Below, piece by piece: positions 1-64,000 of a stretch of 64,000 nucleotides of DNA. Origin of the DNA: Symbiodinium sp. CCMP2592 (taxonomy: Eukaryota > Sar > Dinophyceae > Suessiales > Symbiodiniaceae); contig CAJNDT010005833.1 in NCBI GenBank assembly GCA_905221615.1, positions 194,001 through 258,000 on the forward strand, read 5' to 3'. Made by a program: the position numbers and the translations under genes. How positions within the stretch are numbered: position 1 is the stretch's first letter; every line of letters begins with the position of its first letter. The notes under the pieces were generated by a model that was not told where the DNA came from, ran no database searches, and saw only the letters and a list, made by a program, of their open reading frames with translations.

Positions 1-50
<50 letters not shown>

Positions 51-125
51 TTCTGTCTCTTCATCTCTATCTCTTTCTCTATCTACTGCCTATCTCTGCC
101 TCTATCTCCATCTGAGTGTCCATCT
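1..125. repeat. CT-rich microsatellite
   Basis: An almost pure CT run from the window edge to about base 63, decaying into CTAT/CTCT variants to about 125. The left end is cut by the window, so the full length is unknown. Confidence 0.95.
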
Positions 126-461
126 CTCTATCGCTCTCTATCTCCCTGAAAAATCTCTTCCTCACCCTCTTTGCATGTATCGGCGCACGCCGGCGTGCAA
201 ATGTATGTGCACCGAGTATACACATATACATATGGATGGAGAGTATGCCTACTGTGAGCATTTAACCCACTATAGAACCCTCGAGAGCCTTATTTAACCT
301 GTAATTGTCGCTGTGAAACCCTCCATAACCCTGAACCCCTGAAGCCCGAAACCCTCCAAAACATCCCCAAAGGGTCCTAGGTAGTCTTATGGGGGATACT
401 TTCCCAAATCATGATGGTAATCCCTACTATACAAACCCTGCATTCTACTAGATAGGTACTT

Positions 462-562
462 CGGCTGATGATATAAATCCTGCATGACCCATAATAAGGA
501 CTATACCATAATTCCCGTAGTTTAGGGTCTTTAAGGTAATGCAGGATTTATATCATCAACCG
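462..562. repeat. Hairpin element, family A (copy A1)
   Basis: The left arm (GCTGATGATATAAATCCTGC) is repeated in inverted form at the right end, giving arms of about 28 bp round a loop containing CATAATAAGG and TAGTTTAGGG. The same arms and loop recur seven more times in the window. There is no coding capacity; it resembles a MITE. Confidence 0.85.
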
Positions 563-569
563 TTAGGAC

Positions 570-900
570 CCTTTGGGCTTTACAAGGAGACCCCACCGCC
601 TCGGACGGCACGCTTCGGGGCCTGGCGTGTGCATAGCCAGCGGCGGTAAACCTTCGGGCGGTCGGGCGGTTTAGGCTTCAGGGTTTATAGGGATAAATAA
701 GGGTTTATAGGGTTTAGGGCTAGGTAAACCTTCGGGCGGTTTAGGCTTCGGGCTTAATAGGGTTTGGGGTTTAAGGTTTAGAGTTGGCTAAACCTTCGGG
801 CGGTTTAGGGTTTAGGCTTTAGGTTTATGGGGGTGTTGAAAGATGGTGAAAGGGATTTATAAGAGTTGTTGCTAAACAGATGTTGAGGCGCTTAGGCCTT
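570..900. other. Non-coding stretch with degenerate TTTAGGG sequence
   Basis: G-rich telomere-like text (TTTAGGG with TTCGGG, TTATAGGG and TTTGGGG variants) follows a GC-rich patch at 585-660 that is open on both strands but has no clear splice sites. No gene is supported. Confidence 0.6.
647..812. repeat. Three copies of a small TTCGGG hairpin
   Basis: The motif AAACCTTCGGGCGGTTT occurs at about 648, 727 and 790 (the first copy has an extra GGTCGGGC). Each can fold as an AAACC/GGTTT stem closed by a TTCGGGC loop. The spacing is 65-79 bp inside telomere-like sequence. Confidence 0.7.
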
Positions 901-1280
901 CGATGACGCCGGGCTTTCAGGGAAAGCATGGTCCATAGAATTGTCGTTGAGGATTTGTTTTCAAGGGGTCTAGGTTTTGTGCCTGGGCAACCCGAAAAGC
1001 CAAAATCTGCAACTGGACCCGACGAATCTCAAGTTCGGCGATTATTCAAGGGTTCCTTTACGGGTTACAGGGTATGGGGGTTTAGGGATCAGGCCCTCAA
1101 CCCTGAAGCCTTAAACCCTTGCAAGCCTTACACAACCTAATACAGGGGTCGTCACAATTAGATTGACATTTTGGAGGCTATGCTATCGTGTGATTAGATG
1201 AAGAAACCCGAAGAGTACTCCTGTATTATGCTCAGTTGGGGTATTGTATCGCATAGATGCGTATAGTCCTCTTAAAGTAA
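901..1280. other. No recognisable gene; open stretch without exon signals
   Basis: A plus-strand frame is open from 928 to 1140, but codon usage is not GC3-biased and its C-terminal part is telomere-like sequence translated (ALNPEALNP). I see no splice sites that define an exon. Confidence 0.5.
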
Positions 1281-1283
1281 TAA

Positions 1284-1351
1284 CGGGGCCTTAACAATTA
1301 GAATATTGCTGTGGGGCCCATTGCCAGGTAATTATTCAGGCCCTTGTAGTA
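1284..1351. repeat. Hairpin element, family D (degenerate copy D1)
   Basis: It begins GGGGCCTTAACAATTAGAAT and ends ATTATTCAGGCCC, the diverged arms of family D, with the typical internal GGGGCCCATT. It is shorter than other copies (about 68 bp), so internal sequence has been lost. Confidence 0.65.
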
Positions 1352-1659
1352 CTTCTGTATAATGTTCCGTCAGCTTCCCTGTGAGCCTTCTCCAAGCCCC
1401 AAACGTGCAGCGCAAGGTCCTGTCAGAGCTGTGGCTCTCACAGGGGTTCCTCGAAGGCGTCTATAGGAATTCTTTACGGATCCTTTTGTATGAGAGCTCT
1501 ATTAAGGCTTCTTTCAAGTCAGAAATCTATTCAGTTCCCATAGATAAGAGTTCTGTAAGAGTCCGACAGGGTTCTTTGAGGAATGCTCATTGCCGTTTCG
1601 TGAGGATCGCAAACAAAACTATGCTTGGCATGGGTCTATGCAAATGCCCACACGTTTAT

Positions 1660-1895
1660 GCATAGGTGTATATATATATATACATAAATCCATAAACACC
1701 GGACAGATACACACATACACATGTTCCAAGCGAGCCACGAAAACACAGTCATGTAGATGTATGATGCATATATGTATGTGTGTATATATATATATATGTA
1801 CACATAGCTATTATATATATAAATATACTGTGCATAACCATACTCAGTGGTACACAGAATATTACATGCATACATGTAGACGCACATACACGCAC
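1660..1895. repeat. TA/CA microsatellite cluster
   Basis: Several (TA)n runs (about 1668-1682, 1775-1797, 1811-1825) are linked by ACATAC/GTATGT sequence. Tyr/Ile/His-rich open frames across it are artefacts of the repeat. Confidence 0.9.
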
Positions 1896-2012
1896 ATACC
1901 TACAACCATGAACTGTGCCGAGGATAATGTCTGATGCAGTTCTTCTGCTTGGCGATGTGACCATGGTGATCACGACGAAAGATAAAATGCCAACAAGACA
2001 AGAATGACTTAC

Positions 2013-2059
2013 CTGTGGTGGGTGGTGGTGACTGGGGACCATCACGAATGCTGGCCCTG
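2013..2059 (-). CDS. Candidate internal exon of an unidentified gene
   Basis: On the minus strand, ATTCTCAG precedes a 47-nt open block coding ASIRDGPQSPPPTT. It is followed by CAG|GTAAGT, a textbook donor. The phase (first base completes a codon, last base starts one) matches the donor phase of the candidate exon ending at 2297, giving a Gly codon at the junction. The gene is not recognised. The donor is seen directly; the joining is inference. Confidence 0.4.
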
Positions 2060-2296
2060 AGAATATTTTTGAATAGCCAGCAGAACAACAAGAACATGTG
2101 TGAACTCCACCAATCCAGAATCTGTTTACGTCCTACTTGCATCCTCGAGGAAAATCCAAAGACTACAGGTTGCGGATTTAGGGCTGATGCAGGCCATGGG
2201 GCGAATTCAGCATTACGATAGAACCACCTTGTGATTTTCCAAGCTAGCACCAACACCATAAACTCTAGACCCTGGACCCCCAAACCCACTCTGAAC

Positions 2297-2388
2297 CCCT
2301 CATCGGCAGCCTCTTTTGCCACCATTGCGGCCCTCTCCCTCTCTGCCCAAACGGAATCGTCACCGCTGTCTGAGGAGTGGAGCGGCAT
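2297..2388 (-). CDS. Candidate exon of an unidentified gene (charged, helical)
   Basis: A minus-strand block beginning at an ATG (2388) codes for SGDDSVWAERERAAMVAK and then AADE, strongly charged and helix-prone, with natural codon choice unlike the Pro/Asn-rich translations of nearby telomere-like DNA. It can end at GG|GTTCAG (phase 2), which fits the phase of the candidate exon at 2059-2013. The upstream boundary is uncertain: an acceptor at TCCTCAG|AC inside it is also possible. No family is recognised. Confidence 0.35.
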
Positions 2389-2492
2389 ATAACGGTCTAA
2401 TGGTTTCAACTAATATAGGTGCCGAACAAGACTGGACTAGGGTTTCGAGGCCTTGGTATGGTAAGCATATGTTTCTAACCCGCTGACAACAT

Positions 2493-2604
2493 ACCTATAG
2501 TCTCCATTGTAGTTCCTTTGTTTGGTTAAACAACATCTCGATTATAGGGTCCGAACCATAAAACTGGTCAACCAAAAAAAGGAAATACAATGGAGACTAT
2601 AGGT
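2493..2604. repeat. Hairpin element, family G (copy G1)
   Basis: Inverted arms ACCTATAGTCTCCATTGTAG at the left and its complement at the right enclose a degenerate TTCCTTTGTTTGG/CCAAAAAAAGGAA inner stem. The second full copy is at 57075-57175. Confidence 0.85.
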
Positions 2605-2728
2605 AGGTCCGGAGATGGCGGTTTGGGATTTAGGGTTTAGGATTTAGGATTTTGGTTTAGGATTTTGGGTTTTGGACTTTGGGTTTAGGATTTTGGGAAA
2701 GATCGGCCCAGATTGCCGAGAAACTTAC

Positions 2729-2870
2729 CTTGAGTTAGTAAATATTCCTCTCATTCTTCCATTCCCTACTGACCAAAGGTAAGGAAACGGGGTCTGCTGC
2801 TTGCATGCTTCCACCCAACTTCTTGGAGGTTGCTTTGTTTCCAACGTGTGGGCCAGAGAGACCATCGAAC
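2729..2870 (-). other. Possible exon ending in a strong donor
   Basis: The minus strand reads CTCAAG|GTAAGT at 2729, a canonical 5' splice site. At least two frames are open upstream of it, so the coding frame and the acceptor cannot be chosen. It lies on the same strand as the exon candidates at 2013-2388 and may belong to the same transcript. Confidence 0.25.
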
Positions 2871-2934
2871 CTTTAAACAAAGGCACCTCATAAAGATATT
2901 ATAGGGCGCTTACTTCTTAGTGTGAGGCTTTATG

Positions 2935-3044
2935 ATATGGGAGTTTCCGAAAATTAGGGATACCTCATCTTTTGGGCCCTTAAAATCATGATCCTACTAT
3001 TTAGGGTACTATATTAGGGTCCCCCCTTTTCGGAAAACCCCGAT
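2935..3044. repeat. Hairpin element, family B (copy B1)
   Basis: The left arm ATATGGGAGTTTCCGAAAAT is mirrored by CTTTTCGGAAAACCCC at the right. The loop contains the family-typical GATCCTACTATTTAGGGTAC. Confidence 0.8.
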
Positions 3045-3106
3045 CAAAGGAAAATCCTGTCATGGTCAGTCTGTGCAAAGCAAGTTCTATCCATGGGAAG
3101 TGTTAT

Positions 3107-3206
3107 GGTTGATGATATAATACCTGCATTACCAATAAGAAGCAATGTACCATACTTCGCCATAGTTTAGGGTTCTTAAGGTAATGCAGGATTTCTATCA
3201 TCAACC
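3107..3206. repeat. Hairpin element, family A (copy A2)
   Basis: GGTTGATGATATAATACCTG at the left and the complementary CAGGATTTCTATCATCAACC at the right. The loop keeps the TAGTTTAGGGTTCTTAAGG block. A lone right arm of the same family lies at 3266-3293. Confidence 0.85.
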
Positions 3207-3265
3207 CTAAACCCTAAAACCCTATAATGGATCCCTTAAAGGGAACCCTTATAGATCCCTGTAAA

Positions 3266-3293
3266 GGAAATTCAGGATTTCTATTATCAACCG
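3266..3293. repeat. Solo right arm, family A
   Basis: TTCAGGATTTCTATTATCAACCG matches the right arm of family A, but no left arm is present. This suggests deletion or a partial duplication of A2 next door. Confidence 0.6.
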
Positions 3294-3319
3294 AAGATCC
3301 ACTTCTGCTTCATGTACAC

Positions 3320-3361
3320 AGGCGACCGCTGAAGCCCTCACCTCTACAAGCACTGCTGAAT
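3320..3361 (+). CDS. Candidate exon (plus strand) ending in GTTTAG
   Basis: TACACAG| precedes a 42-nt open block and TCG|GTTTAGGG follows it. Read with one leading base (frame starting RPLKPSPL) it joins in phase with the candidate exon at 3613. The intron start is itself telomere-type sequence (GTTTAGGG). No product is recognised. Confidence 0.25.
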
Positions 3362-3612
3362 CGGTTTAGGGTTTAGGCCTAAACTCTGGGCTAAATTACA
3401 TGGATAATGTTGGAAGATAAGAGCGGTACCAGTAACGGTAGCAACACGATAGAAAGAATTGATACCAAGATAGAGGTATAGTACTTGGGACCCCGGAAAA
3501 AACAAAACAACGAAACATCACGCAAACCCCAAATCCTAGACCCTATACCCCGAAACCCCTAAACCCTGAACCCTACACACCTAAACCTTAAGTAACCCCA
3601 TAGACAGTGCAG

Positions 3613-3707
3613 GCAAGGCGCTTTCAACGGAAGTGCCGTCGATGAGAGGCGCCTGTCTCGCTTCGTCTTCCTGTCCACGGCGTACCTCTCCGTTCTGAGC
3701 GTCTGTG
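3613..3707 (+). CDS. Candidate exon with GC3-rich codons
   Basis: CAGTGCAG| opens a block coding QGAFNGSAVDERRLSR, then a hydrophobic run (FVFLSTAYLSVLSV) that could be membrane-associated. Third codon positions are mainly G or C, unlike the surroundings. A donor is possible at TGTG|GTGCAT, six bases before hairpin C1 starts. No family is recognised. Confidence 0.4.
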
Positions 3708-3713
3708 GTGCAT

Positions 3714-3808
3714 ACCCATAGGCCCCAAAGTAGTTCCTCTTCGGGGTTCATACATAGAATCCCATAAGGCCATCCCGAAAAGGAACTGCTTTGGGGCCTA
3801 TGAGTGGG
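3714..3808. repeat. Hairpin element, family C (copy C1)
   Basis: CCCATAGGCCCCAAAGTAGT at the left and its complement at the right; the inner stem TTCCTCTTCGGG/CCCGAAAAGGAA carries compensated changes. It begins right after the candidate exon 3613-3707. Confidence 0.85.
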
Positions 3809-4029
3809 GCTGCATGCAGGGTTTAGGGTTTAAGGCTTTCGGGGTCTGAAGGTTCGAAGAGCCTTATCGGGCCTTCAAGAGTCTTCAGGGGGGTTTTGAG
3901 TTCTGGGCGCTGGGATTGCAGGGTTGGGGGTCTTTTGCATACCTAGGGACCGGGTATCGAAAGCTGAGGAGGCTTGAGGGTGTCTCGAAATGGAGCAGCC
4001 GTCGTTGTCCGCTCTTGCTCCAGTCCAAG

Positions 4030-4112
4030 AGCTGGCCATGCAATAATATTATACTAACCTATACTAAGCTATACTGTCACTGTACTATCTACTATGTTAA
4101 ACTATTTTACCA
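4030..4112. repeat. ACTATACT-type low-complexity sequence
   Basis: Degenerate repeats of ACTATACT/TACTATCT. They resemble the TATAG-rich tract into which the copia element inserted. Confidence 0.6.
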
Positions 4113-4293
4113 GACCTCCCTCCAAGCCGACACGCCAAAGACAGTGAACCACAGCAGCTAGCCCATAATGTTTCTCTCTAACCCTGAACCCTTCACCACC
4201 CTAGACCCTGCAAGACCCTACACCCCAAACCTTATAAGTCAGCCCGATAAGAGCCTAGAACCTATAAAATCCTCATCCTCTGTCGTCGGCCCA

Positions 4294-4400
4294 GGCGGAT
4301 AGCTCTTCGAGACCTCTTGCAGAACCATGAGGCCCTCAACACCTTCATGGAACCCATAGAGACCTCTTATCGAACCATTGTGACATAGCCGCCACTAACC
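4294..4400 (+). other. Possible exon, plus strand
   Basis: After CGGCCCAG| one frame reads RIALRDLLQNHEALNTFM before becoming ordinary. It is helix-prone and unlike telomere-derived peptides. The downstream boundary is not clear, and the phase does not join simply to the exon candidate at 3613. Confidence 0.25.
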
Positions 4401-4462
4401 ATATCAGGACCCCAAACACCTCTCTTAGACCCTAAGCCTGTAAAGCCCCCAACCGCCCGTTT

Positions 4463-4549
4463 GATTCGGCCCGAGCGGCCCAGCTTGACCAGCTCCGACG
4501 CTGTGCGGCTGCATCGAAGAAGCTCTCGAAGCGAGGACTGCGATGCTAA
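4463..4549 (+). other. Possible terminal coding block, plus strand
   Basis: An open block beginning DSARAAQLDQLRRCAAASK, helix-prone, ends at a TAA at 4547-4549. Third codon positions are GC-rich. No AG acceptor lies immediately upstream, so the start is unresolved. Confidence 0.22.
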
Positions 4550-4820
4550 GGGACTCAGAGAAGTGTCTTTTGTCTGTTGTTGGTGTGTGTGTGTAAGGCC
4601 TACTTAAGGGGAAAGGAGTCAGAGAAGTGTTGTTTGTCTTTTGTTGAGGTTTGTTTAGGGCTTTGAGGGTCCCCCAGACAAGTTTCTCTTGCTTTCCATT
4701 GAGGGTTGGCTTGGGCTGTATAAAGGTATTGTGAAGGGAATCAGAGAAGCTTCTCTGCTTCTTTGCTGAGGTTGGTTTAGGGCTTTATAAGGGTAGTATG
4801 AAGGGAGTCAGAGATTGCTT
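4550..4820. repeat. Degenerate tandem repeat with a CAGAGAAG core
   Basis: Copies of GGAGTCAGAGAAGTGT followed by a TTGTTGAGGTTTGTTTAGGG-like segment start near 4556, 4620, 4742 and 4809 (steps of 64, 122 and 67 bp). The longer step suggests a unit too diverged to recognise. Confidence 0.65.
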
Positions 4821-5980
4821 TTGGGCTTTAGAAGCATATCATGAGGTGGTTTTCAGCGGGCTTTAAGGGGTTCTGCACGATCTTAATGGGTTGTAAGTGT
4901 ATGGCGGCTGTACAGGGCTTTATGGGGTTGCTCACTTTCTTTTGTATCAATGGTCTTGTATGGGTTTCAACCGACTACGATTTTACAGGCTTGAGGTTCG
5001 ACTTAAGGAATTTAGGGTTTGGGGCTTCGAGCATAGGGTAAGGGTTGTCGGTTGAAGGTGGTGCATAGACCCTAAACCCTCAACCGTGAAGGTTCAGGGC
5101 TCCGGATTTGGCGATGGTCTGAGGCTTAGAACACTTGGAAGCTTGGAAATTCATTCAATGCTTTCTGGCTTGAAAGTGAAGGTTGAAGGAACTGGCATCT
5201 AGGGTTCGTTCAGGCATGTTCTTTGTGTATGGGCTTCATGTCAAGTTAGTTCGAGTTCTACGTTTGTGTTAGTGTTGGAGTTTAAGGAATGAAGTTTGGG
5301 GATTGAGGATTTCATGGATTTGGGGTATCAGTTCTTCCATGAAGTTTCAATTTTTCTCTGGACCTTACTTCAGGTTGCCAGTGTACGGCAAACAAGGTCG
5401 TTGGTGTATGATGTCGCAGGTATCAACAAGTCAGGGCTGCGTTCAGGAGTTCTTTGGTTTATAGCGCCAGTGCTCTGATTTATGTGGGCTCCTAGAGAGG
5501 CCAACGCTGCAAAGTGAGGAATAGACCCTTCTTTGTACAGAATGATCTTTGAACGTTTGGGGTGGCCTGGAATTGTGACTCCAAACACAACCCCAAACCC
5601 ACAAAAGCTGCCTGTGCATAGCCATGTCCATGAAGATCGCGAGCACAAAGAAGAGAATTCCCTCGCGAGGATGTTGCAAACCCTCATACCGTACACTACC
5701 CTCTACCATGGTCCCTCTAGCGGTCTCGTGATGTAGCCCCACCCTCAAGACAAAAAACCTCGGGCAACCACGCAAGGCATGAAGCAAAGGCAGGACAAAC
5801 GAACAAGACAATGCAGGTCACGGTAAGTGATTTGGAAATGGTGTTGGCACATGGGTCTCTGCGAGGGTCATGCTTTGCGCGAACTGGACATTGTGGTTGG
5901 AACATGTGGACCCCTACACAACTGGTATGTGTAAGCTTTGGGATGTACCGGCTCACTGCAGAAGGCCAACCTTAGTGCTC
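4821..5980. other. Long stretch without a supportable gene
   Basis: Mostly G-rich, loosely telomere-like text (GGGTTTAGGG and TTCGGGTTG variants). Open frames of up to 122 codons exist on both strands around 5370-5960, but they overlap each other and none has clear splice sites or a recognisable motif. Confidence 0.5.
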
Positions 5981-5982
5981 CC

Positions 5983-6215
5983 TTAAGCCGAAAGACCAAG
6001 ATACATACAACTATAATCTAATCTCTTCCAGGGTCTTAGTATGGGGACCCTGATGGGGTTCGTTTCGACAACAATGCAGGCCTCAATCGCCAAGTAAGCC
6101 AGTGGCTCACCTGGCATGAAAAGATCAGGGTTGCCCACGCAGTCAAGGTCTCCAACGTGCAACAACAGGGCAACCAAGTCAAGTTGTCTGAGCACCTGCA
6201 AGAAGCTAGAGGCAC
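5983..6215 (-). CDS. Candidate terminal exon, unidentified protein
   Basis: CTACTTTTTGTTGCAG| (a pyrimidine-rich acceptor) opens a block that runs to a stop at 5983. The protein reads VLRQLDLVALLLHVGDLDC and later MPGEPLAYLAIEACIVVETN, with alternating hydrophobic segments typical of a folded domain. Its first two bases complete a Gly codon with the donor of the exon ending at 6303 (AGCG|GTGATC), giving an 87-nt intron. A further donor (CCAG|GTGAGC after 6111) would allow a shorter version. I do not recognise the family. Confidence 0.45.
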
Positions 6216-6302
6216 CTGCAACAAAAAGTAGAGTAGTGATGCAAACTCATTGTGCGTTCAAGTTCACAGTTTGATGTATTGTAATTATTGAATCACGATC
6301 AC

Positions 6303-6636
6303 CGCTCGTTGTCGTTCCCTGTTCTGGTGGAGCAAAAAAACTGCAGGCACGGGTTTTGGACAGCAGCCCGAGAGCCTGACGGTCGTCAACTTGCACCAGA
6401 CACACTTCCGCTGCATGCATCTGCACATGGCATTTGGCTTTGGATGCCGAGCTTGGCCTGCGGCCTTCATTCGGAACGCAGGCGCTTAAGCACTCATGCG
6501 TGCACAGCTCCACGCCTGAGTCGAGTGTGTGCAGTGGGCGGAATCCCCAAGTAGAATCGGCGCTGGCCTCTGTCATGGCGACGTATTCGCCGTCTACAGG
6601 AACACATGCTGCTTTGCAGCCCGGGCGTCTCTTCAC
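6303..6636 (-). CDS. Candidate exon, unidentified Cys-containing protein
   Basis: A minus-strand open block with ordinary codon usage, no repeats and several Cys and His residues (for example TLDSGVELCTHECLSACV, residues about 36-53). It ends at AGCG|GTGATC in phase 1, matching the acceptor at 6215. The 5' end is not resolved: no ATG lies near it and an in-frame stop occurs just upstream of 6636, so an acceptor must lie within the first codons. Together with 5983-6215 this is the best host gene fragment left of the retrotransposon. Confidence 0.4.
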
Positions 6637-6965
6637 TTATGCGATTGCCTTACTGGCTCTCGCCCTTAGTACAGGTACAAGGGAGCACGAATGTCTGCGA
6701 ATCTCATTTGCATAGGCAAGAGGGCCAGTGCTAATCGCGAAATTCTAAGCAATCCCTGTCGCAGCATGTTCGACCGATCCGCACACAGCAGCCAGCCATG
6801 CTCGAGACTGGAGCAAACCTTGCCGCTACGCTTGCAACTGCAGGCCTTGTCGACGGAAGGTCCTGAACCCTAAATGTGCTCACTAAACCTAATGAAGCCC
6901 TATACCCATGAACTCTAAACCCTACATCCTAAGGCCGAAACCCCTAAAGCCCTAAGCCCAAAGTT

Positions 6966-7070
6966 CTAGGCGCTGCCCTTGCTTGCGGCTTCACTCGCGA
7001 TCCTTGCCCGGATCTCCTTGCGCTCCCGCGCAGTCGGCCGCAAGAAGATGAGGTGGAGCTGGCGAAGCAT
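6966..7070 (-). CDS. Candidate short terminal exon or small ORF
   Basis: From an ATG at 7070 the minus strand codes LRQLHLIFLRPTARERKEI, then an Ala/Ser/Lys-rich tail and TAG at 6966. Codons are GC3-rich. It lies about 70 bp outside the retrotransposon. The length (34 aa) suits the last exon of a gene; the product is unknown. Confidence 0.3.
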   Translation of the reverse strand: MLRQLHLIFLRPTARERKEIRARIASEAASKGSA

Positions 7071-7074
7071 GAGG

Positions 7075-7141
7075 AAACTTACTTATAGTAAAGTATATTA
7101 TTAGTGTATAGTATAGCAAAGCATGGCATAGTATAGTATAG
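7075..7141. repeat. TATAG-rich insertion site, left side
   Basis: Imperfect TATAG/CATAGTATAG repeats flank the element here and continue at 18654-18740, so the element landed in a pre-existing low-complexity tract. Confidence 0.8.
7137..7141. repeat. Target-site duplication, left (TATAG)
   Basis: TATAG directly precedes the left LTR and is repeated exactly after the right LTR at 18654-18658. Five bp is the usual duplication length for copia integrases. The tract is itself TATAG-rich, so chance similarity contributes. Confidence 0.75.
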
Positions 7142-7290
7142 TTTGAGAAAACTGGTGGATCTTTTCGCCGACTGCGAAGCTATCTGAGTATGACTCAAGG
7201 GCCCTAACGGCAGCGGGAAATATATACAGTTAACACATGCATGTCATGGCCATGGCTTCCTGTACATGTACAACAGAGGGTGCATTCACA
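7142..7290 (-). repeat. 3' LTR of the copia element
   Basis: 149 bp, identical at every base to 18505-18653. In element orientation it begins TGTGAATGCACC and ends TTTTCTCAAA, so the inner TG...CA rule is kept only at the 5' end. No long purine tract precedes it; GAGAACAGGTTGAG is the best polypurine-tract candidate. Confidence 0.95.
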
Positions 7291-7456
7291 CTCAACCTGT
7301 TCTCATGCCATGACATCGAGGAAAATCTAAATTAACCACATGAGGTACAATAGGCATTGTCCTCCGGAAGTGGTGTCTGCATGCTACCCTAGCCCCGACT
7401 CAGCTACTATGGTACATACAACGTATGCCCACGATTGTAGCGTCTGCAATCTACGT

Positions 7457-10400
7457 CTACAGCTTAGCTCGACTAATACTGTACTCACCAGATTCAATCA
7501 CCTTTATGATGAAATCCGGTTTCATGGACTTTGTGAAACAATCAGCGGCTTGAGTGGCTGTATCGACCCAGTCCACTCTATCTCCACCCGCAGGGTAGGC
7601 TTCAACCGTGCGCTTACCGTCTTCTGTAAAGATAGACTGGCGAAGAGCGCTAAGTTCGATTTGCAATCGTTTGTCTTGCACACGGGACGGAGCCTCCGTG
7701 TTGAGGTGATCGGCTAAGCTGCGGCAGTCCGTCAGCGCTATGTGCGGAACCTGTGTTCTCGCACGAAGTTCCCAATCGGGACCACTACTACCGAATCCGT
7801 AGATTTCGGCTAGGGCTGCTCTTATGCGATCCCCTGCCTCTTGGGCACTTTGGAGTGCGTAAGTCTCAGCCTGAAGAGTTGCTCTGCATACTCTTTTGAT
7901 TGTGGTGGATGAGAACGACACGATCATTGTGTCGTAACGACTACAATTTGGATCGCGAAGCTGGGCAGCTGGAGCGAGAAAATGGATCCGTCCTTGTTGT
8001 GATCGGTCTCCCTTTTCACCCGCAAAGCTAGCGTCTGAGGCTGTCAGTACGCCCAGGCTCTCGAAATCAAAAGCACCATTTTTGTATCTTAACTTAAGGT
8101 CGCGACCCTTTAAGGCAAGTTCTAGGACTTTGTTAGCCTCATGAAGAGTGCTAACAGTTGCACCTTTTATCGAGCTCTGAAGCTTCGATACGCGGTATAG
8201 GATATCTGGCCTAGCCTGCCTAGAAATCCACGAAAGGCTGCCGACTACGGAACGTAGTTGACGTTCCTCACCTCGGTCGATAAGATCCGAGTGTTTCCTT
8301 CCTGCCTTGACATCAATGTAGGTGATCTTGTTCGTGTTATCGGTAACGTCGATTAACACGTCCCTTCCAGATATGTCGAATTGCTTACCGCAGAAGCGTA
8401 GTCTCCCCGACTCGCGGCGGCCTACTTCGAACTTCTTTAGGAGCTTATCTATGATAGTTCCGCCCTTGCCTATCGATGCCCATAAAAAGTCATCGACATG
8501 TGTTGTCAAGACACAGACTACTTTTCCGGCGGCGCGGTAAAAGTAAAATGCAGGGAAAATCCTGCTTACCTGGAAGCCGACTTCACGTGCTTCTCGGTCG
8601 ACTTTCCTCCAAAATCCTCTGCCGCTATCGCAGAGTCCGTATACCGGTACTCTGATCAGGAGCATCGCTTCCGGATCCACTCCTGGAAGTCCTCCGCCAG
8701 GTTGTCTCATAAGTACAACCCTGTCTATTGGCTCGGCCTGAAAGTAGGCGTTGCGAATATCTGACGATTCTACAGGGACTCCATTGGATGCGGCGAACGC
8801 TGATACTAGGCCATGCGTTTCGAGGTCTGAGGTTGGCGCGTCCGTGCGAACCTCTGTGGAATCTTCAAAATTTCCACAGGACACCAGTCTGGATTTGAAC
8901 TCAGGTTCATAATCCGGCTTAAGACGTTCATGATAGTTCTTAATAGTGTCGACCCATTTAGATGGTATCGGCGTATGACCAGCGTCTAATAGTTCCTTAA
9001 GCTGCGCTCCTTTCAGCGGAATTGCCGCTTGAAAATCCTCATATTTCTTCCATTCCTTAGCGCGTGATCCATCGATCCGCAGGCGGACTGCTGGAGTGCA
9101 TTCCCAGTATTTCAAGGCCTCGGGGAGGTCCTTGAGCTCCTGCTCAACCTGTTCTCTGGAAGAGAACCGGTTAGACCAAAAGCCACGGAGTTTCTGTCGA
9201 ATACTCACGTTTGCTTCCTCCTCGTGTCTACGTTCCTCAAAACGTGACCTAATAGGGGCCGGCAGATCGTCCAGGAGGTCTGATCTGCTTCCTCTCCTGC
9301 TAGGATTAGGAGTTCTTTCTGCCTCGGGTTCAGCTGTACTGACCCGTCGGGACCTCGAAGATGATGCTGGTGGAGGTGATCTAGATCTACCTCTCTCCGG
9401 TCGCTCTGGTTGTTCATTCATCTCCTCATCCTCGAAGATTGATGAGAGTGGTCCTGGGCCGTCCAGAAGACCATAGGATGGTTCTTCGACTTCCTCTTGA
9501 GGTGTACCTTCCGAAGGTCCTTCTTCGGGCTCCTCATCATCGATGTCACCACCAGGTGCATCTCTGAGGTCCTCGAAGTGTTGCTGTCCGCGCACCAGTT
9601 CTTCTGGCAGCACGGGTTCCCCTTGGAGAACTGCGTGTGCAAGTGCCTCGGCATCTTGCGCAGGCCTAAGATTCTGTGCGGACACTAGAACCGGTACGTT
9701 CTGACACAAAACCCACACGCTCTCGTTCTGGCTACCCTCAAAACCGATTACTCTAGACGCGGTAGACCAAACAGTTTTACCTGTTTTATCCCGCCTAAAG
9801 CAAACCACGTCTCCCACCGAGTACGTGTACGGCAGCGGTTTCGCATTCCTGAGAAGTGCACGCTGCACGCGTTTCGAGGTGTCCAAATGGACAAAAGCCT
9901 TCTTGGCTTCCGTCCGAGCCTGATGGATTAGGGCAAAACGACTCTCGGGATCAACTTGGTCGTTTAACGATCCAAGATCTGCGGTGTTATCCTCCTCTAC
10001 TAGAGATGGAGGTCCCCGCGGCGTCTTCCCGAGTACCCACTGAGATGGGGAGTAACCTCCATGTCTCAGCATGCTATTCTTGGTGAGACAACACTCATCC
10101 AAGACTGTCTGTAATGCCACTTCGCCTACGGCCTGTGTTTGCGATACTACCTTTCTAGTCATCGCTTTCAGGATCCCGCCGTGGCGTTCCACTCGGCCAA
10201 TCGACTCGGGTGTTTCTAATGGCGCGTGGTGTACTTGGATGCCATGAGCCGCGCAGAACTGCGCTAGTACCCCGCGATTATGTAGACCTCGGTCGCACCG
10301 TATGATCGCCGGCATACCAGCCCATGCTGTCCAACGGCGTTGGATGGCCTCTAGACACCGGGCTGATGAAGGCAACCCGTCGCCTACGCGTACGGTCTCT

Positions 10401-12085
10401 GCAAGCTGAAAACACGTCCCTAAACACACCATATTCATAACTTGGTACTTAGTGCCTTGTGCATCTAAGCATTCGAAGATATCAATACCTAGGGCGTGAT
10501 TGAAGGAATACCGTTCCGGCATGGATACGGTGTGCGCGTTTCTACGAGGCTGTGCGTCTTCGCACTCATTGCATCTATGAAATTGAGCCGCCTCTATGTA
10601 CGACTTATCGATTCTAGCGGTCCTTAAGAGGTTAACTAAAACCTTCTTAGGGCAATGGCCGAACTGGCGATGTAGCCGTCGGATCGCTATGCGTATCCGC
10701 TGTGGCACTGCTCGCCATTTCGCCCGACGCTCGGATTCCTCTATGGGTAATCCCCGCAAATCGACGTTGTCGAGGCGAGTTTCCTCCTCGATGGCCTCCT
10801 CGGAGGGGTCCATCAAAGCGAAATCGCGCGGTTCTTCCACCTGATCGAAGGGTTCTTCGTCGGCCTCAAGAGCCGGAAAGGCTTCTTGGGAAACAAGTGC
10901 AGTGGCTACTTGGTGTTCTGCTATTTGTCGAAGCCACACAACGAAATCTACGGAAAACACATTGTCAAAACTCAACGGCGCCATATAGGGATAGCTATTT
11001 GTGGTCCAACCATCAAATACATCCATAATGCCATTGTCGTTGCCATAGTAGGAAATGTCGCCTACTCCGTATACAGGTTGAATAGGAATGCTAGCTTCCT
11101 GCCACCTATAGGTCTGGGCACTGTCCATTAACAGGTACGGTGTTCCGGATGCTTCGGAGTGGCTGACAACTTCATCTATAAGGTCGGAGTGATTAAGGCC
11201 ATCTATCGGGTCCTTATACCTTATAGCTACTATGACTAAACTAGGACCCACAGACTGCAGCTCCTTCCTGGCACCACTTGGTGTCCAGGCGCTCGTGGCG
11301 TTCAGGCCCACGTTGATGCAGTGGATCATTGGGTCCTGGAAGTGTTGGGGCTCGCTAGTGAAAACAACGATGTGCTTAGGACCAACAGTGGTTCCTACGT
11401 TGCTTACATCTAACAGGCGTTTAAGGGCCTTGTCGTGGTCCCTTAATTCGTTGATACCTTTGGTTATCAACTTGCGCCTCCCCTTACTCAACACTGCCAT
11501 TGAGCACACAGACTTGAACCCAGCACTAGTTGGGGACTCCGAAGCAATTACTACTCCCTCGTCGCTATGCTCCTTTTTCAAAGTGAGGTTTAGCTGGCGG
11601 GCAATAGTTTCGGATTCAGAACTGGGGTCTGATCCAGAGCTAGACCACGACGCCCAACGTTTCTGTTTCTTGGTTCTTGGGTTCTTGGGTTGAGGAGGTC
11701 TTGGAGGTAAGGGCCTACCTCTCAAACCGTCACTACCCCTATCACTCGAAGGAACCTTCAACCAACCTGGGTCGTCGGGGTCTTCCTTTGGCTTCTTTTC
11801 TAGCTTGACCGGCTTCGGTTCAAGTTCCTGTGGAGGTCCAGACCCTACAGGTTGTGCGCTAAGAAGGCTTGGTGGTTGCGACTTCTTCTTGCTTGCTACA
11901 CCGGGGCCTGGCTTCAGGACTATAGGCTCATCTAGCTTGGGTTCTGGATTACTCCTAGAACCTGAGCCTAAACCGAACCCTGCACGCTCCCCTGTGTATG
12001 CGCCATAGGCTGCGCTTCTTGCTCTGCCCCTCAGGTTGTTTCTCTCCCTTGTAGGTAGAGTGGTGAGGCATCCTCTGGCCGGCAA
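7457..12085 (-). CDS. Copia Pol: integrase, reverse transcriptase, RNase H
   Basis: 1542 codons open. Residues about 195-350 hold a globular region I do not recognise. Integrase: zinc-binding H-H-C-C (HRQFGHCP near 470, CNEC near 505), then the catalytic triad in GIDIFE (about 530), RCDRGLH (about 595) and GRVERHGG (about 630). Reverse transcriptase: SDIRNAYFQAE (about 1110) and THVDDFLW (about 1198, the YVDD box with His). RNase H: TASDASFAGE (about 1350), QAETYALQ (about 1405), LTDCRSL (about 1452) and TQAADCFTK (about 1513). All key acidic residues are present. The frame opens at a TTG rather than an ATG and overlaps the preceding frame by 131 bp, so it is probably read as part of a polyprotein after a +1 frame change. 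Confidence 0.95.
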   Translation of the reverse strand: MPARGCLTTLPTRERNNLRGRARSAAYGAYTGERAGFGLGSGSRSNPEPKLDEPIVLKPGPGVASKKKSQPPSLLSAQPVGSGPPQELEPKPVKLEKKPKEDPDDPGWLKVPSSDRGSDGLRGRPLPPRPPQPKNPRTKKQKRWASWSSSGSDPSSESETIARQLNLTLKKEHSDEGVVIASESPTSAGFKSVCSMAVLSKGRRKLITKGINELRDHDKALKRLLDVSNVGTTVGPKHIVVFTSEPQHFQDPMIHCINVGLNATSAWTPSGARKELQSVGPSLVIVAIRYKDPIDGLNHSDLIDEVVSHSEASGTPYLLMDSAQTYRWQEASIPIQPVYGVGDISYYGNDNGIMDVFDGWTTNSYPYMAPLSFDNVFSVDFVVWLRQIAEHQVATALVSQEAFPALEADEEPFDQVEEPRDFALMDPSEEAIEEETRLDNVDLRGLPIEESERRAKWRAVPQRIRIAIRRLHRQFGHCPKKVLVNLLRTARIDKSYIEAAQFHRCNECEDAQPRRNAHTVSMPERYSFNHALGIDIFECLDAQGTKYQVMNMVCLGTCFQLAETVRVGDGLPSSARCLEAIQRRWTAWAGMPAIIRCDRGLHNRGVLAQFCAAHGIQVHHAPLETPESIGRVERHGGILKAMTRKVVSQTQAVGEVALQTVLDECCLTKNSMLRHGGYSPSQWVLGKTPRGPPSLVEEDNTADLGSLNDQVDPESRFALIHQARTEAKKAFVHLDTSKRVQRALLRNAKPLPYTYSVGDVVCFRRDKTGKTVWSTASRVIGFEGSQNESVWVLCQNVPVLVSAQNLRPAQDAEALAHAVLQGEPVLPEELVRGQQHFEDLRDAPGGDIDDEEPEEGPSEGTPQEEVEEPSYGLLDGPGPLSSIFEDEEMNEQPERPERGRSRSPPPASSSRSRRVSTAEPEAERTPNPSRRGSRSDLLDDLPAPIRSRFEERRHEEEANVSIRQKLRGFWSNRFSSREQVEQELKDLPEALKYWECTPAVRLRIDGSRAKEWKKYEDFQAAIPLKGAQLKELLDAGHTPIPSKWVDTIKNYHERLKPDYEPEFKSRLVSCGNFEDSTEVRTDAPTSDLETHGLVSAFAASNGVPVESSDIRNAYFQAEPIDRVVLMRQPGGGLPGVDPEAMLLIRVPVYGLCDSGRGFWRKVDREAREVGFQVSRIFPAFYFYRAAGKVVCVLTTHVDDFLWASIGKGGTIIDKLLKKFEVGRRESGRLRFCGKQFDISGRDVLIDVTDNTNKITYIDVKAGRKHSDLIDRGEERQLRSVVGSLSWISRQARPDILYRVSKLQSSIKGATVSTLHEANKVLELALKGRDLKLRYKNGAFDFESLGVLTASDASFAGEKGDRSQQGRIHFLAPAAQLRDPNCSRYDTMIVSFSSTTIKRVCRATLQAETYALQSAQEAGDRIRAALAEIYGFGSSGPDWELRARTQVPHIALTDCRSLADHLNTEAPSRVQDKRLQIELSALRQSIFTEDGKRTVEAYPAGGDRVDWVDTATQAADCFTKSMKPDFIIKVIESGEYSISRAKL

Positions 12086-12905
12086 CGCCTAGAGGTGGTC
12101 TCGCGAGACAAAGGAACTTGTTCTCGCCCGCCACGTCGCTGTCCTCCTCTACGGATGGACAGGGGGCATCAATGCTAACATCCCGGAGCAGGATTGTTAG
12201 CTCACCCCTCTTGAAGAGAACAACCGTCTTCTTCCACTGGTCGAAGGCATAGTCGTAGCGGAAGTTCTGCACGGTGGAGCCACCTCGTGGTCTCCACCAA
12301 AATCGCACATTGTGGAGCAATGTGCGATTGTTGCCTCCGCCCCTGCCGACGGGGCCGCGCCAGCCGTCTTTGTTCTTGAGCCCGTTATCGGCTTCAAGCT
12401 GCTCCCTTTTGATGGTCCTTGCCAGATCCACCAACTCAGGGAAGGAGAGGTTTGCTGCCCACGGCGTGTTGTCGTCGGGCTCATCGTCGATCCCCGGGAT
12501 CGCGTTCATTTCCTCTTCCGCGACGCTGTTCATTTGGTCCAGCCCGTCCGCAAAGGCGGTACGGGTTTCCTGGCCAACGTCGGCGCTGCTCCTTCCCGGC
12601 GTGCCTGATCGACGGCCATGCTTGCCGGGGTGGCGTCCCTCCAGCCTTTCAGATCTTGATCTCGGTGTCGAGCTCCTCGAGATGTAGCTGCCGGTGGATC
12701 TCGATCTCCCTCGCTGGGTAGATCGCCTGCCAGAAGGGCTCTGTGCAGGGGTGCGCCTGCCAGAAGGGCTCTGTGCAGGAGTGCGGTGGTATCCTGTTAG
12801 ATACCCCGCCTGTTGTTGCTGCTCAAACCACTGGTTCCAATCGTCGGCAACACATGCTTTCCCATAGAGTTCCTTATTCTCGGCTTGCAGCTCGAGAATG
12901 TTCAA
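11955..12905 (-). CDS. Copia middle frame: Arg/Ser-rich linker protein region
   Basis: About 316 codons between the Gag and Pol frames, overlapping them by 32 and 131 bp. It lies +1 relative to the first frame, and Pol lies +1 relative to it; its first start-like codon is TTG. It starts in a coiled coil (LELQAENKELYG), contains a perfect 10-residue tandem repeat (TPAQSPSGRR twice, 12723-12785), an SR-rich segment and a conserved-looking block near HNVRFWWRPRGG. No catalytic motif is seen. It probably belongs to the polyprotein between Gag/protease and integrase. Confidence 0.75.
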   Translation of the reverse strand: MNILELQAENKELYGKACVADDWNQWFEQQQQAGYLTGYHRTPAQSPSGRRTPAQSPSGRRSTQRGRSRSTGSYISRSSTPRSRSERLEGRHPGKHGRRSGTPGRSSADVGQETRTAFADGLDQMNSVAEEEMNAIPGIDDEPDDNTPWAANLSFPELVDLARTIKREQLEADNGLKNKDGWRGPVGRGGGNNRTLLHNVRFWWRPRGGSTVQNFRYDYAFDQWKKTVVLFKRGELTILLRDVSIDAPCPSVEEDSDVAGENKFLCLARPPLGVAGQRMPHHSTYKGEKQPEGQSKKRSLWRIHRGACRVRFRLRF

Positions 12906-15900
12906 CTCGAGGGCCGCTTGGCGGTCCCTTCAGCTCTTGGTTTTCCTTCTGAAGACGATCTAGAAGGGCTTCCGCACGCACTGCACGATCGCGCCAGTCA
13001 AGGTCAGCGGATCGTCCAGGTGCCTGTGGATTGGGAGGTCCACTAGGGGTACCACCCTCTTCGGAACGCCTCGGTGGCCCACGAGGGGGTCCACGCGGTG
13101 ACCGGTGAGTCGGATTCGGCGGTGGCGGTGGCGGCGCACCTCCGGATACCGACCCAGGGGTTGTGGTCGTAGACGGTCCTGCCGACTCCTGCTTCTTCGG
13201 CTGCTTGTTGGGAGTCGGCGCCCTGCCTAAGGATCCACTAGGTGGATTCCTCGGGGTCCCCGTTCTAACCGGTGGACCAATAGAGGTCGAGGACCTTCTA
13301 CTCGGTGCAGGTGGTAGGCTATGCGAGGCAGGATCCGGCGGTGGTTGACGCATCTGCCGGTCCCTCTCTGCCTGCGCCGGGTGGCGCGCATAGCTGGTTA
13401 TGGCGGGATCCAGATGCGCCAAGACCTTATTCCCGAGTTCAGTCGCAGAGGCATGTGTAAAATGTCCTCTGCACCAGGCGCAATGGCCGCCGCACTTCAT
13501 GTCCCCCCAGGATACATAGGCGTGTAGATGACCTAAAAAGTGGTTCATCCCCAAAGCATACAGGCCAGCCGACACGCAGGTCCCCATAGCGACACTGCGG
13601 TGTCTGTTCCCGTTGCAGAATGGCAAGATAATGCACGGCGTGTTCGACTTCACTGCCTTCTCGATGTCTCTAAAGATCATCGAAAGGAGTGCAGTGGCTC
13701 CAGGCATGAAGATCTGCTCCAGTATCTTCGGATGTCTGCCCACACATCCACCATACTCTCCGTCATGAGGATCGTTAAGCTTCCTCAGGTCGTGCAGGTG
13801 GAGCTTGTGGGATTTCGCAATCGATGGGGGAAGGCTATCCTCCCATCCGTCACGGTTGTGGATCCTTATTCGGGTCTTGCCTCGAGCATCAAATTGATAT
13901 CTTGCCCCACCAGTCAAGATAACGACGTCGCCGAAGTGGTCGTACGCCTTGTCAAAATGGAAGGATTCAGGGCCAACCGCACACCCATTAACCAGTCCTT
14001 CAGTATCAGGTACTGGAGAGGTAAGGACCATGGCTGTTGGAGAAGGTCCTTTACGGGTACCTTCCTCAAGCAACCCCTCGATTGGTCCCCTAGGGGTACC
14101 AATCTCCAGGGATGCTTCCGAAGCTTCTGTAACCAGGGCCCTCACTGCAGGCCTAGCTCTGACTATGGACCTACATTCAGGGGTCCTAAGTGCCCTAACA
14201 CAGGCTGGTAAGTCCTCTTCAAAGGTACTTAAGCATAGTAGAAGTAGTCCTGTTTCCTGGCACCTACCAAGAGGTACCCGTGATAATGAGCCGTCTTGGT
14301 TGCGGATCATGCAGGTACATGTTTTCATGTCCTTAATAAGCCCTAAGGTGCTTTGTGCAAACAGGCTCAGCAGCAAGGGGTTTCGGGCAGAGGTGTCTAC
14401 TTCGTGAGATTCTAGTACACCCCCAATGGTTGTATCTCCCTTGACTATGCTGAACGGCAAACGACGTTTTCCAAGTGTGTTGGATGTTGCACCTAAACCC
14501 GCAAACGACTTTTTCCTAGAATCAACCCAGGGGAAACTTAGGCCTAGCGCCTTAAGTCTCTTCTCGGCTAGTGCTCCCCAGGATGCACTATGGCAGGTGG
14601 AATTGCAACCTTCGTCGAGAGCACCCCATACGTGGGCCTCTAACGGGTCCCACATGTCTACTAGGGGGAGGTTGTCAATTCGGACTAGATCGCTACCAGA
14701 AGCTGATCCTGCACCTGCAATATTCCTAGGAAAAACCTTAGGTTTTCCATCGCCCTTCCCCTTAGCCTTCGCCTTAGAGAGGGCCTTGGGCGGTGCAGGT
14801 TGACTTGGCTCTGAAGGTGAGATCCCTCTACCTTGACCTCGCTTAAGCCACCTAGGTTTCGGTTCTATCCCCGCTCCCTTGCCCTGCCCGATGGTCCTCG
14901 CCGGCGCCGCGGTCGAAGCTGAGTTGCCACTGTCGGGCAGGTCCTGTCGAGAGGCGGAGGCACTGGCCCGGGAGGGTCCAGTGAAGCGGTTAGGCCTCGT
15001 GACGTAAGGATCACGGGGCTCCTCTTCAGCTTGCACATAGGCTTGTGCTGCGTCTGCCTCCCATACAACCGACCTATCTACGAAACCACCCTTAGGGTTT
15101 TCCTTAGGGGTCGGCTCGACTGGATTAGGGGTCTTAGGGATATTTTGGTTTTGGCTCGACGACGAGGGTGCCTGGGCATTCCTCGGAGAGGATGCTTGAG
15201 CATTCCCCTGTGGGGGCGAGGAGGCTTCCGCCTTCCACTTGGCGCGGATGTACTCAGGTCCTGCCTTAGCGCAGGCCTCTCTGTACTCCTCCTCGCGCCT
15301 CTGTGCGTCGAGTTCTCTTCTCCTGGCGAAACCCTCTGCCAGGATCTGCTCCCGTCTGCGTCTCCAGGCATCATGCCGTGGGAGATTCTGGAGGTCCAGG
15401 TCTCGCTCTGTAGGATCCTCCCACCAAGGGACCGGTTCGGTTCCCTGTCGCTGGCGTGCTTGGAAGTCCAGCTGCATGATCTCCCTTCCGGGAACGTGTC
15501 GCACTTGCAGACGGTTCTTAGCCGCCGACGCTGATGCAGGAGGCGTCACACTGTCGGATTCGGCATCATTCTGAATCTGCTGGCGCGCCTGCTCAAAGGC
15601 TGCGTCAAGATCCTCTTGAGCTTGCCTGGCGATATAATCGTCCAGCTCAGCAACATTGTAGGATCCTGGCGATCCGTCGTCTGACGAACCACCCGGGAAC
15701 GGGTCGTACAGATCGTCATCGGCCCTGAAGCTTTCTATTAGAATAGCTTCTCGATAATCGCGATCGGGATCCGGGTCCTGGCTGTGCACAACGGAATCGG
15801 TCCCCAGGGGATCCGAGATGTTGTACAGCTCCGGAGTATTTGAGGCTGGCTCAGGCTCTGGAGCTGGATCTGGCTCTGAAGCAGGAACGGCTGGAACAGG

Positions 15901-18378
15901 CTGCTTAGCCTTCCCCTTTCCTTTGTTGCGCCCGGGGCTGCGCCCTCGGGCCACCATTGCTGTCGGGGCGAACTCCCAGGAGGGACTTATGGGACTAGAC
16001 CCGACTATCATGGTGATTGCTTCCTTAAGCCACAAGTGAAGCCCTGTTGGGTGAATCCGTTCCTCCAACGCAATGGCCTGGTTGATGCGATCTTGGTACA
16101 AACCCATGATCTGCAGCACTGCCTCAGGGTCGAGGTCAGCGGTCGCGTCGTCAGCGGTAACCGCTTGAACCAGGGGAAGCGCGAGGTCCGTCGCTTCCAA
16201 GATGCGTTCCGAGACGGCTTTCCGTTCTCGGTGAAACTCCTGCGGCACTTCATCAACGATAGTGCCACACATTCTACAGAAGGTTCGGGACGTGATCCTC
16301 GAACTACCCCGATGGTCTGTTGCTTCATGTGAGCATACAGAGGGGTCTACGGTATATACATGTTCCCGTTTTTCTTGGGATACATGGCCGCAGTCCCTGC
16401 AGGTCTTGCGGACGTAATTCGCGGAACTCCCTTGGTAGGAGAATTCCGTGCACGAGCTACACTTCTCCGCCAAGGGCGGATTCGGTGGAGTCTTTTTCTT
16501 CGCGCCCTTTCCCCTCGGGCGAGGGTTATAGGTTCCCTCAGGGATACCTATCGAGGCACGAGTTTCGCGATAGTATTGACCTCCTACACCCTGCTGAATG
16601 ACATAATATCTATTAAACCAGGTGAGGAAATCCTTAAGGTGCGCGGCAGGGCTCGGCTGGACGAGGGCCCAGCGCACGAACTCAGTCTTACGGGATACCT
16701 CCTCGTAAGTCTGGCCCTTGTGTTGACCGAGATTAAATCTTCGGTCGGCACCCTCCATCTGCATTGAGCTAGATGGTTGTGAGGGGGCAGCCTTGGATCT
16801 GGGTTCGCCTAGATCCCGCACCATATGGCCACTCGGGTCCATATCGTTCCCTGAGGGAACGTACAGGCCCCCGTCGGGGTCCTGTCGTGGCTCCACAATT
16901 GCTATGTGGGCCCGGGGTTTCCCTTTCCCTCCCTTAGAGGTAGGGAATTTGCACTCGGGGTCACCTGCCCAGTGACCAATAGCTCCACACCTGAGGCATT
17001 TCGACCGTGCCTTCAGGTTTTTCATTTTCTCGCGACGTTCGTCGAGCGTAAGGTGTGATCGCACTACCTTACCTTTCCCTTTTCCTTTGCGGCCCTTGCC
17101 CTTACGCCCCTTCGCTTTTCCGAATGCGGCGTTCGCGGCAAGCTGCAATTGGATCACATGGCCGCTGTCTGCATCCTCGGGATCAAGCTCCTCGAGGCAG
17201 TTAAGGGCAGTTGCCTCTTCTTCCTCGAGCTCGAATTCCTCGTAGCCCGGGTCCTCTTCCTCCTCCCCGGCGGGGTAGGAGTGAGGATCGTACTCAGGCT
17301 CGTCCCCAAAGGCGGGGTACGAGGTGTCGTCGTACTCTTCGGCATCGTCGCCGTCGTCCGGCGGCGCGTCGTCGTAGTACTGCGTCTCGTCTTCAGCGAC
17401 GTAGGCGCGACGGTTAAAACCCTTAGACCTATTCTTACCGTAGCCCTTAGGGTTCCCGCGGCGGGCACCAGGATGGTGATGCGGTCGACGGTCCTGAAAG
17501 GTACCGCCACCTAAGGAACGACCTTCCTTTAGGTGAACGCCGCTGTAGTGCTCCACTAGGGTAGCAGCAACTGCTTCAAAGCTCCTGTTGCTAGTGGTGC
17601 ATGCCTTAATGACAAGGCACTCTTGCCGAGTCAAACCGGAAAGCTCCAATAGCAATTCTACACGCATCGGCTCGGAAAGCTCGATGCTGGCGTCGAGAGT
17701 TTTGAGCAGTTTCCACCAGCGTCGTCGTCGGCTGACGTACGACAGCATCGACTCGCCACCTTGGCGTGCGAGGACACCTTGCTTTTGGCCCGCACGGAAG
17801 AGCTCTCGAGCTTCTTCGGTCGCACGGGGGAAGACGACATTCCTCAACTTGGTGATGAAATCCCGGAGGCCACCAGGGGCAGTCAGGGATTCGATACCGA
17901 TATCCCGGGCGAGTTCGAAGGCTTCGTCCCGAAGTCCTTCCAGCACTTTATGCACCATTTCGGTTCGTGCTTTAATCGCATAGGATGACATTTCGTCGGC
18001 AACCGGCAGTTCTGTGACCGAGTCAGGTGACTTCGGTGCAGATGGTCTCCTGCGAGATCCACCATCAGAGGCTGCTGCAGATGCCTCGGCTGCATCTATG
18101 TCGGGCCTGTCCTCGGGAGGTACAGGGGCAGTGGCTCCCGCAGTCGGACTCTGCTCCACGACGCGGCTCTCATCGTCACTGCCTTCTTCTTCTGGCTCCA
18201 CGGTCTTCTTAGATTTGCTCCTGATGGCATCTTCGTACAGTTTAAGCCTCATAGAGGTCCTAAACTCCCAGTCGTGGAACGTACTGGGGGTGCCATCATA
18301 TATGTAGCTCCCGCTACGAGTCTCAAGGGGAGTACTCGAGTAGGTGGAGCGACTGTACCGAAGACCGGCCACGGACAT
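12874..18378 (-). CDS. Copia Gag-protease polyprotein with extra domains
   Basis: From the first ATG (18378; the open frame extends to a GTG at 18441) 1834 residues. Order: Gag-like N-terminus (YDGTPSTFHDWEF near 30); acidic and Lys/Gly-rich stretches; zinc knuckle CLRCGAIGHWAGDPEC (about 460-475, spacing C-X2-C-X4-H-X6-C, two longer than usual); a region like the exonuclease-X C-terminal domain (HKGQTYEEV, about 550-590); two zinc-ribbon-like Cys pairs (CSSC, CRDCG, CRMCG, about 640-705); a retropepsin-like site ALDEGCNSTCH (about 1255) with DEG in place of DSG/DTG; a RapZ-C-like domain (HDLRKLNDP about 1530, CNGNRHRSV about 1587); a Pro-rich tail and a coiled coil. Fold names are from memory of the families. 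Confidence 0.85.
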   Translation of the reverse strand: MSVAGLRYSRSTYSSTPLETRSGSYIYDGTPSTFHDWEFRTSMRLKLYEDAIRSKSKKTVEPEEEGSDDESRVVEQSPTAGATAPVPPEDRPDIDAAEASAAASDGGSRRRPSAPKSPDSVTELPVADEMSSYAIKARTEMVHKVLEGLRDEAFELARDIGIESLTAPGGLRDFITKLRNVVFPRATEEARELFRAGQKQGVLARQGGESMLSYVSRRRRWWKLLKTLDASIELSEPMRVELLLELSGLTRQECLVIKACTTSNRSFEAVAATLVEHYSGVHLKEGRSLGGGTFQDRRPHHHPGARRGNPKGYGKNRSKGFNRRAYVAEDETQYYDDAPPDDGDDAEEYDDTSYPAFGDEPEYDPHSYPAGEEEEDPGYEEFELEEEEATALNCLEELDPEDADSGHVIQLQLAANAAFGKAKGRKGKGRKGKGKGKVVRSHLTLDERREKMKNLKARSKCLRCGAIGHWAGDPECKFPTSKGGKGKPRAHIAIVEPRQDPDGGLYVPSGNDMDPSGHMVRDLGEPRSKAAPSQPSSSMQMEGADRRFNLGQHKGQTYEEVSRKTEFVRWALVQPSPAAHLKDFLTWFNRYYVIQQGVGGQYYRETRASIGIPEGTYNPRPRGKGAKKKTPPNPPLAEKCSSCTEFSYQGSSANYVRKTCRDCGHVSQEKREHVYTVDPSVCSHEATDHRGSSRITSRTFCRMCGTIVDEVPQEFHRERKAVSERILEATDLALPLVQAVTADDATADLDPEAVLQIMGLYQDRINQAIALEERIHPTGLHLWLKEAITMIVGSSPISPSWEFAPTAMVARGRSPGRNKGKGKAKQPVPAVPASEPDPAPEPEPASNTPELYNISDPLGTDSVVHSQDPDPDRDYREAILIESFRADDDLYDPFPGGSSDDGSPGSYNVAELDDYIARQAQEDLDAAFEQARQQIQNDAESDSVTPPASASAAKNRLQVRHVPGREIMQLDFQARQRQGTEPVPWWEDPTERDLDLQNLPRHDAWRRRREQILAEGFARRRELDAQRREEEYREACAKAGPEYIRAKWKAEASSPPQGNAQASSPRNAQAPSSSSQNQNIPKTPNPVEPTPKENPKGGFVDRSVVWEADAAQAYVQAEEEPRDPYVTRPNRFTGPSRASASASRQDLPDSGNSASTAAPARTIGQGKGAGIEPKPRWLKRGQGRGISPSEPSQPAPPKALSKAKAKGKGDGKPKVFPRNIAGAGSASGSDLVRIDNLPLVDMWDPLEAHVWGALDEGCNSTCHSASWGALAEKRLKALGLSFPWVDSRKKSFAGLGATSNTLGKRRLPFSIVKGDTTIGGVLESHEVDTSARNPLLLSLFAQSTLGLIKDMKTCTCMIRNQDGSLSRVPLGRCQETGLLLLCLSTFEEDLPACVRALRTPECRSIVRARPAVRALVTEASEASLEIGTPRGPIEGLLEEGTRKGPSPTAMVLTSPVPDTEGLVNGCAVGPESFHFDKAYDHFGDVVILTGGARYQFDARGKTRIRIHNRDGWEDSLPPSIAKSHKLHLHDLRKLNDPHDGEYGGCVGRHPKILEQIFMPGATALLSMIFRDIEKAVKSNTPCIILPFCNGNRHRSVAMGTCVSAGLYALGMNHFLGHLHAYVSWGDMKCGGHCAWCRGHFTHASATELGNKVLAHLDPAITSYARHPAQAERDRQMRQPPPDPASHSLPPAPSRRSSTSIGPPVRTGTPRNPPSGSLGRAPTPNKQPKKQESAGPSTTTTPGSVSGGAPPPPPPNPTHRSPRGPPRGPPRRSEEGGTPSGPPNPQAPGRSADLDWRDRAVRAEALLDRLQKENQELKGPPSGPRVEHSRAASRE
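13440..14010 (-). other. RapZ C-terminal-like / Cys-X5-Arg domain inside Gag-Pol
   Basis: Within the first frame, HLHDLRKLNDPHDGEYGG is followed about 50 residues later by ILPFCNGNRHRSVAMG. The order D-x-R-x-L-x-(N/D)-P, then C-x-G-x-x-H-R-S, is the signature I know from the RapZ/YvcJ C-terminal domain. C-X5-R-S is also the phosphate-binding loop of tyrosine phosphatases. Downstream CGGHCAWCRGH could bind zinc. The role in the element is unknown. Confidence 0.5.
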
Positions 18379-18488
18379 GCTTGGCGAAAGTTCGAAGGGA
18401 AAGAATTGAGAGGGAGGTATGCAATGGTAGGTATTGAGCACAGGCTACAGGCTACTGCGATCCGCGCAGATACAGGTCCCGGAGGTAC

Positions 18489-18503
18489 CTGGCTCCGCTG
18501 CCA
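18489..18503 (-). other. tRNA primer-binding site
   Basis: One base after the 5' LTR the element reads TGGCAGCGGAGCCAG. TGG complements a tRNA CCA end, and the rest would pair with an acceptor stem of the form CTCCGCT plus G, close to but not identical with animal initiator Met tRNA. Which tRNA it is cannot be decided here. Confidence 0.7.
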
Positions 18504-18504
18504 G

Positions 18505-18653
18505 TTTGAGAAAACTGGTGGATCTTTTCGCCGACTGCGAAGCTATCTGAGTATGACTCAAGGGCCCTAACGGCAGCGGGAAATATATACAGTTAACACA
18601 TGCATGTCATGGCCATGGCTTCCTGTACATGTACAACAGAGGGTGCATTCACA
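18505..18653 (-). repeat. 5' LTR of the copia element
   Basis: 149 bp, identical to 7142-7290. Transcription should start within it and run leftward. It contains AAATATATAC-type AT-rich sequence, but no promoter element can be assigned with confidence. Confidence 0.95.
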
Positions 18654-18658
18654 TATAG
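18654..18658. repeat. Target-site duplication, right (TATAG)
   Basis: Exact match to 7137-7141. The TATAG-rich tract continues to about 18740 as the other half of the interrupted target. Confidence 0.75.
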
Positions 18659-18740
18659 CATAGTACAGCATAGTAGGTATAGTGCGATATATAGTACAGT
18701 ATAAGATCGTATAGTACAATACAATACAATATTAGGCTTT

Positions 18741-20038
18741 AGTGTTGAGGGGGGTGGGGGTCAGAGTTGAGGGGTTCAACTAAGGGGATCTTTGCGGATT
18801 TCTATGGCTCGAGTGAAGAGTTTGGGGTTCAGAGTTTGCGGGGTAGGGCTTTAAGGATCTGCGGTTGAGAATTGAACATGGGAGTTTCAGAAATAAAGTA
18901 AGGAAACCTGACAAACCCTGAACCCCCGTGCCGGGGCTAGCATACAAAACCAGCGAAGAAGGATCAGTATTCGACCATCGTATCAAAAGACTATTTGGAT
19001 CCGTAGACCCTTCGTTCTCCTCGATCATGGGACGAAGCAGCTGAGGTAACAAACGAGTCTCCATCCGCTGACCCTGCAAAAGCCCAGTATTCAGACCCTT
19101 ATAGAACCCTTATCGACACTCATAACCCTCACAGAAACCGAAATTACTAATTACAGATCTCGCACCATGCTTTGGTGTTCAAGTTGTCAACTGCAGGCTT
19201 TGTGGCTCTGCGACAGAGCAAAGGGCTAGATCCCTACTCGACCGAGTGCGTGCAATACAGGGGGATTTTATGTAGGACTTTGCAAGAGTTTCTGGGCTTG
19301 AATAGGGTTTGTCCGGTTTTATACAGGGCTTTAGCCGCTCTCCTTAAAGCTTTCATGGCTTTCACTTTACAGCTTCGGGGTAAAAATGTCGAGTCTACGG
19401 CGTCGTTCTTGAAGTTATGGGCGCTCTGGTTTTGGAGTGTGAGCAGTTAGGAATGTGTTGGAAGGTGGGGGATAGCTCCCTCGGGCGTTGTTTAGGAGCC
19501 GGCAAGAACAAAAAGCTCCAAGGTTGTTTTGGCTTTGAGAAGGGCATTGTACGCCTAATTGTTCTCCGATACAAAGCACCCATCTCCCCAAGGAGCACTC
19601 TTAAAAAGGGAGTGTGTCAACAGGACTGTTGCTCAGGATGTCTGTTGACTAAGCTACCATGATAGGCTAAACATCCGGTTTACTTTCAAATCCCTTATAT
19701 GTGATAGGAGCTTAAGTTTCACAACAACCCGTTTGGGGTTTAGGGCTTTTAATCACATCCCTGTCTAATCCCCAAGAGGACAAGGACCCCCAAAACACCT
19801 CCATCTCGGCCCTCTTCGCACTCGACATTCCTAAATCCGTTTGCTCTGCTCCTCAGCCGTAAACTTTAGGGTTTAGAGTTTAGGGGTTTAGGGTTTGAAC
19901 GTGAAGCGAGCCATTGAAATGCAAGCACCCGGGTGCCAAAGACAGACTGAGAGAGGCCTCGGCTGCTGTGTGCATGAAATCCATGTTCTCCTTGCGGTGT
20001 CGTACCCGGTAGGGCTCGCCTTTGCACTCCGAGCTTTT
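18741..20038. other. Stretch without a supportable gene
   Basis: G-rich telomere-like fragments (GGGTTCAGAGTT, GTTTAGGG) mix with open frames of 60-130 codons on both strands (for example 18780-19079 minus, 19172-19450 plus). None shows both an acceptor and a donor or a recognisable motif. Confidence 0.5.
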
Positions 20039-20055
20039 GGGGGGGGGGGGGGGGG
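20039..20055. repeat. 17-base poly-G run
   Basis: An uninterrupted run of 17 G just left of a family-H hairpin. It is unusual in length and could be an assembly or polymerase-slippage artefact. Confidence 0.9.
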
Positions 20056-20062
20056 CCTAAGC

Positions 20063-20138
20063 ATGGGATAGTTATAAGTAGGGTTATAAGTCCCCTAATG
20101 CGGGTGATAAGTATAGTAGTTACCCTACTTATAGGGAT
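20063..20138. repeat. Hairpin element, family H (copy H3)
   Basis: ATAGTTATAAGTAGGGTTATAAGT at the left against GTAGTTACCCTACTTAT at the right. It matches the ATAAGTAGGG/CCCTACTTAT core of family H but has lost the outer arms. Confidence 0.6.
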
Positions 20139-20186
20139 GGAGTTGCGGTTCTTCAAGCTTAATATCCCCAGGACCGAGAATAATAC

Positions 20187-20295
20187 ATATGGGACTTTCC
20201 GGAAATAGGGGACCCTGATAAGGTACCCTAAATAGTAGGATCCTTGACATAAGGGTCCCAAAATAAGGTATCCCTATTTTCGGAAACTCCCATAT
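20187..20295. repeat. Hairpin element, family B (copy B2)
   Basis: ATATGGGACTTTCCGGAAAT and the complementary GGAAACTCCCATAT at the ends; inner GGGACCCTGATAAGGTACC and TAAATAGTAGGATCC typical of B. Confidence 0.85.
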
Positions 20296-20536
20296 ATCTC
20301 TGTGCGAACAGTGCCACTAGCTACACTACCAGCCGTCATGAAAGACGGCTTGGCTGAACTTAGACATTCCATGCCTTCATTTCCTTGGGCATCCAGTGCG
20401 CTCTCGTTTTCTGCACTGGACCATGCAGTAGAGCCGAAAAGTCATGTAAAAGAAAGCCTGAAGCCTAAGCTCTATCCTGGAAACCTCTAAGGCCCGCCCC
20501 AAATATCTCTGACAACTAAATCGTAGCGACAACTAG

Positions 20537-21170
20537 ATGGTCAAACTCATGTATGCATGTATGCGTGCATGTATGTGTACGGCGTGCGTATGTTTTTGTA
20601 TGTTCATGTCATATGTACATGGGGTTCCTGTTGAACAACGGACCTCCTACCTCAAAAGGCACTTTGATCGCGATCATAAGTTTCCAAGCTTTGGTCTAGT
20701 CGGCTTCGCTGGGGACATTGTAGGCTGCGTTTCCCACGTTTGTCTCGGCAAGGCCGAGACAAAATGGATGAAAGGAAAGTAAACGATCCTGCAATACCTG
20801 GGCTTGCTCTACTTGTTCAGGATCCTACCCTCAACCCTCTTTCCCTCACACTAAACTAAGCGTAAACCCTTGTGAAGGTTCAAACTCGAAGAAGAAAAAA
20901 CCGACTCAGAGCAATACCCTGCACTCTGACCCCAAATACAGTGCGTCTCGCCTAAGGGCTGGATGGATTCTGTAATACATACATACATGCATGCATGCAT
21001 ACATACATACAAGTAAACAAAACTATACATACATACATACATACATACATACATACATACATACATACATAAATACATACATGTATACATGCATACATAC
21101 ATACTACATACATACACCCACACATCTCTATACATATATATATATATACACATGTATGTACATATGGAGG
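20537..21170. repeat. ATGT/ACAT tetranucleotide microsatellites
   Basis: (ATGT)n with GTGC variants at 20545-20620, a long (ACAT)n array at 20972-21115, and (TA)n at 21130-21150. Tyr/Met/Cys/Ile-rich open frames here are repeat artefacts. Confidence 0.95.
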
Positions 21171-21239
21171 AAAGGGAATATAGTCGCTCTTTTTTTAAAC
21201 CTCTACGATAGCCTGCCCCCAATCCTGCGGACAAAGATC

Positions 21240-22380
21240 CATTAATCATCAAGAGCTCATCGTAGATCCTGTGAGCAGCGTGCGCACAAAGAACAAACAG
21301 GGTCTATTGTCTGGCAGCTGCAGGAGGATGTTGGATGCAAGGTCCTTGGGGGTGTGGGGTTCAACGGGAAAGCATGTTATCGGAGGAGCTCGCACCATAG
21401 ATTCAACAGGCTTCGCGGTATAACTTTAGAGCTTAATGTTCATGCCTCTACCAGACACTATATCAATACGTATTTAATGGCTTCTATGGTCTGCGCATAC
21501 GTGTATAGCAACCGCTTGGAAGGTCAACTTATTAATTGAAAACAGCACAGGGATTTTTGCGGATAGCCTTTATCATACCCCTATAGAACCTGTATAATTG
21601 CAAGGTCTTCGTGCCAATGCGATACTTACTCCGGCCGGTTCCTACATTTTCCTAAGGGAGAAAGTGTATACCACAGAGGTACACAAAGTAGATAGTCATC
21701 GTTATGCATCTAGACGTGGCAATAGCGAACCCCATGAGGGCCCTTGCCCCTGCAACTTTCAGCCTGCTCCGTGCAAGTTTCAGTCTATCCAGAATGAATG
21801 TCCGAAAAAGGATCCTGCCTGCATAGTGCTCCTAATCCTGTACACAGTACTGCCCAAAAAAGACTTCGGGACGATATATAAATGAGTAAACAAATACGTA
21901 AGAAAACAAATAAACATGTCAACACATCGTACATATATATATATATACATGAAGACATATATATATATATATATGTATCATGTAGAGATCTTAAATGCTG
22001 ACGCCCAGAGTACTAAGACTACGACTTCCTCGCTGAATGCCCTGGCCCCCGAAAGGGATTAACATCCGACCAAACCTTATCAATCATGGTAGTGGGGGCA
22101 ACATACATACGAACTGCATCCGTCCGTCGGTCAATCCGTGCATGCACGCACGCACATGTACATACATATATGTACGTAGGACGCATACACCCAACGAAGG
22201 ATAAAGATTCCCTACTCAGCTGCTAAAACTGACTAGTGCTTGAGGCTAGCAAATCTTGAGCTTTATTTGGTTACCCAGTCTTTTAGTCGGGATGTAGTTC
22301 CGACATAAGCCGACTATTTGTTTAACTACTTATGGTTCCGTGAGTACCAAGCTCTCATCCTGAAAGCAGATTAAAGTCTG
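21240..22380. other. Stretch without a supportable gene
   Basis: Contains two (TA)n blocks (21930-21975) and a CACG/CATA microsatellite (22136-22180). Short open frames (21598-21885 plus is the longest at 95 codons) have no splice-site support. Confidence 0.5.
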
Positions 22381-22381
22381 C

Positions 22382-22415
22382 TGCTGCGCCAAGATGCCGG
22401 AGCTGCCACTGAAGC
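22382..22415 (-). other. Outlying Gln-type block, possible member of the Q/P exon series
   Basis: TTGGCAG| then an open 34-nt block coding FSGSSGILAQ and ending CA|GCAG, with the same phase as the Q/P exons at 32.7-62.8 kb. It lacks the Ala-Pro start and is 10 kb away. A possible CAQPG-type partner (LAQPG, about 24209-24222) lacks an AG acceptor. Weak. Confidence 0.2.
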
Positions 22416-22429
22416 CTGCCAACAGCAAA

Positions 22430-23895
22430 TCGGCTTCATAGAAGAGAAAAGCTGTGGAGCTTGACGGTTCTAATCACACCGCAATCGCAATCTACTTGGA
22501 GCACAATGCCTCCACAGGTTTAAGGCTCAGGCTCACGTTATGTTTCTAGAACGAAGCGTTGTGTGGGTGCACGTTGGCATTCAGGACTGGCGTGTGCTTC
22601 AACCCGCCGAGTCTTCGGGAACTCGAGGGTTTAGGGTTCTGGGGAGCCCTTGGTAACTAGGCTTCCTTGCAGGTTCCTCGATGCAACAGTGACGTACAAC
22701 CTCGGGGCCCAAGAAGATCGCCTAGGCTTTACAAGAGCGACAACGGTGGGTCGGAAATTTGGCAAAGGTCGATGTACCCTTGTGCTGTATACTTTGGCGT
22801 TACTGTGCCTGCATAAGCAGCGCTTTGAAAGGATAACTAGAACGTGGGGTTCAGTTTTTCGGGGGGGGACGCTCACGAAAAGCCTCCTGCTGCCAAACGC
22901 CAACACCTTTGCTGAAATCTCGATCGTGTTGTAGTGTCTTCTTCGGCTCAACCCTAAACCCTAAACCATCAAACAGCCCTAGCATCCCGTGTTGCCTTTA
23001 CCTGAGGCAGCTGTCAATCAAACCCTACAGGCAAGGAGCAGATTGTGATGGAAGCCACAAAGGAGGTTCCCTTACCAAATCCTGAAATCCCATAGCAAAG
23101 CCTGTTATAGCCTTTGCAGCCCATTGGACTTGTATTGAACCTGGTACACCCTAAACCCCAAACCCAGAACCCTTAAACCCTAACCCCAAACCAACCAACC
23201 AAACCCCAAACCAAAAATAAACCTATTGCCAAGCCGCAGGTCGGGATTCTGCATGTTTGCTGCCGTCAGCCTTATCCTTAGCGCCCCTTTCAACCAAAAT
23301 AGAAATCATAGTTTACAAATACCCTTAAGTTACCCTTAAGTTAGACTAGTAGAAAAATGACACATAATTCCTAAGAGCAGTAAAGTCTCATGGCATTGAA
23401 GTTGTCAAGGATGCCCCCTGGGTCGATGCGCCTCGGGTTTTGTTTCAGAGTCATGGCTCAGAGCTTTGGGCTCAGGATGCAGAGTTCAGGCTTTAGGGTT
23501 TAGGCTTGAGGGTTTATAAATATGTTTAGGCATATATATATATATATATACATATGTATATATATATATATATATGTATATATAGACAGGGTTTGGGGTT
23601 TCGGGTTGAGGGTTCAGGGTTTTTAGGCTTAGGGTTTAGAGAGAACTCCTAGACCCTACAAGGGTCTTAGAGATCAGGCTCGCGGAGGTTTTTTTTTGAT
23701 TTCGGGCTGTGGGCCATGGGCCTCGAAATTGCGGGAAGGTTTTTGGGACGGCGTGCGGTGGCCGTTGATGATCATTGGAATAGGATTTTGGGCCCATGGT
23801 ACTCTGCTAAACATCAAGACCTGGAATGAAGTCCTGGGCTCGAAACCGAAAAAGCAACCAGGAGGCTTCTGAACTAATTTTTGCTGCAATATGGA
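22430..23895. other. Non-coding stretch with telomere-like sequence and TA repeat
   Basis: CCCTAAACC fragments at 22951-23200, a paired (TA)n at 23527-23585, and GGGTTTAGGG variants at 23480-23640. An overlapping pair of open frames at 22631-22951 is open on both strands; no gene is supported. Confidence 0.5.
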
Positions 23896-23900
23896 AGAAT

Positions 23901-24001
23901 ATAGGGACCTGAATATTTTGAGTAGGGTTTGGGGCCCCATTATACGACAGTTATAAGAGGGAACCCCCACAAAAACATTAGTAATTATTTAGGCCCCTAT
24001 A
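23901..24001. repeat. Hairpin element, family D (copy D2)
   Basis: ATAGGGACCTGAATATTTTG at the left, AATTATTTAGGCCCCTAT at the right, with GGGTTTGGGGCCCCATTATA inside. Confidence 0.75.
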
Positions 24002-24003
24002 TT

Positions 24004-25590
24004 ATGAAGTTGCTTGTAGAACGATAACAACACATGACCCTAGACCCGAATAACTCCTCCCAGTAAGGCATTGCAAACCCGACAAGCTTGATATCAAAGC
24101 CGCTTCAACCGCATCCTTTGAAACGGACATGGGCAAGCCTTTGAACCTGCGAACGCACACATAACCCTGAATTTTTACCATCAGCCGGGTGGCTGAACAT
24201 ACATGCCTGGCTGCGCAAGTTGGCATGGCATGAGGTTTAGGTTTAGGGTTTAGTTTAGTGTGACCATACTTGCCAGGTTCAGGGTTGTCCGTTTCTTTAG
24301 CAGACAAATTGCATGATCACCAACAACATCCGAAACCCGAAACCGCAAAATCTCGAAGCCCACACGTCAAAAAGGCTTAACACGCACCTGCCTTCATTAA
24401 TCCGGCATACTCTGTCTTCTGGATCGAGCCCTGGACGCCTTACTCTGAAGCCTTAAAACGAAGAAGGTTTCTGCTATGCTCGGGTTCAGGGCGTCGGGCT
24501 GTGTGTCTGTTGTGCCTGGAACTGCATTGTATGTTATGCATCCCACAATAGGCCCTAAACCCGAAACCCTGTGTTCCCGGTCGGGCACAAGAAGTGGCCA
24601 AAAGCTTACCCTTCAGTTCCTTGCCGCAAACCCCCGTGCAGAGTCTAAGGTGGTTAATGTAATTACTCCCTCGGCCTCAACTCTGGTGTGTAATGTAGGG
24701 GCCTCTATAATTACTGTAGGCTGTGATGGGAGCTCTATCTTACGTGAGGAACCCCCAGGGAATAAGATTCGTCATCATTCAGGCTTCTATCCTATGACAT
24801 TTCGCGGCAGCCAAGCCCGGCAGCGCGGAGGACTTCCAGAGTACCATGAGTTTAACTGACCTTGACTTATCCCTCAATCGAGCTCTATTTGGTTCTTCTT
24901 AACTGCGACATGGAACGACACGCGACTACATGTCCTGCACACACACAGAGTTATTGCACAGGAACAGGGGTGTGTCCATACATAACTGTAAATCTACAGA
25001 TGCATACATAGGTATTTACTCCAAACATACGCATGTGCATGTCTCGGTGTCTGTATGCGCGTGCGTGCGAGTAAATGACAAGGCAATAAAACTATGTCAA
25101 CAGAAGCGCAGGAATGTCAGCAAAGCGGAAGGTATCAAGACGTTCATGAAAACAGTTCTGGTAAGAAGGATTGAGGATTACTTACAGCGGTGCGCGAACC
25201 CTGCTAAACCCTACATGGTTCTGGCTGTTGTAGCTTAGGAACAGATTTGAAGTTACCACCGAAAGAGTCGGCAGCATATCATGTATCGCATACTTGCAAT
25301 ATATAAAGAAACCTAAACTAAGGGAAGAAATAAAATTCCCCATGGCTCCTTGTTATACTTGAGCTATACTGTATACGGTAACATCATCATTATCGAACTA
25401 GGTTTCAAAAAAAAAACCTTCCAGGCAAAGCCCCCAATCCGGTCCTGGAACGTGGCGTTTCCCCCCGACATGCCAGGCGATGGTCTTCAAGCTGAAGCCC
25501 CACCTTGCATGCACGGTTCAGGCTTTGGGGTTCCGAGGTTAGAGGTTTCGGGTTGAAGGCTTTGGGTTTAGGGTTTGATCGTGTGGGCTT
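24004..25590. other. Stretch without a supportable gene
   Basis: Open frames at 24476-24859 and 24930-25238 (plus) have partly natural composition; the second contains KAIKLCQQKRRNVSKAEG. Neither has an ATG context or splice pair I would trust. A GTAAGA donor inside the latter is possible. Confidence 0.4.
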
Positions 25591-25709
25591 TGGAACGACT
25601 TTGGTAAATGGTTTGGGTTTGCCTGGTAGGCAACCTTAAACGCTAATCCTTGAACGATTTTGGTAAATGGTTTGGGTTTGCCGGGTAGGCAGCCTTGAAC
25701 GCTAATCCT
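25591..25709. repeat. 59/60-bp tandem duplication
   Basis: Two adjacent units (25591-25650 and 25651-25709) containing TTTGGTAAATGGTTTGGGTT and AACGCTAATCCT, differing at a handful of positions. Probably a recent slippage or unequal-crossover duplication. Confidence 0.85.
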
Positions 25710-27520
25710 TGAATTCTGCTGTGTTTCGCTAATCCACTACGGCAGTTTTGGGGATGTAGGTCTTCAATGGAAATGACTCGTAAAATCTGCAGACCAATTC
25801 TTTGAGAGTTCACTTTCTATGTTTCGGGGAGCATCAGCGCTCCGGGCTTCAAGCTTTCTGCAGGGAATCCTGTTTCGGGATCAAGTCAACGGGCTACACA
25901 GGTTCACATCTAATTCCGTTTCTAGGATGGTCTAAACATGACTAGGATGTATCACAGCAACAGTAAAGAATACATAACCGTGTGTAACGTAATTGTGTGT
26001 TGTCTGCATCATGAACTTTGAGGAAAATCCACAGAGAAGAGAGTATGCCTTCAAGTTTTGGCACCACAAAATTGTCATATACTAATATAACACACATGTT
26101 CCCATGAGCTACCCACACCTACCAAGTAAGCAGTTTCGATGCCCGCCCAAAGACGCGGATTCCTCAAAGTTACAACGCAGTAATCTCTCAGGGCAAACCT
26201 GGTGGTGGTATCACCCCGAAAAGGACTTGGAATACGTATTTCAGAAGCGTCCTGATGCCTTATACAACACCCTGATACCCCGTAAACCCTACAAGCCCAG
26301 AACCAGAAACGCCCCAAACTCTGTAACCAAAAAATGCGCAGAAACCTAAACCTTGCATCTTAAATCCTGAGCACCATAGTGGAAGATCCCTTCCGATCTT
26401 CCTGAAATCGAGCAGCGGTTCCAGAGGGTTCTTCATGGCGTCCCGGCACCTCGCACTGTCGATGCGTGATTGAGGGCTCTGGGTATAGGATTCAGGGTTC
26501 AGTCTTGACAGTTTGGGGTGTAGGGGGTACTGAGTGGTGTAGACCCTAAACCTCGGAGGGTTTAATCATACTGAAGACGTCTCGTGTGAGCGTGCTTTGG
26601 AACCGGTTTTCTTGGGAATGTGTTCCCAAGGACCTGTGAAGCCTCGAACCGGGATCCAGCTCAAAATTTTCTAGATCCTAAAAAGGATTCATGACCTAGG
26701 GGTGGGGTTTAGGTTGAGTGCTGTAGGATCTTAGGGTCCGTGGTTTCGATTTTGGGGTTTGGGGTTTCGGGAAACTCAATCAAAGACCTGCGCAAGACCC
26801 TCAGCATCTGAGCCGTCGGCAGACACACCTGGGATGTGAGGTCATACGTTGGGTCGCTTCGATTTGGGTTTAAGTTTAGGGTTCGGACTTCGGGGGTTTC
26901 GGGGTTTACGGTTTAAGGCTTAACGGTTTAGGGTTTAGGTTCAGGGGTTGATCAAGTTTGCATGTACCTAGCTTTCCATGTAGACAGTTGCTTGGAAAGA
27001 CGGGTAGCTGATATGAAGCCAGAGAAGCTGCGAGGAGAGAGGTGCTGTGAGGGGACCACACGAGAACGAACGCACAACATTAAATTTGTGGATGCCCAAA
27101 TCATACCCTAAGCCAGAAACCTCAAGGCCCTCAACGATGAACTGTTACCTGAACCAGCCGTAACCCGTTCATACACAAAACACCCGTTCTGACTCTTAAC
27201 GCACTTCGCTTAGAAAGTCAACAGATGCCTTGCACCCCGAATCGCAAGACGTAAACTCCGGAAGTTAAATCAGAAGCTCCAGAATTTAGGGGTCTGATGG
27301 GGTCGAGGTCTTAATGTACTACGGTTTGATAAGTTTAAGTCTCTAAAGTCTATCTCCAGGCTCTTGTGGTATAAGGATGTATAAGTGCTATGATTCGACC
27401 TTGTGTAGAAAGTGCCAGACAGCGCGAGACCCGTTGCCAGAGTTATAACCGCACATCACATCAAAGTACGACTCAACCTGTGGGAGTACTGGCCTCTCTG
27501 GGCAGGTCTATTTATACCAT
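25710..27520. other. Stretch without a supportable gene
   Basis: Mostly unique sequence with G-rich telomere-like patches at 26480-26960. No hairpin element or exon-like block with a splice pair was found. Confidence 0.5.
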
Positions 27521-27522
27521 AC

Positions 27523-27625
27523 CGTGGATGGTGTAAATCCTGCATTACCTTAGTGACTCCCCTAGACCATGGGAATTATGGTATCTTCCTGATTATGGGT
27601 AATGCAGGATGTCTATCGTCAACCG
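27523..27625. repeat. Hairpin element, family A (copy A3, loop inverted)
   Basis: It has the A arms (GTGTAAATCCTGCATTACC and complement), but the loop reads as the reverse complement of other copies (CCATGGGAATTATGG, then ATTATGGG). This copy therefore sits in the opposite orientation. Confidence 0.8.
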
Positions 27626-27784
27626 TACAAGCCTGAAGCCTCAACCCCTAAGGTCGTCTCAAAAAGGACCTACTCTGGAGCCTCTGGGTATGCCCCAGAA
27701 GTAGAACCCCGGAAACTGCGGTCCGGACTTGAAAAACCGTCAGACTTTTGCCGTGAAAGCTTGAAGAATCTGGAATACACATGG

Positions 27785-27878
27785 GAAGTTGTCAAGACTA
27801 AGGTCCCTTTTTGGGTACCCTCAATAATCTAGGTGCCGTCTTTGAATAGGGGCCCAAAAAAGGGACCATGATTTTGAC
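27785..27878. repeat. Hairpin element, family E (copy E1)
   Basis: GTTGTCAAGACTAAGGTCCC at the left and GGGACCATGATTTTGAC at the right; inner TTTTTGGGTACCC/GGGCCCAAAAAA stem. A telomere-like array begins at the next base. Confidence 0.8.
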
Positions 27879-27954
27879 CTAAACCCTAAACCCTAAACCC
27901 TAAGCCCTAAACCCTAAACCCTAAGCCCTAAACCCTAAACCCTAAACCCTAAAC
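27879..27954. repeat. Interstitial telomere-like array (CCCTAAA)n
   Basis: About eleven heptamers, mostly perfect AAACCCT with AAGCCCT variants. It directly abuts hairpin E1. It is internal, so it is not a chromosome end in this window. Confidence 0.95.
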
Positions 27955-28035
27955 CATATGCCTAGCTTTGCACCGCCAAACTTTAGCCCCTGGGCCTGAC
28001 CCCTCAAACTGAAATGCTGAACTTCAACGAGGCCC

Positions 28036-28129
28036 TACCACTATGGGCTATTAGACCTTAAGGGTACCTTAATCTACCCTTAATAGGGTCCTAATAGGGA
28101 TCTTTAGGGTCTAATAGCCCATAGTGGTA
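28036..28129. repeat. Hairpin element, single copy J
   Basis: TACCACTATGGGCTATTAGACC and its exact complement form 22-bp perfect arms round a loop of CCTTAATAGGG-type sequence. Only this copy was seen. The next hairpin (I1) starts two bases later. Confidence 0.9.
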
Positions 28130-28130
28130 A

Positions 28131-28241
28131 TTGTCGGGTATCATGGGGAACTAAAGGTTAACCTTTTTGGTTATACAGGGGTTATATAGGGGATTATACT
28201 ACCCAAAAAATGGTTAAAGGTTACCTACTCTACTACTAGGT
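28131..28241. repeat. Hairpin element, family I (copy I1)
   Basis: GGGGAACTAAAGGTTAACC at the left pairs with GGTTAAAGGTTACC-type sequence at the right across GGTTATACAGGGGTTATATA. It shares its TCTACTACTAGG end with I2. Confidence 0.75.
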
Positions 28242-28249
28242 CATATCCT

Positions 28250-28690
28250 AAACTCAAAGCGAGAAACCCTCCACCTTGAACCCCAAAGCTCTGAACCGAA
28301 AACCTGAAACCCTAAGCCACCAGCCCTCAAGTCCAAACGTCACACTACATCAGCCGTGCGACGTCGACGAGTCGCCTGAGGTGCTTTTGTAGGCGGAACG
28401 TTGAGGATTCATATGAAACGGTGTGTAGAAGCTTGTGCTTTTGCGTGTGCTAGGGTTTTAGGATTTTGACTAAGGTTTCAGGTGTCGAATTCGAGATGTA
28501 AGGTCCCTGCATTTCGGATTCAGGGGTTCGGGCCCAAGCCTTTTGTGGACAACCGTCCTTTCGAAAGAGCGGGACTTGGGTTCCATCTCATGTAGTCTGG
28601 TGAAGATTACGAATGACAGCTGAGGGCTGACGGGTTTAATCCACGGTTTTACGCTTGAGCATTCCTGACATACAGCTAGAAACGTCTATA
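28250..28690. other. Stretch without a supportable gene
   Basis: CCCTAAACC-like text to about 28330, then unique sequence with a few G-rich telomere-like words. No exon-like block or hairpin was found. Confidence 0.45.
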
Positions 28691-28695
28691 GTGTC

Positions 28696-28805
28696 TACAG
28701 TAAAGGGAACTCCGGAAAGTTGGAATATGGATTAATGGAAGGACCCCATAATTTACCTTAAAGGGGTTACGATAATGATATTCCAACTTTCTGGCTTCTA
28801 CTGTA
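28696..28805. repeat. Hairpin element, single copy K
   Basis: TACAGTA...GGAAAGTTGGAATAT at the left and ATATTCCAACTTTC...TACTGTA at the right; loop with CCCCATAATTTACC. No second copy was found. Confidence 0.85.
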
Positions 28806-29110
28806 AGGCTAAGGGCAGTTCGAGGTTCACGGCAAGGCACTGCTTGAAGGACAAAGGGAGTCAGCAGGCGAGTTATAACTACCCCATTGGGGCTACAAGT
28901 AGCTGTAATGCAACTACACGTACCTTCCAACCCGAGTTACCAGGTCCAATGATCATTTAAGTACAAACCCTAAACCCTGAAACAATCGAGCCCTAAAGAA
29001 CCCCTCAAGAGCCCCAAACCCTAAATCCACTGTAGAAGCCTCCTGGGTCCCTTTTCTAAGAGCCTTGTTAGCTAGGAAGCTTCCTTTGAGGGTTCGAGAG
29101 GGTTTAGGGA

Positions 29111-29183
29111 TTAGGGTATTTATAAGTGGGGTTGCAATTAGGGTAACTATACTTAAAAACCATATTAGGGGACTTGCAACCCC
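29111..29183. repeat. Hairpin element, family H-like (copy H4)
   Basis: TTATAAGTGGGGTTGCAATT against TAGGGGACTTGCAACCCC. It is weakly related to family H by the TATAAGTNGGG core. Confidence 0.55.
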
Positions 29184-29274
29184 AAGCCCCTTTTTCGGGA
29201 GGGTTTGGGAGCTTTGGGAGTTGCCGGCTGTAGGCCTCCTCGGCCTCGGCGCGTCGAAACGGCCAGCTTGGTTC

Positions 29275-29321
29275 AGGGTTTAGGGCTAAGGGGTTTAGGG
29301 TTTAGGGTTTAGGGTTTAGGG
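29275..29321. repeat. Interstitial telomere-like array (TTTAGGG)n
   Basis: Four to five near-perfect TTTAGGG heptamers, G-rich on the plus strand, opposite to 27879-27954. Confidence 0.9.
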
Positions 29322-29604
29322 ATCCGAAACCCTACCGTTTTAAGGGTTCTACCCTCTAATTAAGGGGTCATAACCTACTATTTTGTAGGGTTTGGAGTCA
29401 CAGGAAGGGGTTTAGGGGTCTAGAGCTTTATAGCGTTTAGGACTGAGGGTTTAAGGTTCAGGGTTTAGGGCTTTAGTACAAGAGCTTGACGTTTTACGGT
29501 TTAAGGCTTTTGCAACTGGGGTTTAGAGTGCAGGGTTTAGGGTTTTAGTAGCTGGATTTGGGGTTCAGGGCTTAGGGCTCTAGTACCCGGGGTTTGTATG
29601 TCCA

Positions 29605-29622
29605 CATATGTATAACAATATA

Positions 29623-29694
<72 letters not shown>

Positions 29695-29735
29695 GGTGTG
29701 TATATATTTCTCTACATAAATAGATACATGTATGA
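29605..29735. repeat. TA microsatellite
   Basis: Long (TA)n with ATAC interruptions. Overlapping Ile/Tyr-rich frames are artefacts. Confidence 0.95.
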
Positions 29736-29739
29736 ATAC

Positions 29740-30185
29740 GCATACTTCTTGAAACACATGCGTATACTGATCAGATACCTGGGTCGGTACATCCTGTGAA
29801 GCCAAGTTTCAGCCGTCGGTTTGGCGGAGGATCCTCATCAGTGTCGTCGTCGCTGTCCGGTGACCTTCAGGCTTGCAGGTTTACAGCGCTGAGTTCAAGA
29901 TCGGCTGTTGCGGCCTACGGCTTAGGGGGGCTGGGGGGGAACAAAGGCTTTGGGTGGGTCGTCCCAACCTTGGATTCGAAACCCGAAATTAAAATGGCAA
30001 AACGTTAACTAAGTTCAGAATTTGCCATTAACTGAGCTGTCACATGTCAGTCATACAAAGTCGCGGGAGCGAGCTCACAACCAGCACGAAATTCAGAACC
30101 CTTGAGCGCCAGACCCGAATCCCTTCAACCCGAAGCGTTAGATCCTCGAGGCCCCAAGATCTAAACCTACAAAACCGAGTTGAGT
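29740..30185. other. Stretch without a supportable gene
   Basis: Unique sequence with moderate GC. The open frame at 29796-30008 (plus) and an overlapping pair at 30040-30252 have no splice support. Confidence 0.4.
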
Positions 30186-30187
30186 CT

Positions 30188-30277
30188 ACCCAGAGGCCCC
30201 AAAGTAGTTCTTTTTCGGGATTACCTTCTACGATTTTTATATGAGCCCCCAAAAGGAACTACTTTGGGGTCTTAGGT
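30188..30277. repeat. Hairpin element, family C (copy C2)
   Basis: ACCCAGAGGCCCCAAAGTAG and its complement, inner TTCTTTTTCGGG/CCCCCAAAAGGAA. Its right end runs straight into hairpin H2. Confidence 0.85.
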
Positions 30278-30367
30278 TATAATTACGGTAACTTTACTTA
30301 TAATTACTTATAACCCTAATTAAGGTACTTATAACCCTACTTACTAAGTCCCATGATCCTCCAAGTA
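30278..30367. repeat. Hairpin element, family H (copy H2, left arm truncated)
   Basis: The right arm CTTACTAAGTCCCATGATCC matches H1, but the left arm is missing where the element meets C2. The loop keeps the repeated ACTTATAACCCTA words. Confidence 0.7.
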
Positions 30368-30469
30368 CACAGCCGAGCGACACTTGCTGCCGCCCTGGTG
30401 TGGCGACTTGGCCTCGAGAAAGTCAAGGACACAAAGAGTCTACTTGGAGAGGCCTCTGCTATAGTGATA

Positions 30470-30570
30470 CGGTTGATGATATAAATCCCGCATTACCCAT
30501 AGTAAGGAATATACTATAATTCCCATTGTTTAGGGTCCTTAAGGTAATGCAGGATTTATATCGTCCGCCG
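30470..30570. repeat. Hairpin element, family A (copy A4)
   Basis: CGGTTGATGATATAAATCCC at the left; the right arm ends TATCGTCCGCCG, with four changes from the consensus. Confidence 0.85.
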
Positions 30571-30823
30571 CATGCCTTGTTATAGCTGTTGAGTCCCATG
30601 GCGCTTTAGGTAGCATGCAGGGTGGTTCGGGACATGTGATGTGGGCCATGGCTCTCTGGATACGTCAAGCGAAACCAGTGTAAAGGGCGCAACTGAGCAA
30701 ATGACGATATGCCTACTTGTATATGCGTGTTCGTTTCGTCCCATGCCTCATTAAGAGTTTTCCACCTGACGAATGGCTGGCCATGTACTCAGGCACACAT
30801 GTTTCTTATTATCTTTGGTTAGG

Positions 30824-31260
30824 CCGCCGCTGCTGCTGCTGCTCCTGCTCCTGCTCCTGCTCCTGCTGCTGCTGCTGCTACTACTACTACTACTACTACG
30901 ACTATTGATGATAATACTGCTAAAACACATACAACTACTAATACTAGAAATACTACGAATACTAATACCAACGCTAATCCCAATCCTCATCCTCATCCTA
31001 GATCTCATGTTAATACAACTAGTACAAATATACGAAAATACTAATCAGTGACACCAATAATAAGAATAGTATGACTAACCTCATGATACAAACAATACAA
31101 ATAGTCATTCTGGCCCTAGTGATAAAATAGCAACCATAACAATACCAATAGCAGTAGTACGTGCCAATCAATGCAATAATGATTACACTGATGGTAATGA
31201 CAATGATGATAGTACTAGCAACTATAACAATGGTACTAACATTGCTGCTATTGATCTAAT
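30824..31260. repeat. Trinucleotide tract grading from CTG/CTC to CTA/AAT
   Basis: A core of (CTG)n(CTCCTG)n(CTG)n(CTA)n at 30824-30902 decays rightward into AAT/ACT/AAC-rich triplets up to hairpin F1. It reads as poly-Ser/Arg or poly-Leu in different frames, but no exon boundary is seen. Confidence 0.9.
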
Positions 31261-31367
31261 GTAGGAACCTGATCGAGAAACCTTGGGCTTGTATTAGGGC
31301 CCTTTATATGAAACCCTACTATTTTAGGGTTATAGTCCCAGGGATTCTTAATCAGTTACCTACGTTA
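31257..31367. repeat. Hairpin element, family F (copy F1)
   Basis: TAATGTAGGAACCTGATCGA at the left and TTCTTAATCAGTTACCTACG at the right, with TATGAAACCCTACTATTTTAG in the loop. Confidence 0.85.
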
Positions 31368-31688
31368 AGCACTACAGATTCTGGATTTTCACACGCAGTC
31401 TTCGTGAAGCCAAGGTGCCGGATTGCGACCTGGAGCCACCGGAGCGGCGAAGTGGGAGCTAACTTTTCAGGGTTGAAGGTATAGGCTTTAGGGTTTAGCG
31501 GGCTTTGGGGCTTCAGGGGTTTAGGAATGAGGGTTTAGCGTTTAGGGCTTAGGGTTAGGGTTTAGGGTTTACAGGGTTCCCTGAGGATGTATAGAGTATA
31601 GACGTACAGGAATTAGGGCTTGGGATTGGGGATTGCGGCTTAGGAGTCAGAATTTGGGGACTAAAGAAGAGATTGGATCTCAGGGTTT

Positions 31689-31780
31689 ACCCAGAGGCCC
31701 CAAAGTAGTTCCTTTTTGGGATACCCTTATAGGATTCTATATATGAACCCCAAAAAGGAACTACTTTGGGGCCTTAGGGT
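31689..31780. repeat. Hairpin element, family C (copy C3)
   Basis: Near-consensus C: CCAGAGGCCCCAAAGTAG arms, loop TTATAGGATTCTATATATG. Confidence 0.9.
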
Positions 31781-32054
31781 AATTTGAGGGGGTATTCAGG
31801 GCTTTGCGGATGTGGGTTTCGGACTTGGGGTTACTGGCTTTCACGTTCAAGGTTTTGGTGGTACTGAGAACTCCCGAGTGTCTTAAGTACGGCTTGTTCA
31901 TGGGCTTAGGCAAGCTCTTCTACAGGTTGTGCATTTTGTAACTATATAACAAGAAAGACTACAAATCACAGGAGGCATACCGAAAAACCTTGCAGAGCAG
32001 CCCTACATGGCGACACCCCCTCTTCACCGAAGTTGGGCTGATGCAACATGGCTC

Positions 32055-32103
32055 CACTCACCCTAAACCCTATAAACCCTAAACCCCTAAACCCTAAACC
32101 CTG
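32055..32103. repeat. Interstitial telomere-like array (CCCTAAA)n
   Basis: Six to seven units with TATAAACC and CCCCTAAA variants. Confidence 0.85.
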
Positions 32104-32160
32104 ATTCACAGTGTCTTGGCCCGATCTGCGCAGAAGACGACTGGGCCCTGAAGATGCCTG

Positions 32161-32261
32161 CGGTTGATGATATAAATCCTGCATTACCCATAATAAGGAA
32201 TATACCATGATTCCCATAGTTTAGGGTCCTTAAGGTAATGCAGGATTTGTATCATCAACCG
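32161..32261. repeat. Hairpin element, family A (copy A5, near consensus)
   Basis: CGGTTGATGATATAAATCCT and its complement at the ends with one mismatch. The best-preserved A copy, useful as the family reference. Confidence 0.92.
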
Positions 32262-32270
32262 TAGTTCATG

Positions 32271-32424
32271 GTTGGGATAGGATTAAAGATTCAAGCTGTT
32301 ATTCCTTATTGGGTTTAAGTACCCGAAAAAAGGGATAGGATTAAACAATTCGATTCTTTAATTCCTTATTGGATTTAAGTACCCATAAAGATGCAAAATG
32401 TTACCCAACTATTAACTATGACAA
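32271..32424. repeat. Family L repeat (copy L1, internally duplicated)
   Basis: Two tandem halves each contain TTATTGGGTTTAAGTACCC or TTATTGGATTTAAGTACCC. The second copy (L2, 34126-34212) has one half. Confidence 0.7.
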
Positions 32425-32482
32425 AGATGCAGTCGAAACCCCAGTTCAATTGACACCGCTTGGGGCTTAGCACAGGGTTGAG

Positions 32483-32602
32483 GTGCTGCCCCCTAAACCT
32501 TAACCCTAGACCATAAACCCTATAACCCTAAACCCCTAAACGCTAAACCCTATAACCCTAAACCCCTAAACCCCTAAAACCCTAAACCCTGAAAACCCAC
32601 AA
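32483..32602. repeat. Interstitial telomere-like array (CCCTAAA)n, degenerate
   Basis: CCCTAAAC with ATAACCC and CCCCTAAA variants over about 120 bp, followed after 100 bp by a G-rich array in opposite orientation. Confidence 0.85.
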
Positions 32603-32665
32603 ACGGCCCGTTTTATCCTGACAAAAGAAAACCCCTGGCTCTTGCCGAGATGCTCCGATTGAAGC

Positions 32666-32696
32666 TGCTGCCGCTGGCCCGGCATGGGAGCCATAC
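32666..32696 (-). CDS. Q/P exon Q1
   Basis: GTAGAG| then 31 nt coding MAPMPGQRQ, then CA|GCTTC. It is the leftmost clear member, set between two telomere-like arrays of opposite orientation. Confidence 0.35.
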
Positions 32697-32703
32697 CTCT
32701 ACA

Positions 32704-32990
32704 GTTTAGGGTTCATTTAGGGTTTAGGGTTATTGATTTTTGGTTTTAGGGTTTAGGGCTTAGGGTTATTATTTTTTTGCTTTAGGGTTAAGGGCTTAGG
32801 GATACTATTTTCTTGTTTTAGAGTTTAAGGGCTTAGGGTTATTTTTTCTGGTTTAGGGCTTAGGGCTGATATTTTTTTGTTTTAGGGCTTAAGGATAAGG
32901 GTTTAGGGTTAAGGGTTTTTTGGGTTTGGGGTTCAGGGTTCTTAAGGGGTTTAGGGTTTAGGATTTAGGGTGTAGGCTTTAGGGGTGTAT
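32704..32990. repeat. Interstitial telomere-like array (TTTAGGG)n, degenerate
   Basis: G-rich strand on plus: TTTAGGG with TTATT, TTTTTGG and CTTAGGG interruptions over nearly 290 bp. Confidence 0.85.
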
Positions 32991-33410
32991 GGGATGAGGC
33001 TTTAAGATGTAAGGAAGGCTTTAGGGTAAATAGGGGCTTCTTCCCGAAGATCTCTCAGCGGTCTCAGGTGTAGGGAAAATAGCTGCAGCTGCAGGTTGGT
33101 TTCTTGCATTCATGGTTCCCTTAAGGGTCCCTTTCAGGGCTCCTTTAAGGAGTCCATCCCGGGCTCCTCTTTGGGGTTGTCTAGGGGCTTCCGAAGGTTT
33201 TTTGCAAGGGGGTTGGGGCTTAGGATAGCTCGGTTTTCCAGGGTTTCCGAAGCCGAAAGCCCTACACCCAAAAACATTACACCCTAACCCACAAAGCCTC
33301 GGCCTCAGCCTTGCCTTTTGACAACCTGACTCAATTAGGGCCCCTAATCGAAACCATATCGTAATCGAAAGAAACCATATCCTAGATTAGGGTCCCTCAT
33401 CGAATCCATA
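32991..33410. other. Stretch without a supportable gene
   Basis: G-rich telomere-like tail, then unique sequence. An inverted pair ACCATATC...GGTATCG-like near 33340-33390 is too short to call. Confidence 0.4.
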
Positions 33411-33411
33411 T

Positions 33412-33514
33412 TTGGATGGTTGTCAAAATTATGGTCCCTTTTTGGGTCCCTGCTACAGTACGGCACCTATTATGGTACCCAGAAAGGGGCCCTAATTTTT
33501 GGAAACTCCCATAT
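33412..33514. repeat. Chimeric hairpin: family E left arm, family B right arm
   Basis: The left end TGGATGGTTGTCAAAATTATGG is E; the right end TTTTTGGAAACTCCCATAT is B. The middle TACGGCACCTATTATGGTACC is E-like. The two halves no longer pair at the termini. Confidence 0.8.
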
Positions 33515-34120
33515 CGTGCTCTTCTCGAAACCAATCGATCCGGCCCGAAAGCTCTCTTGGAAGCAGAGATGACCCGAAACTCTCCCCAAACTCCCGTACC
33601 CGAGGGTGAAAGGAGGGACCCCAAATAAGGACCCCTAGGCATATTCCCTTAATATAGCTATTATATCCCCATTATATAGCCCAAAATAGGGTAGGGGTCC
33701 CCTTTGAGGCTCCCTCCTTTTCCCCTTTGACCGTAAGCACAACTACCCCTAAGGAAGCCTTAGAAACTTTCAGGAACTACGTATAGGGAACACTCCAGGG
33801 AAGCCTTCAGGGGACCTCATGCAATCAGGTTCGGGGTTCTCGTGCGGGCTTCAGGTTTGGGGCTTGGGGCTTGGAGCTTAGGATTAATTTAGGTTTGGGC
33901 TCTACCGGGTTTAGCTCACGGTTTAGGGCTCAAGGTATTGGCATAGTTGCCCCGCCCCATCTGGAACAACGCCCTCAAACCACTCATCCACTATGAACCC
34001 TGGTGATGCTGCTGGTTCTGGCGCTGGGTGTTTCGCTATGTACTGACGGTGCTGATGAGCTGCCATTGGAGCGATCGTCGCGGGCGGGACCCCAGTTTGC
34101 GATATGCGTGACACTCTCCT
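33515..34120. other. Stretch without a supportable gene
   Basis: Unique sequence with some telomere-like text near 33840-33940. No splice-supported exon or hairpin was seen. Confidence 0.4.
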
Positions 34121-34125
34121 GGTTC

Positions 34126-34212
34126 ATGGTTGGGACAAGGTCAAAAATCTATTTTTTATTCGTTATTGGGTTTAAGTACCCTTAAAAATGTAAAACTTTG
34201 CCCAACTATGAC
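34126..34212. repeat. Family L repeat (copy L2)
   Basis: GGTTGGGACAAGG...TTATTGGGTTTAAGTACCC...TTTGCCCAACTATGACAAAG, matching L1. Confidence 0.7.
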
Positions 34213-34478
34213 AAAGTCTCGACTCCTTCGCGGCAGTCCCTGCTCCCCAGAGAGTTTCGGACAGAGCCTCGGCTCCGATCGATGGATAATCACAAAAACG
34301 GATGGGCTACGACTCTATTCCAACTGTGCCAGACCTTTTAGATACTGGGATCAACCCATCCTCGAAGTCCTGAACACACAAGCTTCGGCCCTGCGCGGCG
34401 CCTTTTCCCCCAAAAGCCAGAAACCTTTCACCTTCCAATCTTCCAGTGTCCTCAACCCAAAACGAAGTTCGCCAGTGA

Positions 34479-34579
34479 TATAGGGGCCTTCACAATTAGA
34501 ATAGGGTTTCGGGGCCCATTATACCATACTTATAATAAGGAACCCCATAACAGTATTGGTATCTATTTCGGGCCCTAAA
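34479..34579. repeat. Hairpin element, family D (copy D3)
   Basis: TATAGGGGCCTTCACAATTAG at the left, TATTTCGGGCCCTAA at the right, GGGGCCCATTATACCA inside. Confidence 0.8.
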
Positions 34580-34687
34580 GCATCACCTTAACAGTTGTAA
34601 TGCCAGCCTGTTCCTAGTCTTCAAACAAACTCCCCCCAAGAGGTGCAAGGATACCATAGCAAACCTACGGGCCGGATCCTGCCTATT

Positions 34688-34779
34688 ACCCTAAGGCCCA
34701 AAGTAGTTCCTTTTGGGGGTTCATATATAGAATCCTATAAGGTAGTCCCAAACAGGAACTACTGTGGGGCCCCTGGGTA
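34688..34779. repeat. Hairp. element, family C (copy C4, loop inverted)
   Basis: ACCCTAAGGCCCAAAGTAG and TACTGTGGGGCCCCTGGGT arms; the loop reads TTCATATATAGAATCCTATAA, the reverse of C3, so its orientation is opposite. Confidence 0.85.
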
Positions 34780-34858
34780 CCCAAAGCCAACAAAAATAGA
34801 AATCGTACAAACCTTTGAACCAGGATCCTTTACACACACCTCGCCAAGACAAGCCAAG

Positions 34859-35177
34859 ATACCTGGCTTTGCAACCGGCCTGAATCATTTAGCAGCTTCA
34901 GAAGACGAGGGCGCTGTTTCGAGTTCCCTACGTTTATTTTTAACGCCTTTAACGCTTCAACACGCGTAGAGACGGGAACCTCTGACACAATTGACGGAAC
35001 ACATCGGACCTTCTGCTCAGGCAGGTTCTGGGGCTTCGGGTTTTCAGGGTTTTTGTTCTTGCCCAAGAAGGGAGGATCCATCGAGTTTTGCTTGCGGGAC
35101 GGTATGGTTCGCTTTAGTATTCTTCTTTTCTCGGAGAGAGAGGGGCATAGGCCCCGAAGTTTCAGGTTTGGGTTCAA
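34859..35177 (-). other. Possible coding block ending at a GT donor
   Basis: A minus-strand open block has a Lys/Asn/Pro-rich part (KNKNPENPKPQNLPEQK) and a helix-prone part (RVEALKALKINVGN), ending at AGCCAG|GTATCT. In another frame its last 17 nt read PVAKPG and would fit a CAQPG-type exon between Q2 and Q1. The two readings exclude each other. Confidence 0.25.
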
Positions 35178-35461
35178 AATTTGTGTGACGTTGGGGTCGG
35201 TGCTATGGTGTTAAACCTGCTATGAACACCAAGAAAATTGCTTGGCCCGTAAGATTCCGGCTGATGAATTCGGAAATTGTATAAGGGCCTGTCTAGACAA
35301 ACTTACCGAATGCACAGGAACCTTGGAAAGTACACGACTCACATGAACAAACTTATTAGTACCCTGACAATCATCCCCACAACCTGCCTGCTAACCTCGT
35401 ATGCTTAGACTACCTACAGGAAAGAAGCGTCCAAGCAAGAGTGCTGCACAGCTTCGGAGGC

Positions 35462-35507
35462 TGCTGACACGGCTGCTGAAAAGGCTGCGCCGCTGATGCG
35501 GAGCTCC
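35462..35507 (-). CDS. Q/P exon Q2
   Basis: GTTAG| then GG and an open frame coding SSASAAQPFQQPCQ, ending CA|GCAG. The leading GG still gives Gly after a phase-1 G. Confidence 0.4.
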
Positions 35508-35888
35508 CTAACGTCGCAAAAAAAGGAGCATTGAACATGTAAGCAGGTTCACAATTTAGAGCCAGGGTTCAAGACCGAGGGGATGTGAAGGCTGGGGCGG
35601 AATACCGTGTGCTACCATCAATGGAGGGACCTCTGGGGAAAAGACCACAAGATGCGTGTAAGAAATTGGTGGTTTAACATTGCTACCTTTTGCGCTTGTG
35701 CATTTCGAGCAACAAAGATCCGAAACCTGCCCAATGGCCCGAAACCTGCCTGCCCAATCGAGACGTGCAGCAAATGCTTGACAAACCTACAATGAACCCG
35801 CATCAAGGACAAGCTTTGCCCGAGTCATCATTCGTCCGTACAGCGTGGAATCCTGAGGCCCAATTGGGGCAAACAGATCCGCGGTGGC

Positions 35889-35902
35889 CTAGTTGCGCAC
35901 AC
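35889..35902 (-). CDS. CAQPG-type micro-exon (between Q3 and Q2)
   Basis: ACCGAG|, 14 nt coding CAQL plus G, |GCCACC. The Pro codon is changed to Leu (CTA). Confidence 0.4.
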
Positions 35903-35973
35903 CTCGGTGACACCAGTTGGTGTGGACAGGCAAGGCTGTAATCAGGAGAGGTGCATGCAAGGTTCATTCGTAC

Positions 35974-36081
35974 TATAGGGGCCTTAATAATTGATTAGAA
36001 TAGGGGTTTGGGGCCCATTATACTGTAATTTTAACAAGGAGCCCTCAGAATAGTATTGTTAATTATCTATAGGCCCCTATA
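35974..36081. repeat. Hairpin element, family D (copy D4)
   Basis: TATAGGGGCCTTAATAATTG and the complementary AATTATCTATAGGCCCCTATA. One of the better D copies. Confidence 0.9.
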
Positions 36082-36151
36082 CTACACAAAACGTGGTCCA
36101 ACAAAAGCCGACCTTCGCTCAAAATACTCACAGCCTACGAACCGATTTGGA

Positions 36152-36259
36152 TAATGTAGGAACCTGATTAAGAAACCTTGGGCCTTGATTAAGCTATATG
36201 AATCCTACTACTATTTTGGGGTTATAGGCCCAGGTTTTCTTAATCAGGTTCCTACATTA
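36152..36259. repeat. Hairpin element, family F (copy F2)
   Basis: TAATGTAGGAACCTGATTAAG and its exact complement form 21-bp arms; loop TATGAATCCTACTACTATTTTG. Confidence 0.92.
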
Positions 36260-36675
36260 ACCAAGTTGAAGTAAGTCGACCTTCAGCCCGGAAGCCCAAA
36301 CAACCCTGTCCAAGGGCAGCGTGGTGATAAAACCACGGATATTACTATTACTATAACTTTTACTATATTATTGCTATCAGCATGGAACAGAGGTACATGA
36401 ATTGAAGGGTTCACTCGTAGACAAGAAGGCGTCCGGCTCCGATGTATTTCGACCGTTTTGAATAAATCGAGGCTCACACTTCCTGTAGACCGTAAACCGT
36501 GCTGCGGCTTCTACCGAATTCCGGCAGAGGATCGGTCTGCGTACCTCTCTCACATCTCCATGAGACCAAAACCAGCAAGATAATTAACTCCAATGCCTAA
36601 TACCCGAGAACAGGATCTGATTCAGGGTTGACATGGGTTAACAACCGTAAGCAGTTGATGCCAAGCCACGGGTGC

Positions 36676-36742
36676 TGTTGCTGATACGGCGGCTGCGCAG
36701 TGGGCGGTTGCTGATGCGACGGCTGAGCATTTGGATCAGCGC
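36676..36742 (-). CDS. Q/P exon Q3 (array unit 1)
   Basis: GACACAG|, coding ADPNAQPSHQQPPTAQ and on to CAACA|GCAC. The most diverged array copy, yet the frame is kept. Confidence 0.45.
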
Positions 36743-36854
36743 CTGTGTCTCATTAGACAAAGAAATCTTCCTGCCCGGGTGGGAACTTGGCATTGGTGCT
36801 AAGGCTAGCCGTCCGAAAACTGCAACAGAAACCAACTCTGCCAATATCCCTGGC

Positions 36855-36868
36855 CTGGCTGCGCGCAC
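36855..36868 (-). CDS. CAQPG micro-exon (array unit 1)
   Basis: CTGAG|GTGCGCGCAGCCAG|GCCAGG; the intron to Q3 is 112 nt with GC-AG ends. Confidence 0.45.
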
Positions 36869-37206
36869 CTCAGAGGCGGGTATTCCTATAGTTTGGTCTA
36901 CACAGCTTAGCCACAACAGCTCTTGAAACTCCGAAGAGGCATGCGACTAGCATCTCAATCAAGAGCTCTCGATACGCATGCGGCTTCTGATCACTTGCAA
37001 ACACTTGTAGTTAACGTATGCATACGCCTACACAAGCTATCATCCGCGATCGACCGCTTACCCCAGTGAACCGGGCCGCACATTTCCGACGTCAAGAACC
37101 GTCACAACAGGAATCATGCTTATTACCAGCACTCAAAACACCGCAAAATTCGCAACGCCCAGTTAGCATGAAAAGTGCAAACCTGCACTTGCTGCACAGC
37201 AACGGC

Positions 37207-37273
37207 TGCTGCTGAAACGGCTGCTGGGCAGCTGGTGGCTGCGAATACGGCTGCTGGGCATTTGGACCAGCGC
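37207..37273 (-). CDS. Q/P exon Q4 (array unit 2)
   Basis: GAGACAG|, coding AGPNAQQPYSQPPAAQ, ending CA|GCCGTTG. The 3' boundary can slide by 3-6 nt within the CAG run. Confidence 0.5.
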
Positions 37274-37380
37274 CTGTCTCATCAAGCAAGATGTATGATT
37301 GATTGGTTGGAACTTACATTTGTTCCAAGGCTAGCCGTCCGAAAACTGCTTGAGCAAACAACTCTCCCAATACCGCTGGC

Positions 37381-37394
37381 CTGGCTGCGCGCAC
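37381..37394 (-). CDS. CAQPG micro-exon (array unit 2)
   Basis: TTGAG|GTGCGCGCAGCCAG|GCCAGC; intron of 107 nt to Q4. Confidence 0.45.
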
Positions 37395-37770
37395 CTCAAT
37401 TGCCGGGATTCCTGTTGTTCTATACAGCTTAGCCTCAACAGCTCTTGTATCTCCGGAGAGGCATGCGTCTAGAGCTCCCGATACGCATGGTGCTTCAGAT
37501 CACTTGTCGCTGACATGTGCATAGGCCTACACAATCTATCATCCATGATCGACCGTTTGCCCGCGAAAATCGGGCTGCACATTTCCAACGTGAAAAACCG
37601 TCGATAACCCTTGCTGCCGACATATCGGAATCTGATTGCAGGCACGGGGCCGGGAATACTGACAGCTACATGTACATACATGAGGTATGATACTTACTAC
37701 GAGCCCTCTAAACAGCAACTCTCTGTTAGCATTTAAGCGTGCAAACCCGCACTTGCTGCACAGCAACGGC

Positions 37771-37837
37771 TGTTGCTGAAACGGCTGCTGGGCAGTTGGT
37801 GGCTGCGAATACGGCTGCTGGGCATTTGGACCAGCGC
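37771..37837 (-). CDS. Q/P exon Q5 (array unit 3)
   Basis: GAGACAG|, coding AGPNAQQPYSQPPTAQ; one CAG is replaced by CAA (silent) relative to Q4 and Q6. Confidence 0.5.
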
Positions 37838-37944
37838 CTGTCTCATCAAGCAAGATATGTGATTGATTGGTTGGAACTTACATTTGTTCCAAGAAACGCC
37901 AACCTTAAACTGCAACAGCAAACAACTCTCCCAATACCGCTGGC

Positions 37945-37958
37945 CTGGATGCGCGCAC
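37945..37958 (-). CDS. CAHPG micro-exon (array unit 3)
   Basis: TTGAG|, 14 nt with CAT in place of CAG (Gln to His), |GCCAGC; intron of 107 nt. Confidence 0.45.
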
Positions 37959-38291
37959 CTCAATTGCCGGGATTCCGATAGCTTGATCTATACAGCCTAG
38001 CCACAAGGCAGGCGACTGACATCTCACTCAAGAGCTCTCGATGCGCACTTGTAGCTAACATATGCATACTCCTACACAGGCTATCATTATACCCCGAGAA
38101 CCGGACTGCAAATTTCCAAGGCGGAAAACCGTCGATAACCCTTGCTGCCGACATATCGGAGCCGGTTTGCAGGCAAGAGACTGGAAATACAGACCGCCAC
38201 AAACTCACGAATCAACAAACATATTTCTACAAGGACTCCACGCCCAGTTAGCATTGAACTTGCAAACCTGCACTTGCTGCACAGCAACGGC

Positions 38292-38358
38292 TGCTGCTGA
38301 AACGGCTGCTGGGCAGTTGGTGGCTGCGAGTACGGCTGCTGGGCATTTGGACCAGCGC
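38292..38358 (-). CDS. Q/P exon Q6 (array unit 4)
   Basis: GAGACAG|, coding AGPNAQQPYSQPPTAQ; the frame stays open far past the proposed donor, so a longer exon cannot be excluded. Confidence 0.5.
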
Positions 38359-38474
38359 CTGTCTCATCAGGCAATAAACGGCTCTGCTTGGCTGGAACTT
38401 GCATTGGTTCCACGTTCCAAGAAACGCCAACCTCAAACTGCAACAGCAAACAACTGTCTCCCAACGCCGCCGGC

Positions 38475-38488
38475 CTGGCTGCGCGCAC
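38475..38488 (-). CDS. CAQPG micro-exon (array unit 4)
   Basis: TTGAG|GTGCGCGCAGCCAG|GCCGGC; intron of 116 nt to Q6. Confidence 0.45.
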
Positions 38489-38848
38489 CTCAACAGCGGG
38501 GATTCCTACAAAGCTTGGTATGTGCAGCTTAGCCTCAACAGCTCTTGCAACTCCGGAGAGGAAAGGCATGCGACTGGCATCTCAATCAAGATCAATCGAT
38601 ACGCAAGCGGCTTCTGATCACTTGCAACCAATTGTAGCTAACGGATGCAGATGCCTACAGTGGTTGTGCATGATCAAGCGCAATGGACTGTGAGGACCGG
38701 CCGTACCGTTCCAATGTCGAAAACCATCGATTAGCTGGAAAACGACTTAGGGAGCCCTTAACCCGGAATAACATGAGGGATGCCGAACTCTGACACTCGC
38801 CATTCCCTCTCAATCCTTGCACACCCGCATTTGCTGCACGGCAGCGGC

Positions 38849-38918
38849 TGCTGCTGCATCGGCTGCGGCTGTTGGGCAGTTGCTGGCTGCGAGTACGGCT
38901 GCTGTGCATTTGGAGCGC
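38849..38918 (-). CDS. Q/P exon Q7 (array unit 5)
   Basis: ATGAGAG|, lead one codon shorter than in Q4-Q6, coding APNAQQPYSQPATAQQ, ending CA|GCCGCTG. Confidence 0.45.
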
Positions 38919-39134
38919 CTCTCATGAGGCACAAATATCATCATATGTCCACCCTAGGGCGCCAGTTACCTGAATAGTGGGCTACTGGGTTACATAGTAC
39001 ATAGGTTTTCGGGTTTAGGTAAACCCTAAACCCTAAAGCTAAAGAACTTCCTGTTCAGGCAACTGGAGCGGCCGGGGGTAGGGGAGATAGCTTGCAATAG
39101 CTCATGATTAGGTGCGTTTTCGGAACTTGGCCTT

Positions 39135-39226
39135 ACCCATACGCCCCAAAGTAGTTCTGTTTTGGGGTTCATATATAGAATCCTATAAGGTAGTCCCAAA
39201 AAGGAACTACTTTGGGGCCTATGGGT
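39135..39226. repeat. Hairpin element, family C (copy C5, loop inverted)
   Basis: ACCCATACGCCCCAAAGTAG and its complement; the loop is in the same orientation as C4. Confidence 0.88.
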
Positions 39227-39273
39227 ACCTCCCAAAGCGGCAAAAGCGCAATTCGCACCAGTGGTGGCCCTGC

Positions 39274-39287
39274 CTGGCTGCGCAGAC
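39274..39287 (-). CDS. CAQPG-type micro-exon (between Q8 and Q7)
   Basis: GCTGAG|, coding SAQP plus G (TGC to TCT), |GCAGGG. Confidence 0.4.
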
Positions 39288-39531
39288 CTCAGCGTGCACC
39301 AGTTGTTTCCAGACGGCCGTTGTCTTAAACGCTGGCACTGCCTGAAAAAATGGTACAGAAAGATACAATGGTTGAATAACGACAGGGATGTAGCAATCCA
39401 CAAGACGTACAACCAATGAGAAACGAAGCTGATGAAGGCCAGAGAATGAACAATGGTGATGGATGTGAAGACACAAGGACAATCCACCAGCATGTTCAGA
39501 ATGAAATAACAACCCAATGAATCGTGGCAAT

Positions 39532-39575
39532 AAGGACACCTAAATAAGGTACCCCTAATTTTCGGAAGCTCCCAG
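39532..39575. repeat. Solo right arm, family B
   Basis: AAGGTACCCCTAATTTTCGG then AAGCTCCC; no left arm. It lies 16 bp from hairpin C6. Confidence 0.6.
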
Positions 39576-39590
39576 ATCTGAACCTGCAAA

Positions 39591-39681
39591 ACCAGAGGAC
39601 CCAAAGAAGTTCCTTTTTGGGATTACCTTATAGGATTCTATATATGAACAACAAAAAGGAACTACTTTGGGGCCTTAGGGT
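39591..39681. repeat. Hairpin element, family C (copy C6)
   Basis: ACCAGAGGACCCAAAGAAGT arm, slightly diverged; right arm AACTACTTTGGGGCCTTAGGGT intact. Telomere-like sequence follows directly. Confidence 0.85.
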
Positions 39682-40062
39682 AAACCCTAAACCCTGAACC
39701 CTGCAGACGCGCAAGGTCCCCCAAACCCTAAACACTCAGGCCTTACAAACCTAAACCGTTTAGGTTTATAAGGCCTCAGTGTTTAACCGAATCCGGGCAG
39801 GAAACCGTAATCCCGGCAACTCCCGAACCCTGCTCAAAAGCCTGGCCTCAGCAATGCCTTCCTGCAATGTCGGCTTAGAGTTTGGATGGTTTAGTTATTA
39901 GGGTGTAGAGTTTAGGGTTTAAGGTTTTATAGAGCTGCTGTCTTGTAAAAGCTTTTTCAGGATTTAACACCTCAGGATGGAGGGTTTTGACACATCGTCT
40001 ACATGCGAGAAGTCAAAGGACTCTTGCTGTCGACAAAGGACCAAGAGGGTACATATACACTA

Positions 40063-40128
40063 CTATTATGGAATTAAGTCCTCAAAACCATTACAGGGAT
40101 GGTCCTTTAGGACCCAACTCCATAATGG
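40063..40128. repeat. Short inverted repeat (single copy P)
   Basis: CTATTATGGAATTAAGTCCT pairs imperfectly with AGGACCCAACTCCATAATGG. Not seen elsewhere. Confidence 0.5.
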
Positions 40129-40320
40129 CAGCGTGTAAGGACCCTTTGGGGGAGTTTAATTGGAAACAGCCTGAAAACAAACAAGGGATCCGGAACACAT
40201 GCAGTACCTGTAGAAATACCAGGAACCCGAGCATAGGGACCACCAGTTTTCGGACCTATAGTCCCATTGAACGGAACATAGGGGGCTCAATCACTTACCC
40301 AAACTATTTTGAAGGTTCCT

Positions 40321-40380
40321 GAGTATAGTTATAGTATATAATGGGCCCCACAACCCTATCCGAATTAATAATATTATTGG
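40321..40380. repeat. Partial family D element, inverted
   Basis: ATAGTATATAATGGGCCCCA and ACCCTATCCGAATTAATAAT are family D in reverse; the outer arms are missing. Confidence 0.6.
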
Positions 40381-40395
40381 CTGTAGAGCGGCGGC

Positions 40396-40462
40396 TGTTG
40401 TGGATACAGCTGCTGTGCAGCTGCCGGTGGTGGACTCGACTGGAAACCATTCGGAACGGTGC
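40396..40462 (-). CDS. Q/P exon Q8
   Basis: CAACCAG|, coding TVPNGFQSSPPPAAAQ, ending CA|GCCGCC. Confidence 0.45.
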
Positions 40463-40892
40463 CTGGTTGGGGGTGCAGGGTTTAGGGTGCAGGCCACGGC
40501 AGACATGGCAGGCGACTGAATGCTGGTGTTGCCATGCTGATGCCAAAGTACAGACTATGAATATGAAGGCATAGCCGGACTCTTCGCACTGTAGGGTTTT
40601 ACAAGCTGCATACACTTTACGTTCGGAGTTTTATATGCTATGACGTATGCTTTGGGGTTGAAGGGTTTAAGGGGCTTGGGCTTAGGAACCTTAAACCCTG
40701 TAAGTTTAGGATTTAGGGGTTCGCCGCGGTCGCAACTCCGAACAAGCTGATGCCCTGCTTGTTGAGTACTCTGGCGTCGCTCTTCCATCTATCATACCTA
40801 AGAACCGTTCAAGATAGCTCAAGCTTACCTCTTCACCTGCGAAGAAGTTTCCCAGAAACTAGAAACAACAACCCCAAAGCATGCCAGGCTGC

Positions 40893-40906
40893 CTGGTTGA
40901 GCATAC
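40893..40906 (-). CDS. CAQPG-type micro-exon (between Q9 and Q8)
   Basis: ACTGAG|, coding YAQP plus G (TGC to TAT; GCT and CAA silent changes), |GCAGCC. Confidence 0.4.
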
Positions 40907-41415
40907 CTCAGTTTCTTCGAGTGATTTAAGATTTGAGTGGCTTGATTTCGTTTGGGTTGAAGGATTTCCGATTTGGGTGGTGTGGTTGTTATATAGATTG
41001 AGCAATGAGCAACAATTGAATTAGGGTTGAGGCTGTCAGCTGTGTCTGCCTGGTGGAATTGCCTGTATCAAGGCTGGTTTGGGCTCGGCTCAGGTGCTTT
41101 GGGGAAGTGACAGAGCCCTGAACAACTTCAATCAGCATTAAGGTTAAGGATGTTGGACTCACTGCAGGGCTGCCCAGTTACCTGCATAGTTTGTTGCTGC
41201 TCCATAAACAACCCCAATGGAACAACATGGAATACGTAACTCGATGTGGCTGGGCTTCGGGAGTTTCAGAACTTCAATGAACCCGGGTCTGATAAAGGTT
41301 TTGAACTAATCGGGTCATTCCTAGACGGACCCCTAAACCCTCCGCCCTGAAACCTCAAGCCTAAAGCCTATCAGCCATAAAGCTCTAACGGATAGACTTG
41401 CTTCTGCACAGCAGC

Positions 41416-41446
41416 TGCTGTTGACAGGGCTGTTGAGCAGCGGGAC
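41416..41446 (-). CDS. Q/P exon Q9
   Basis: TGTGACAG|, short lead, coding PAAQQPCQ, ending CA|GCTGCTG. The shortest Q exon together with Q1. Confidence 0.4.
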
Positions 41447-41459
41447 CTGTCACATCAAC

Positions 41460-42180
41460 AACATGCTCTGGCATTTTAGAGGTTTGGGCTCCTAGGGTTT
41501 AGGGTATTTAATGTCAGCGTGTTTGGGCTGATTAGTGTTTCGAAGCCGTTTACGCGCCCTTTGAGTATATGTGCAAGACGCTGCGTGTGGGTAAACAAGA
41601 ACAGAGTAACAAAAGGGAGAATGACTTAGAACTACCCATATGTTTACATAAACAAAATTACTTCCAACGCAAAGGTTCACTCAAAGTTCAAGATCGATGG
41701 GGTGCTTTCAGATTACAGTAAAGTAAGCTCAGAGCACATACATCGAAGCCCTCAACAAAAAACCGACTGCGGGGCTGGGGGCTGGGGTGTAAAAACCTGG
41801 GAGTTTGTTTTTCAATCTGAGAAACGGCAAACCCCAAGCGATCATGCTTTAACACCCTGCTATATGAAATCTATGTCTTTCCTTACGTTTTGCCTGTGCT
41901 GTTACTCGTAATTATGTACGTTTTGATTTTTGATTGGTGGCCCTAGGGACCCGGATGCCCAAACGACCACTGTGCCGAAGATCAAGTGTGGCTCAGGACC
42001 AATGGCGTCACGTGAACTACATAAACATGTAAACCTAAGGTCTCAAGGGTAGCTGCCTGACACAAAATAAACCCTAAACCCTACACCCTGGCGTAGATCA
42101 CCACAGAATGATGGAGATACCACGACGACCACCAGGACCAGAATCAGGACCACCACGCCAGCACGACTACCAAGAGACCG
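41460..42180. other. Presumed intron sequence, no element recognised
   Basis: Lies between Q9 and the CAQPG block at 42617-42630. Unique sequence with a short CCCTAAACC piece at 42070-42090. Overlapping open frames on both strands (41492-41911) lack splice support. Confidence 0.4.
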
Positions 42181-42201
42181 CGGGACACTGGCAGACCCCT
42201 A

Positions 42202-42302
42202 CGGTTGATGATATAAATCCTGCATTACCCATAATAAGGAATACTTCATTATTCCCATCGTAGGGAGTCCTTAAGGTAATGCAGGATTTGTATCATCAAC
42301 CG
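42202..42302. repeat. Hairpin element, family A (copy A6)
   Basis: CGGTTGATGATATAAATCCT and its complement; loop CATAATAAGGAATACTTCATT. Confidence 0.9.
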
Positions 42303-42616
42303 TATGAAAGGATACAGAAGCCAAAACCTTTACAATGTCTCAAGAAGCTGTATAAACCTAATATGAGGCCCGAATAAATTCGGATCGTCTATCGGCAGGA
42401 CAAGGCCGTCTGGCATCGCAAAGTTGAGTGCTTCTCGACACAACAGCTTGGCCAAAATGTGCCCCCCAATGCTGTCGAGATTCAAGGGCTCGGCCACAAT
42501 GCGCAATGGTGATATTGATAATTTCTTTTATTCCTAAGGCCACAACCCCCAAAATCTCAGGCTTTAGAACACAGGTCCCTTGGTAATCTCGGCGAGGGAT
42601 CTCTCAGCCGAGGAGC

Positions 42617-42630
42617 CAGGCTGCGCGCAC
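42617..42630 (-). CDS. CAQPG micro-exon (between Q10 and Q9)
   Basis: AACGAG|, coding CAQP plus G (CCT, silent), |GCTCCT. It lies at the very edge of the minisatellite, so the acceptor is preceded by repeat sequence. Confidence 0.45.
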
Positions 42631-42639
42631 CTCGTTTAA

Positions 42640-45600
42640 ATGCTGATCTTTCTGGCTTTGGCACTGTGCCTGTACGGATCTTCCTGGAAGTCGGCACTCG
42701 GCCTTTTCTCTGATCTTGCTCGATAACTGCATTCTGCCTTTTCTGAACTTTCTGGATGTTGGCACTGATCTTTCTGGTTTCTTCTGATCTTTCTGGATAA
42801 TGGCACTCTGCCTTGGCTGATCTTTCTGGATGTTGGCACTGATCTTTTTGGTTTCTTCTGATCTTTCTTGATAATGGCACTCTGCCTTTTGTGATCTATC
42901 GTTCTGGAAGTTGGCACTGATCTTTCTGGTTTCTTCTGACCTTTCTGGACAATGGCACTCTGCCCTGGCTGATCTTTCTGGATGTTGGCACTGATCTTTC
43001 TGGTTGCTTCTGATCTTTCTGGATAATGGCACTCTGCCCTGGCTGATCTTTCTGGATGTTGGCACTGATATTTCTGGTTTCTTCTGATCTTTCTGGACAA
43101 TGGCACTCTGCCTTTTCTGATCTATCTTTCTGGATGTTGGCACTGATCTTTCTGGTTTCTTCTGATCTTTCTGGATAATGGCACTCTGCCTTTTCTGATC
43201 TATCTTTCTGGATGTTGGCACTGATCTTCCTGGATAATGGCACTCTGCCTTTTCTGATCTACCTTTCTGGATGTTGGCACTGATCTTTCTGGCTTCTTCC
43301 GATCTTTCTGGATAATGGCACTCTGCCTTTTCTGATCTATCTTTCTGGATGTTGGCACTGATCTTTCTGGTTTCTTCTGAATTTTCTGGATAATGGCACT
43401 CTGCCTTGGCTGATCTTTCTTTCTGGATGTTGGCACTGATCTTTGTGGTTTCTTCTGATCATTCTGGATAATGGCACTCTGCCTGGGCTGATCTTTCTGG
43501 ATGTTGGCACTGATCTTTCTGGTTTCTTCTGATCTTTCTGGATAATGGCACTCTGCCCTGGCTGATCTTTCTGGATGTTGGCACTGATCTTTCCGGTTTC
43601 TTCTGAATTTTCTGGATAATGGCACTCTGCCTTGGCTGATCTTTCTTTCTGGATGTTGGCACTGATCTTTCTGGTTTCTTCTGATCTTTCTGGATAATGG
43701 CACTCTGCCTTTTCTGATCTATCTTTCTGGATGTTGGCACTGATCTTTCTGGTTTCTTCTGATCTTTCTGGATAATGGCACTCTGCCCTGGCTGATCTTT
43801 CTGGATGTTGGCACTGATCTTTCTGGTTGCTTCTGATCTTTCTGGACAATGGCACTCTGCCTTTTCTGATCTATCTTTCTGGATGTTGGCACTGATCTTT
43901 CTGGTTTCTTCTGAATTTTCTGGATAATGGCACTCTGCCTTGGCTGATCTTTCTTTCTGGATGTTGGCACTGATCTTTCTGGTTTCTTCTGATCTTTCTG
44001 GATAATGGCACTCTGCCTTTTCTGATCTATCTTTCTGGATGTTGGCACTGATCTTTCTGGTTTCTTCTGATCTTTCTGGATAATGGCACTCTGCCTGGGC
44101 TGATCATTCTGGATGTTGGCACTGATCTTTGTGGTTTCTTCTGATCATTCTGGATAATGGCACTCTGCCCTGGCTGATCTTTCTGGATGTTGGCACTGAT
44201 CTTTCTGGTTTCTTCTGATCTTTCTGGATAATGGCACTCTGCCCTGGCTGATCTTTCTGGATGTTGGCACTGATCTTTCCGGTTTCTTCTGAATTTTCTG
44301 GATAATGGCACTCTGCCTTGGCTGATCTTTCTTTCTGGATGTTGGCACTGATCTTTGTGGTTTCTTCTGATCTTTCTGGATAATGGCACTCTGCCTTGGC
44401 TGATCATTCTGGATGTTGGCACTGATCTTTCTGGTTTCTTCTGATCTTTCTGGACAATGGCACTCTGCCTTGTCTGATCTATCTTCCTGGATGTTGGCAC
44501 TGATCTTTCTGGTTTGTTCTGATCATTCTGGATAATGGCACTCTGCCTTTTCTGATCTATCTTTCTGGATGTTGGCACTGATCTTTCTGGTTTCTTCTGA
44601 TCTTTCTGGACAATGGCACTCTGCCTTTTCTGATCTATCTTTCTGGATGTTGGCACTGATCTTTCTGGTTTCTTCTGAATTTTCTGGATAATGGCACTCT
44701 GCCTTGGCTGATCTTTCTTTCTGGATGTTGGCACTGATCTTTCTGGTTTCTTCTGATCTTTCTGGATAATGGCACTCTGCCTTTTCTGATCTATTTTTCT
44801 GGATGTTGGCACTGATCTTTCTGGTTTCTTCTGAATTTTCTGGATAATGGCACTCTGCCTTGGCTGATCTTTCTTTCTGGATGTTGGCACTGATCTTTGT
44901 GGTTTCTTCTGATCTTTCTGGATAATGGCACTCTGCCTTTTCTGATCTATCTTTCTGGATGTTGGCACTGATCTTTCTGGTTTCTTCTGAATTTTCTGGA
45001 TAATGGCACTCTGCCCTGGCTGATCTTTCTGGATGTTGGCACTGATCTTTCTGGTTTCTTCTGATCTTTCCGGATAATGGCACTCTGCCTTGTCTGATCT
45101 ATCTTTCTGGATGTTGGCACTGATCTTTCTGGTTTCTTCTGATCTTTCTGGATAATGGCACTCTGCCCTGGCTGATCTTTCTGGATGTTGGCACTGATCT
45201 TTCTGGTTGCTTCTGATCTTTCTGGACAATGGCACTCTGCCCTGGCTGATCTTTCTGGATGTTGGCACTGATCTTTCTGGTTTCTTCTGATCTTTCTGGA
45301 CAATGGCACTCTGCCTTGTCTGATCTATCTTTCTGGATGTTGGCACTGATCTTTCTGGTTCCTTCTGGTTTTACTGGATAATGGCACTCTGCCTGGGCTG
45401 ATCTCTCTGGATGTTGGCGCTGATCTTTCTGGTTTCTTCTGATGTTTCTGGACAATGGCACTCTGCCTTATCTGATCTATCTTTCTGGATGTTGGCACTG
45501 ATCTTTCTGATTTCTTCTGATCTTTCTGGACAATGGCACTCTGCCTTTTCTGATCTATCTTCTGGATGTTGGCACTGATCTTTCTTGTTTCTTCTGATCT

Positions 45601-45720
45601 TTCTGGATGTTGGCACTCTTTACTGACCTTTCTGGCTTCTTTCTGATCTTTCTCCATAATGGCACTCTGGCTTTTCTGATGTTTCTGGATGTTGGCACTC
45701 TGCCTTTGCTGATCTTTCTG
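42640..45720. repeat. Minisatellite of 74- and 78-bp units (about 40 copies)
   Basis: The anchor AATGGCACTCTGCC recurs at 42799, 42873, 42951, 43025, 43099, 43177 and onward. Units share TTCTGGATGTTGGCACTGATC and TTTCTGGTTTCTTCTGATC; the four-base difference is CTAT or TTCT inserted in the GATC(TAT)CTTTC joint. Edges are degenerate. On the minus strand all three frames are open for hundreds of codons because 74 is not a multiple of three and no frame holds a stop. I treat it as repeat DNA in an intron. Confidence 0.95.
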
Positions 45721-45724
45721 GATA

Positions 45725-46090
45725 CTCCTACTCAGCCCGGATTGGTCTTTGCTTTACGGTTCAAGGGTTTGGGCCGGAAATTTAGGCTTCAGGGAGCCTG
45801 TCTCAGTCTGGGGATGTCTTTGCTTCAGGGTCCATGTGAGAGTCCAGGTACCTGTGTAGTACATGTAGTACTTAGGCCTCAGAGTGTCTGTTTAGTAGCC
45901 CCTCTAGGGATCCTGACCCAGGTAAAATCGCCATAGAACCGTTATAGAACCCTTCTTGAACTTTTGTAGAAGGCTGACAGGAACCGGGGCACCTAGAATA
46001 CAGTTTGCAGGTACATGGTGGTATACTAGTAACAAGGAATGCCAAACCATAAAAGCTGCAAGTATCCATTTAACTAGGCTTCTATACATA
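45725..46090. other. Stretch without a supportable gene
   Basis: Unique sequence to the right of the minisatellite, with a repeated GTAGTACATGTAGTACTTAG; no exon boundaries. Confidence 0.4.
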
Positions 46091-46092
46091 TG

Positions 46093-46093
<1 letters not shown>

Positions 46094-46136
<43 letters not shown>

Positions 46137-46275
46137 CTAAACATACATATGATATTTGTACACATATACATATATAAAAATACACACATACGTACATACA
46201 TACATATATATATATATACATGTGTACACACATATATATATATATATATTTATTTATTTATTTATTTATTTATAT
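46094..46275. repeat. TA microsatellite with ATTT tail
   Basis: (TA)n at 46096-46133, ATAC/TA mix to 46250, (ATTT)n at 46248-46272. Confidence 0.95.
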
Positions 46276-46361
46276 TACAAGGACTCGGATGGCAGTGCTT
46301 GTGGAAGCATGGGATGGCCAAGCCTTCCCCTGTTCGGTTTAGGGTGTACAGGGTTTACGAG

Positions 46362-46524
46362 TTGGGAGGAGATTCGGAGCGGTCTCACTGCCGATATCGT
46401 CGGGTTTTGGGGCTTCAACTTGCAGAACTTTTCGAGGTTTTACGGTGGGGGCCTTTGTGCCAGCAGGCAACACAAAAGCAGCACATGTCCGAAGATAAAG
46501 TGCGCTCCTGTCGGCTGATTGTCG
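46362..46524 (+). other. Possible exon, plus strand, upstream of 46579
   Basis: An open block coding for example GLQLAELFEVLRWGPLC and MSEDKVRSCRLIVE can end at GAA|GTGCGA in phase 0, fitting the next acceptor at 46579. Its start is not resolved. Confidence 0.3.
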
Positions 46525-46544
46525 AAGTGCGAACCTTCATCCCG

Positions 46545-46602
46545 TCTCCATTGTAGTTGCTTTTTTCTTGCCTTACAGGATCCTATATTAAAATTGTCAA
46601 AC
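46545..46602. repeat. Solo left arm, family G (copy G3)
   Basis: TCTCCATTGTAGTTGCTTTTTT matches the left arm of family G, with family-like GGATCCTATATTAAAATTG beyond. It supplies the pyrimidine tract and CAG of the acceptor at 46578. Confidence 0.6.
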
Positions 46603-46746
46603 ATTACAGGAGCGACAATAGCGGCTAAAGGTAATGCTCTACTTCAGATGTGCGAGGACTCAACCTCAGTTGCCACGCTTGCAGCCGAACTACGCGCCCA
46701 GTGCTACGACATGCAAAGCTTGCCGGCTGTAGGAATCAAGGACGCG
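46579..46746 (+). CDS. Candidate exon of an unidentified gene, plus strand
   Basis: TTTTTTCTTGCCTTACAG| is a very strong acceptor and GACGCG|GTGAGT a strong donor. The 168 nt between are open in phase 0 and code DPILKLSNITGATIAAKG, then CEDSTSVATLAAELRAQC, an ordinary-looking helical protein. Hairpin C7 lies 48 bp into the following intron. The family is not recognised. Confidence 0.5.
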
Positions 46747-46793
46747 GTGAGTCGGACTCGGTGACTCGGTGATGCTTCAAAGCAAACCAACTT

Positions 46794-46883
46794 CCCCAGA
46801 GGCCCCAGAGCAGTTCCTTTTGGGATTACCTTATAGGATCCTACATATGAACCCTAAAAAGGAACCACTTTCGGCCTTAGGGT
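46794..46883. repeat. Hairpin element, family C (copy C7)
   Basis: CCAGAGGCCCCAGAGCAGTT and diverged right arm GAACCACTTTCGGCCTTAGG. It lies in the presumed intron after the exon 46579-46746. Confidence 0.82.
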
Positions 46884-47092
46884 ACTTGCAAGTTACCCTG
46901 TTTGTATACCGGCTCAAGCTCTGCAGGTTAGTTCCCTGATCTTCCATACCCAGTGGGAATGTATCCCTTCCAAACCAGCCTAGTGTTCAACCACACCGAG
47001 GCTCAGTTGGAGGCATCATCATCATAAAACTGAAATGATACCGACATCTCAAATCGTGCCAACAAGTCTTCCTGCTTCAGAGCTGCGGCAGC

Positions 47093-47156
47093 TGCTGGTA
47101 CTGCTGCGGAGCAGGAACTTGCTGGTGACACGGCTGCTGGGCGGCAGGAGCAGCGC
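47093..47156 (-). CDS. Q/P exon Q10
   Basis: GAGACCAG|, coding AAPAAQQPCHQQVPAP, ending CA|GCTGCC. The frame is also open upstream of the acceptor (ELEEWVFPSSLGDFYDAD, to about 47304), so this exon may be longer. Confidence 0.45.
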
Positions 47157-47371
47157 CTGGTCTCACAGCAACTGATCGACTGAATGTAAAACTCACCGAC
47201 ATGATCGGCTCGCAGACTGGAGGATCTGCATCATAAAAATCTCCCAAGCTGGATGGAAACACCCACTCTTCGAGTTCTGAGATATTGCAGGGACACCGGG
47301 GCATTGCGCCCGCTGCGACGGCAACGAAACACGGATGAGATGGCGCTGGAGCCAGCTAGGAAGGAAAGGAG

Positions 47372-47405
47372 AATTATATATATATATATATATGTATATA
47401 CAAAG
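47372..47405. repeat. Short TA microsatellite
   Basis: (TA)n with one GTATATAC break. Confidence 0.9.
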
Positions 47406-47651
47406 AACTATATAGGTTTATATACTATATACCAAATCCTGCACGTGAAAACCTGGAGCGACCCAGTTGAATCTCAAGGGTAACCACACAGGAAGCAGCT
47501 CAAATCCACAACCTGCATGAAAGAAACGCTCTGGATTGACTAGCTATTGGATCTTCTCCGGTAGATGCATGCAAGGATGGCTGTTCCGGGATGATGAAAG
47601 CACGTGACACCAGGACAACCACATTTCCAGCTATTTGGCCCTTGGTGCTAA

Positions 47652-47761
47652 AATAGGGGCCTCAATAGCTAGAATAAGATTCTGGAACCCATTATACTAG
47701 AATTCCAACACGCACGGACCCCTCAAAAAAACATTATAGGTACTTGTTTAGGCCGCTATGC
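47652..47761. repeat. Hairpin element, family D (copy D5)
   Basis: ATAGGGGCCTCAATAGCTAG and TACTTGTTTAGGCCGCTAT; diverged but aligned throughout. Confidence 0.75.
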
Positions 47762-47975
47762 TACTGTGACAGACCGACAGACCACCACTCATGCTGAGAT
47801 TGAAAAAGCCTTAACTCTTCGGTTGAATCAAATGAACTCCTAACCTCAAACCTCACTGTCGTCAAGGCTTCATAAAGTGCTCCCTAAACTTAACTTGGCA
47901 GCTCAAGCCTGTAACAGCAAACCATAAACCCAGAAACTGAGTAGGACACAGCTATTCCCGACAAAACTTGCCAAC

Positions 47976-47989
47976 CTGGCTGCGCGCAC
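47976..47989 (-). CDS. CAQPG micro-exon (between Q11 and Q10), GT donor
   Basis: TCTGAG|GTGCGCGCAGCCAG|GTTGGC. The one standard-type copy whose downstream donor is GT instead of GC. Confidence 0.5.
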
Positions 47990-48322
47990 CTCAGATACTT
48001 GAGGAATTTGGGGTTTGGCCCGGGTCAGGGAATTTGATGAAAGCTCAACCGAATCGTCAACCTCGATAACCCGCTTGGGGCTGGAGACTTCGAGCCCGAG
48101 AAAACATAGATCTTGGGTTTGGAGTCTGGTTTCGGATGTAGGGTTCTGCGGCTGGCTGAAAAAGTCACAGGCCCTACCTTGGGGCTGCTGCTACACATCA
48201 AAGAATTAAAGATGGCCCGCAACTCAGCATAGTAGAACAATCACTCAATCCAGAAATATTGGACTGGAACTATCCAGAAATCCAGAAAAATACAACTGTA
48301 CTAAGGCTGACGTTGGCACGGC

Positions 48323-48386
48323 TGCTGCTGGTACTGGTTTGGGTACGCCGCTGGCTGCTGAAACGGCGGCTGGCTTCCGAAAGCAC
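48323..48386 (-). CDS. Q/P exon Q11
   Basis: CCGCAAG|, lead GTGCTTTC, coding AFGSQPPFQQPAAYPN and on to CA|GCCGTGC. A quite different peptide that keeps frame and ends. Confidence 0.45.
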
Positions 48387-48611
48387 CTTGCGGGCCATCA
48401 CATGCTTTGGAGTTTAGGGCTTATAGGGTTTAGGGTCTACAGTCTATAGGGCGACCTTCATATGCCGCTTTGTTAGGGGGGTCCTCAGAAGAAGGATCCT
48501 GAGGGGTGTACGAGTCTACCGTCCCTGTACCGGTGCATACTTTGGGACCGACAACATGAAGGTTCGCATCATCATCCTTAATACAGGAGAAGCTTGACTA
48601 ATCAAGGCTCT

Positions 48612-48704
48612 ACCCATAGGCCCCAAAGTAGATTCCTTTTTGGGATGACCTTATAGGATTCTATATATGAACCCCAAAAGGAATTACTTGGGGGGCCTTA
48701 GGGT
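48612..48704. repeat. Hairpin element, family C (copy C8)
   Basis: ACCCATAGGCCCCAAAGTAG and GGCCTTAGGGT; the right arm has AATTACTTGGGG, a few changes. Confidence 0.88.
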
Positions 48705-48822
48705 ACAGTACTCTTTCAGCCCCAAACCAACTCATCAAAACACTCCGATTTCTGATCAGCCTCTAGCACCCACTTTGGAACCAACCCGCAGCTCCACATG
48801 GCTCAGCCTAGCCTTGAAGACT

Positions 48823-48947
48823 CCACTTGCTTGGAGGATCATGGGACTTAGTAAGTAGGGGTATAAGTACCTTAATGAGGTTATAAGTATACGTACAGTT
48901 ACCTTAATTATAACCCTAGTTACTAAGTCCCAGGATCCTTTAAGTGG
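48823..48947. repeat. Hairpin element, family H (copy H1, full length)
   Basis: CCACTTGCTTGGAGGATC then ATGGGACTTAGTAAGTAGGG at the left; CTAGTTACTAAGTCCCAGGATCC and TAAGTGG at the right. The longest-armed member of the family. Confidence 0.85.
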
Positions 48948-48949
48948 AC

Positions 48950-49605
48950 ACTCTGCGACAAGAGCTCAGCACTCACATAAATGTAGAATGTAGAACACAG
49001 GAAAGCACCAAGCATATGTCGTAAGCAAACTTAGTGGCGCAGCTGCGAAAGAGAAACCCGAAGCCAAAGCCCTAGCAACAACATCAACAGCAACAAGCCC
49101 CTAACCCACAAGCCCTAATCCTAATATCCTAAACAACAAACCCAAACCAACAGCCCTATAACCGGATGCAAATCCAAAAAATGCCTTGTTTCCCCTTCTC
49201 ATTCCTGCATACATCACTCTAAGTCTCCTTTTACCCTAAACCCTAAACCCTAAACCCGAAACCCTAAACCCTAATCCAAAATTCTTCAATCCGAGGATCC
49301 TGGCTGAGACCTCCGTAACGGCACGGACAGGTCATCAGGGCTCACAGGGTTTAGGGCTTTAGGGTCTATAGTTATTAGGAGTTATAGGGTTGAGGGTCTG
49401 GTTACATTGTTTGTAGAGGCTTAAAATCAAGGGTTGAGGATCTCGCTACAAGCACTTACAGCGTTTTAGGCTTCAGGGGTTTAGGCTGCAAGGCGTAAGT
49501 CATAAGAATCAAGTGTACTTGCCGTTCAAGCATCGATTCCCGAAGGTTTTTCCACGCTTTCTGACTGGGGGGCTTCAAGCGCCGGGTTTTAGGCTTACTG
49601 AAGCG
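48950..49605. other. Presumed intron with telomere-like arrays
   Basis: CCCTAAA units at 49232-49273 and G-rich degenerate units at 49340-49490. No exon block was seen. Confidence 0.5.
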
Positions 49606-49614
49606 GGCAAGAAA

Positions 49615-49688
49615 TGACTAAAGCAGGGTTTGGGGATACATTATACAGTATTGATAAGGAGCCCTAATAAGGAATAGTACTGACACAC
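49615..49688. repeat. Partial family D element (copy D10)
   Basis: GCAGGGTTTGGGGATACATTA and GATAAGGAGCCCTAATAAGG are the D interior; the outer arms are lost. Confidence 0.6.
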
Positions 49689-49811
49689 ATTCAATTTATG
49701 AAATTACATTGGGCTGACTATGCAAGGGAGGTTAGGAGTTCGGGTTGGAGATCTGGGGTTTAGGGTCCTCAATGCCCTGAGCCCATTCGGAAGGTCGGGT
49801 GACTTTGGCAG

Positions 49812-49884
49812 GTGGACTTCATGAGCAAGGTAAGGGTAAGGGTTAGAGTTTATAGGGGTTCATTACGGTGATTAAGGCTCATCG
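49812..49884 (+). other. Possible two tiny exons upstream of 49908
   Basis: GGCAG|18 nt coding VDFMSK|GTAAGG, then TATAG|29 nt coding GFITVIKAH|GTAGGT; both join the exon at 49908 in phase. The implied introns would be only 26 and 23 nt, so I give this low weight. Confidence 0.2.
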
Positions 49885-49907
49885 GTAGGTATGCTATTCC
49901 TCCTCAG

Positions 49908-50214
49908 GCTCTTCTTCGAAGGCCGTATCGCCTGGATGTTGGCCACAAGAAACCAAAAGCTCATGCCCACCATGCCCTACAAATCAGAACTACCACGTGC
50001 ACGAATGTACTTGTTGTGCGAAGCTCATGAGACATCTCACCACTCTAGAAACTCGCTTGAGCATGTGTCCATCATGGACGCAACCTCTATGCATGAGGAC
50101 ATCGTAGCTTTGGCAACTTCACAGTCGGAAGCACAACCCTCAATGCTATGTGCTCTCAGAGGCCCTGGGCCCAACACCTTGCCCAATGACAACCGAGTAG
50201 CACGGACGGACGCG
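49908..50214 (+). CDS. Candidate exon of an unidentified gene, plus strand
   Basis: ATTCCTCCTCAG| opens and GACGCG|GTGAGT closes a 307-nt open block coding LFFEGRIAWMLATRNQ and later SIMDATSMHEDIVALATS. Codon choice is ordinary and no repeat is involved. It ends in phase 0, matching the acceptor at 50381. The junction residues (TDA before GTGAGT) resemble those of the exon at 46746 (KDA before GTGAGT). The family is not recognised. It lies inside a presumed intron of the minus-strand Q/P gene. Confidence 0.55.
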
Positions 50215-50380
50215 GTGAGTCCTGCTGCAGATTCTGCTCTAGGAGTGGGATCTGCAGTATGTAGTGGCTTTCGCTCGTTCAGGGATCACTGACATGACGA
50301 TATGCAATGATCGTGACGGAGCTATATCACTTCAACGATCCTCCTGGAATTGATTGATAGGGGGTGTTGTGGCTTGTAAG

Positions 50381-50614
50381 GATCGAGGGGTTGGAAGCAG
50401 TGCTGTGCCCCATTCTTGCGATGCTATTGGAATATCCAGCAACCAAGGCAATGCGAACGAGCAGCCTGTTGAAGGGGAACAAGAACAAAGTGGGAAGGTG
50501 GTTCCAGGACTTGTGCCCTTGGGTTTGAGAAAGCAGTACCAAAGCTTTCTCAGACTATTAAGAGTGGTCTTCTCCGTCTGCTGTCGAGACAGCGGCAAAG
50601 TCTACGATGCTTGA
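50381..50614 (+). CDS. Candidate terminal exon of the same plus-strand gene
   Basis: GGCTTGTAAG| followed by 77 codons and TGA. The protein starts DRGVGSSAVPHSCDAIG, has a Glu/Gln-rich part and ends in a basic hydrophobic helix (YQSFLRLLRVVFSVCC) that could be a membrane anchor or amphipathic tail. Phase 0 on both sides of the 166-nt intron. A protein of at least 180 residues is implied. Confidence 0.5.
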   Translation, partial: DRGVGSSAVPHSCDAIGISSNQGNANEQPVEGEQEQSGKVVPGLVPLGLRKQYQSFLRLLRVVFSVCCRDSGKVYDA

Positions 50615-51002
50615 GCGGCCCATGAGGCAGACAAAACGTAGAAAATTGAAACCGCGCTTGCCACAGACGTGCGTATCGTGCGGTTTAGGGTTCAGGGTTT
50701 ATTTGACATGCTACGCCATGGCATGGTGTGCACGCTCGCATTAAATTAAACAGAGAGACTTCAGCGCATGCCCTGAGGCCCTCGCGCAGTCCCAGCCATC
50801 TGGTTCAGGGCTCCTTCGCTACCAGCAGAGCTGCTCTCAAAGAGGTTTAGGATTTAGGGTTTAGGGCTTAGGGTCTAGGGGTTACATTATGTGCACGAAG
50901 TATATGGCTTCGTGTGGTTCCATGTTTCGTGTTTAAGCTTAGCTTTCAGATCAAGGTATATGTACAACGCAAGAGTCCAGATACTCCTTGTTAGTGTGTT
51001 TG

Positions 51003-51113
51003 ATATGGGATCTTCCGAAAATAGGGGACCCTAATCTAGTACCCTAAACAGTAGGATCCTTATTCTAAGGACCCCAAAATACGGTACCCCCCAATTTTCG
51101 GAAACTCCCATAT
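51003..51113. repeat. Hairpin element, family B (copy B3)
   Basis: ATATGGGATCTTCCGAAAAT and ATTTTCGGAAACTCCCATAT; loop CCCTAAACAGTAGGATCC. Confidence 0.9.
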
Positions 51114-51132
51114 CCAATACCAACCCAGCAGC

Positions 51133-51402
51133 TCAAGATGAAAAGACTTGATTGTCGGCGCTGCTTTTTGCTGCGCTAAGCTGCTGCTGCAGCAATCGCA
51201 TACACCTAAGTTTACTGGTACACTTCAGTCTCAAGGTATATAGGTTCAACCACCCAAACTCATGTCTAATGCCTATCTGGGTCACCCATCTACGATTACT
51301 TTGCCAAAGTGTAATTGTTCTCACAGGTCCGAGTACACCTGCTGCTGCCAAGGGGCGCTTGTCGGTACATGGCCGCAGGATAGTTGAAGCCTCAGATGAA
51401 AG
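51133..51402. CDS. Candidate exon region open on both strands
   Basis: Plus strand: TTGTTCTCACAG| at 51326, then 76 nt coding PSTPAAAKGRLSVHGRRI and on to GAAAG|GTAAAG at 51402; this has the better splice sites. Minus strand: an open block to a TGA at 51133 codes for example ITLWQSNRRWVTQIGIRH, also protein-like. Only one is likely real; I favour the plus-strand 51327-51402 exon. Confidence 0.4.
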
Positions 51403-51782
51403 GTAAAGGTCGGGGTTTAGGGCGTAGGGCTTCAGAGATATGCCTATCCGAAACCGCAGGCACGTAGGGTGTTGTGAGGGTTGAGGGTCCAAGGGTTGTG
51501 GGTTTTGCTGCAAGGGTGGATCGAACAGAATGGTCATAGTGGAGGGAATCAGAACTACATGGGAGTTCCGGAGAAAAAAGGACCCTGCCATAAAGCTCAG
51601 ATTCGTAGAATTTTCAGTTTAGGAAGTTACCTCGAAAAGACCCTTCATATCATGAAGATTTCCTATGCCAGGAAATACCAGGAACCCTAACCTTAATTAC
51701 ATTGACTCCTTCGGTATCGCCCACACTTCCCCGCGGACGTTGCATTATGAACCTTGGAGATGGACTGCTTGAAATAGTATGC

Positions 51783-51894
51783 TATAGGGCCCGTAATAAT
51801 TAGAATAGGGTTTCAGGCCTATTATACCACAACTATATTGAGCAACCCCCACAATGGTAGAGGTAATCATTAAGGTTTCTATATTCGGGCCTTA
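51783..51894. repeat. Hairpin element, family D (copy D6)
   Basis: TATAGGGCCCGTAATAATTAG and its diverged complement ending TTCGGGCCTTAG. Confidence 0.75.
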
Positions 51895-52195
51895 GTGAGT
51901 AGACAGCAAGGGGTGTGTGGTATACTATACCTACATATTTGGAAAACTGCAGGGAGAAGTCTTACTAGCTAGTCACAGCCTAAATCCTGAACCGTCAGGT
52001 TTAAGCTGGTACAGCAGCCAGAACATCCTCGAAATGCCCAGATCGAAACGCAAGCCTTGGGCAAGAAATTACTACGAACGCCAAACGCTAAACCCTGAGC
52101 CCTTAAACCCCTAAACCCTCAACCCCTAAACCTTACACTCGAACCTTCAGCCCGTAAACCCTACACCCCTAAACCACATCTTGAGGCAAAGAAGC

Positions 52196-52212
52196 CTGGC
52201 TGCGGGGCAGGC
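52196..52212 (-). CDS. PAPQPG micro-exon, 17 nt (between Q12 and Q11)
   Basis: CCTGAG|, 17 nt coding PAPQP plus G, |GCTTCT. One codon longer than the standard block, so the frame is preserved. Confidence 0.4.
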
Positions 52213-52327
52213 CTCAGGCTCACAACGAGGCGCGCTTGTTGTACTAGACCGTCTGGGTTCAAGACTCAATGAACCGATGAACCAATCTTCGCTGAAACTC
52301 AACAATTACATGTTTGATTAGGACGAG

Positions 52328-52380
52328 GTGGGAGTTTCTGAAAATAGGGGGACCCTTTAAAGGGATCCTTACAGGGACCC
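52328..52380. repeat. Partial family B element
   Basis: TGGGAGTTTCTGAAAATAGG, then AAAGGGATCCTTACAGGGACCC; right arm absent. Confidence 0.6.
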
Positions 52381-52502
52381 AAATCAATTTAAAGGACCAC
52401 ACCACGTGACCCCGGAAGCTGGATTGACACGTCCCTGCTACATGGAACCAGTTGTAGGAAACAAGCAAACTTCCGGACGGCAGCAGCATCCTCGGGTACA
52501 TT

Positions 52503-52604
52503 ATATAGGGGCCCAAATAATTAACTATACTAGTTTGGGGGTTCCTTATTATGATTGTAGCATGGTGGGCAACAAAACCGTAATCCAATTATTAAGGCCC
52601 CTAC
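52503..52604. repeat. Hairpin element, family D (copy D7)
   Basis: ATAGGGGCCCAAATAATTAA and CCAATTATTAAGGCCCCTA. CATTA occurs on both sides (left 52497-52502 region, right 52603-52607) and may be a target duplication. Confidence 0.82.
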
Positions 52605-52666
52605 ATTAGGGGCTCATCGAAACCCAGGGCAGAATCCTTCAGCCCTAAACTGCGCTTGTATGCACA

Positions 52667-52769
52667 TGGGTGGTTGTCAAAATTGTGGTCCCTTTGTGGG
52701 TACCCTAAATAATATGTGCCGTACTATAATAGGGACTCAAAAAGGGACCATAATTTTGACAACCATTCA
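52667..52769. repeat. Hairpin element, family E (copy E3)
   Basis: TGGGTGGTTGTCAAAATTGTGG and CATAATTTTGACAACCATTCA; loop with GTGCCGTACTATAATAGGG. Confidence 0.9.
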
Positions 52770-52993
52770 CATGTCAGTGCCTAGCCGGTTGGAAAACGGG
52801 CTCTTTAACGGACAATCACAGCATACTGATGACGAAACCCTAAGCCCTGAACCGTACATCAGGGTTCCTTAAAGGGGACCCTACTTCGGAGAACTAGCCT
52901 TAAAGTACCCTGCGGTTCAGAAGGGCTGCCTCTGTGAGTCCCCGCAACTACACTCGCATTGGCCAGGCTGGTCTTTAGGGCTCAGGGTTAGCA

Positions 52994-53170
52994 ATGTAGG
53001 GGCCTTAATGATTTGAATAGGGTTCCGGTCAAAAAGGCCAACAAGAAGGGCTATTACAAGGATTGAATGTCGGGCCTATTTCATAATCGGAATAGGGTTT
53101 GCGGGTATATGATACTATTACTATATTAAGGAAACCCAAAACCCTATTCTGAATATTAAAGGCCCCTACA
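52994..53170. repeat. Compound family D element (copy D8)
   Basis: ATGTAGGGGCCTTAATGATT at the left and AATATTAAAGGCCCCTACATT at the right frame a 177-bp unit in which GGAATAGGGTTT occurs twice. It looks like one D element with a second D interior or an insertion. Confidence 0.7.
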
Positions 53171-53327
53171 TTACATGACCAAGCCCCGGACCTTGAGCCC
53201 TGGACCCAAGAAACCTGACTAAAAGCCTGATCCCGCAACCGTGAAACCATATTATACTAAACCCTAAACCCAAAACCCTAAACTCAAAACCCTAAATCCA
53301 TATTATACCCAACCTCTCCGGCTGAGC

Positions 53328-53367
53328 TGCTGCTGATACTGTGGCTGACCTCCCACAGGGGCCATGC
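53328..53367 (-). CDS. Q/P exon Q12
   Basis: TGCTCAG|, coding MAPVGGQPQYQQ, ending CA|GCTCAGC. First Q block after the gap that lacks a CAQPG partner, so possibly the first of a separate gene. Confidence 0.42.
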
Positions 53368-53538
53368 CTGAGCAGAGCTGGGGACGTTTGGGATTCGAGC
53401 CTCGGACCCGACCTAGATAAGCCAAAAAACTATATGCTATAATGATTCTGACGTAACAAAGTACACTACAATACAGTATGGTATAAAAACTACGATGTAA
53501 TCTAATGCAAGTGCAATACAAGTCCGTAAAATTTCATA

Positions 53539-53639
53539 CGGCTGATGATATAAACCCTGCATTCTCCATAATAAGGAATATGCCAGAATTCCCATAGTGT
53601 AGGGTCCTTAAGGTAATGCAGGATTTATATCATCAACAG
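53539..53639. repeat. Hairpin element, family A (copy A7)
   Basis: CGGCTGATGATATAAACCCT and its complement; 58 bp left of the interrupted copy A8. Confidence 0.88.
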
Positions 53640-53697
53640 TATCACACATCACGTTTAGGGCTTAGCTCCTGAGAACTCAAAGGCTGCTTGAACCCTA

Positions 53698-53906
53698 CGG
53701 TTGATGATATGGGGGTTTCCGAAAATAGGGGGTACCTTATTTGGGGGTCCTTCTAATAAGGATCCTACTATTTCGGGTGCTTTTTTAGGGTCCCCTATTT
53801 TCGGAAACTCCCATATACACCCCCCTGCATTACCCTTAATGAGGAATATACCATAGTTCCCATAGTTTAGGGTCATTAAGGTAATTTTGGATGTATATCA
53901 CCAACC
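53698..53906. repeat. Hairpin element, family A (copy A8) split by a family B element
   Basis: The A left arm CGGTTGATGATAT is cut; the remainder (CCTGCATTACCC through to ATATCACCAACC) resumes after 53816. The gap is exactly a complete B element. Confidence 0.9.
53707..53816. repeat. Hairpin element, family B (copy B4) nested in A8
   Basis: ATATGGGGGTTTCCGAAAAT and ATTTTCGGAAACTCCCATAT. It is inserted at the ATAT of the A arm, which shows that B moved after A. Confidence 0.92.
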
Positions 53907-53935
53907 CTAGTAGCCTGAACTTCACTTCAGGGCCC

Positions 53936-54112
53936 TGAAACCCTAAACCCTGAGGACCCTGGATTTAGGGTTTTAGGGTCTAGGGTTTAGGTGTTTGGGT
54001 TTAGGGTTTTGGGTTTAGGGTTTGTTTAGGTGTTTGGGTTCAGGGTTTTGGGTTTAGGGTTTACGGTTTAGGGTATAGGCATAGGGTTTTGGGTTTAGGG
54101 TTTGGTTTGGGG
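53936..54112. repeat. Telomere-like array, C-rich then G-rich
   Basis: Two CCCTAAA units, then TTTAGGG with TTTTGGG and TGTTTGGG variants over 150 bp. Confidence 0.85.
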
Positions 54113-54217
54113 CTCTTAAACCTCTCAACCGCTTGGCCAGCATTCAACATGTGCAGCCCAAGAATGGGACCAACGCTCGAACATTGATGCAGGCAGTCAC
54201 ATCTTCTCGATTACAGA

Positions 54218-54335
54218 GGCCCTAGCTTAGAAGCTGCCCCCACGCTGTAATAGTGCATATAAGGATCATATTAGGGCCCTATTATATTCCTATTATACCA
54301 CTATTACAGGGTGGTGGGGCAGCTTCTAGGCCCCC
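54218..54335. repeat. Hairpin element, single copy M
   Basis: GGCCCTAGCTTAGAAGCTGCCCC pairs with GGGGCAGCTTCTAGGCCCC; inner CTGTAATAGTG/CACTATTACAG stem. Confidence 0.88.
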
Positions 54336-54409
54336 TAACTGTTAGGAACCCTAACGTACGGTCCTTGCAGCCAAGGCCGTAAAGACGGTTGCACTCCCAC
54401 AGACTACTA

Positions 54410-54553
54410 GTATTATTTTATTATTATATTATTATATTTTTAAATTATTAAACTATTATATTATTAAATTATTAACTTATTATGTTATTATATTATTATA
54501 TTATTATATTATTATATTATTATATTATTATATTATTATATTAGTATATTAGA
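54410..54553. repeat. TTA microsatellite
   Basis: (TTA)n over about 145 bp, nearly perfect from 54478. Confidence 0.95.
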
Positions 54554-54802
54554 CCTCGGGCTGCCTTTCTGTGCTCAATCTGGCAGTTGGCTTCATGCTC
54601 AACCTGTCCCAGACCGTGAAAGTGACCATAAAAGAGGCTACTCCCAGTAATCATTCCCATGTAGAGCCCAGACAAATGACACATCAACCCGACCATCATG
54701 ACAACCATGATGAGCAATCTCACAACCGTGGCAGTTGCAAGAAGGCAAGCCACAAACATCATCCATCAGCTGCAGCGCCAACATCGACATCATTGTCGTG
54801 CT

Positions 54803-54824
54803 GTCTCTCTCTCTCTCTCTCTCC
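54803..54824. repeat. Short CT microsatellite
   Basis: (CT)n of about ten units. Confidence 0.9.
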
Positions 54825-54874
54825 AAACCGCCGTGATAGTGTAAGCGTCTCAAACGGACTCTCCACTACACCCG

Positions 54875-55104
54875 TCAGGCGTCAGCACACGATGAGGCCA
54901 AGGGGCCAGTCATCGTGTTACACCTCGGAAGAAGCGATTCACTCACTGGGTTGTTCTCGCACTCTGTACCGGCCATGTTGGGCTTTACAACAACGGGCTT
55001 GTAGAGGCTTTGAAACGGGTTTATGGAGGTTCCAGATCGCTTTTGTGCCCCGCAGCCAAGCAACGGCTGCTGAAACGGCTGCTGGGCTGGCATGGGGGCC
55101 GCAC
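54875..55104 (-). CDS. Q/P exon Q13, possibly a long terminal exon
   Basis: ACCAAG|, coding AAPMPAQQPFQ. A short version would end at CA|GCCG (55068). The frame instead stays open for another 65 codons of normal-looking protein (FQSLYKPVVVKPNMAG, then CADA and TGA at 54875). With no CAQPG block following before Q12, this may be the C-terminus of the upstream gene. Confidence 0.42.
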
Positions 55105-55422
55105 CTTGGTTCGCGATTTAGCTCCCTTCAGTTTTAGAGTTCCTGTAAGGATACCTTCAGGCAATCTATAAGGCCATAAGGGGTCCCACGGACGCGGAGT
55201 GAAGGGTGTAGGCCGAAACCACAAGCCTTGTAAGCTGCAACTCTAGGAGTAAAGCAAAAACGGAAACCAAGAACAAGGTAAACACGGCCCCCATGGACTC
55301 AGGGTGGCTTACACCCGGCACAAAGAAAATACCAGCAACTCTCAGAGAGGCGTCAACGTTCCGGGCTACAGGGCTCCCGCTCCGAACCTTGAGTGCTTCT
55401 CGCCTTTCGTGCACATGCTTAG

Positions 55423-55538
55423 TATAGGGGCGCGGCGTAAGTAGCTTTAATATTTGCTTCTTAAGGCTCCTTCATCCTACCCATGCTCTATAATATACCC
55501 CCCAAGGCCCACATTGTGAAGGTCAGGGCCCCTATATA
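55423..55538. repeat. Family D-like element (diverged, copy D12)
   Basis: AGTATAGGGGCGCGG at the left and AGGGCCCCTATATA at the right; interior only loosely family-like (GCTCTATAATATACCCCCC). Confidence 0.5.
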
Positions 55539-55819
55539 AAGGATCTCTTGCAAGAAGGATTGGGGCCTGAGGTTTCGCTTTGTAGAGTCATGTGGCGAGG
55601 GCCCTGGTACGAACACAATCTCATTGTGTTTAGGGTCTAGGGTCTCGCGGTTAAGTTTAGGGCTTTAAAGAAGGTTCGGGCTTAGGGTTTAGGGCAACCC
55701 GGAAGTAAACCCAGAGATCCGTAGACGCCCTAAACCGTATCCTCCAACTCTTAGTCCTAAGCCCCAGCAATCTTCGCCCATCCCGACCAAGCTCCCCTGT
55801 CACGTGCATGTCAAGCTGC

Positions 55820-55836
55820 CAGGCTGTGCAGCACAC
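55820..55836 (-). CDS. CAAQPG micro-exon, 17 nt (between Q14 and Q13)
   Basis: TTCAAG|, 17 nt coding CAAQP plus G, |GCAGCT. One inserted Ala codon; the frame is kept. Confidence 0.4.
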
Positions 55837-56117
55837 CTTGAAGGGACGCTTTGGGCCGTAAACCCACAATGCGCAACTGCTCCCTATAGGTTTGGCGGCC
55901 TACTTCCGTCGAATTATGGGATATTGCCATCAGCAATACCTTAGCTTGGTGCTGGTTCAGGTCTCCTTCGATTCGCACTGGGGGATCTCAACTCGCGCTC
56001 AGTACAGTGGGACGCGCGGCCCCTGATCTGATATTTACCTGGACGGTCAACCAATATTAGCTTAGGGTGTAGGGTTTAGAGTAACATGCAGGTCTGAAAG
56101 ATTAGTCTTTAATGCTA

Positions 56118-56278
56118 GTAGTGGGGTAGAGTAGAGTAGAGCAGAGTAGAGCAAAGCAGAGGAGAAGTGGAGTAGGGTAGAGTAGGGTAGGGTAGAGTAG
56201 AGTATATAGTAGTGTAGCGTAAAGAAGATCAGATGCAGCGTAAAGAAGATCAGAGCAGAGTAGAGCAGAGCAGAGAGT
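56118..56278. repeat. GAGTA/GCAGA pentamer-type repeat
   Basis: AGAGTAGAGCAGAGTAGGG-type degenerate repeats, directly followed by hairpin I3. Confidence 0.85.
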
Positions 56279-56353
56279 ACCTTTAGCCTTTTTGGGGTAC
56301 CATAATCCCTTTTCAATCCTAGGAGGTAACCTTTAGTTCCCCTAGGATACTGG
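56277..56353. repeat. Hairpin element, family I (copy I3, inverted)
   Basis: GTACCTTTAGCCTTTTTGGGG at the left and GGTAACCTTTAGTTCCCC at the right: family I read in reverse. Confidence 0.6.
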
Positions 56354-56369
56354 ACAAGTAAGTAATACC

Positions 56370-56715
56370 GTCGCCTTGCAATCCTGCGGGATTTGGATGG
56401 TTGAGATCCATTTAACAGTTTGCTTCTGTTAAGCCTACGCCACACAGCCGAACCCCAAGCGCCGCAACGCCCAATGAATGCACCCTTATAAGCACCAGAC
56501 CCACAAGCCTGAACTTGGAAGTTGAATCAACGCCCTCCAACCCTGTAAACCCTTTACTCCCAATCCGAACCCCAAACCTCAAAGCTAGACTTGAAGCCCT
56601 TCAAATTTACATAAGTAGCCTCAGTAGCCCAACTAAAATCCCTAGAAACCCTGAAGCCCCAAAACCCTACCTGGATACAGGTAGGTTCTAAACACTTTAA
56701 ACCTCACACCTAAAA
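56370..56715. other. Presumed intron, no element recognised
   Basis: Asn/Pro-coding CCCTAAACC-like words dominate 56460-56700; no splice-supported exon. Confidence 0.45.
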
Positions 56716-56717
56716 GC

Positions 56718-56803
56718 CGATACTAGGGGACCCTAATATAGTACCCTAAATAGTAGGATCCTTATTATAAGGACTCCCAAAATAAGCTGCCCCTAATTTC
56801 GCC
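56718..56803. repeat. Degenerate family B element
   Basis: TAGGGGACCCTAATATAGTAC, TAAATAGTAGGATCC and AATAAGCTGCCCCTAATTTCG; the outer ATATGGGAG arms are missing. Confidence 0.7.
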
Positions 56804-56832
56804 ATCCTCAGTAGTTTAAGTCGAGCTTCGGC

Positions 56833-56869
56833 TGCTGCTGATACTGCTGCTGCCCATTTGGAGGAGCAC
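56833..56869 (-). CDS. Q/P exon Q14
   Basis: GAGCGCAG|, coding APPNGQQQYQQ, ending CA|GCCGAAG. Confidence 0.45.
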
Positions 56870-56892
56870 CTGCGCTCTCCCGGGGCTCAGGG

Positions 56893-56962
56893 CTTGGGGT
56901 TTAGGGGTTTTGAGTTTAGGGTATAGGGTTTAGGGTTTTGAGTTTAGGGTTTAGGGATTTGA
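56893..56962. repeat. Telomere-like array (TTTAGGG)n
   Basis: GGGTTTAGGG with TTTTGAG variants, next to Q14. Confidence 0.8.
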
Positions 56963-57074
56963 GGCCTGGATTTCAGGCCCGTATAGCATGCTACCACGAT
57001 CGCAACCGAAAGAAAGCCTCGGACAGCTGATGGTTTTGTCGCTGTCTCGGCTGGTTGCTTTGACCCTGAAACGT

Positions 57075-57175
57075 ACCTATATTCTCCATTGTAGTTCCTT
57101 TTTGGGGTTACCTTCTAGGATCGTTAATATAAAAATGGTTAAACCAAAAAGGGAACTACAATGGAGACTATAGGT
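57075..57175. repeat. Hairpin element, family G (copy G2)
   Basis: ACCTATATTCTCCATTGTAG and its complement; inner TTCCTTTTTGGGG/CCAAAAAGGGAA stem shared with family C. Confidence 0.9.
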
Positions 57176-57260
57176 AGACCCCTAAACCCTAAAACGACTT
57201 GTATGATGTGTCTCCGGTCTGACGAAAGTGTGCGATTGACCGGGGCTCTAGTCTAGGGTA

Positions 57261-57382
57261 AGTAAAGGGGCCTTAATCTGAACAGTGAGTGCGCATCCAG
57301 AATAGCATTCCTTCAATTCGGGTCCTTGATTCATTACAGTATCATACCACAAAACCCTATTCGAACAATGAAGGCCCCTGCC
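57261..57382. repeat. Hairpin element, family D (copy D9, loop diverged)
   Basis: AGTAAAGGGGCCTTAATCTG at the left; ACCCTATTCGAACAATGAAGGCCCCTG at the right, orientation opposite to D4. Confidence 0.72.
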
Positions 57383-57645
57383 TGAGACCTGGATGCCCAA
57401 ACCCATTCCTATACCTGGGGACTACCACTTGGACACAGTAGTCGTAGGGTGTAGGCGTACATAAAGTTTTTCTACCTCCTCCATCGTAGCTCTAGCTTTA
57501 AAGACTGTTATTGACCCGGACACTTCAATCCCTGAACACTCAGCCTTGAAATCAAAGTCTGTAAGACATAAAACACTAAACAGTTCATGTAGCAACTTCA
57601 TAGAAGCTTATTCACCTATGGAACCTCTATATCTGGCCGAGTAGC

Positions 57646-57659
57646 CCGGATGCGCGCAC
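57646..57659 (-). CDS. CAHPG micro-exon (between Q15 and Q14)
   Basis: ACTGAG|, coding CAHP plus G (CAT, CCG), |GCTACT. Confidence 0.45.
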
Positions 57660-57765
57660 CTCAGTAGCATGGCTTTAGACGGGCGCCCTGGGTTTCTTCA
57701 GAAAAGACTTTGAGGAAATGCGAAGAGCCAAGATGAGAATACTCTAAGGGTTCAGGACTTGAAGG

Positions 57766-58062
57766 TTAAGGGCTTGCGGCTGTGGGGTATGGGGTATTCA
57801 GGATGATTGTCTGTAAGTGTGGTCGAAGGGTGTTCGCAGTTGAAGCGGTTCCCGCATGATGCCAAGCTGAGTGCTGCAAGATTCGCCGATGGCTTCGTCT
57901 TTCACAGAAGATTAATGCAGCGATGGACGGTTGGAGACTGATATCATCAGGATACGCATCTGATCCAACTATCCGAGGCCCGCTCCAAATAAAGTTCAGT
58001 AAACTTAGGATATTCTTTACTCTGATAAACCCATCTTGAGCAAAACGTTTGCTGGGGAGCAC
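57766..58062 (-). other. Possible coding block, minus strand
   Basis: An open block with ordinary composition (QDGFIRVKNILSLLNF, SLQPSIAALIFCERRSHRR) ends in a stop at 57766, on the same strand as the Q/P series. Acceptor ACAGCAG| is possible, but the phase does not fit the neighbouring Q/P exons. Confidence 0.28.
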
Positions 58063-58540
58063 TGCTGTAAATCTTCTTTGAACGGTTCATCCTGAAACAC
58101 CACGCCGTATACTCAGTAGGAAAGGTCGCGTACCTGTCTAATACAGGCCCCCATGCTAATCATAACAAGACTAGAGTTTTCGAATTTTGTGGTATACTGA
58201 CCTGTCTATACTGTCGGACAAGTATAATTATGTAGGGACTGCTCGGGAAGTCAGACCGCTACATTATGCACATTCTCTAGATACCAAGCGCAGCCTTCTG
58301 CCTAATGCCAATGGGCCCTGAACGACGCAATCATACTGTACGCTCACCAAGACCCTATTCCGGATCCCTGGTCTCTGGCGCCAAGCGGACAGGACTTAGT
58401 CCAGGGGTTTAGGGTTTTGGATCTTAGGACTCAGGGGAGTCTGAACAGATGGGATGGTTTGATGAGTGCATCACTGTTTGAATCTTCGGATCGCAGTGAA
58501 TCTTCATATCCTGTAACTTCCATCAAACCCTCAGGGTTCA
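58063..58540. other. Presumed intron, no element recognised
   Basis: Unique sequence with a weak inverted pair around 58138-58265. No exon block. Confidence 0.4.
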
Positions 58541-58542
58541 TG

Positions 58543-58646
58543 TGGGTGGTTGTCAAAATGATGCTCCCTTTTTGGGGTCCCTAATATAGTACGGCACCTA
58601 ATATTTAGGGTACCCAAAAAGGGACGCTAATATTGACAACCACCCA
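58543..58646. repeat. Hairpin element, family E (copy E4)
   Basis: TGGGTGGTTGTCAAAATGAT and ATATTGACAACCACCCA; loop AGTACGGCACCTAATATTTAG. Confidence 0.92.
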
Positions 58647-58817
58647 TGTGCCTGCATCGCATCTGGTGTTTAGCGGACAAAGCAGGCACTTTCGAAAAGC
58701 TCAACACCACCTCCTCCACACCTGACTTATTCCTTTCTAGGAGCCCAGTTGCCTGGTAAATGGGTTACTGTTCCTTAAAGACCCCCCGGTACCCACATCC
58801 ACAGCTACAACTTTACA

Positions 58818-58940
58818 TGTCTGTATGTATGTGTGTATGTATGTTTGTATGTATGCATACGGGCATGCATGCATGCATGCAGAAAGGCAGGGGAAGCAGG
58901 CAGGCATGAAAGCAGGTAGGTAATTATATGTGTGTGTGTA
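58818..58940. repeat. ATGT/GCAT microsatellite
   Basis: (TGTA/ATGT)n, (GCAT)n and (GGCA)n segments in succession. Confidence 0.9.
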
Positions 58941-59109
58941 GAACAATTAGACAACACAATACCACACAACATAATGCAATAGATACAACAGATTGCAATA
59001 CCATGAATGCAAGACAGCTACAGCCCCACTACATTGTAAAAAAAGAAACAGTTAGGGCCTCACAATCTTGGACATGGCACTGGCTATATAATTGCTGCCT
59101 CGACACGGC

Positions 59110-59176
59110 TGCTGCGGGTACGGCTGTTGAGCAGTTGTTTGCTGCGAATATGGCTGGTAACCAGTTGGGGCAGCGC
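59110..59176 (-). CDS. Q/P exon Q15
   Basis: GAAGCAG|, coding AAPTGYQPYSQQTTAQ, ending CA|GCCGTGT. Confidence 0.48.
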
Positions 59177-59238
59177 CTGCTTCGTCAAGGAATGCACGGC
59201 ATGTGTGCGATGGTGGTTCGTGACTGGAATAATCCTAC

Positions 59239-59347
59239 TTGTCGGGTATCATGGGGAACTAAAGGTTAACCTTTTTGGTTATATAGGGATCATATAGGGG
59301 CTATATTCCCCAAAGAAGGTTAAAGGTTGCCTTCTCTACTACTAGGC
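59239..59347. repeat. Hairpin element, family I (copy I2)
   Basis: Nearly identical ends to I1: GTCGGGTATCATGGGGAACT at the left, TCTACTACTAGG at the right, separated by TTTTTGGTTATATAGGG. Confidence 0.85.
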
Positions 59348-59415
59348 AATTACATACCGAGCACAGCCAAGCCAAGCCGAGAACTGGTCTGGCACATTAT
59401 GTCCAAAGTGCCTCT

Positions 59416-59708
59416 TCAGCCTTGTTCATACCCAAGGTCGGATAGTGCGGGTGTAGGGATTAGGGGTTCCTGGTGCCTTCTGACCATCTCATACCGACCG
59501 TTTTCATCTTGCCGTCTCAGCTCATTTGAGGCGGAGGACGCTTGCTGCACGACCGTGAGAAAGACTTTGCCTACTGGGTATACTTGTGCAACTATATTGT
59601 CTTGAACCATTGCCGATATGCTCAAATGTTGCTCTTGTTGCCAGCGTAATTCTCTAACTATCATTGATGCGTCTTCTAGTCTTACCGTTCCCTCAATGTC
59701 GCAGTCAC
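59416..59708 (-). CDS. Candidate larger exon of the Q/P gene region
   Basis: ACCTGAG| then two bases and 96 codons to a TGA at 59416. The protein begins DCDIEGTVRLEDASMI, continues RWQQEQHLSISAMVQDN and KVFLTVVQQASSASNE, and looks like a folded domain. Its phase-1 start fits the CAQPG micro-exon at 59994-60007. For splicing on to Q15 it would need an internal phase-1 donor (AACG|GTCGGT near 59500 fits). Otherwise it is the last exon of an alternative transcript. No family is recognised. Confidence 0.5.
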
Positions 59709-59928
59709 CTCAGGTACTCCGATACTCAGCACGAAACCACCGGATCTCCAACGGGGCATTTCCGCAACGGGTGAGGAAGTCTGGGTTTAGAGTTTAGGGT
59801 TTGGGGTGTAGCGTTTTGAGTTTGGGGTTCTTGGGGAGGTTGCAATAACACTCCAACCACCACTGATCTGCAATACTGCCATCCCAAATCCAGACGCATT
59901 GTTAATTATCAAGTATTTAAAATACTTA

Positions 59929-59955
59929 ACCCTAAACCCTAAACCCTAAACCCAA
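59929..59955. repeat. Telomere-like array (CCCTAAA)n
   Basis: Three to four perfect units just left of the CAQPG block at 59994. Confidence 0.85.
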
Positions 59956-59993
59956 AATTTTTGGACCCTACAAGTCATTGCACGCCAAATGGC

Positions 59994-60007
59994 CTGGTTG
60001 CGCACAC
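59994..60007 (-). CDS. CAQPG micro-exon (between Q16 and Q15)
   Basis: GCTGAG|, coding CAQP plus G with silent TGT and CAA, |GCCATT. Confidence 0.48.
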
Positions 60008-60009
60008 CT

Positions 60010-60610
60010 CAGCCATGTGCTTGGCGTTGCACGGTGACCCCGGGATCAGGGTTGAGGGATCAGGGCTTAGGGTTGAGCGCCTACTGCATCACAGAACGAT
60101 TCAGGATCCCACACCGACAACACAGGACAAAGACGAAAACAAAACCGGGTGGAACTTTTTCAGAACCACCCTGTCGCCGAACAGAAAACACCACATTGCA
60201 CTGAAGCCACTTCTATGTACAGTAATGCGGGCTAGATTGCCTCCCATAATATACTTGCATACGATAACTGATCACGACCCCGCACATAGGCAACATGGCT
60301 TGTTAGGCTAGCCAAATCAGGTTGACTCCTCAACCAGTCTGCCGTCAGCAGCCGTCAGGAAAGCAAAGCGATTTCAGCAGCGAAATTCAGCATTTACGCT
60401 GCAAAGAATGATAAAGCATGATGGAAGCCGCCGACATGCATCAACAAAACTCCAAATGCGGGTCCGCTGATATCTTGCAGATAATATGTCTTTGTAGGGG
60501 TTGAATAGAAACTAGTGTTATATCCTGTCCCCCGTACACATAATCCGTACACTTCCATGAACCCAAACCCTTAACCCAAACCCCCTAAACTGGCCCGAAA
60601 CGTAGTTCAT
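60010..60610. other. Presumed intron, no element recognised
   Basis: Unique sequence. A plus-strand open frame (59961-60311) overlaps it without splice support. Confidence 0.4.
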
Positions 60611-60623
60611 GCAAAGCCGCGGC

Positions 60624-60702
60624 TGCTGCTGGTACTGCTGCTGGCACGGCTGCTGGGCCGCCGGTGGCTGCTGATAAGGCAGCTGGCCATTTGGAGCAGT
60701 GC
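60624..60702 (-). CDS. Q/P exon Q16
   Basis: TAGACAG|, coding TAPNGQLPYQQPPAAQ and on to CA|GCCGCGG. An in-frame TAG just before the acceptor rules out reading from further upstream, which supports the AG|G start. Confidence 0.5.
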
Positions 60703-60779
60703 CTGTCTAATGTGGGGGCGCAGTCATACACTCCTAATATACCTGTAAACGTCATAATGTACACAAGATTCTAGATGCA

Positions 60780-60870
60780 TCTATACATATATGTATGTGT
60801 ATGTAGAACAACATAGGTGTATATACATACGTGTTATGCATTATACATACTCTATATGCATATGTATATG

Positions 60871-60901
<31 letters not shown>

Positions 60902-60905
60902 GTTT
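60780..60905. repeat. TA/CA microsatellite
   Basis: ATGT, TATGCA and (TA)n(CA)n segments. Confidence 0.9.
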
Positions 60906-60959
60906 ACATACCCTTGTATACACACAAATTTCACGGTGTTTGCTGCTTTGTACACTTGT

Positions 60960-61490
60960 TGTACATATAAATCTACATGTATAGTCTTGATGAAGGTTCA
61001 TACATGTAGTCAAACAGGTTAGCGTGTGCCTTTCAAAGCGCCAACAGCCAACTGCTTTCACATCGGTGGCGAAGTCTGCGGTATCGGCTTCATTCGAAGT
61101 CTGTCATCGGTATCTCGCATATCTGACTGACATGTCCCCAAGATTCGTGGGAACCGACCGTTTCCCGGTTGGCAATTGCAGACTGAAGACAAAGGAAAAA
61201 ACGTGCAATCATGGGATCGGGTGGGGCGAAAATTGATGCGTATTGAACTTTCTGCCAACGTGGCCACCGTTTATATGTACATGGCATACACGATCGACGG
61301 CTCAGATCCAACGAAGTCGATCGATTGAAGCACGAAGGACGAAGAGCTGTAACTTCGCAAACAAGTGTACTACACATAAGCCCGAGAAATACAGAGTTTG
61401 CGAGAGTGCGTGCAGTAAGCTGATGGATAGATTTGCCGAGGAATCTCTCGATTGGTTTTCACACAGCCATCGAAATCATTCCCAAGGCCA
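60960..61490. other. Stretch open on both strands, no gene assigned
   Basis: Several overlapping open frames of 70-95 codons on both strands. The plus-strand 61243-61524 frame (for example ACSKLMDRFAEESLDWF) is protein-like but has no defined ends. Confidence 0.3.
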
Positions 61491-61492
61491 GC

Positions 61493-61506
61493 CTGGCTGC
61501 CCACAC
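61493..61506 (-). CDS. CAQPG-type micro-exon (between Q17 and Q16)
   Basis: GGCCGAG|, coding CGQP plus G, |GCTGGC. Confidence 0.42.
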
Positions 61507-61592
61507 CTCGGCCACAAGGCATAGCCCAAAGGACCCCTTTAAGGATACCATAAGGGTTCTATAAGGGCTCTATGGGGGTTTAGGGTATTTAA

Positions 61593-61793
61593 GGGTCCAT
61601 GTACCCAAATAGTATATATACTTTGGCCCCAACCTACAAAGGGAATAATTGAAGGCCAAAGTATATGGGTGGTTGTCAAAATTAGGGTCCCTTTTTGGGT
61701 CCTTATCATAATACGGCACCTAGTATTTAGGGTACCCCAAAAAGGGACACTAATTTTGACAACCACCCAAATACTGTTTCGGTGCATGGACCC
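61593..61793. repeat. Outer hairpin (single copy O) interrupted by E5
   Basis: GGGTCCATGTACCCAAATAG at the left and CCAAATACTGTTTCGGTGCATGGACCC at the right bracket a small ATACTTTGGCC/GGCCAAAGTAT hairpin (61615-61665) and a complete family E element. Confidence 0.75.
61666..61769. repeat. Hairpin element, family E (copy E5), nested
   Basis: TGGGTGGTTGTCAAAATTAG and TAATTTTGACAACCACCCA, 20-bp arms. It lies within the outer hairpin at 61593-61793. Confidence 0.92.
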
Positions 61794-61811
61794 CTCAGGT
61801 CTGGTCGAGGC

Positions 61812-61922
61812 CCCCCAAGGGTCCAAAGGACCCAATAATTAGGTACCCGGGTTTAGGATAGTAGTTATGTAGGTTAGGATTTTGGAGAGTTTATGATTAT
61901 TGGGTACTTGGACCCTTGGGGG
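61812..61922. repeat. Hairpin element, single copy N
   Basis: CCCCCAAGGGTCCAAAGG and CCAATAATTAGGTACCC at the left; TTATTGGGTACTTGGACCCTTGGGGG at the right. Confidence 0.85.
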
Positions 61923-62249
61923 CAGCTCCTGTTGCTTTCAGGGGCCAATCCTTTGACTATTGCTTGGATGCTTTACGGTACGGGACATTGTTCCTCAAGC
62001 GTCCCCCGAATTCTGAAACCTACTCCAAAATTTATTTTAAAAACCTGGTTCAGTTCTAATCCATAATGAAAGCCCTTCATAATGAAGTTTCAGGGTTTGA
62101 AGGATGACCAAAGGCAGAAGGTGGAAATTCCGAACACGAACTTGGTGGGAATACAGCTGGAGGTTCTCGGCAACAAACCTCGAAAAATAGCCTAGGGTTT
62201 AGCGTGCCTTGAGACATCTACCATTTGGGTGGGGCTTGTTGCTGGCAGG

Positions 62250-62428
62250 TAAGTACGCAAGACAAGAATACATCCGAATTGGGCAGTGCTAGTGGGTACT
62301 TGTGGTATTCCAAAAGCATCCCGGGATCAGCGATCCAGTTCGGAGTGGCTAAGAGTTGCGGGCCTAGGTTGGAGCTGCAAAAAGTTAAGGTAATCACAAG
62401 CTTGGAGTCATATCTAGCACAGGCTTAG
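62250..62428 (+). CDS. Candidate terminal exon, plus strand
   Basis: TTGTTGCTGGCAG| precedes an open block (TSELGSASGYLWYSKSIP, then KVITSLESYLAQA) ending in TAG at 62426-62428. The same site also reads CAG|GTAAGT, so 62249 could instead be a donor. The protein-like downstream sequence favours an acceptor or read-through. Confidence 0.35.
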
Positions 62429-62565
62429 TATTGCAACATCTGCCAAGAATTTCTTAGAGTCATCGATGTTTTGGCTTCTGGGCCGTTGTCGGATGGAGTA
62501 CGTCAACCTGACTGCCGGGATTGAGTGTAGAGCTTAGGCCAGCAAAGGCCCTCATCTTAGTTACC

Positions 62566-62640
62566 CTAATAGTAATAATAGTAATAATAGTAGTAATAGT
62601 AATAATAGTAATAATAATAATAACAATAATAATAATAATA
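62566..62640. repeat. TAA/TAG microsatellite
   Basis: (TAATAG)n then (TAA)n over 75 bp. Confidence 0.95.
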
Positions 62641-62734
62641 ACTGACACCCTGAACTCCAAAACCCTAAGCCCCAAACCGCAGGGACCCATTTTGGGTTTA
62701 GCGGTCATGGACTTAACCGACGCCGAGTCACGGC

Positions 62735-62768
62735 TGCTGATACTGTGGACAGCCCATGGGTGCCTGGC
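62735..62768 (-). CDS. Q/P exon Q17
   Basis: CCCCGAG|, 34 nt coding QAPMGCPQYQ, ending CA|GCCGTG. The rightmost member; the presumed intron upstream begins in telomere-like DNA. Confidence 0.4.
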
Positions 62769-62796
62769 CTCGGGGGGCAAGAATCTGAAACCCAAA

Positions 62797-62882
62797 AACC
62801 CCTAAACCCTAAACCCTAAACCCTAAATCCTGAACCCTAAACCCTAAAGCCTAAAGCCTAAACCCTAAACCCTAAACCCACA
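62797..62882. repeat. Telomere-like array (CCCTAAA)n
   Basis: About eleven units with AAAGCCT and AATCCTG variants. Confidence 0.92.
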
Positions 62883-62889
62883 AGCCCTT

Positions 62890-63550
62890 GAGCCCAGAGT
62901 CCCTTTTAAGATGTTAACCCTAAGCCCTAAATCCTAGAAATCCCCAACTCGAAATCATGAACAGGTTCGAAACTCTGCAGCGTAATTTGATGGTCTCAGC
63001 TACAAGACCCTAAAGCTCTGAACCCCAAAACCCTTAAAATCCCCTGTGTTCTAACGCTAAAGCCTAAAACCTTGAATCCTTGATCTGCTCTCGTCCCAGG
63101 AATCTCATTACTAAGGGCAGAAACCCTAAACCCTATTGAAGAAATGGGCGGGGGCAGGGTGCCGCCCCGGAAATCCGGTTGTTCTTCAAGGCTAGTGAAT
63201 CAGGAGCATGCACACTGTTTCAGGTCTATGATTGGGTTTAGGGTTCAGGGTTTAGGGATATTCGCATCCCCGGTTTTGTGGCTTCTCCTTTGTACGTCGG
63301 GGTAGATGTGCGTTTCTGCAATCTGCAACTACCAGGCCCTGGCTGTAGAGCACCTCGGGCAGTTCTGGGTTTTTCTACACCCTAAACTTTAAAGGCCGAC
63401 GACGACTGACTCAAAATGAGCTCGTGGCCGGAGCTATAAACAGGGCTTTCGGGCAGCTGCCGCTCTGCTTGTACTAGATCCTTTGAAGGGTACTGTGGGG
63501 TTCCACAATGGGGTTTCCTCAGAAGTCTCCTTCTACTAGAACATTGAAAG
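62890..63550. other. Stretch without a supportable gene
   Basis: Telomere-like words plus a GC-rich segment at 63260-63370. CCGAG|GTGCTCTACAGCCAG at about 63341-63357 resembles a CAQPG block but does not keep phase. Confidence 0.4.
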
Positions 63551-63551
63551 G

Positions 63552-63672
63552 TTCCTATAAGGGTTGTGTCTATAGGGTTTAGAGTTTAGGGTGGGTTTTG
63601 GATCCTGGGTTCCTATAAGGGTTGGGTTTAGGGTTTAGAGTTTAGGGTGGGTTTCGGTTCCTTTTAAGGGTT
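63552..63672. repeat. Tandem duplication of a telomere-like segment
   Basis: TTCCTATAAGGGTTG then TTTAGAGTTTAGGGTGGGTTT occurs twice, spaced about 57 bp, with a third TTCCTATAGG remnant. Confidence 0.75.
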
Positions 63673-64000
63673 CCTATAGGGGAATACTCATTGCTCACTA
63701 CCCAGATTTCTATATTACCCAGCGACTCAGAATTCCGTGATGCCAAGAGGCCCGGCGCTCCATACCTCGAAATTCTGGCGAACAGCTGCTCCGGTGTTCG
63801 GGTTGCAACTTCTAGACCTAAGAGTAACCTAGGAATAAAAAGGGTGCCCTTTTTGGTTTAAAGGAGTTTATAAGGGAACCTGAACCCTCAAAAAAGGGAA
63901 TAAGGGCCTACTCTGGGTCCTAGACTTGAAGACAACTAGCTAGTATATGATAGGTTTGTTTGTTTTCAGGTTTTAGTGGTTCAGGGTGTGTGTTTATTCT

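Follow-up and report, generated by a model that had tools for sequence, protein, structure and literature searches.

Schistosome micro-exon genes (MEGs) hold most of their coding sequence in very small exons, the use of which can vary with the frame kept intact (available text of PMC4350168), and the products of one MEG family are reported to be disordered (available text of PMC10399815). Aphid bicycle genes contain many very small internal exons, with over 100 micro-exons in the megacycle gene (available text of PMC9168663). For dinoflagellates, the tabulated data available from PMC10666404 give a mean exon length of 99-120 nt in four of seven dinoflagellates and a longer one in the other three, donors that are 44-58% GC, 24-37% GT and 17-24% GA in five of the seven and mostly GT in the remaining two, and AGG acceptors at 80-97% in five of the seven. 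No earlier report of dinoflagellate micro-exons was found in the mainly open-access literature searched.

Here we describe an array of short blocks in a 64,000-nt stretch of DNA from a dinoflagellate related to Symbiodinium, the whole of which is referred to as the window. Judged from the sequence, the blocks are probably coding exons of one intron-rich nuclear gene on the minus strand, which would have grown by module duplication and would encode a repeat protein rich in Gln, Pro and Ala. The predicted module consists of two exons: a C micro-exon of 14 nt (11-17 nt), encoding (C/Y/S)AQPG, and a Q exon rich in Gln, Pro and Tyr. Like an ordinary intron-rich dinoflagellate gene (as tabulated in PMC10666404), the array has AG/G acceptors (a slash marks the splice boundary), candidate GC/GT/GA donors, many short predicted exons and long introns; unlike such a gene, nearly half of its predicted exons are 11-17 nt long, and together they make up one repeating two-exon module.

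Layout of the array

The minus strand of the window carries 17 Gln/Pro-rich Q blocks between 32.7 and 62.8 kb, the number given in the preliminary description. A protein HMM run over six frames recovered 16 of the 17, all on the minus strand, 14 of these 16 being its own training set and matching by construction; the 17th, at 32696, came from an AG/G-xAP pattern. The HMM also found an 18th Q block at 64721, beyond the window edge, bounded by AG/G and AG/GTAGGA, both in the expected phases. A DNA-level Q profile, trained on 17 of these 18 blocks and requiring no open frame, gave a best plus-strand match of E = 3.2 and found no decayed further copies within the array. Two extra minus-strand matches of this profile, at 94.0 and -38.8 kb (E = 0.03 and 0.08), sit in simple-repeat frames.

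Fifteen C micro-blocks encode CAQPG or variants (12 of 14 nt, two of 17 nt and one of 11 nt). At three or fewer mismatches, 12 blocks of 14 nt were found, all on the minus strand, and 100 shuffles averaged 0.24. Over 164 kb, a codon-level C pattern matched 12 times on the minus strand, always inside the array, and never on the plus strand; on 60 simulated strands it matched 1.1 times on average and 6 times at most. Nine of the 12 matches were previously known; the three new ones are two blocks of 17 nt, which begin at 55836 and 52212, and one of 11 nt, which begins at 49310. The array of the preliminary description is confirmed, and its C blocks of 14-17 nt, counted there as 13, number 14, plus the one of 11 nt. 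A C block lies in 14 of the 16 in-window Q-Q intervals, in line with the earlier statement that one separates nearly every neighbouring Q pair; two intervals hold none and one holds two. When C's were placed at random among all 18 Q's, the observed spread was reached in 100 of 200,000 draws with 12 C's, in 16 of 200,000 with 15 C's and in 2,498 of 200,000 with tandem copies collapsed. The features, modelled as exons, are listed below.

63752..63765, minus: weak C micro-exon candidate, YGAPG; lies between the Q at 64721 and the 62.8-kb Q exon
62731..62768, minus: Q exon core, QAPMGCPQYQQP; phase-1 start after CGAG/G; weak donor
61493..61506, minus: C micro-exon, 14 nt, CGQPG
60576..60702, minus: Q exon, modelled AG/GC...GG/GTTAAG
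59994..60007, minus: C micro-exon, 14 nt, CAQPG
59059..59176, minus: Q exon, modelled to AG/GCCCTA
57646..57659, minus: C micro-exon, 14 nt, CAHPG
56829..56869, minus: Q exon core; donor uncertain (in-phase GC/GA only, weak)
55820..55836, minus: C micro-exon, 17 nt, CAAQPG; codon-level pattern
54924..55104, minus: Q exon; core 55104-55064; long form ends AG/GTGTAA
53324..53367, minus: Q exon core; AG/GT donor in phase 1
52196..52212, minus: C micro-exon, 17 nt, PAPQPG; preceded by CCTGAG; codon-level pattern
49300..49310, minus: possible C micro-exon, 11 nt, SQPG; GA donor; could be a chance match
48308..48386, minus: Q exon; weak donor CA/GC
47976..47989, minus: C micro-exon, 14 nt, CAQPG; GT donor
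47084..47156, minus: Q exon; weak donor CA/GC
42617..42630, minus: C micro-exon, 14 nt, CAQPG
41398..41446, minus: Q exon; modelled donor AA/GTCTAT
40893..40906, minus: C micro-exon, 14 nt, YAQPG
40392..40462, minus: Q exon core; phase-2 donor of any kind absent after the last Gln codon
39274..39287, minus: C micro-exon, 14 nt, SAQPG
38825..38918, minus: Q exon; donor GG/GTGTGC
38475..38488, minus: C micro-exon, 14 nt, CAQPG; tandem unit
38268..38358, minus: Q exon, 91 nt; donor AG/GTTTGC; tandem unit
37945..37958, minus: C micro-exon, 14 nt, CAHPG; tandem unit
37747..37837, minus: Q exon, 91 nt; donor GG/GTTTGC; tandem unit
37381..37394, minus: C micro-exon, 14 nt, CAQPG; tandem unit
37183..37273, minus: Q exon, 91 nt; donor AG/GTTTGC; tandem unit
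36855..36868, minus: C micro-exon, 14 nt, CAQPG; tandem unit
36646..36742, minus: Q exon, 97 nt; donor CG/GTTGTT; most diverged tandem unit
35889..35902, minus: C micro-exon, 14 nt, CAQLG
35414..35507, minus: Q exon; start TTAG/GG, donor AG/GTAGTC
32633..32696, minus: Q exon, GMAPMPGQRQQLQ...; modelled to GG/GTTTTC; lowest block of the preliminary description

The weak candidate at 63752..63765 scored 9.6, as against at least 28 for the 12 training sites, and stands outside the count of 15.

Splice sites, phases and the proposed gene

An acceptor AG followed by G is present at 18 of 18 Q blocks, where it is in phase, and at 15 of 15 C blocks, AG/G being built into the search pattern for the three new C's and the 32.7-kb Q, and the acceptor AG being selected by its phase at the 62.8- and 35.5-kb Q blocks. 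The 15 C donors comprise 13 GC, one GT and one GA. A phase-2 Q donor of the form xG/G[TCA] was found in 12 of 18 blocks and not in the other six (62.8, 56.9, 48.4, 47.2, 41.4 and 40.5 kb); a seventh irregular Q block, at 53.4 kb, has AG/GT in phase 1. Among AG/G[TCA] donors in the open frame past the Q run, 9 of 11 are in phase 2 (p = 0.0014 versus one third, tandem copies included). C exons begin in phase 2 and end in phase 1, their length being 2 mod 3; Q exons begin in phase 1 and in most cases end in phase 2, their length being mostly 1 mod 3 in a model in which both end blocks were mis-started.

Each C+Q module would add a multiple of three bases, so that duplication, loss or skipping of a whole module would keep the frame. 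The array probably grew by unequal duplication of modules; four to five of the copies, at 36.6-38.9 kb, would be young, and the introns of older copies have diverged past recognition. Splicing would use dinoflagellate-type donors (GT/GC/GA) and AG/G acceptors, and the product would be a Gln/Pro/Ala-rich repeat protein that is almost uncharged, Cys-bearing and probably disordered, a disorder that could underlie its function, perhaps as a multivalent scaffold or a wall protein. The sequence itself shows the blocks, their strand, the phases of Q starts and of micro-exons, the codon-step lengths, the absence of stops, specificity to the locus at the sensitivity used and Q-only conservation in relatives; we infer transcription, splicing through the micro-exons into a single mRNA of 30 or more exons, and disorder as the functional basis. 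The stretch of ~32 kb looks like one gene with its coding sequence in some thirty tiny pieces.

Coding signs and alternative explanations

Third codon positions hold 13 of the 17 C substitutions (p = 0.0003), C lengths of 11, 14 and 17 nt differ in codon-sized steps, and Q-block lengths also change in whole codons. Q substitutions in three chosen pairs, pooled, fall 11/17/21 at positions 1/2/3 (p = 0.10), another pair leans toward silent sites (p = 0.07), and the pair 38.36 versus 47.2 shows the opposite trend (4/10/7). The lean of Q substitutions toward silent sites is therefore weak. The earlier statement that differences between copies are largely silent or whole codons thus holds for C substitutions and for the lengths of both block types, and not clearly for Q substitutions. 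The accompanying interpretation, coding exons under selection rather than a drifting repeat, is partly supported: specificity to one locus in the 1.1-Gb searches made, one strand, consistent frame, absence of stops, codon-step lengths, AG/G acceptors and Q-only conservation in relatives favor it, and the weak silent bias in Q, the six Q blocks lacking an xG/G phase-2 donor, a seventh with AG/GT in phase 1 and the failure to find the gene's 5′ and 3′ parts do not. Also counting against it are the absence of any Pfam domain, the two in-window intervals that lack a C and the one that holds two. As we read the data, coding exons under selection are a better fit than any rival.

One rival is that the array descends from such a gene but has become a relic, either a pseudogene or a collection of duplicate exons that splicing no longer brings into protein. 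The six donor-deficient Q blocks are consistent with decay, as is the fourth tandem unit (36.7), in which the Q exon differs by 31-33% from the other three and the C-Q intron by 26-31%, such that the exon is no less diverged. Moreover, no 5′ or 3′ exons were recognized by eye in the flanks, and the concatenated model protein, in which one micro-exon was wrong (WAQPG for CGQPG), had no match at E <= 0.001 among 7,989 candidates scored at 0.55-1.75 times the query length from a database that includes Symbiodinium proteins. Against a relic, the 17 Q cores contain no stop in 329 codons despite 109 CAR codons (98 CAG and 11 CAA, with no TAG or TAA), an outcome with a roughly estimated chance of 9e-6 if C-to-T at codon position 1 is as common as G/A at position 3. 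In the three youngest tandem units, the Q exon differs by 2-3% and the C-Q intron by 12-26%. The Q exon is also kept in relatives: in P0064, P0065 and P0066, its residues are identical to those of the window at 29/30, 28/30 and 27/30 positions, and identity outside it is 76/126, 44/78 and 38/70. Conservation in the relatives is confined to the Q exon, and we regard a relic as unlikely.

Somewhat less probable again is that the blocks form a tandem row of short genes in one orientation, each C+Q pair, or a few pairs, being transcribed separately, or that only one of the Q exons at a time enters a transcript. In the dinoflagellate Polarella, clusters of genes running in one direction are common (available text of PMC7245778), and several Q frames soon reach a stop past the block, for example at 56.8, 47.1 and 40.4 kb. 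An unsystematic look between modules, however, turned up no start codon, no further exon and no trans-splice signal; the phases (C from 2 to 1, Q from 1 to 2) would suit serial joining, and tandem units of 530 bp would leave scant room for separate genes.

We give little credence to the C block being a conserved noncoding element, such as a splicing or pairing signal within the intron, with the Q blocks on either side being true exons. Conservation does extend past the exon into YGAG at 13 of 15 C copies, whereas 12 of 18 Q acceptors read CAG; the absence of Rfam matches in the window at gathering thresholds is neutral. A noncoding element is at odds with the third-position pattern, which lies in the exact frame joining Q to Q, with length changes of 3 nt only and with Q exon phases that require a joining exon of 2 mod 3.

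A dispersed repeat or mobile element carrying the blocks by chance is largely refuted and very improbable: the window is rich in repeats (fold-back elements, a minisatellite, TTTAGGG tracts and an LTR element), but the blocks have a single orientation, and in the 1.098-Gb genome all six occurrences of the exact C core and seven of eight matches to a Q-exon protein query (the eighth at E = 9.35) lie at the locus, the query recovering 7 of the locus's 18 Q blocks, the closer ones, such that diverged copies elsewhere would escape it. The genome-wide scattering in both orientations that the preliminary description named as contrary evidence was not seen with these two probes. We conclude that, as far as they reach, the array is no dispersed repeat.

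Comparison with known micro-exon genes

If the gene is spliced as modelled, the spliceosome would define 11-17-nt exons with noncanonical GC/GA donors between introns that reach several kilobases, and dinoflagellate protein repeats could grow by frame-neutral duplication of an exon pair. Gene finders could easily overlook such exons, and similar genes may therefore hide in other dinoflagellate genomes. It is possible, if on balance doubtful, that the array represents a dinoflagellate micro-exon class with its own 3′ splice signature (YGAG/G, not CAG/G), stitching together a modular Q/P-rich protein whose length varies by frame-neutral modules, in a micro-exon gene evolved independently of those of flatworms and aphids.

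Schistosome MEGs share with the predicted gene very small coding exons, the use of which could vary here too in a frame-neutral way. The lineages are far apart, and the likeness considered is one of gene architecture. Secreted products and alternative inclusion of micro-exons are further features of MEGs. MEGs consist mostly of very small exons that are symmetrical singly, whereas in the array neither C (2 mod 3) nor Q (mostly 1 mod 3) is symmetrical, only the C+Q pair. Bicycle proteins have a CYC motif and a signal peptide. Internal exons of bicycle genes are almost all phase 2, whereas phases in the modelled array alternate between 2 and 1. If transcripts confirm the model, this would be a gene divided to an unusual degree, of a type hitherto described from worms and aphids. 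On this reading, the gene would work like schistosome micro-exon or aphid bicycle genes and belong to neither.

Order and confinement of the Q and C blocks

Gln/Pro-rich exon-like blocks (Q blocks) were found at 17 places within the window and at one outside it, at 64721, all on the minus strand. The typical Q block reads G-x-A-P-x-x-Q-Q-P-Y-x-Q-P..., and the 17 cores measured span 11 to 27 codons. Located between the Q blocks are micro-blocks encoding CAQPG or variants (C blocks), with the 14-nt consensus G TGY GCG CAR CCN G, which has AG before it and G after it. When up to three mismatches were allowed, the C motif occurred at 12 sites versus 0.24 expected. A codon-level pattern (AG, G, one to three free codons, CAR CCN G, G[CTA]), which skips three known C blocks carrying a non-Gln or non-Pro codon, was scanned over 164 kb and gave 12 minus-strand matches, every one within the array, whereas the plus strand had no match; 60 simulated strands gave a mean of 1.1 matches and a maximum of 6. 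Nine of the 12 matches were already known and three were new, with lengths of 17, 17 and 11 nt, the shortest of which could be a chance match. A weak candidate at 63.77 kb was left out of the C count.

C blocks were present in 14 of the 16 Q-Q intervals inside the window, with two in the interval from 53.4 to 48.4 kb and none in those from 55.1 to 53.4 and from 35.5 to 32.7 kb. Of 200,000 random placements, 100 reached the observed spread with 12 C blocks and 16 did so with 15; collapsing the tandem copies weakened the result (2,498 of 200,000).

That the blocks are a dispersed repeat was rejected, as far as the exact C pattern and one protein query reach, by matches nearly all at the array. 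Across the assembly searched (1.098 Gb, 5,383 contigs), in which the window occupies positions 194001-258000 of contig C4971, the exact pattern AGGTGYGCGCARCCNGG had six matches, all six in the window and on the minus strand, and the reversed pattern had one. A 34-residue C-plus-Q query gave at least eight genome matches at E ≤ 10, seven at the array and the eighth elsewhere (E = 9.35); the query picks up 7 of the 18 Q blocks of the array, these counts are lower bounds, and diverged copies may lie elsewhere in the genome. Among viral contigs the C pattern matched two, a number judged to be at chance level, and the Q open reading frame had no relative among viral or prokaryote contigs.

Coding signals and predicted splice boundaries

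Differences among C blocks fell at third positions of the sole frame joining Q to Q in 13 of 17 cases (p = 0.0003; ten sequences, with tandem copies reduced and the three new C blocks left out). Moreover, 17 Q cores comprised 329 codons and no stops despite 98 CAG and 11 CAA codons, each of which is one transition away from a stop codon. A DNA-level Q profile, indifferent to the open frame, found no additional copies within the array. At their starts, 18 of 18 Q blocks had AG/G in phase 1 (the slash marks the exon boundary), the AG being picked to fit in two of them. Past the Q run, 9 of 11 AG/G[TCA] donors in the open frame were in phase 2 (p = 0.0014, counting tandem copies), the phase required by the micro-exon. 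In the three youngest tandem C-plus-Q units, the Q exon was gap free and differed by 2 to 3%, versus 12 to 26% for the C-Q intron.

YGAG, in which G precedes the AG and a pyrimidine precedes that, was found in 13 of 15 C acceptors between 35.9 and 61.5 kb, and CAG was found in 12 of 18 Q acceptors. YGAG could mark the acceptors of micro-exons in particular, or it could belong to a noncoding element. We regard it as only a lead because the C copies share ancestry and GAG was built into one C search pattern; a search without GAG recovered 11 of 12 C sites.

Two alternative exon ends were considered. Phase-1 donors for Q exons without a following C block were abandoned for the Q block at 56.9 kb, as a 17-nt C block turned up at 55.8 kb. 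An internal CA/GC donor within the Q run was rejected for the tandem units because conservation between units extends through to AAGTGCRG/GTTTGC. The same internal CA/GC is the sole in-phase donor option for several older Q blocks.

Other observations stand against the predicted intron-rich gene. Q substitutions in three chosen pairs were distributed 11/17/21 over codon positions 1/2/3 (p = 0.10), and two further pairs gave 3/9/12 (p = 0.07) and 4/10/7. In the fourth tandem unit, with its Q block at 36.7 kb, the Q exon differed from the other units by 31 to 33%, no less than its intron. An xG/G donor in phase 2 was absent from 6 of 18 Q blocks, one more Q block had AG/GT in phase 1, and the Q block at 40.5 kb had no phase-2 donor beyond its last Gln codon. 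With the concatenated model protein, an approximate query with one micro-exon wrong, a search limited by length range and query composition scored 7,989 candidates, and none was a homologue at E ≤ 0.001; no Pfam domain was found. Neither the first nor the last exon was located, and upstream and downstream open reading frames inspected by eye gave no lead.

Relatives and surroundings of the array

Three proteins from other assemblies contain C-Q modules resembling the young tandem units.

P0064: ENA contig of 512,093 bp; 29/30 exon residues equal to the window's, 76/126 outside the exon
P0065: ENA contig of 60,189 bp; 28/30 and 44/78
P0066: ENA contig of 60,189 bp; 27/30 and 38/70

For P0064, exon and outside identity differed with a Fisher p of 5e-5, residues being treated as independent. 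Judged from protein sequence, all three seem to be open frames that cross an exon and the introns on either side of it. We conclude that the array or part of it is present in at least one other assembly.

Other elements of the window and its surroundings

7140-18653, minus: LTR retrotransposon with two direct repeats of 151 bp, identical in sequence (7140-7290, 18503-18653)
7457-12088, minus: copia-type reverse transcriptase (RT) frame (RVT_2) within it
12874-18444, minus: long frame upstream of the RT, within it
459-563, 3713-3805, 27775-27878, 20187-20295 and about 20 more places: ~95- to 110-bp elements
58540-58647, 61663-61769, 52662-52773: examples of these between array exons
42705-45619: minisatellite, 78 bp (also read as 152 bp), ~31 copies, in the intron directly before the C exon at 42630
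C4971:189504-191084, minus, same strand as the array: downstream frame L015
C4971:168008-168898, minus, same strand as the array: downstream frame L017

The identical ends of the retrotransposon suggest a recent insertion; its RT region shared 69 to 70% identity with RE1/RE2 proteins of Symbiodinium natans and 88% with an unnamed ENA protein, and it alone matched Pfam among six chosen window open reading frames. The ~95- to 110-bp elements form at least four families in both orientations, several matching their own reverse strand (fold-back), and may be MITEs or introner-like elements, which they resemble. Long open frames occur in several minus-strand frames of the minisatellite. The window carries many TTTAGGG tracts, which together with the RT identities point to a dinoflagellate related to Symbiodinium as its natural source; a dinoflagellate ITS primer sequence had no exact match in the assembly. 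Searches of the window for tRNAs and Rfam families gave no match. By motif resemblance, L015 may be an RNA methyltransferase (DMCAAPGSK) and L017 an ankyrin-repeat protein.

Proposed working of the module and known micro-exon genes

In the predicted gene, a C exon would be entered with two codon bases pending and exited with one, and a Q exon would do the opposite. Each C-plus-Q pair would add a multiple of three bases, and therefore the reading frame would survive duplication or skipping of a module; the young tandem copies, located at 36.6 to 38.9 kb, are such duplications. The predicted splice ends of the array broadly match those that five of the seven dinoflagellates listed in Table 2 of PMC10666404 use. 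Gln makes up 25% of the 505-residue model protein, Pro 19%, Ala 13% and Cys 6%; the model has a single Asp and lacks Glu. We infer that the protein would be disordered, with a scaffold-like role.

No earlier report of dinoflagellate micro-exons was found in the literature searched. The closest architectures are those of the micro-exon genes (MEGs) of schistosomes (PMC4350168) and the bicycle genes of aphids (PMC9168663); the array departs from the MEG exon symmetry rule and from the bicycle phase rule. We conclude that the predicted gene would work like schistosome MEGs and aphid bicycle genes and belongs to neither.
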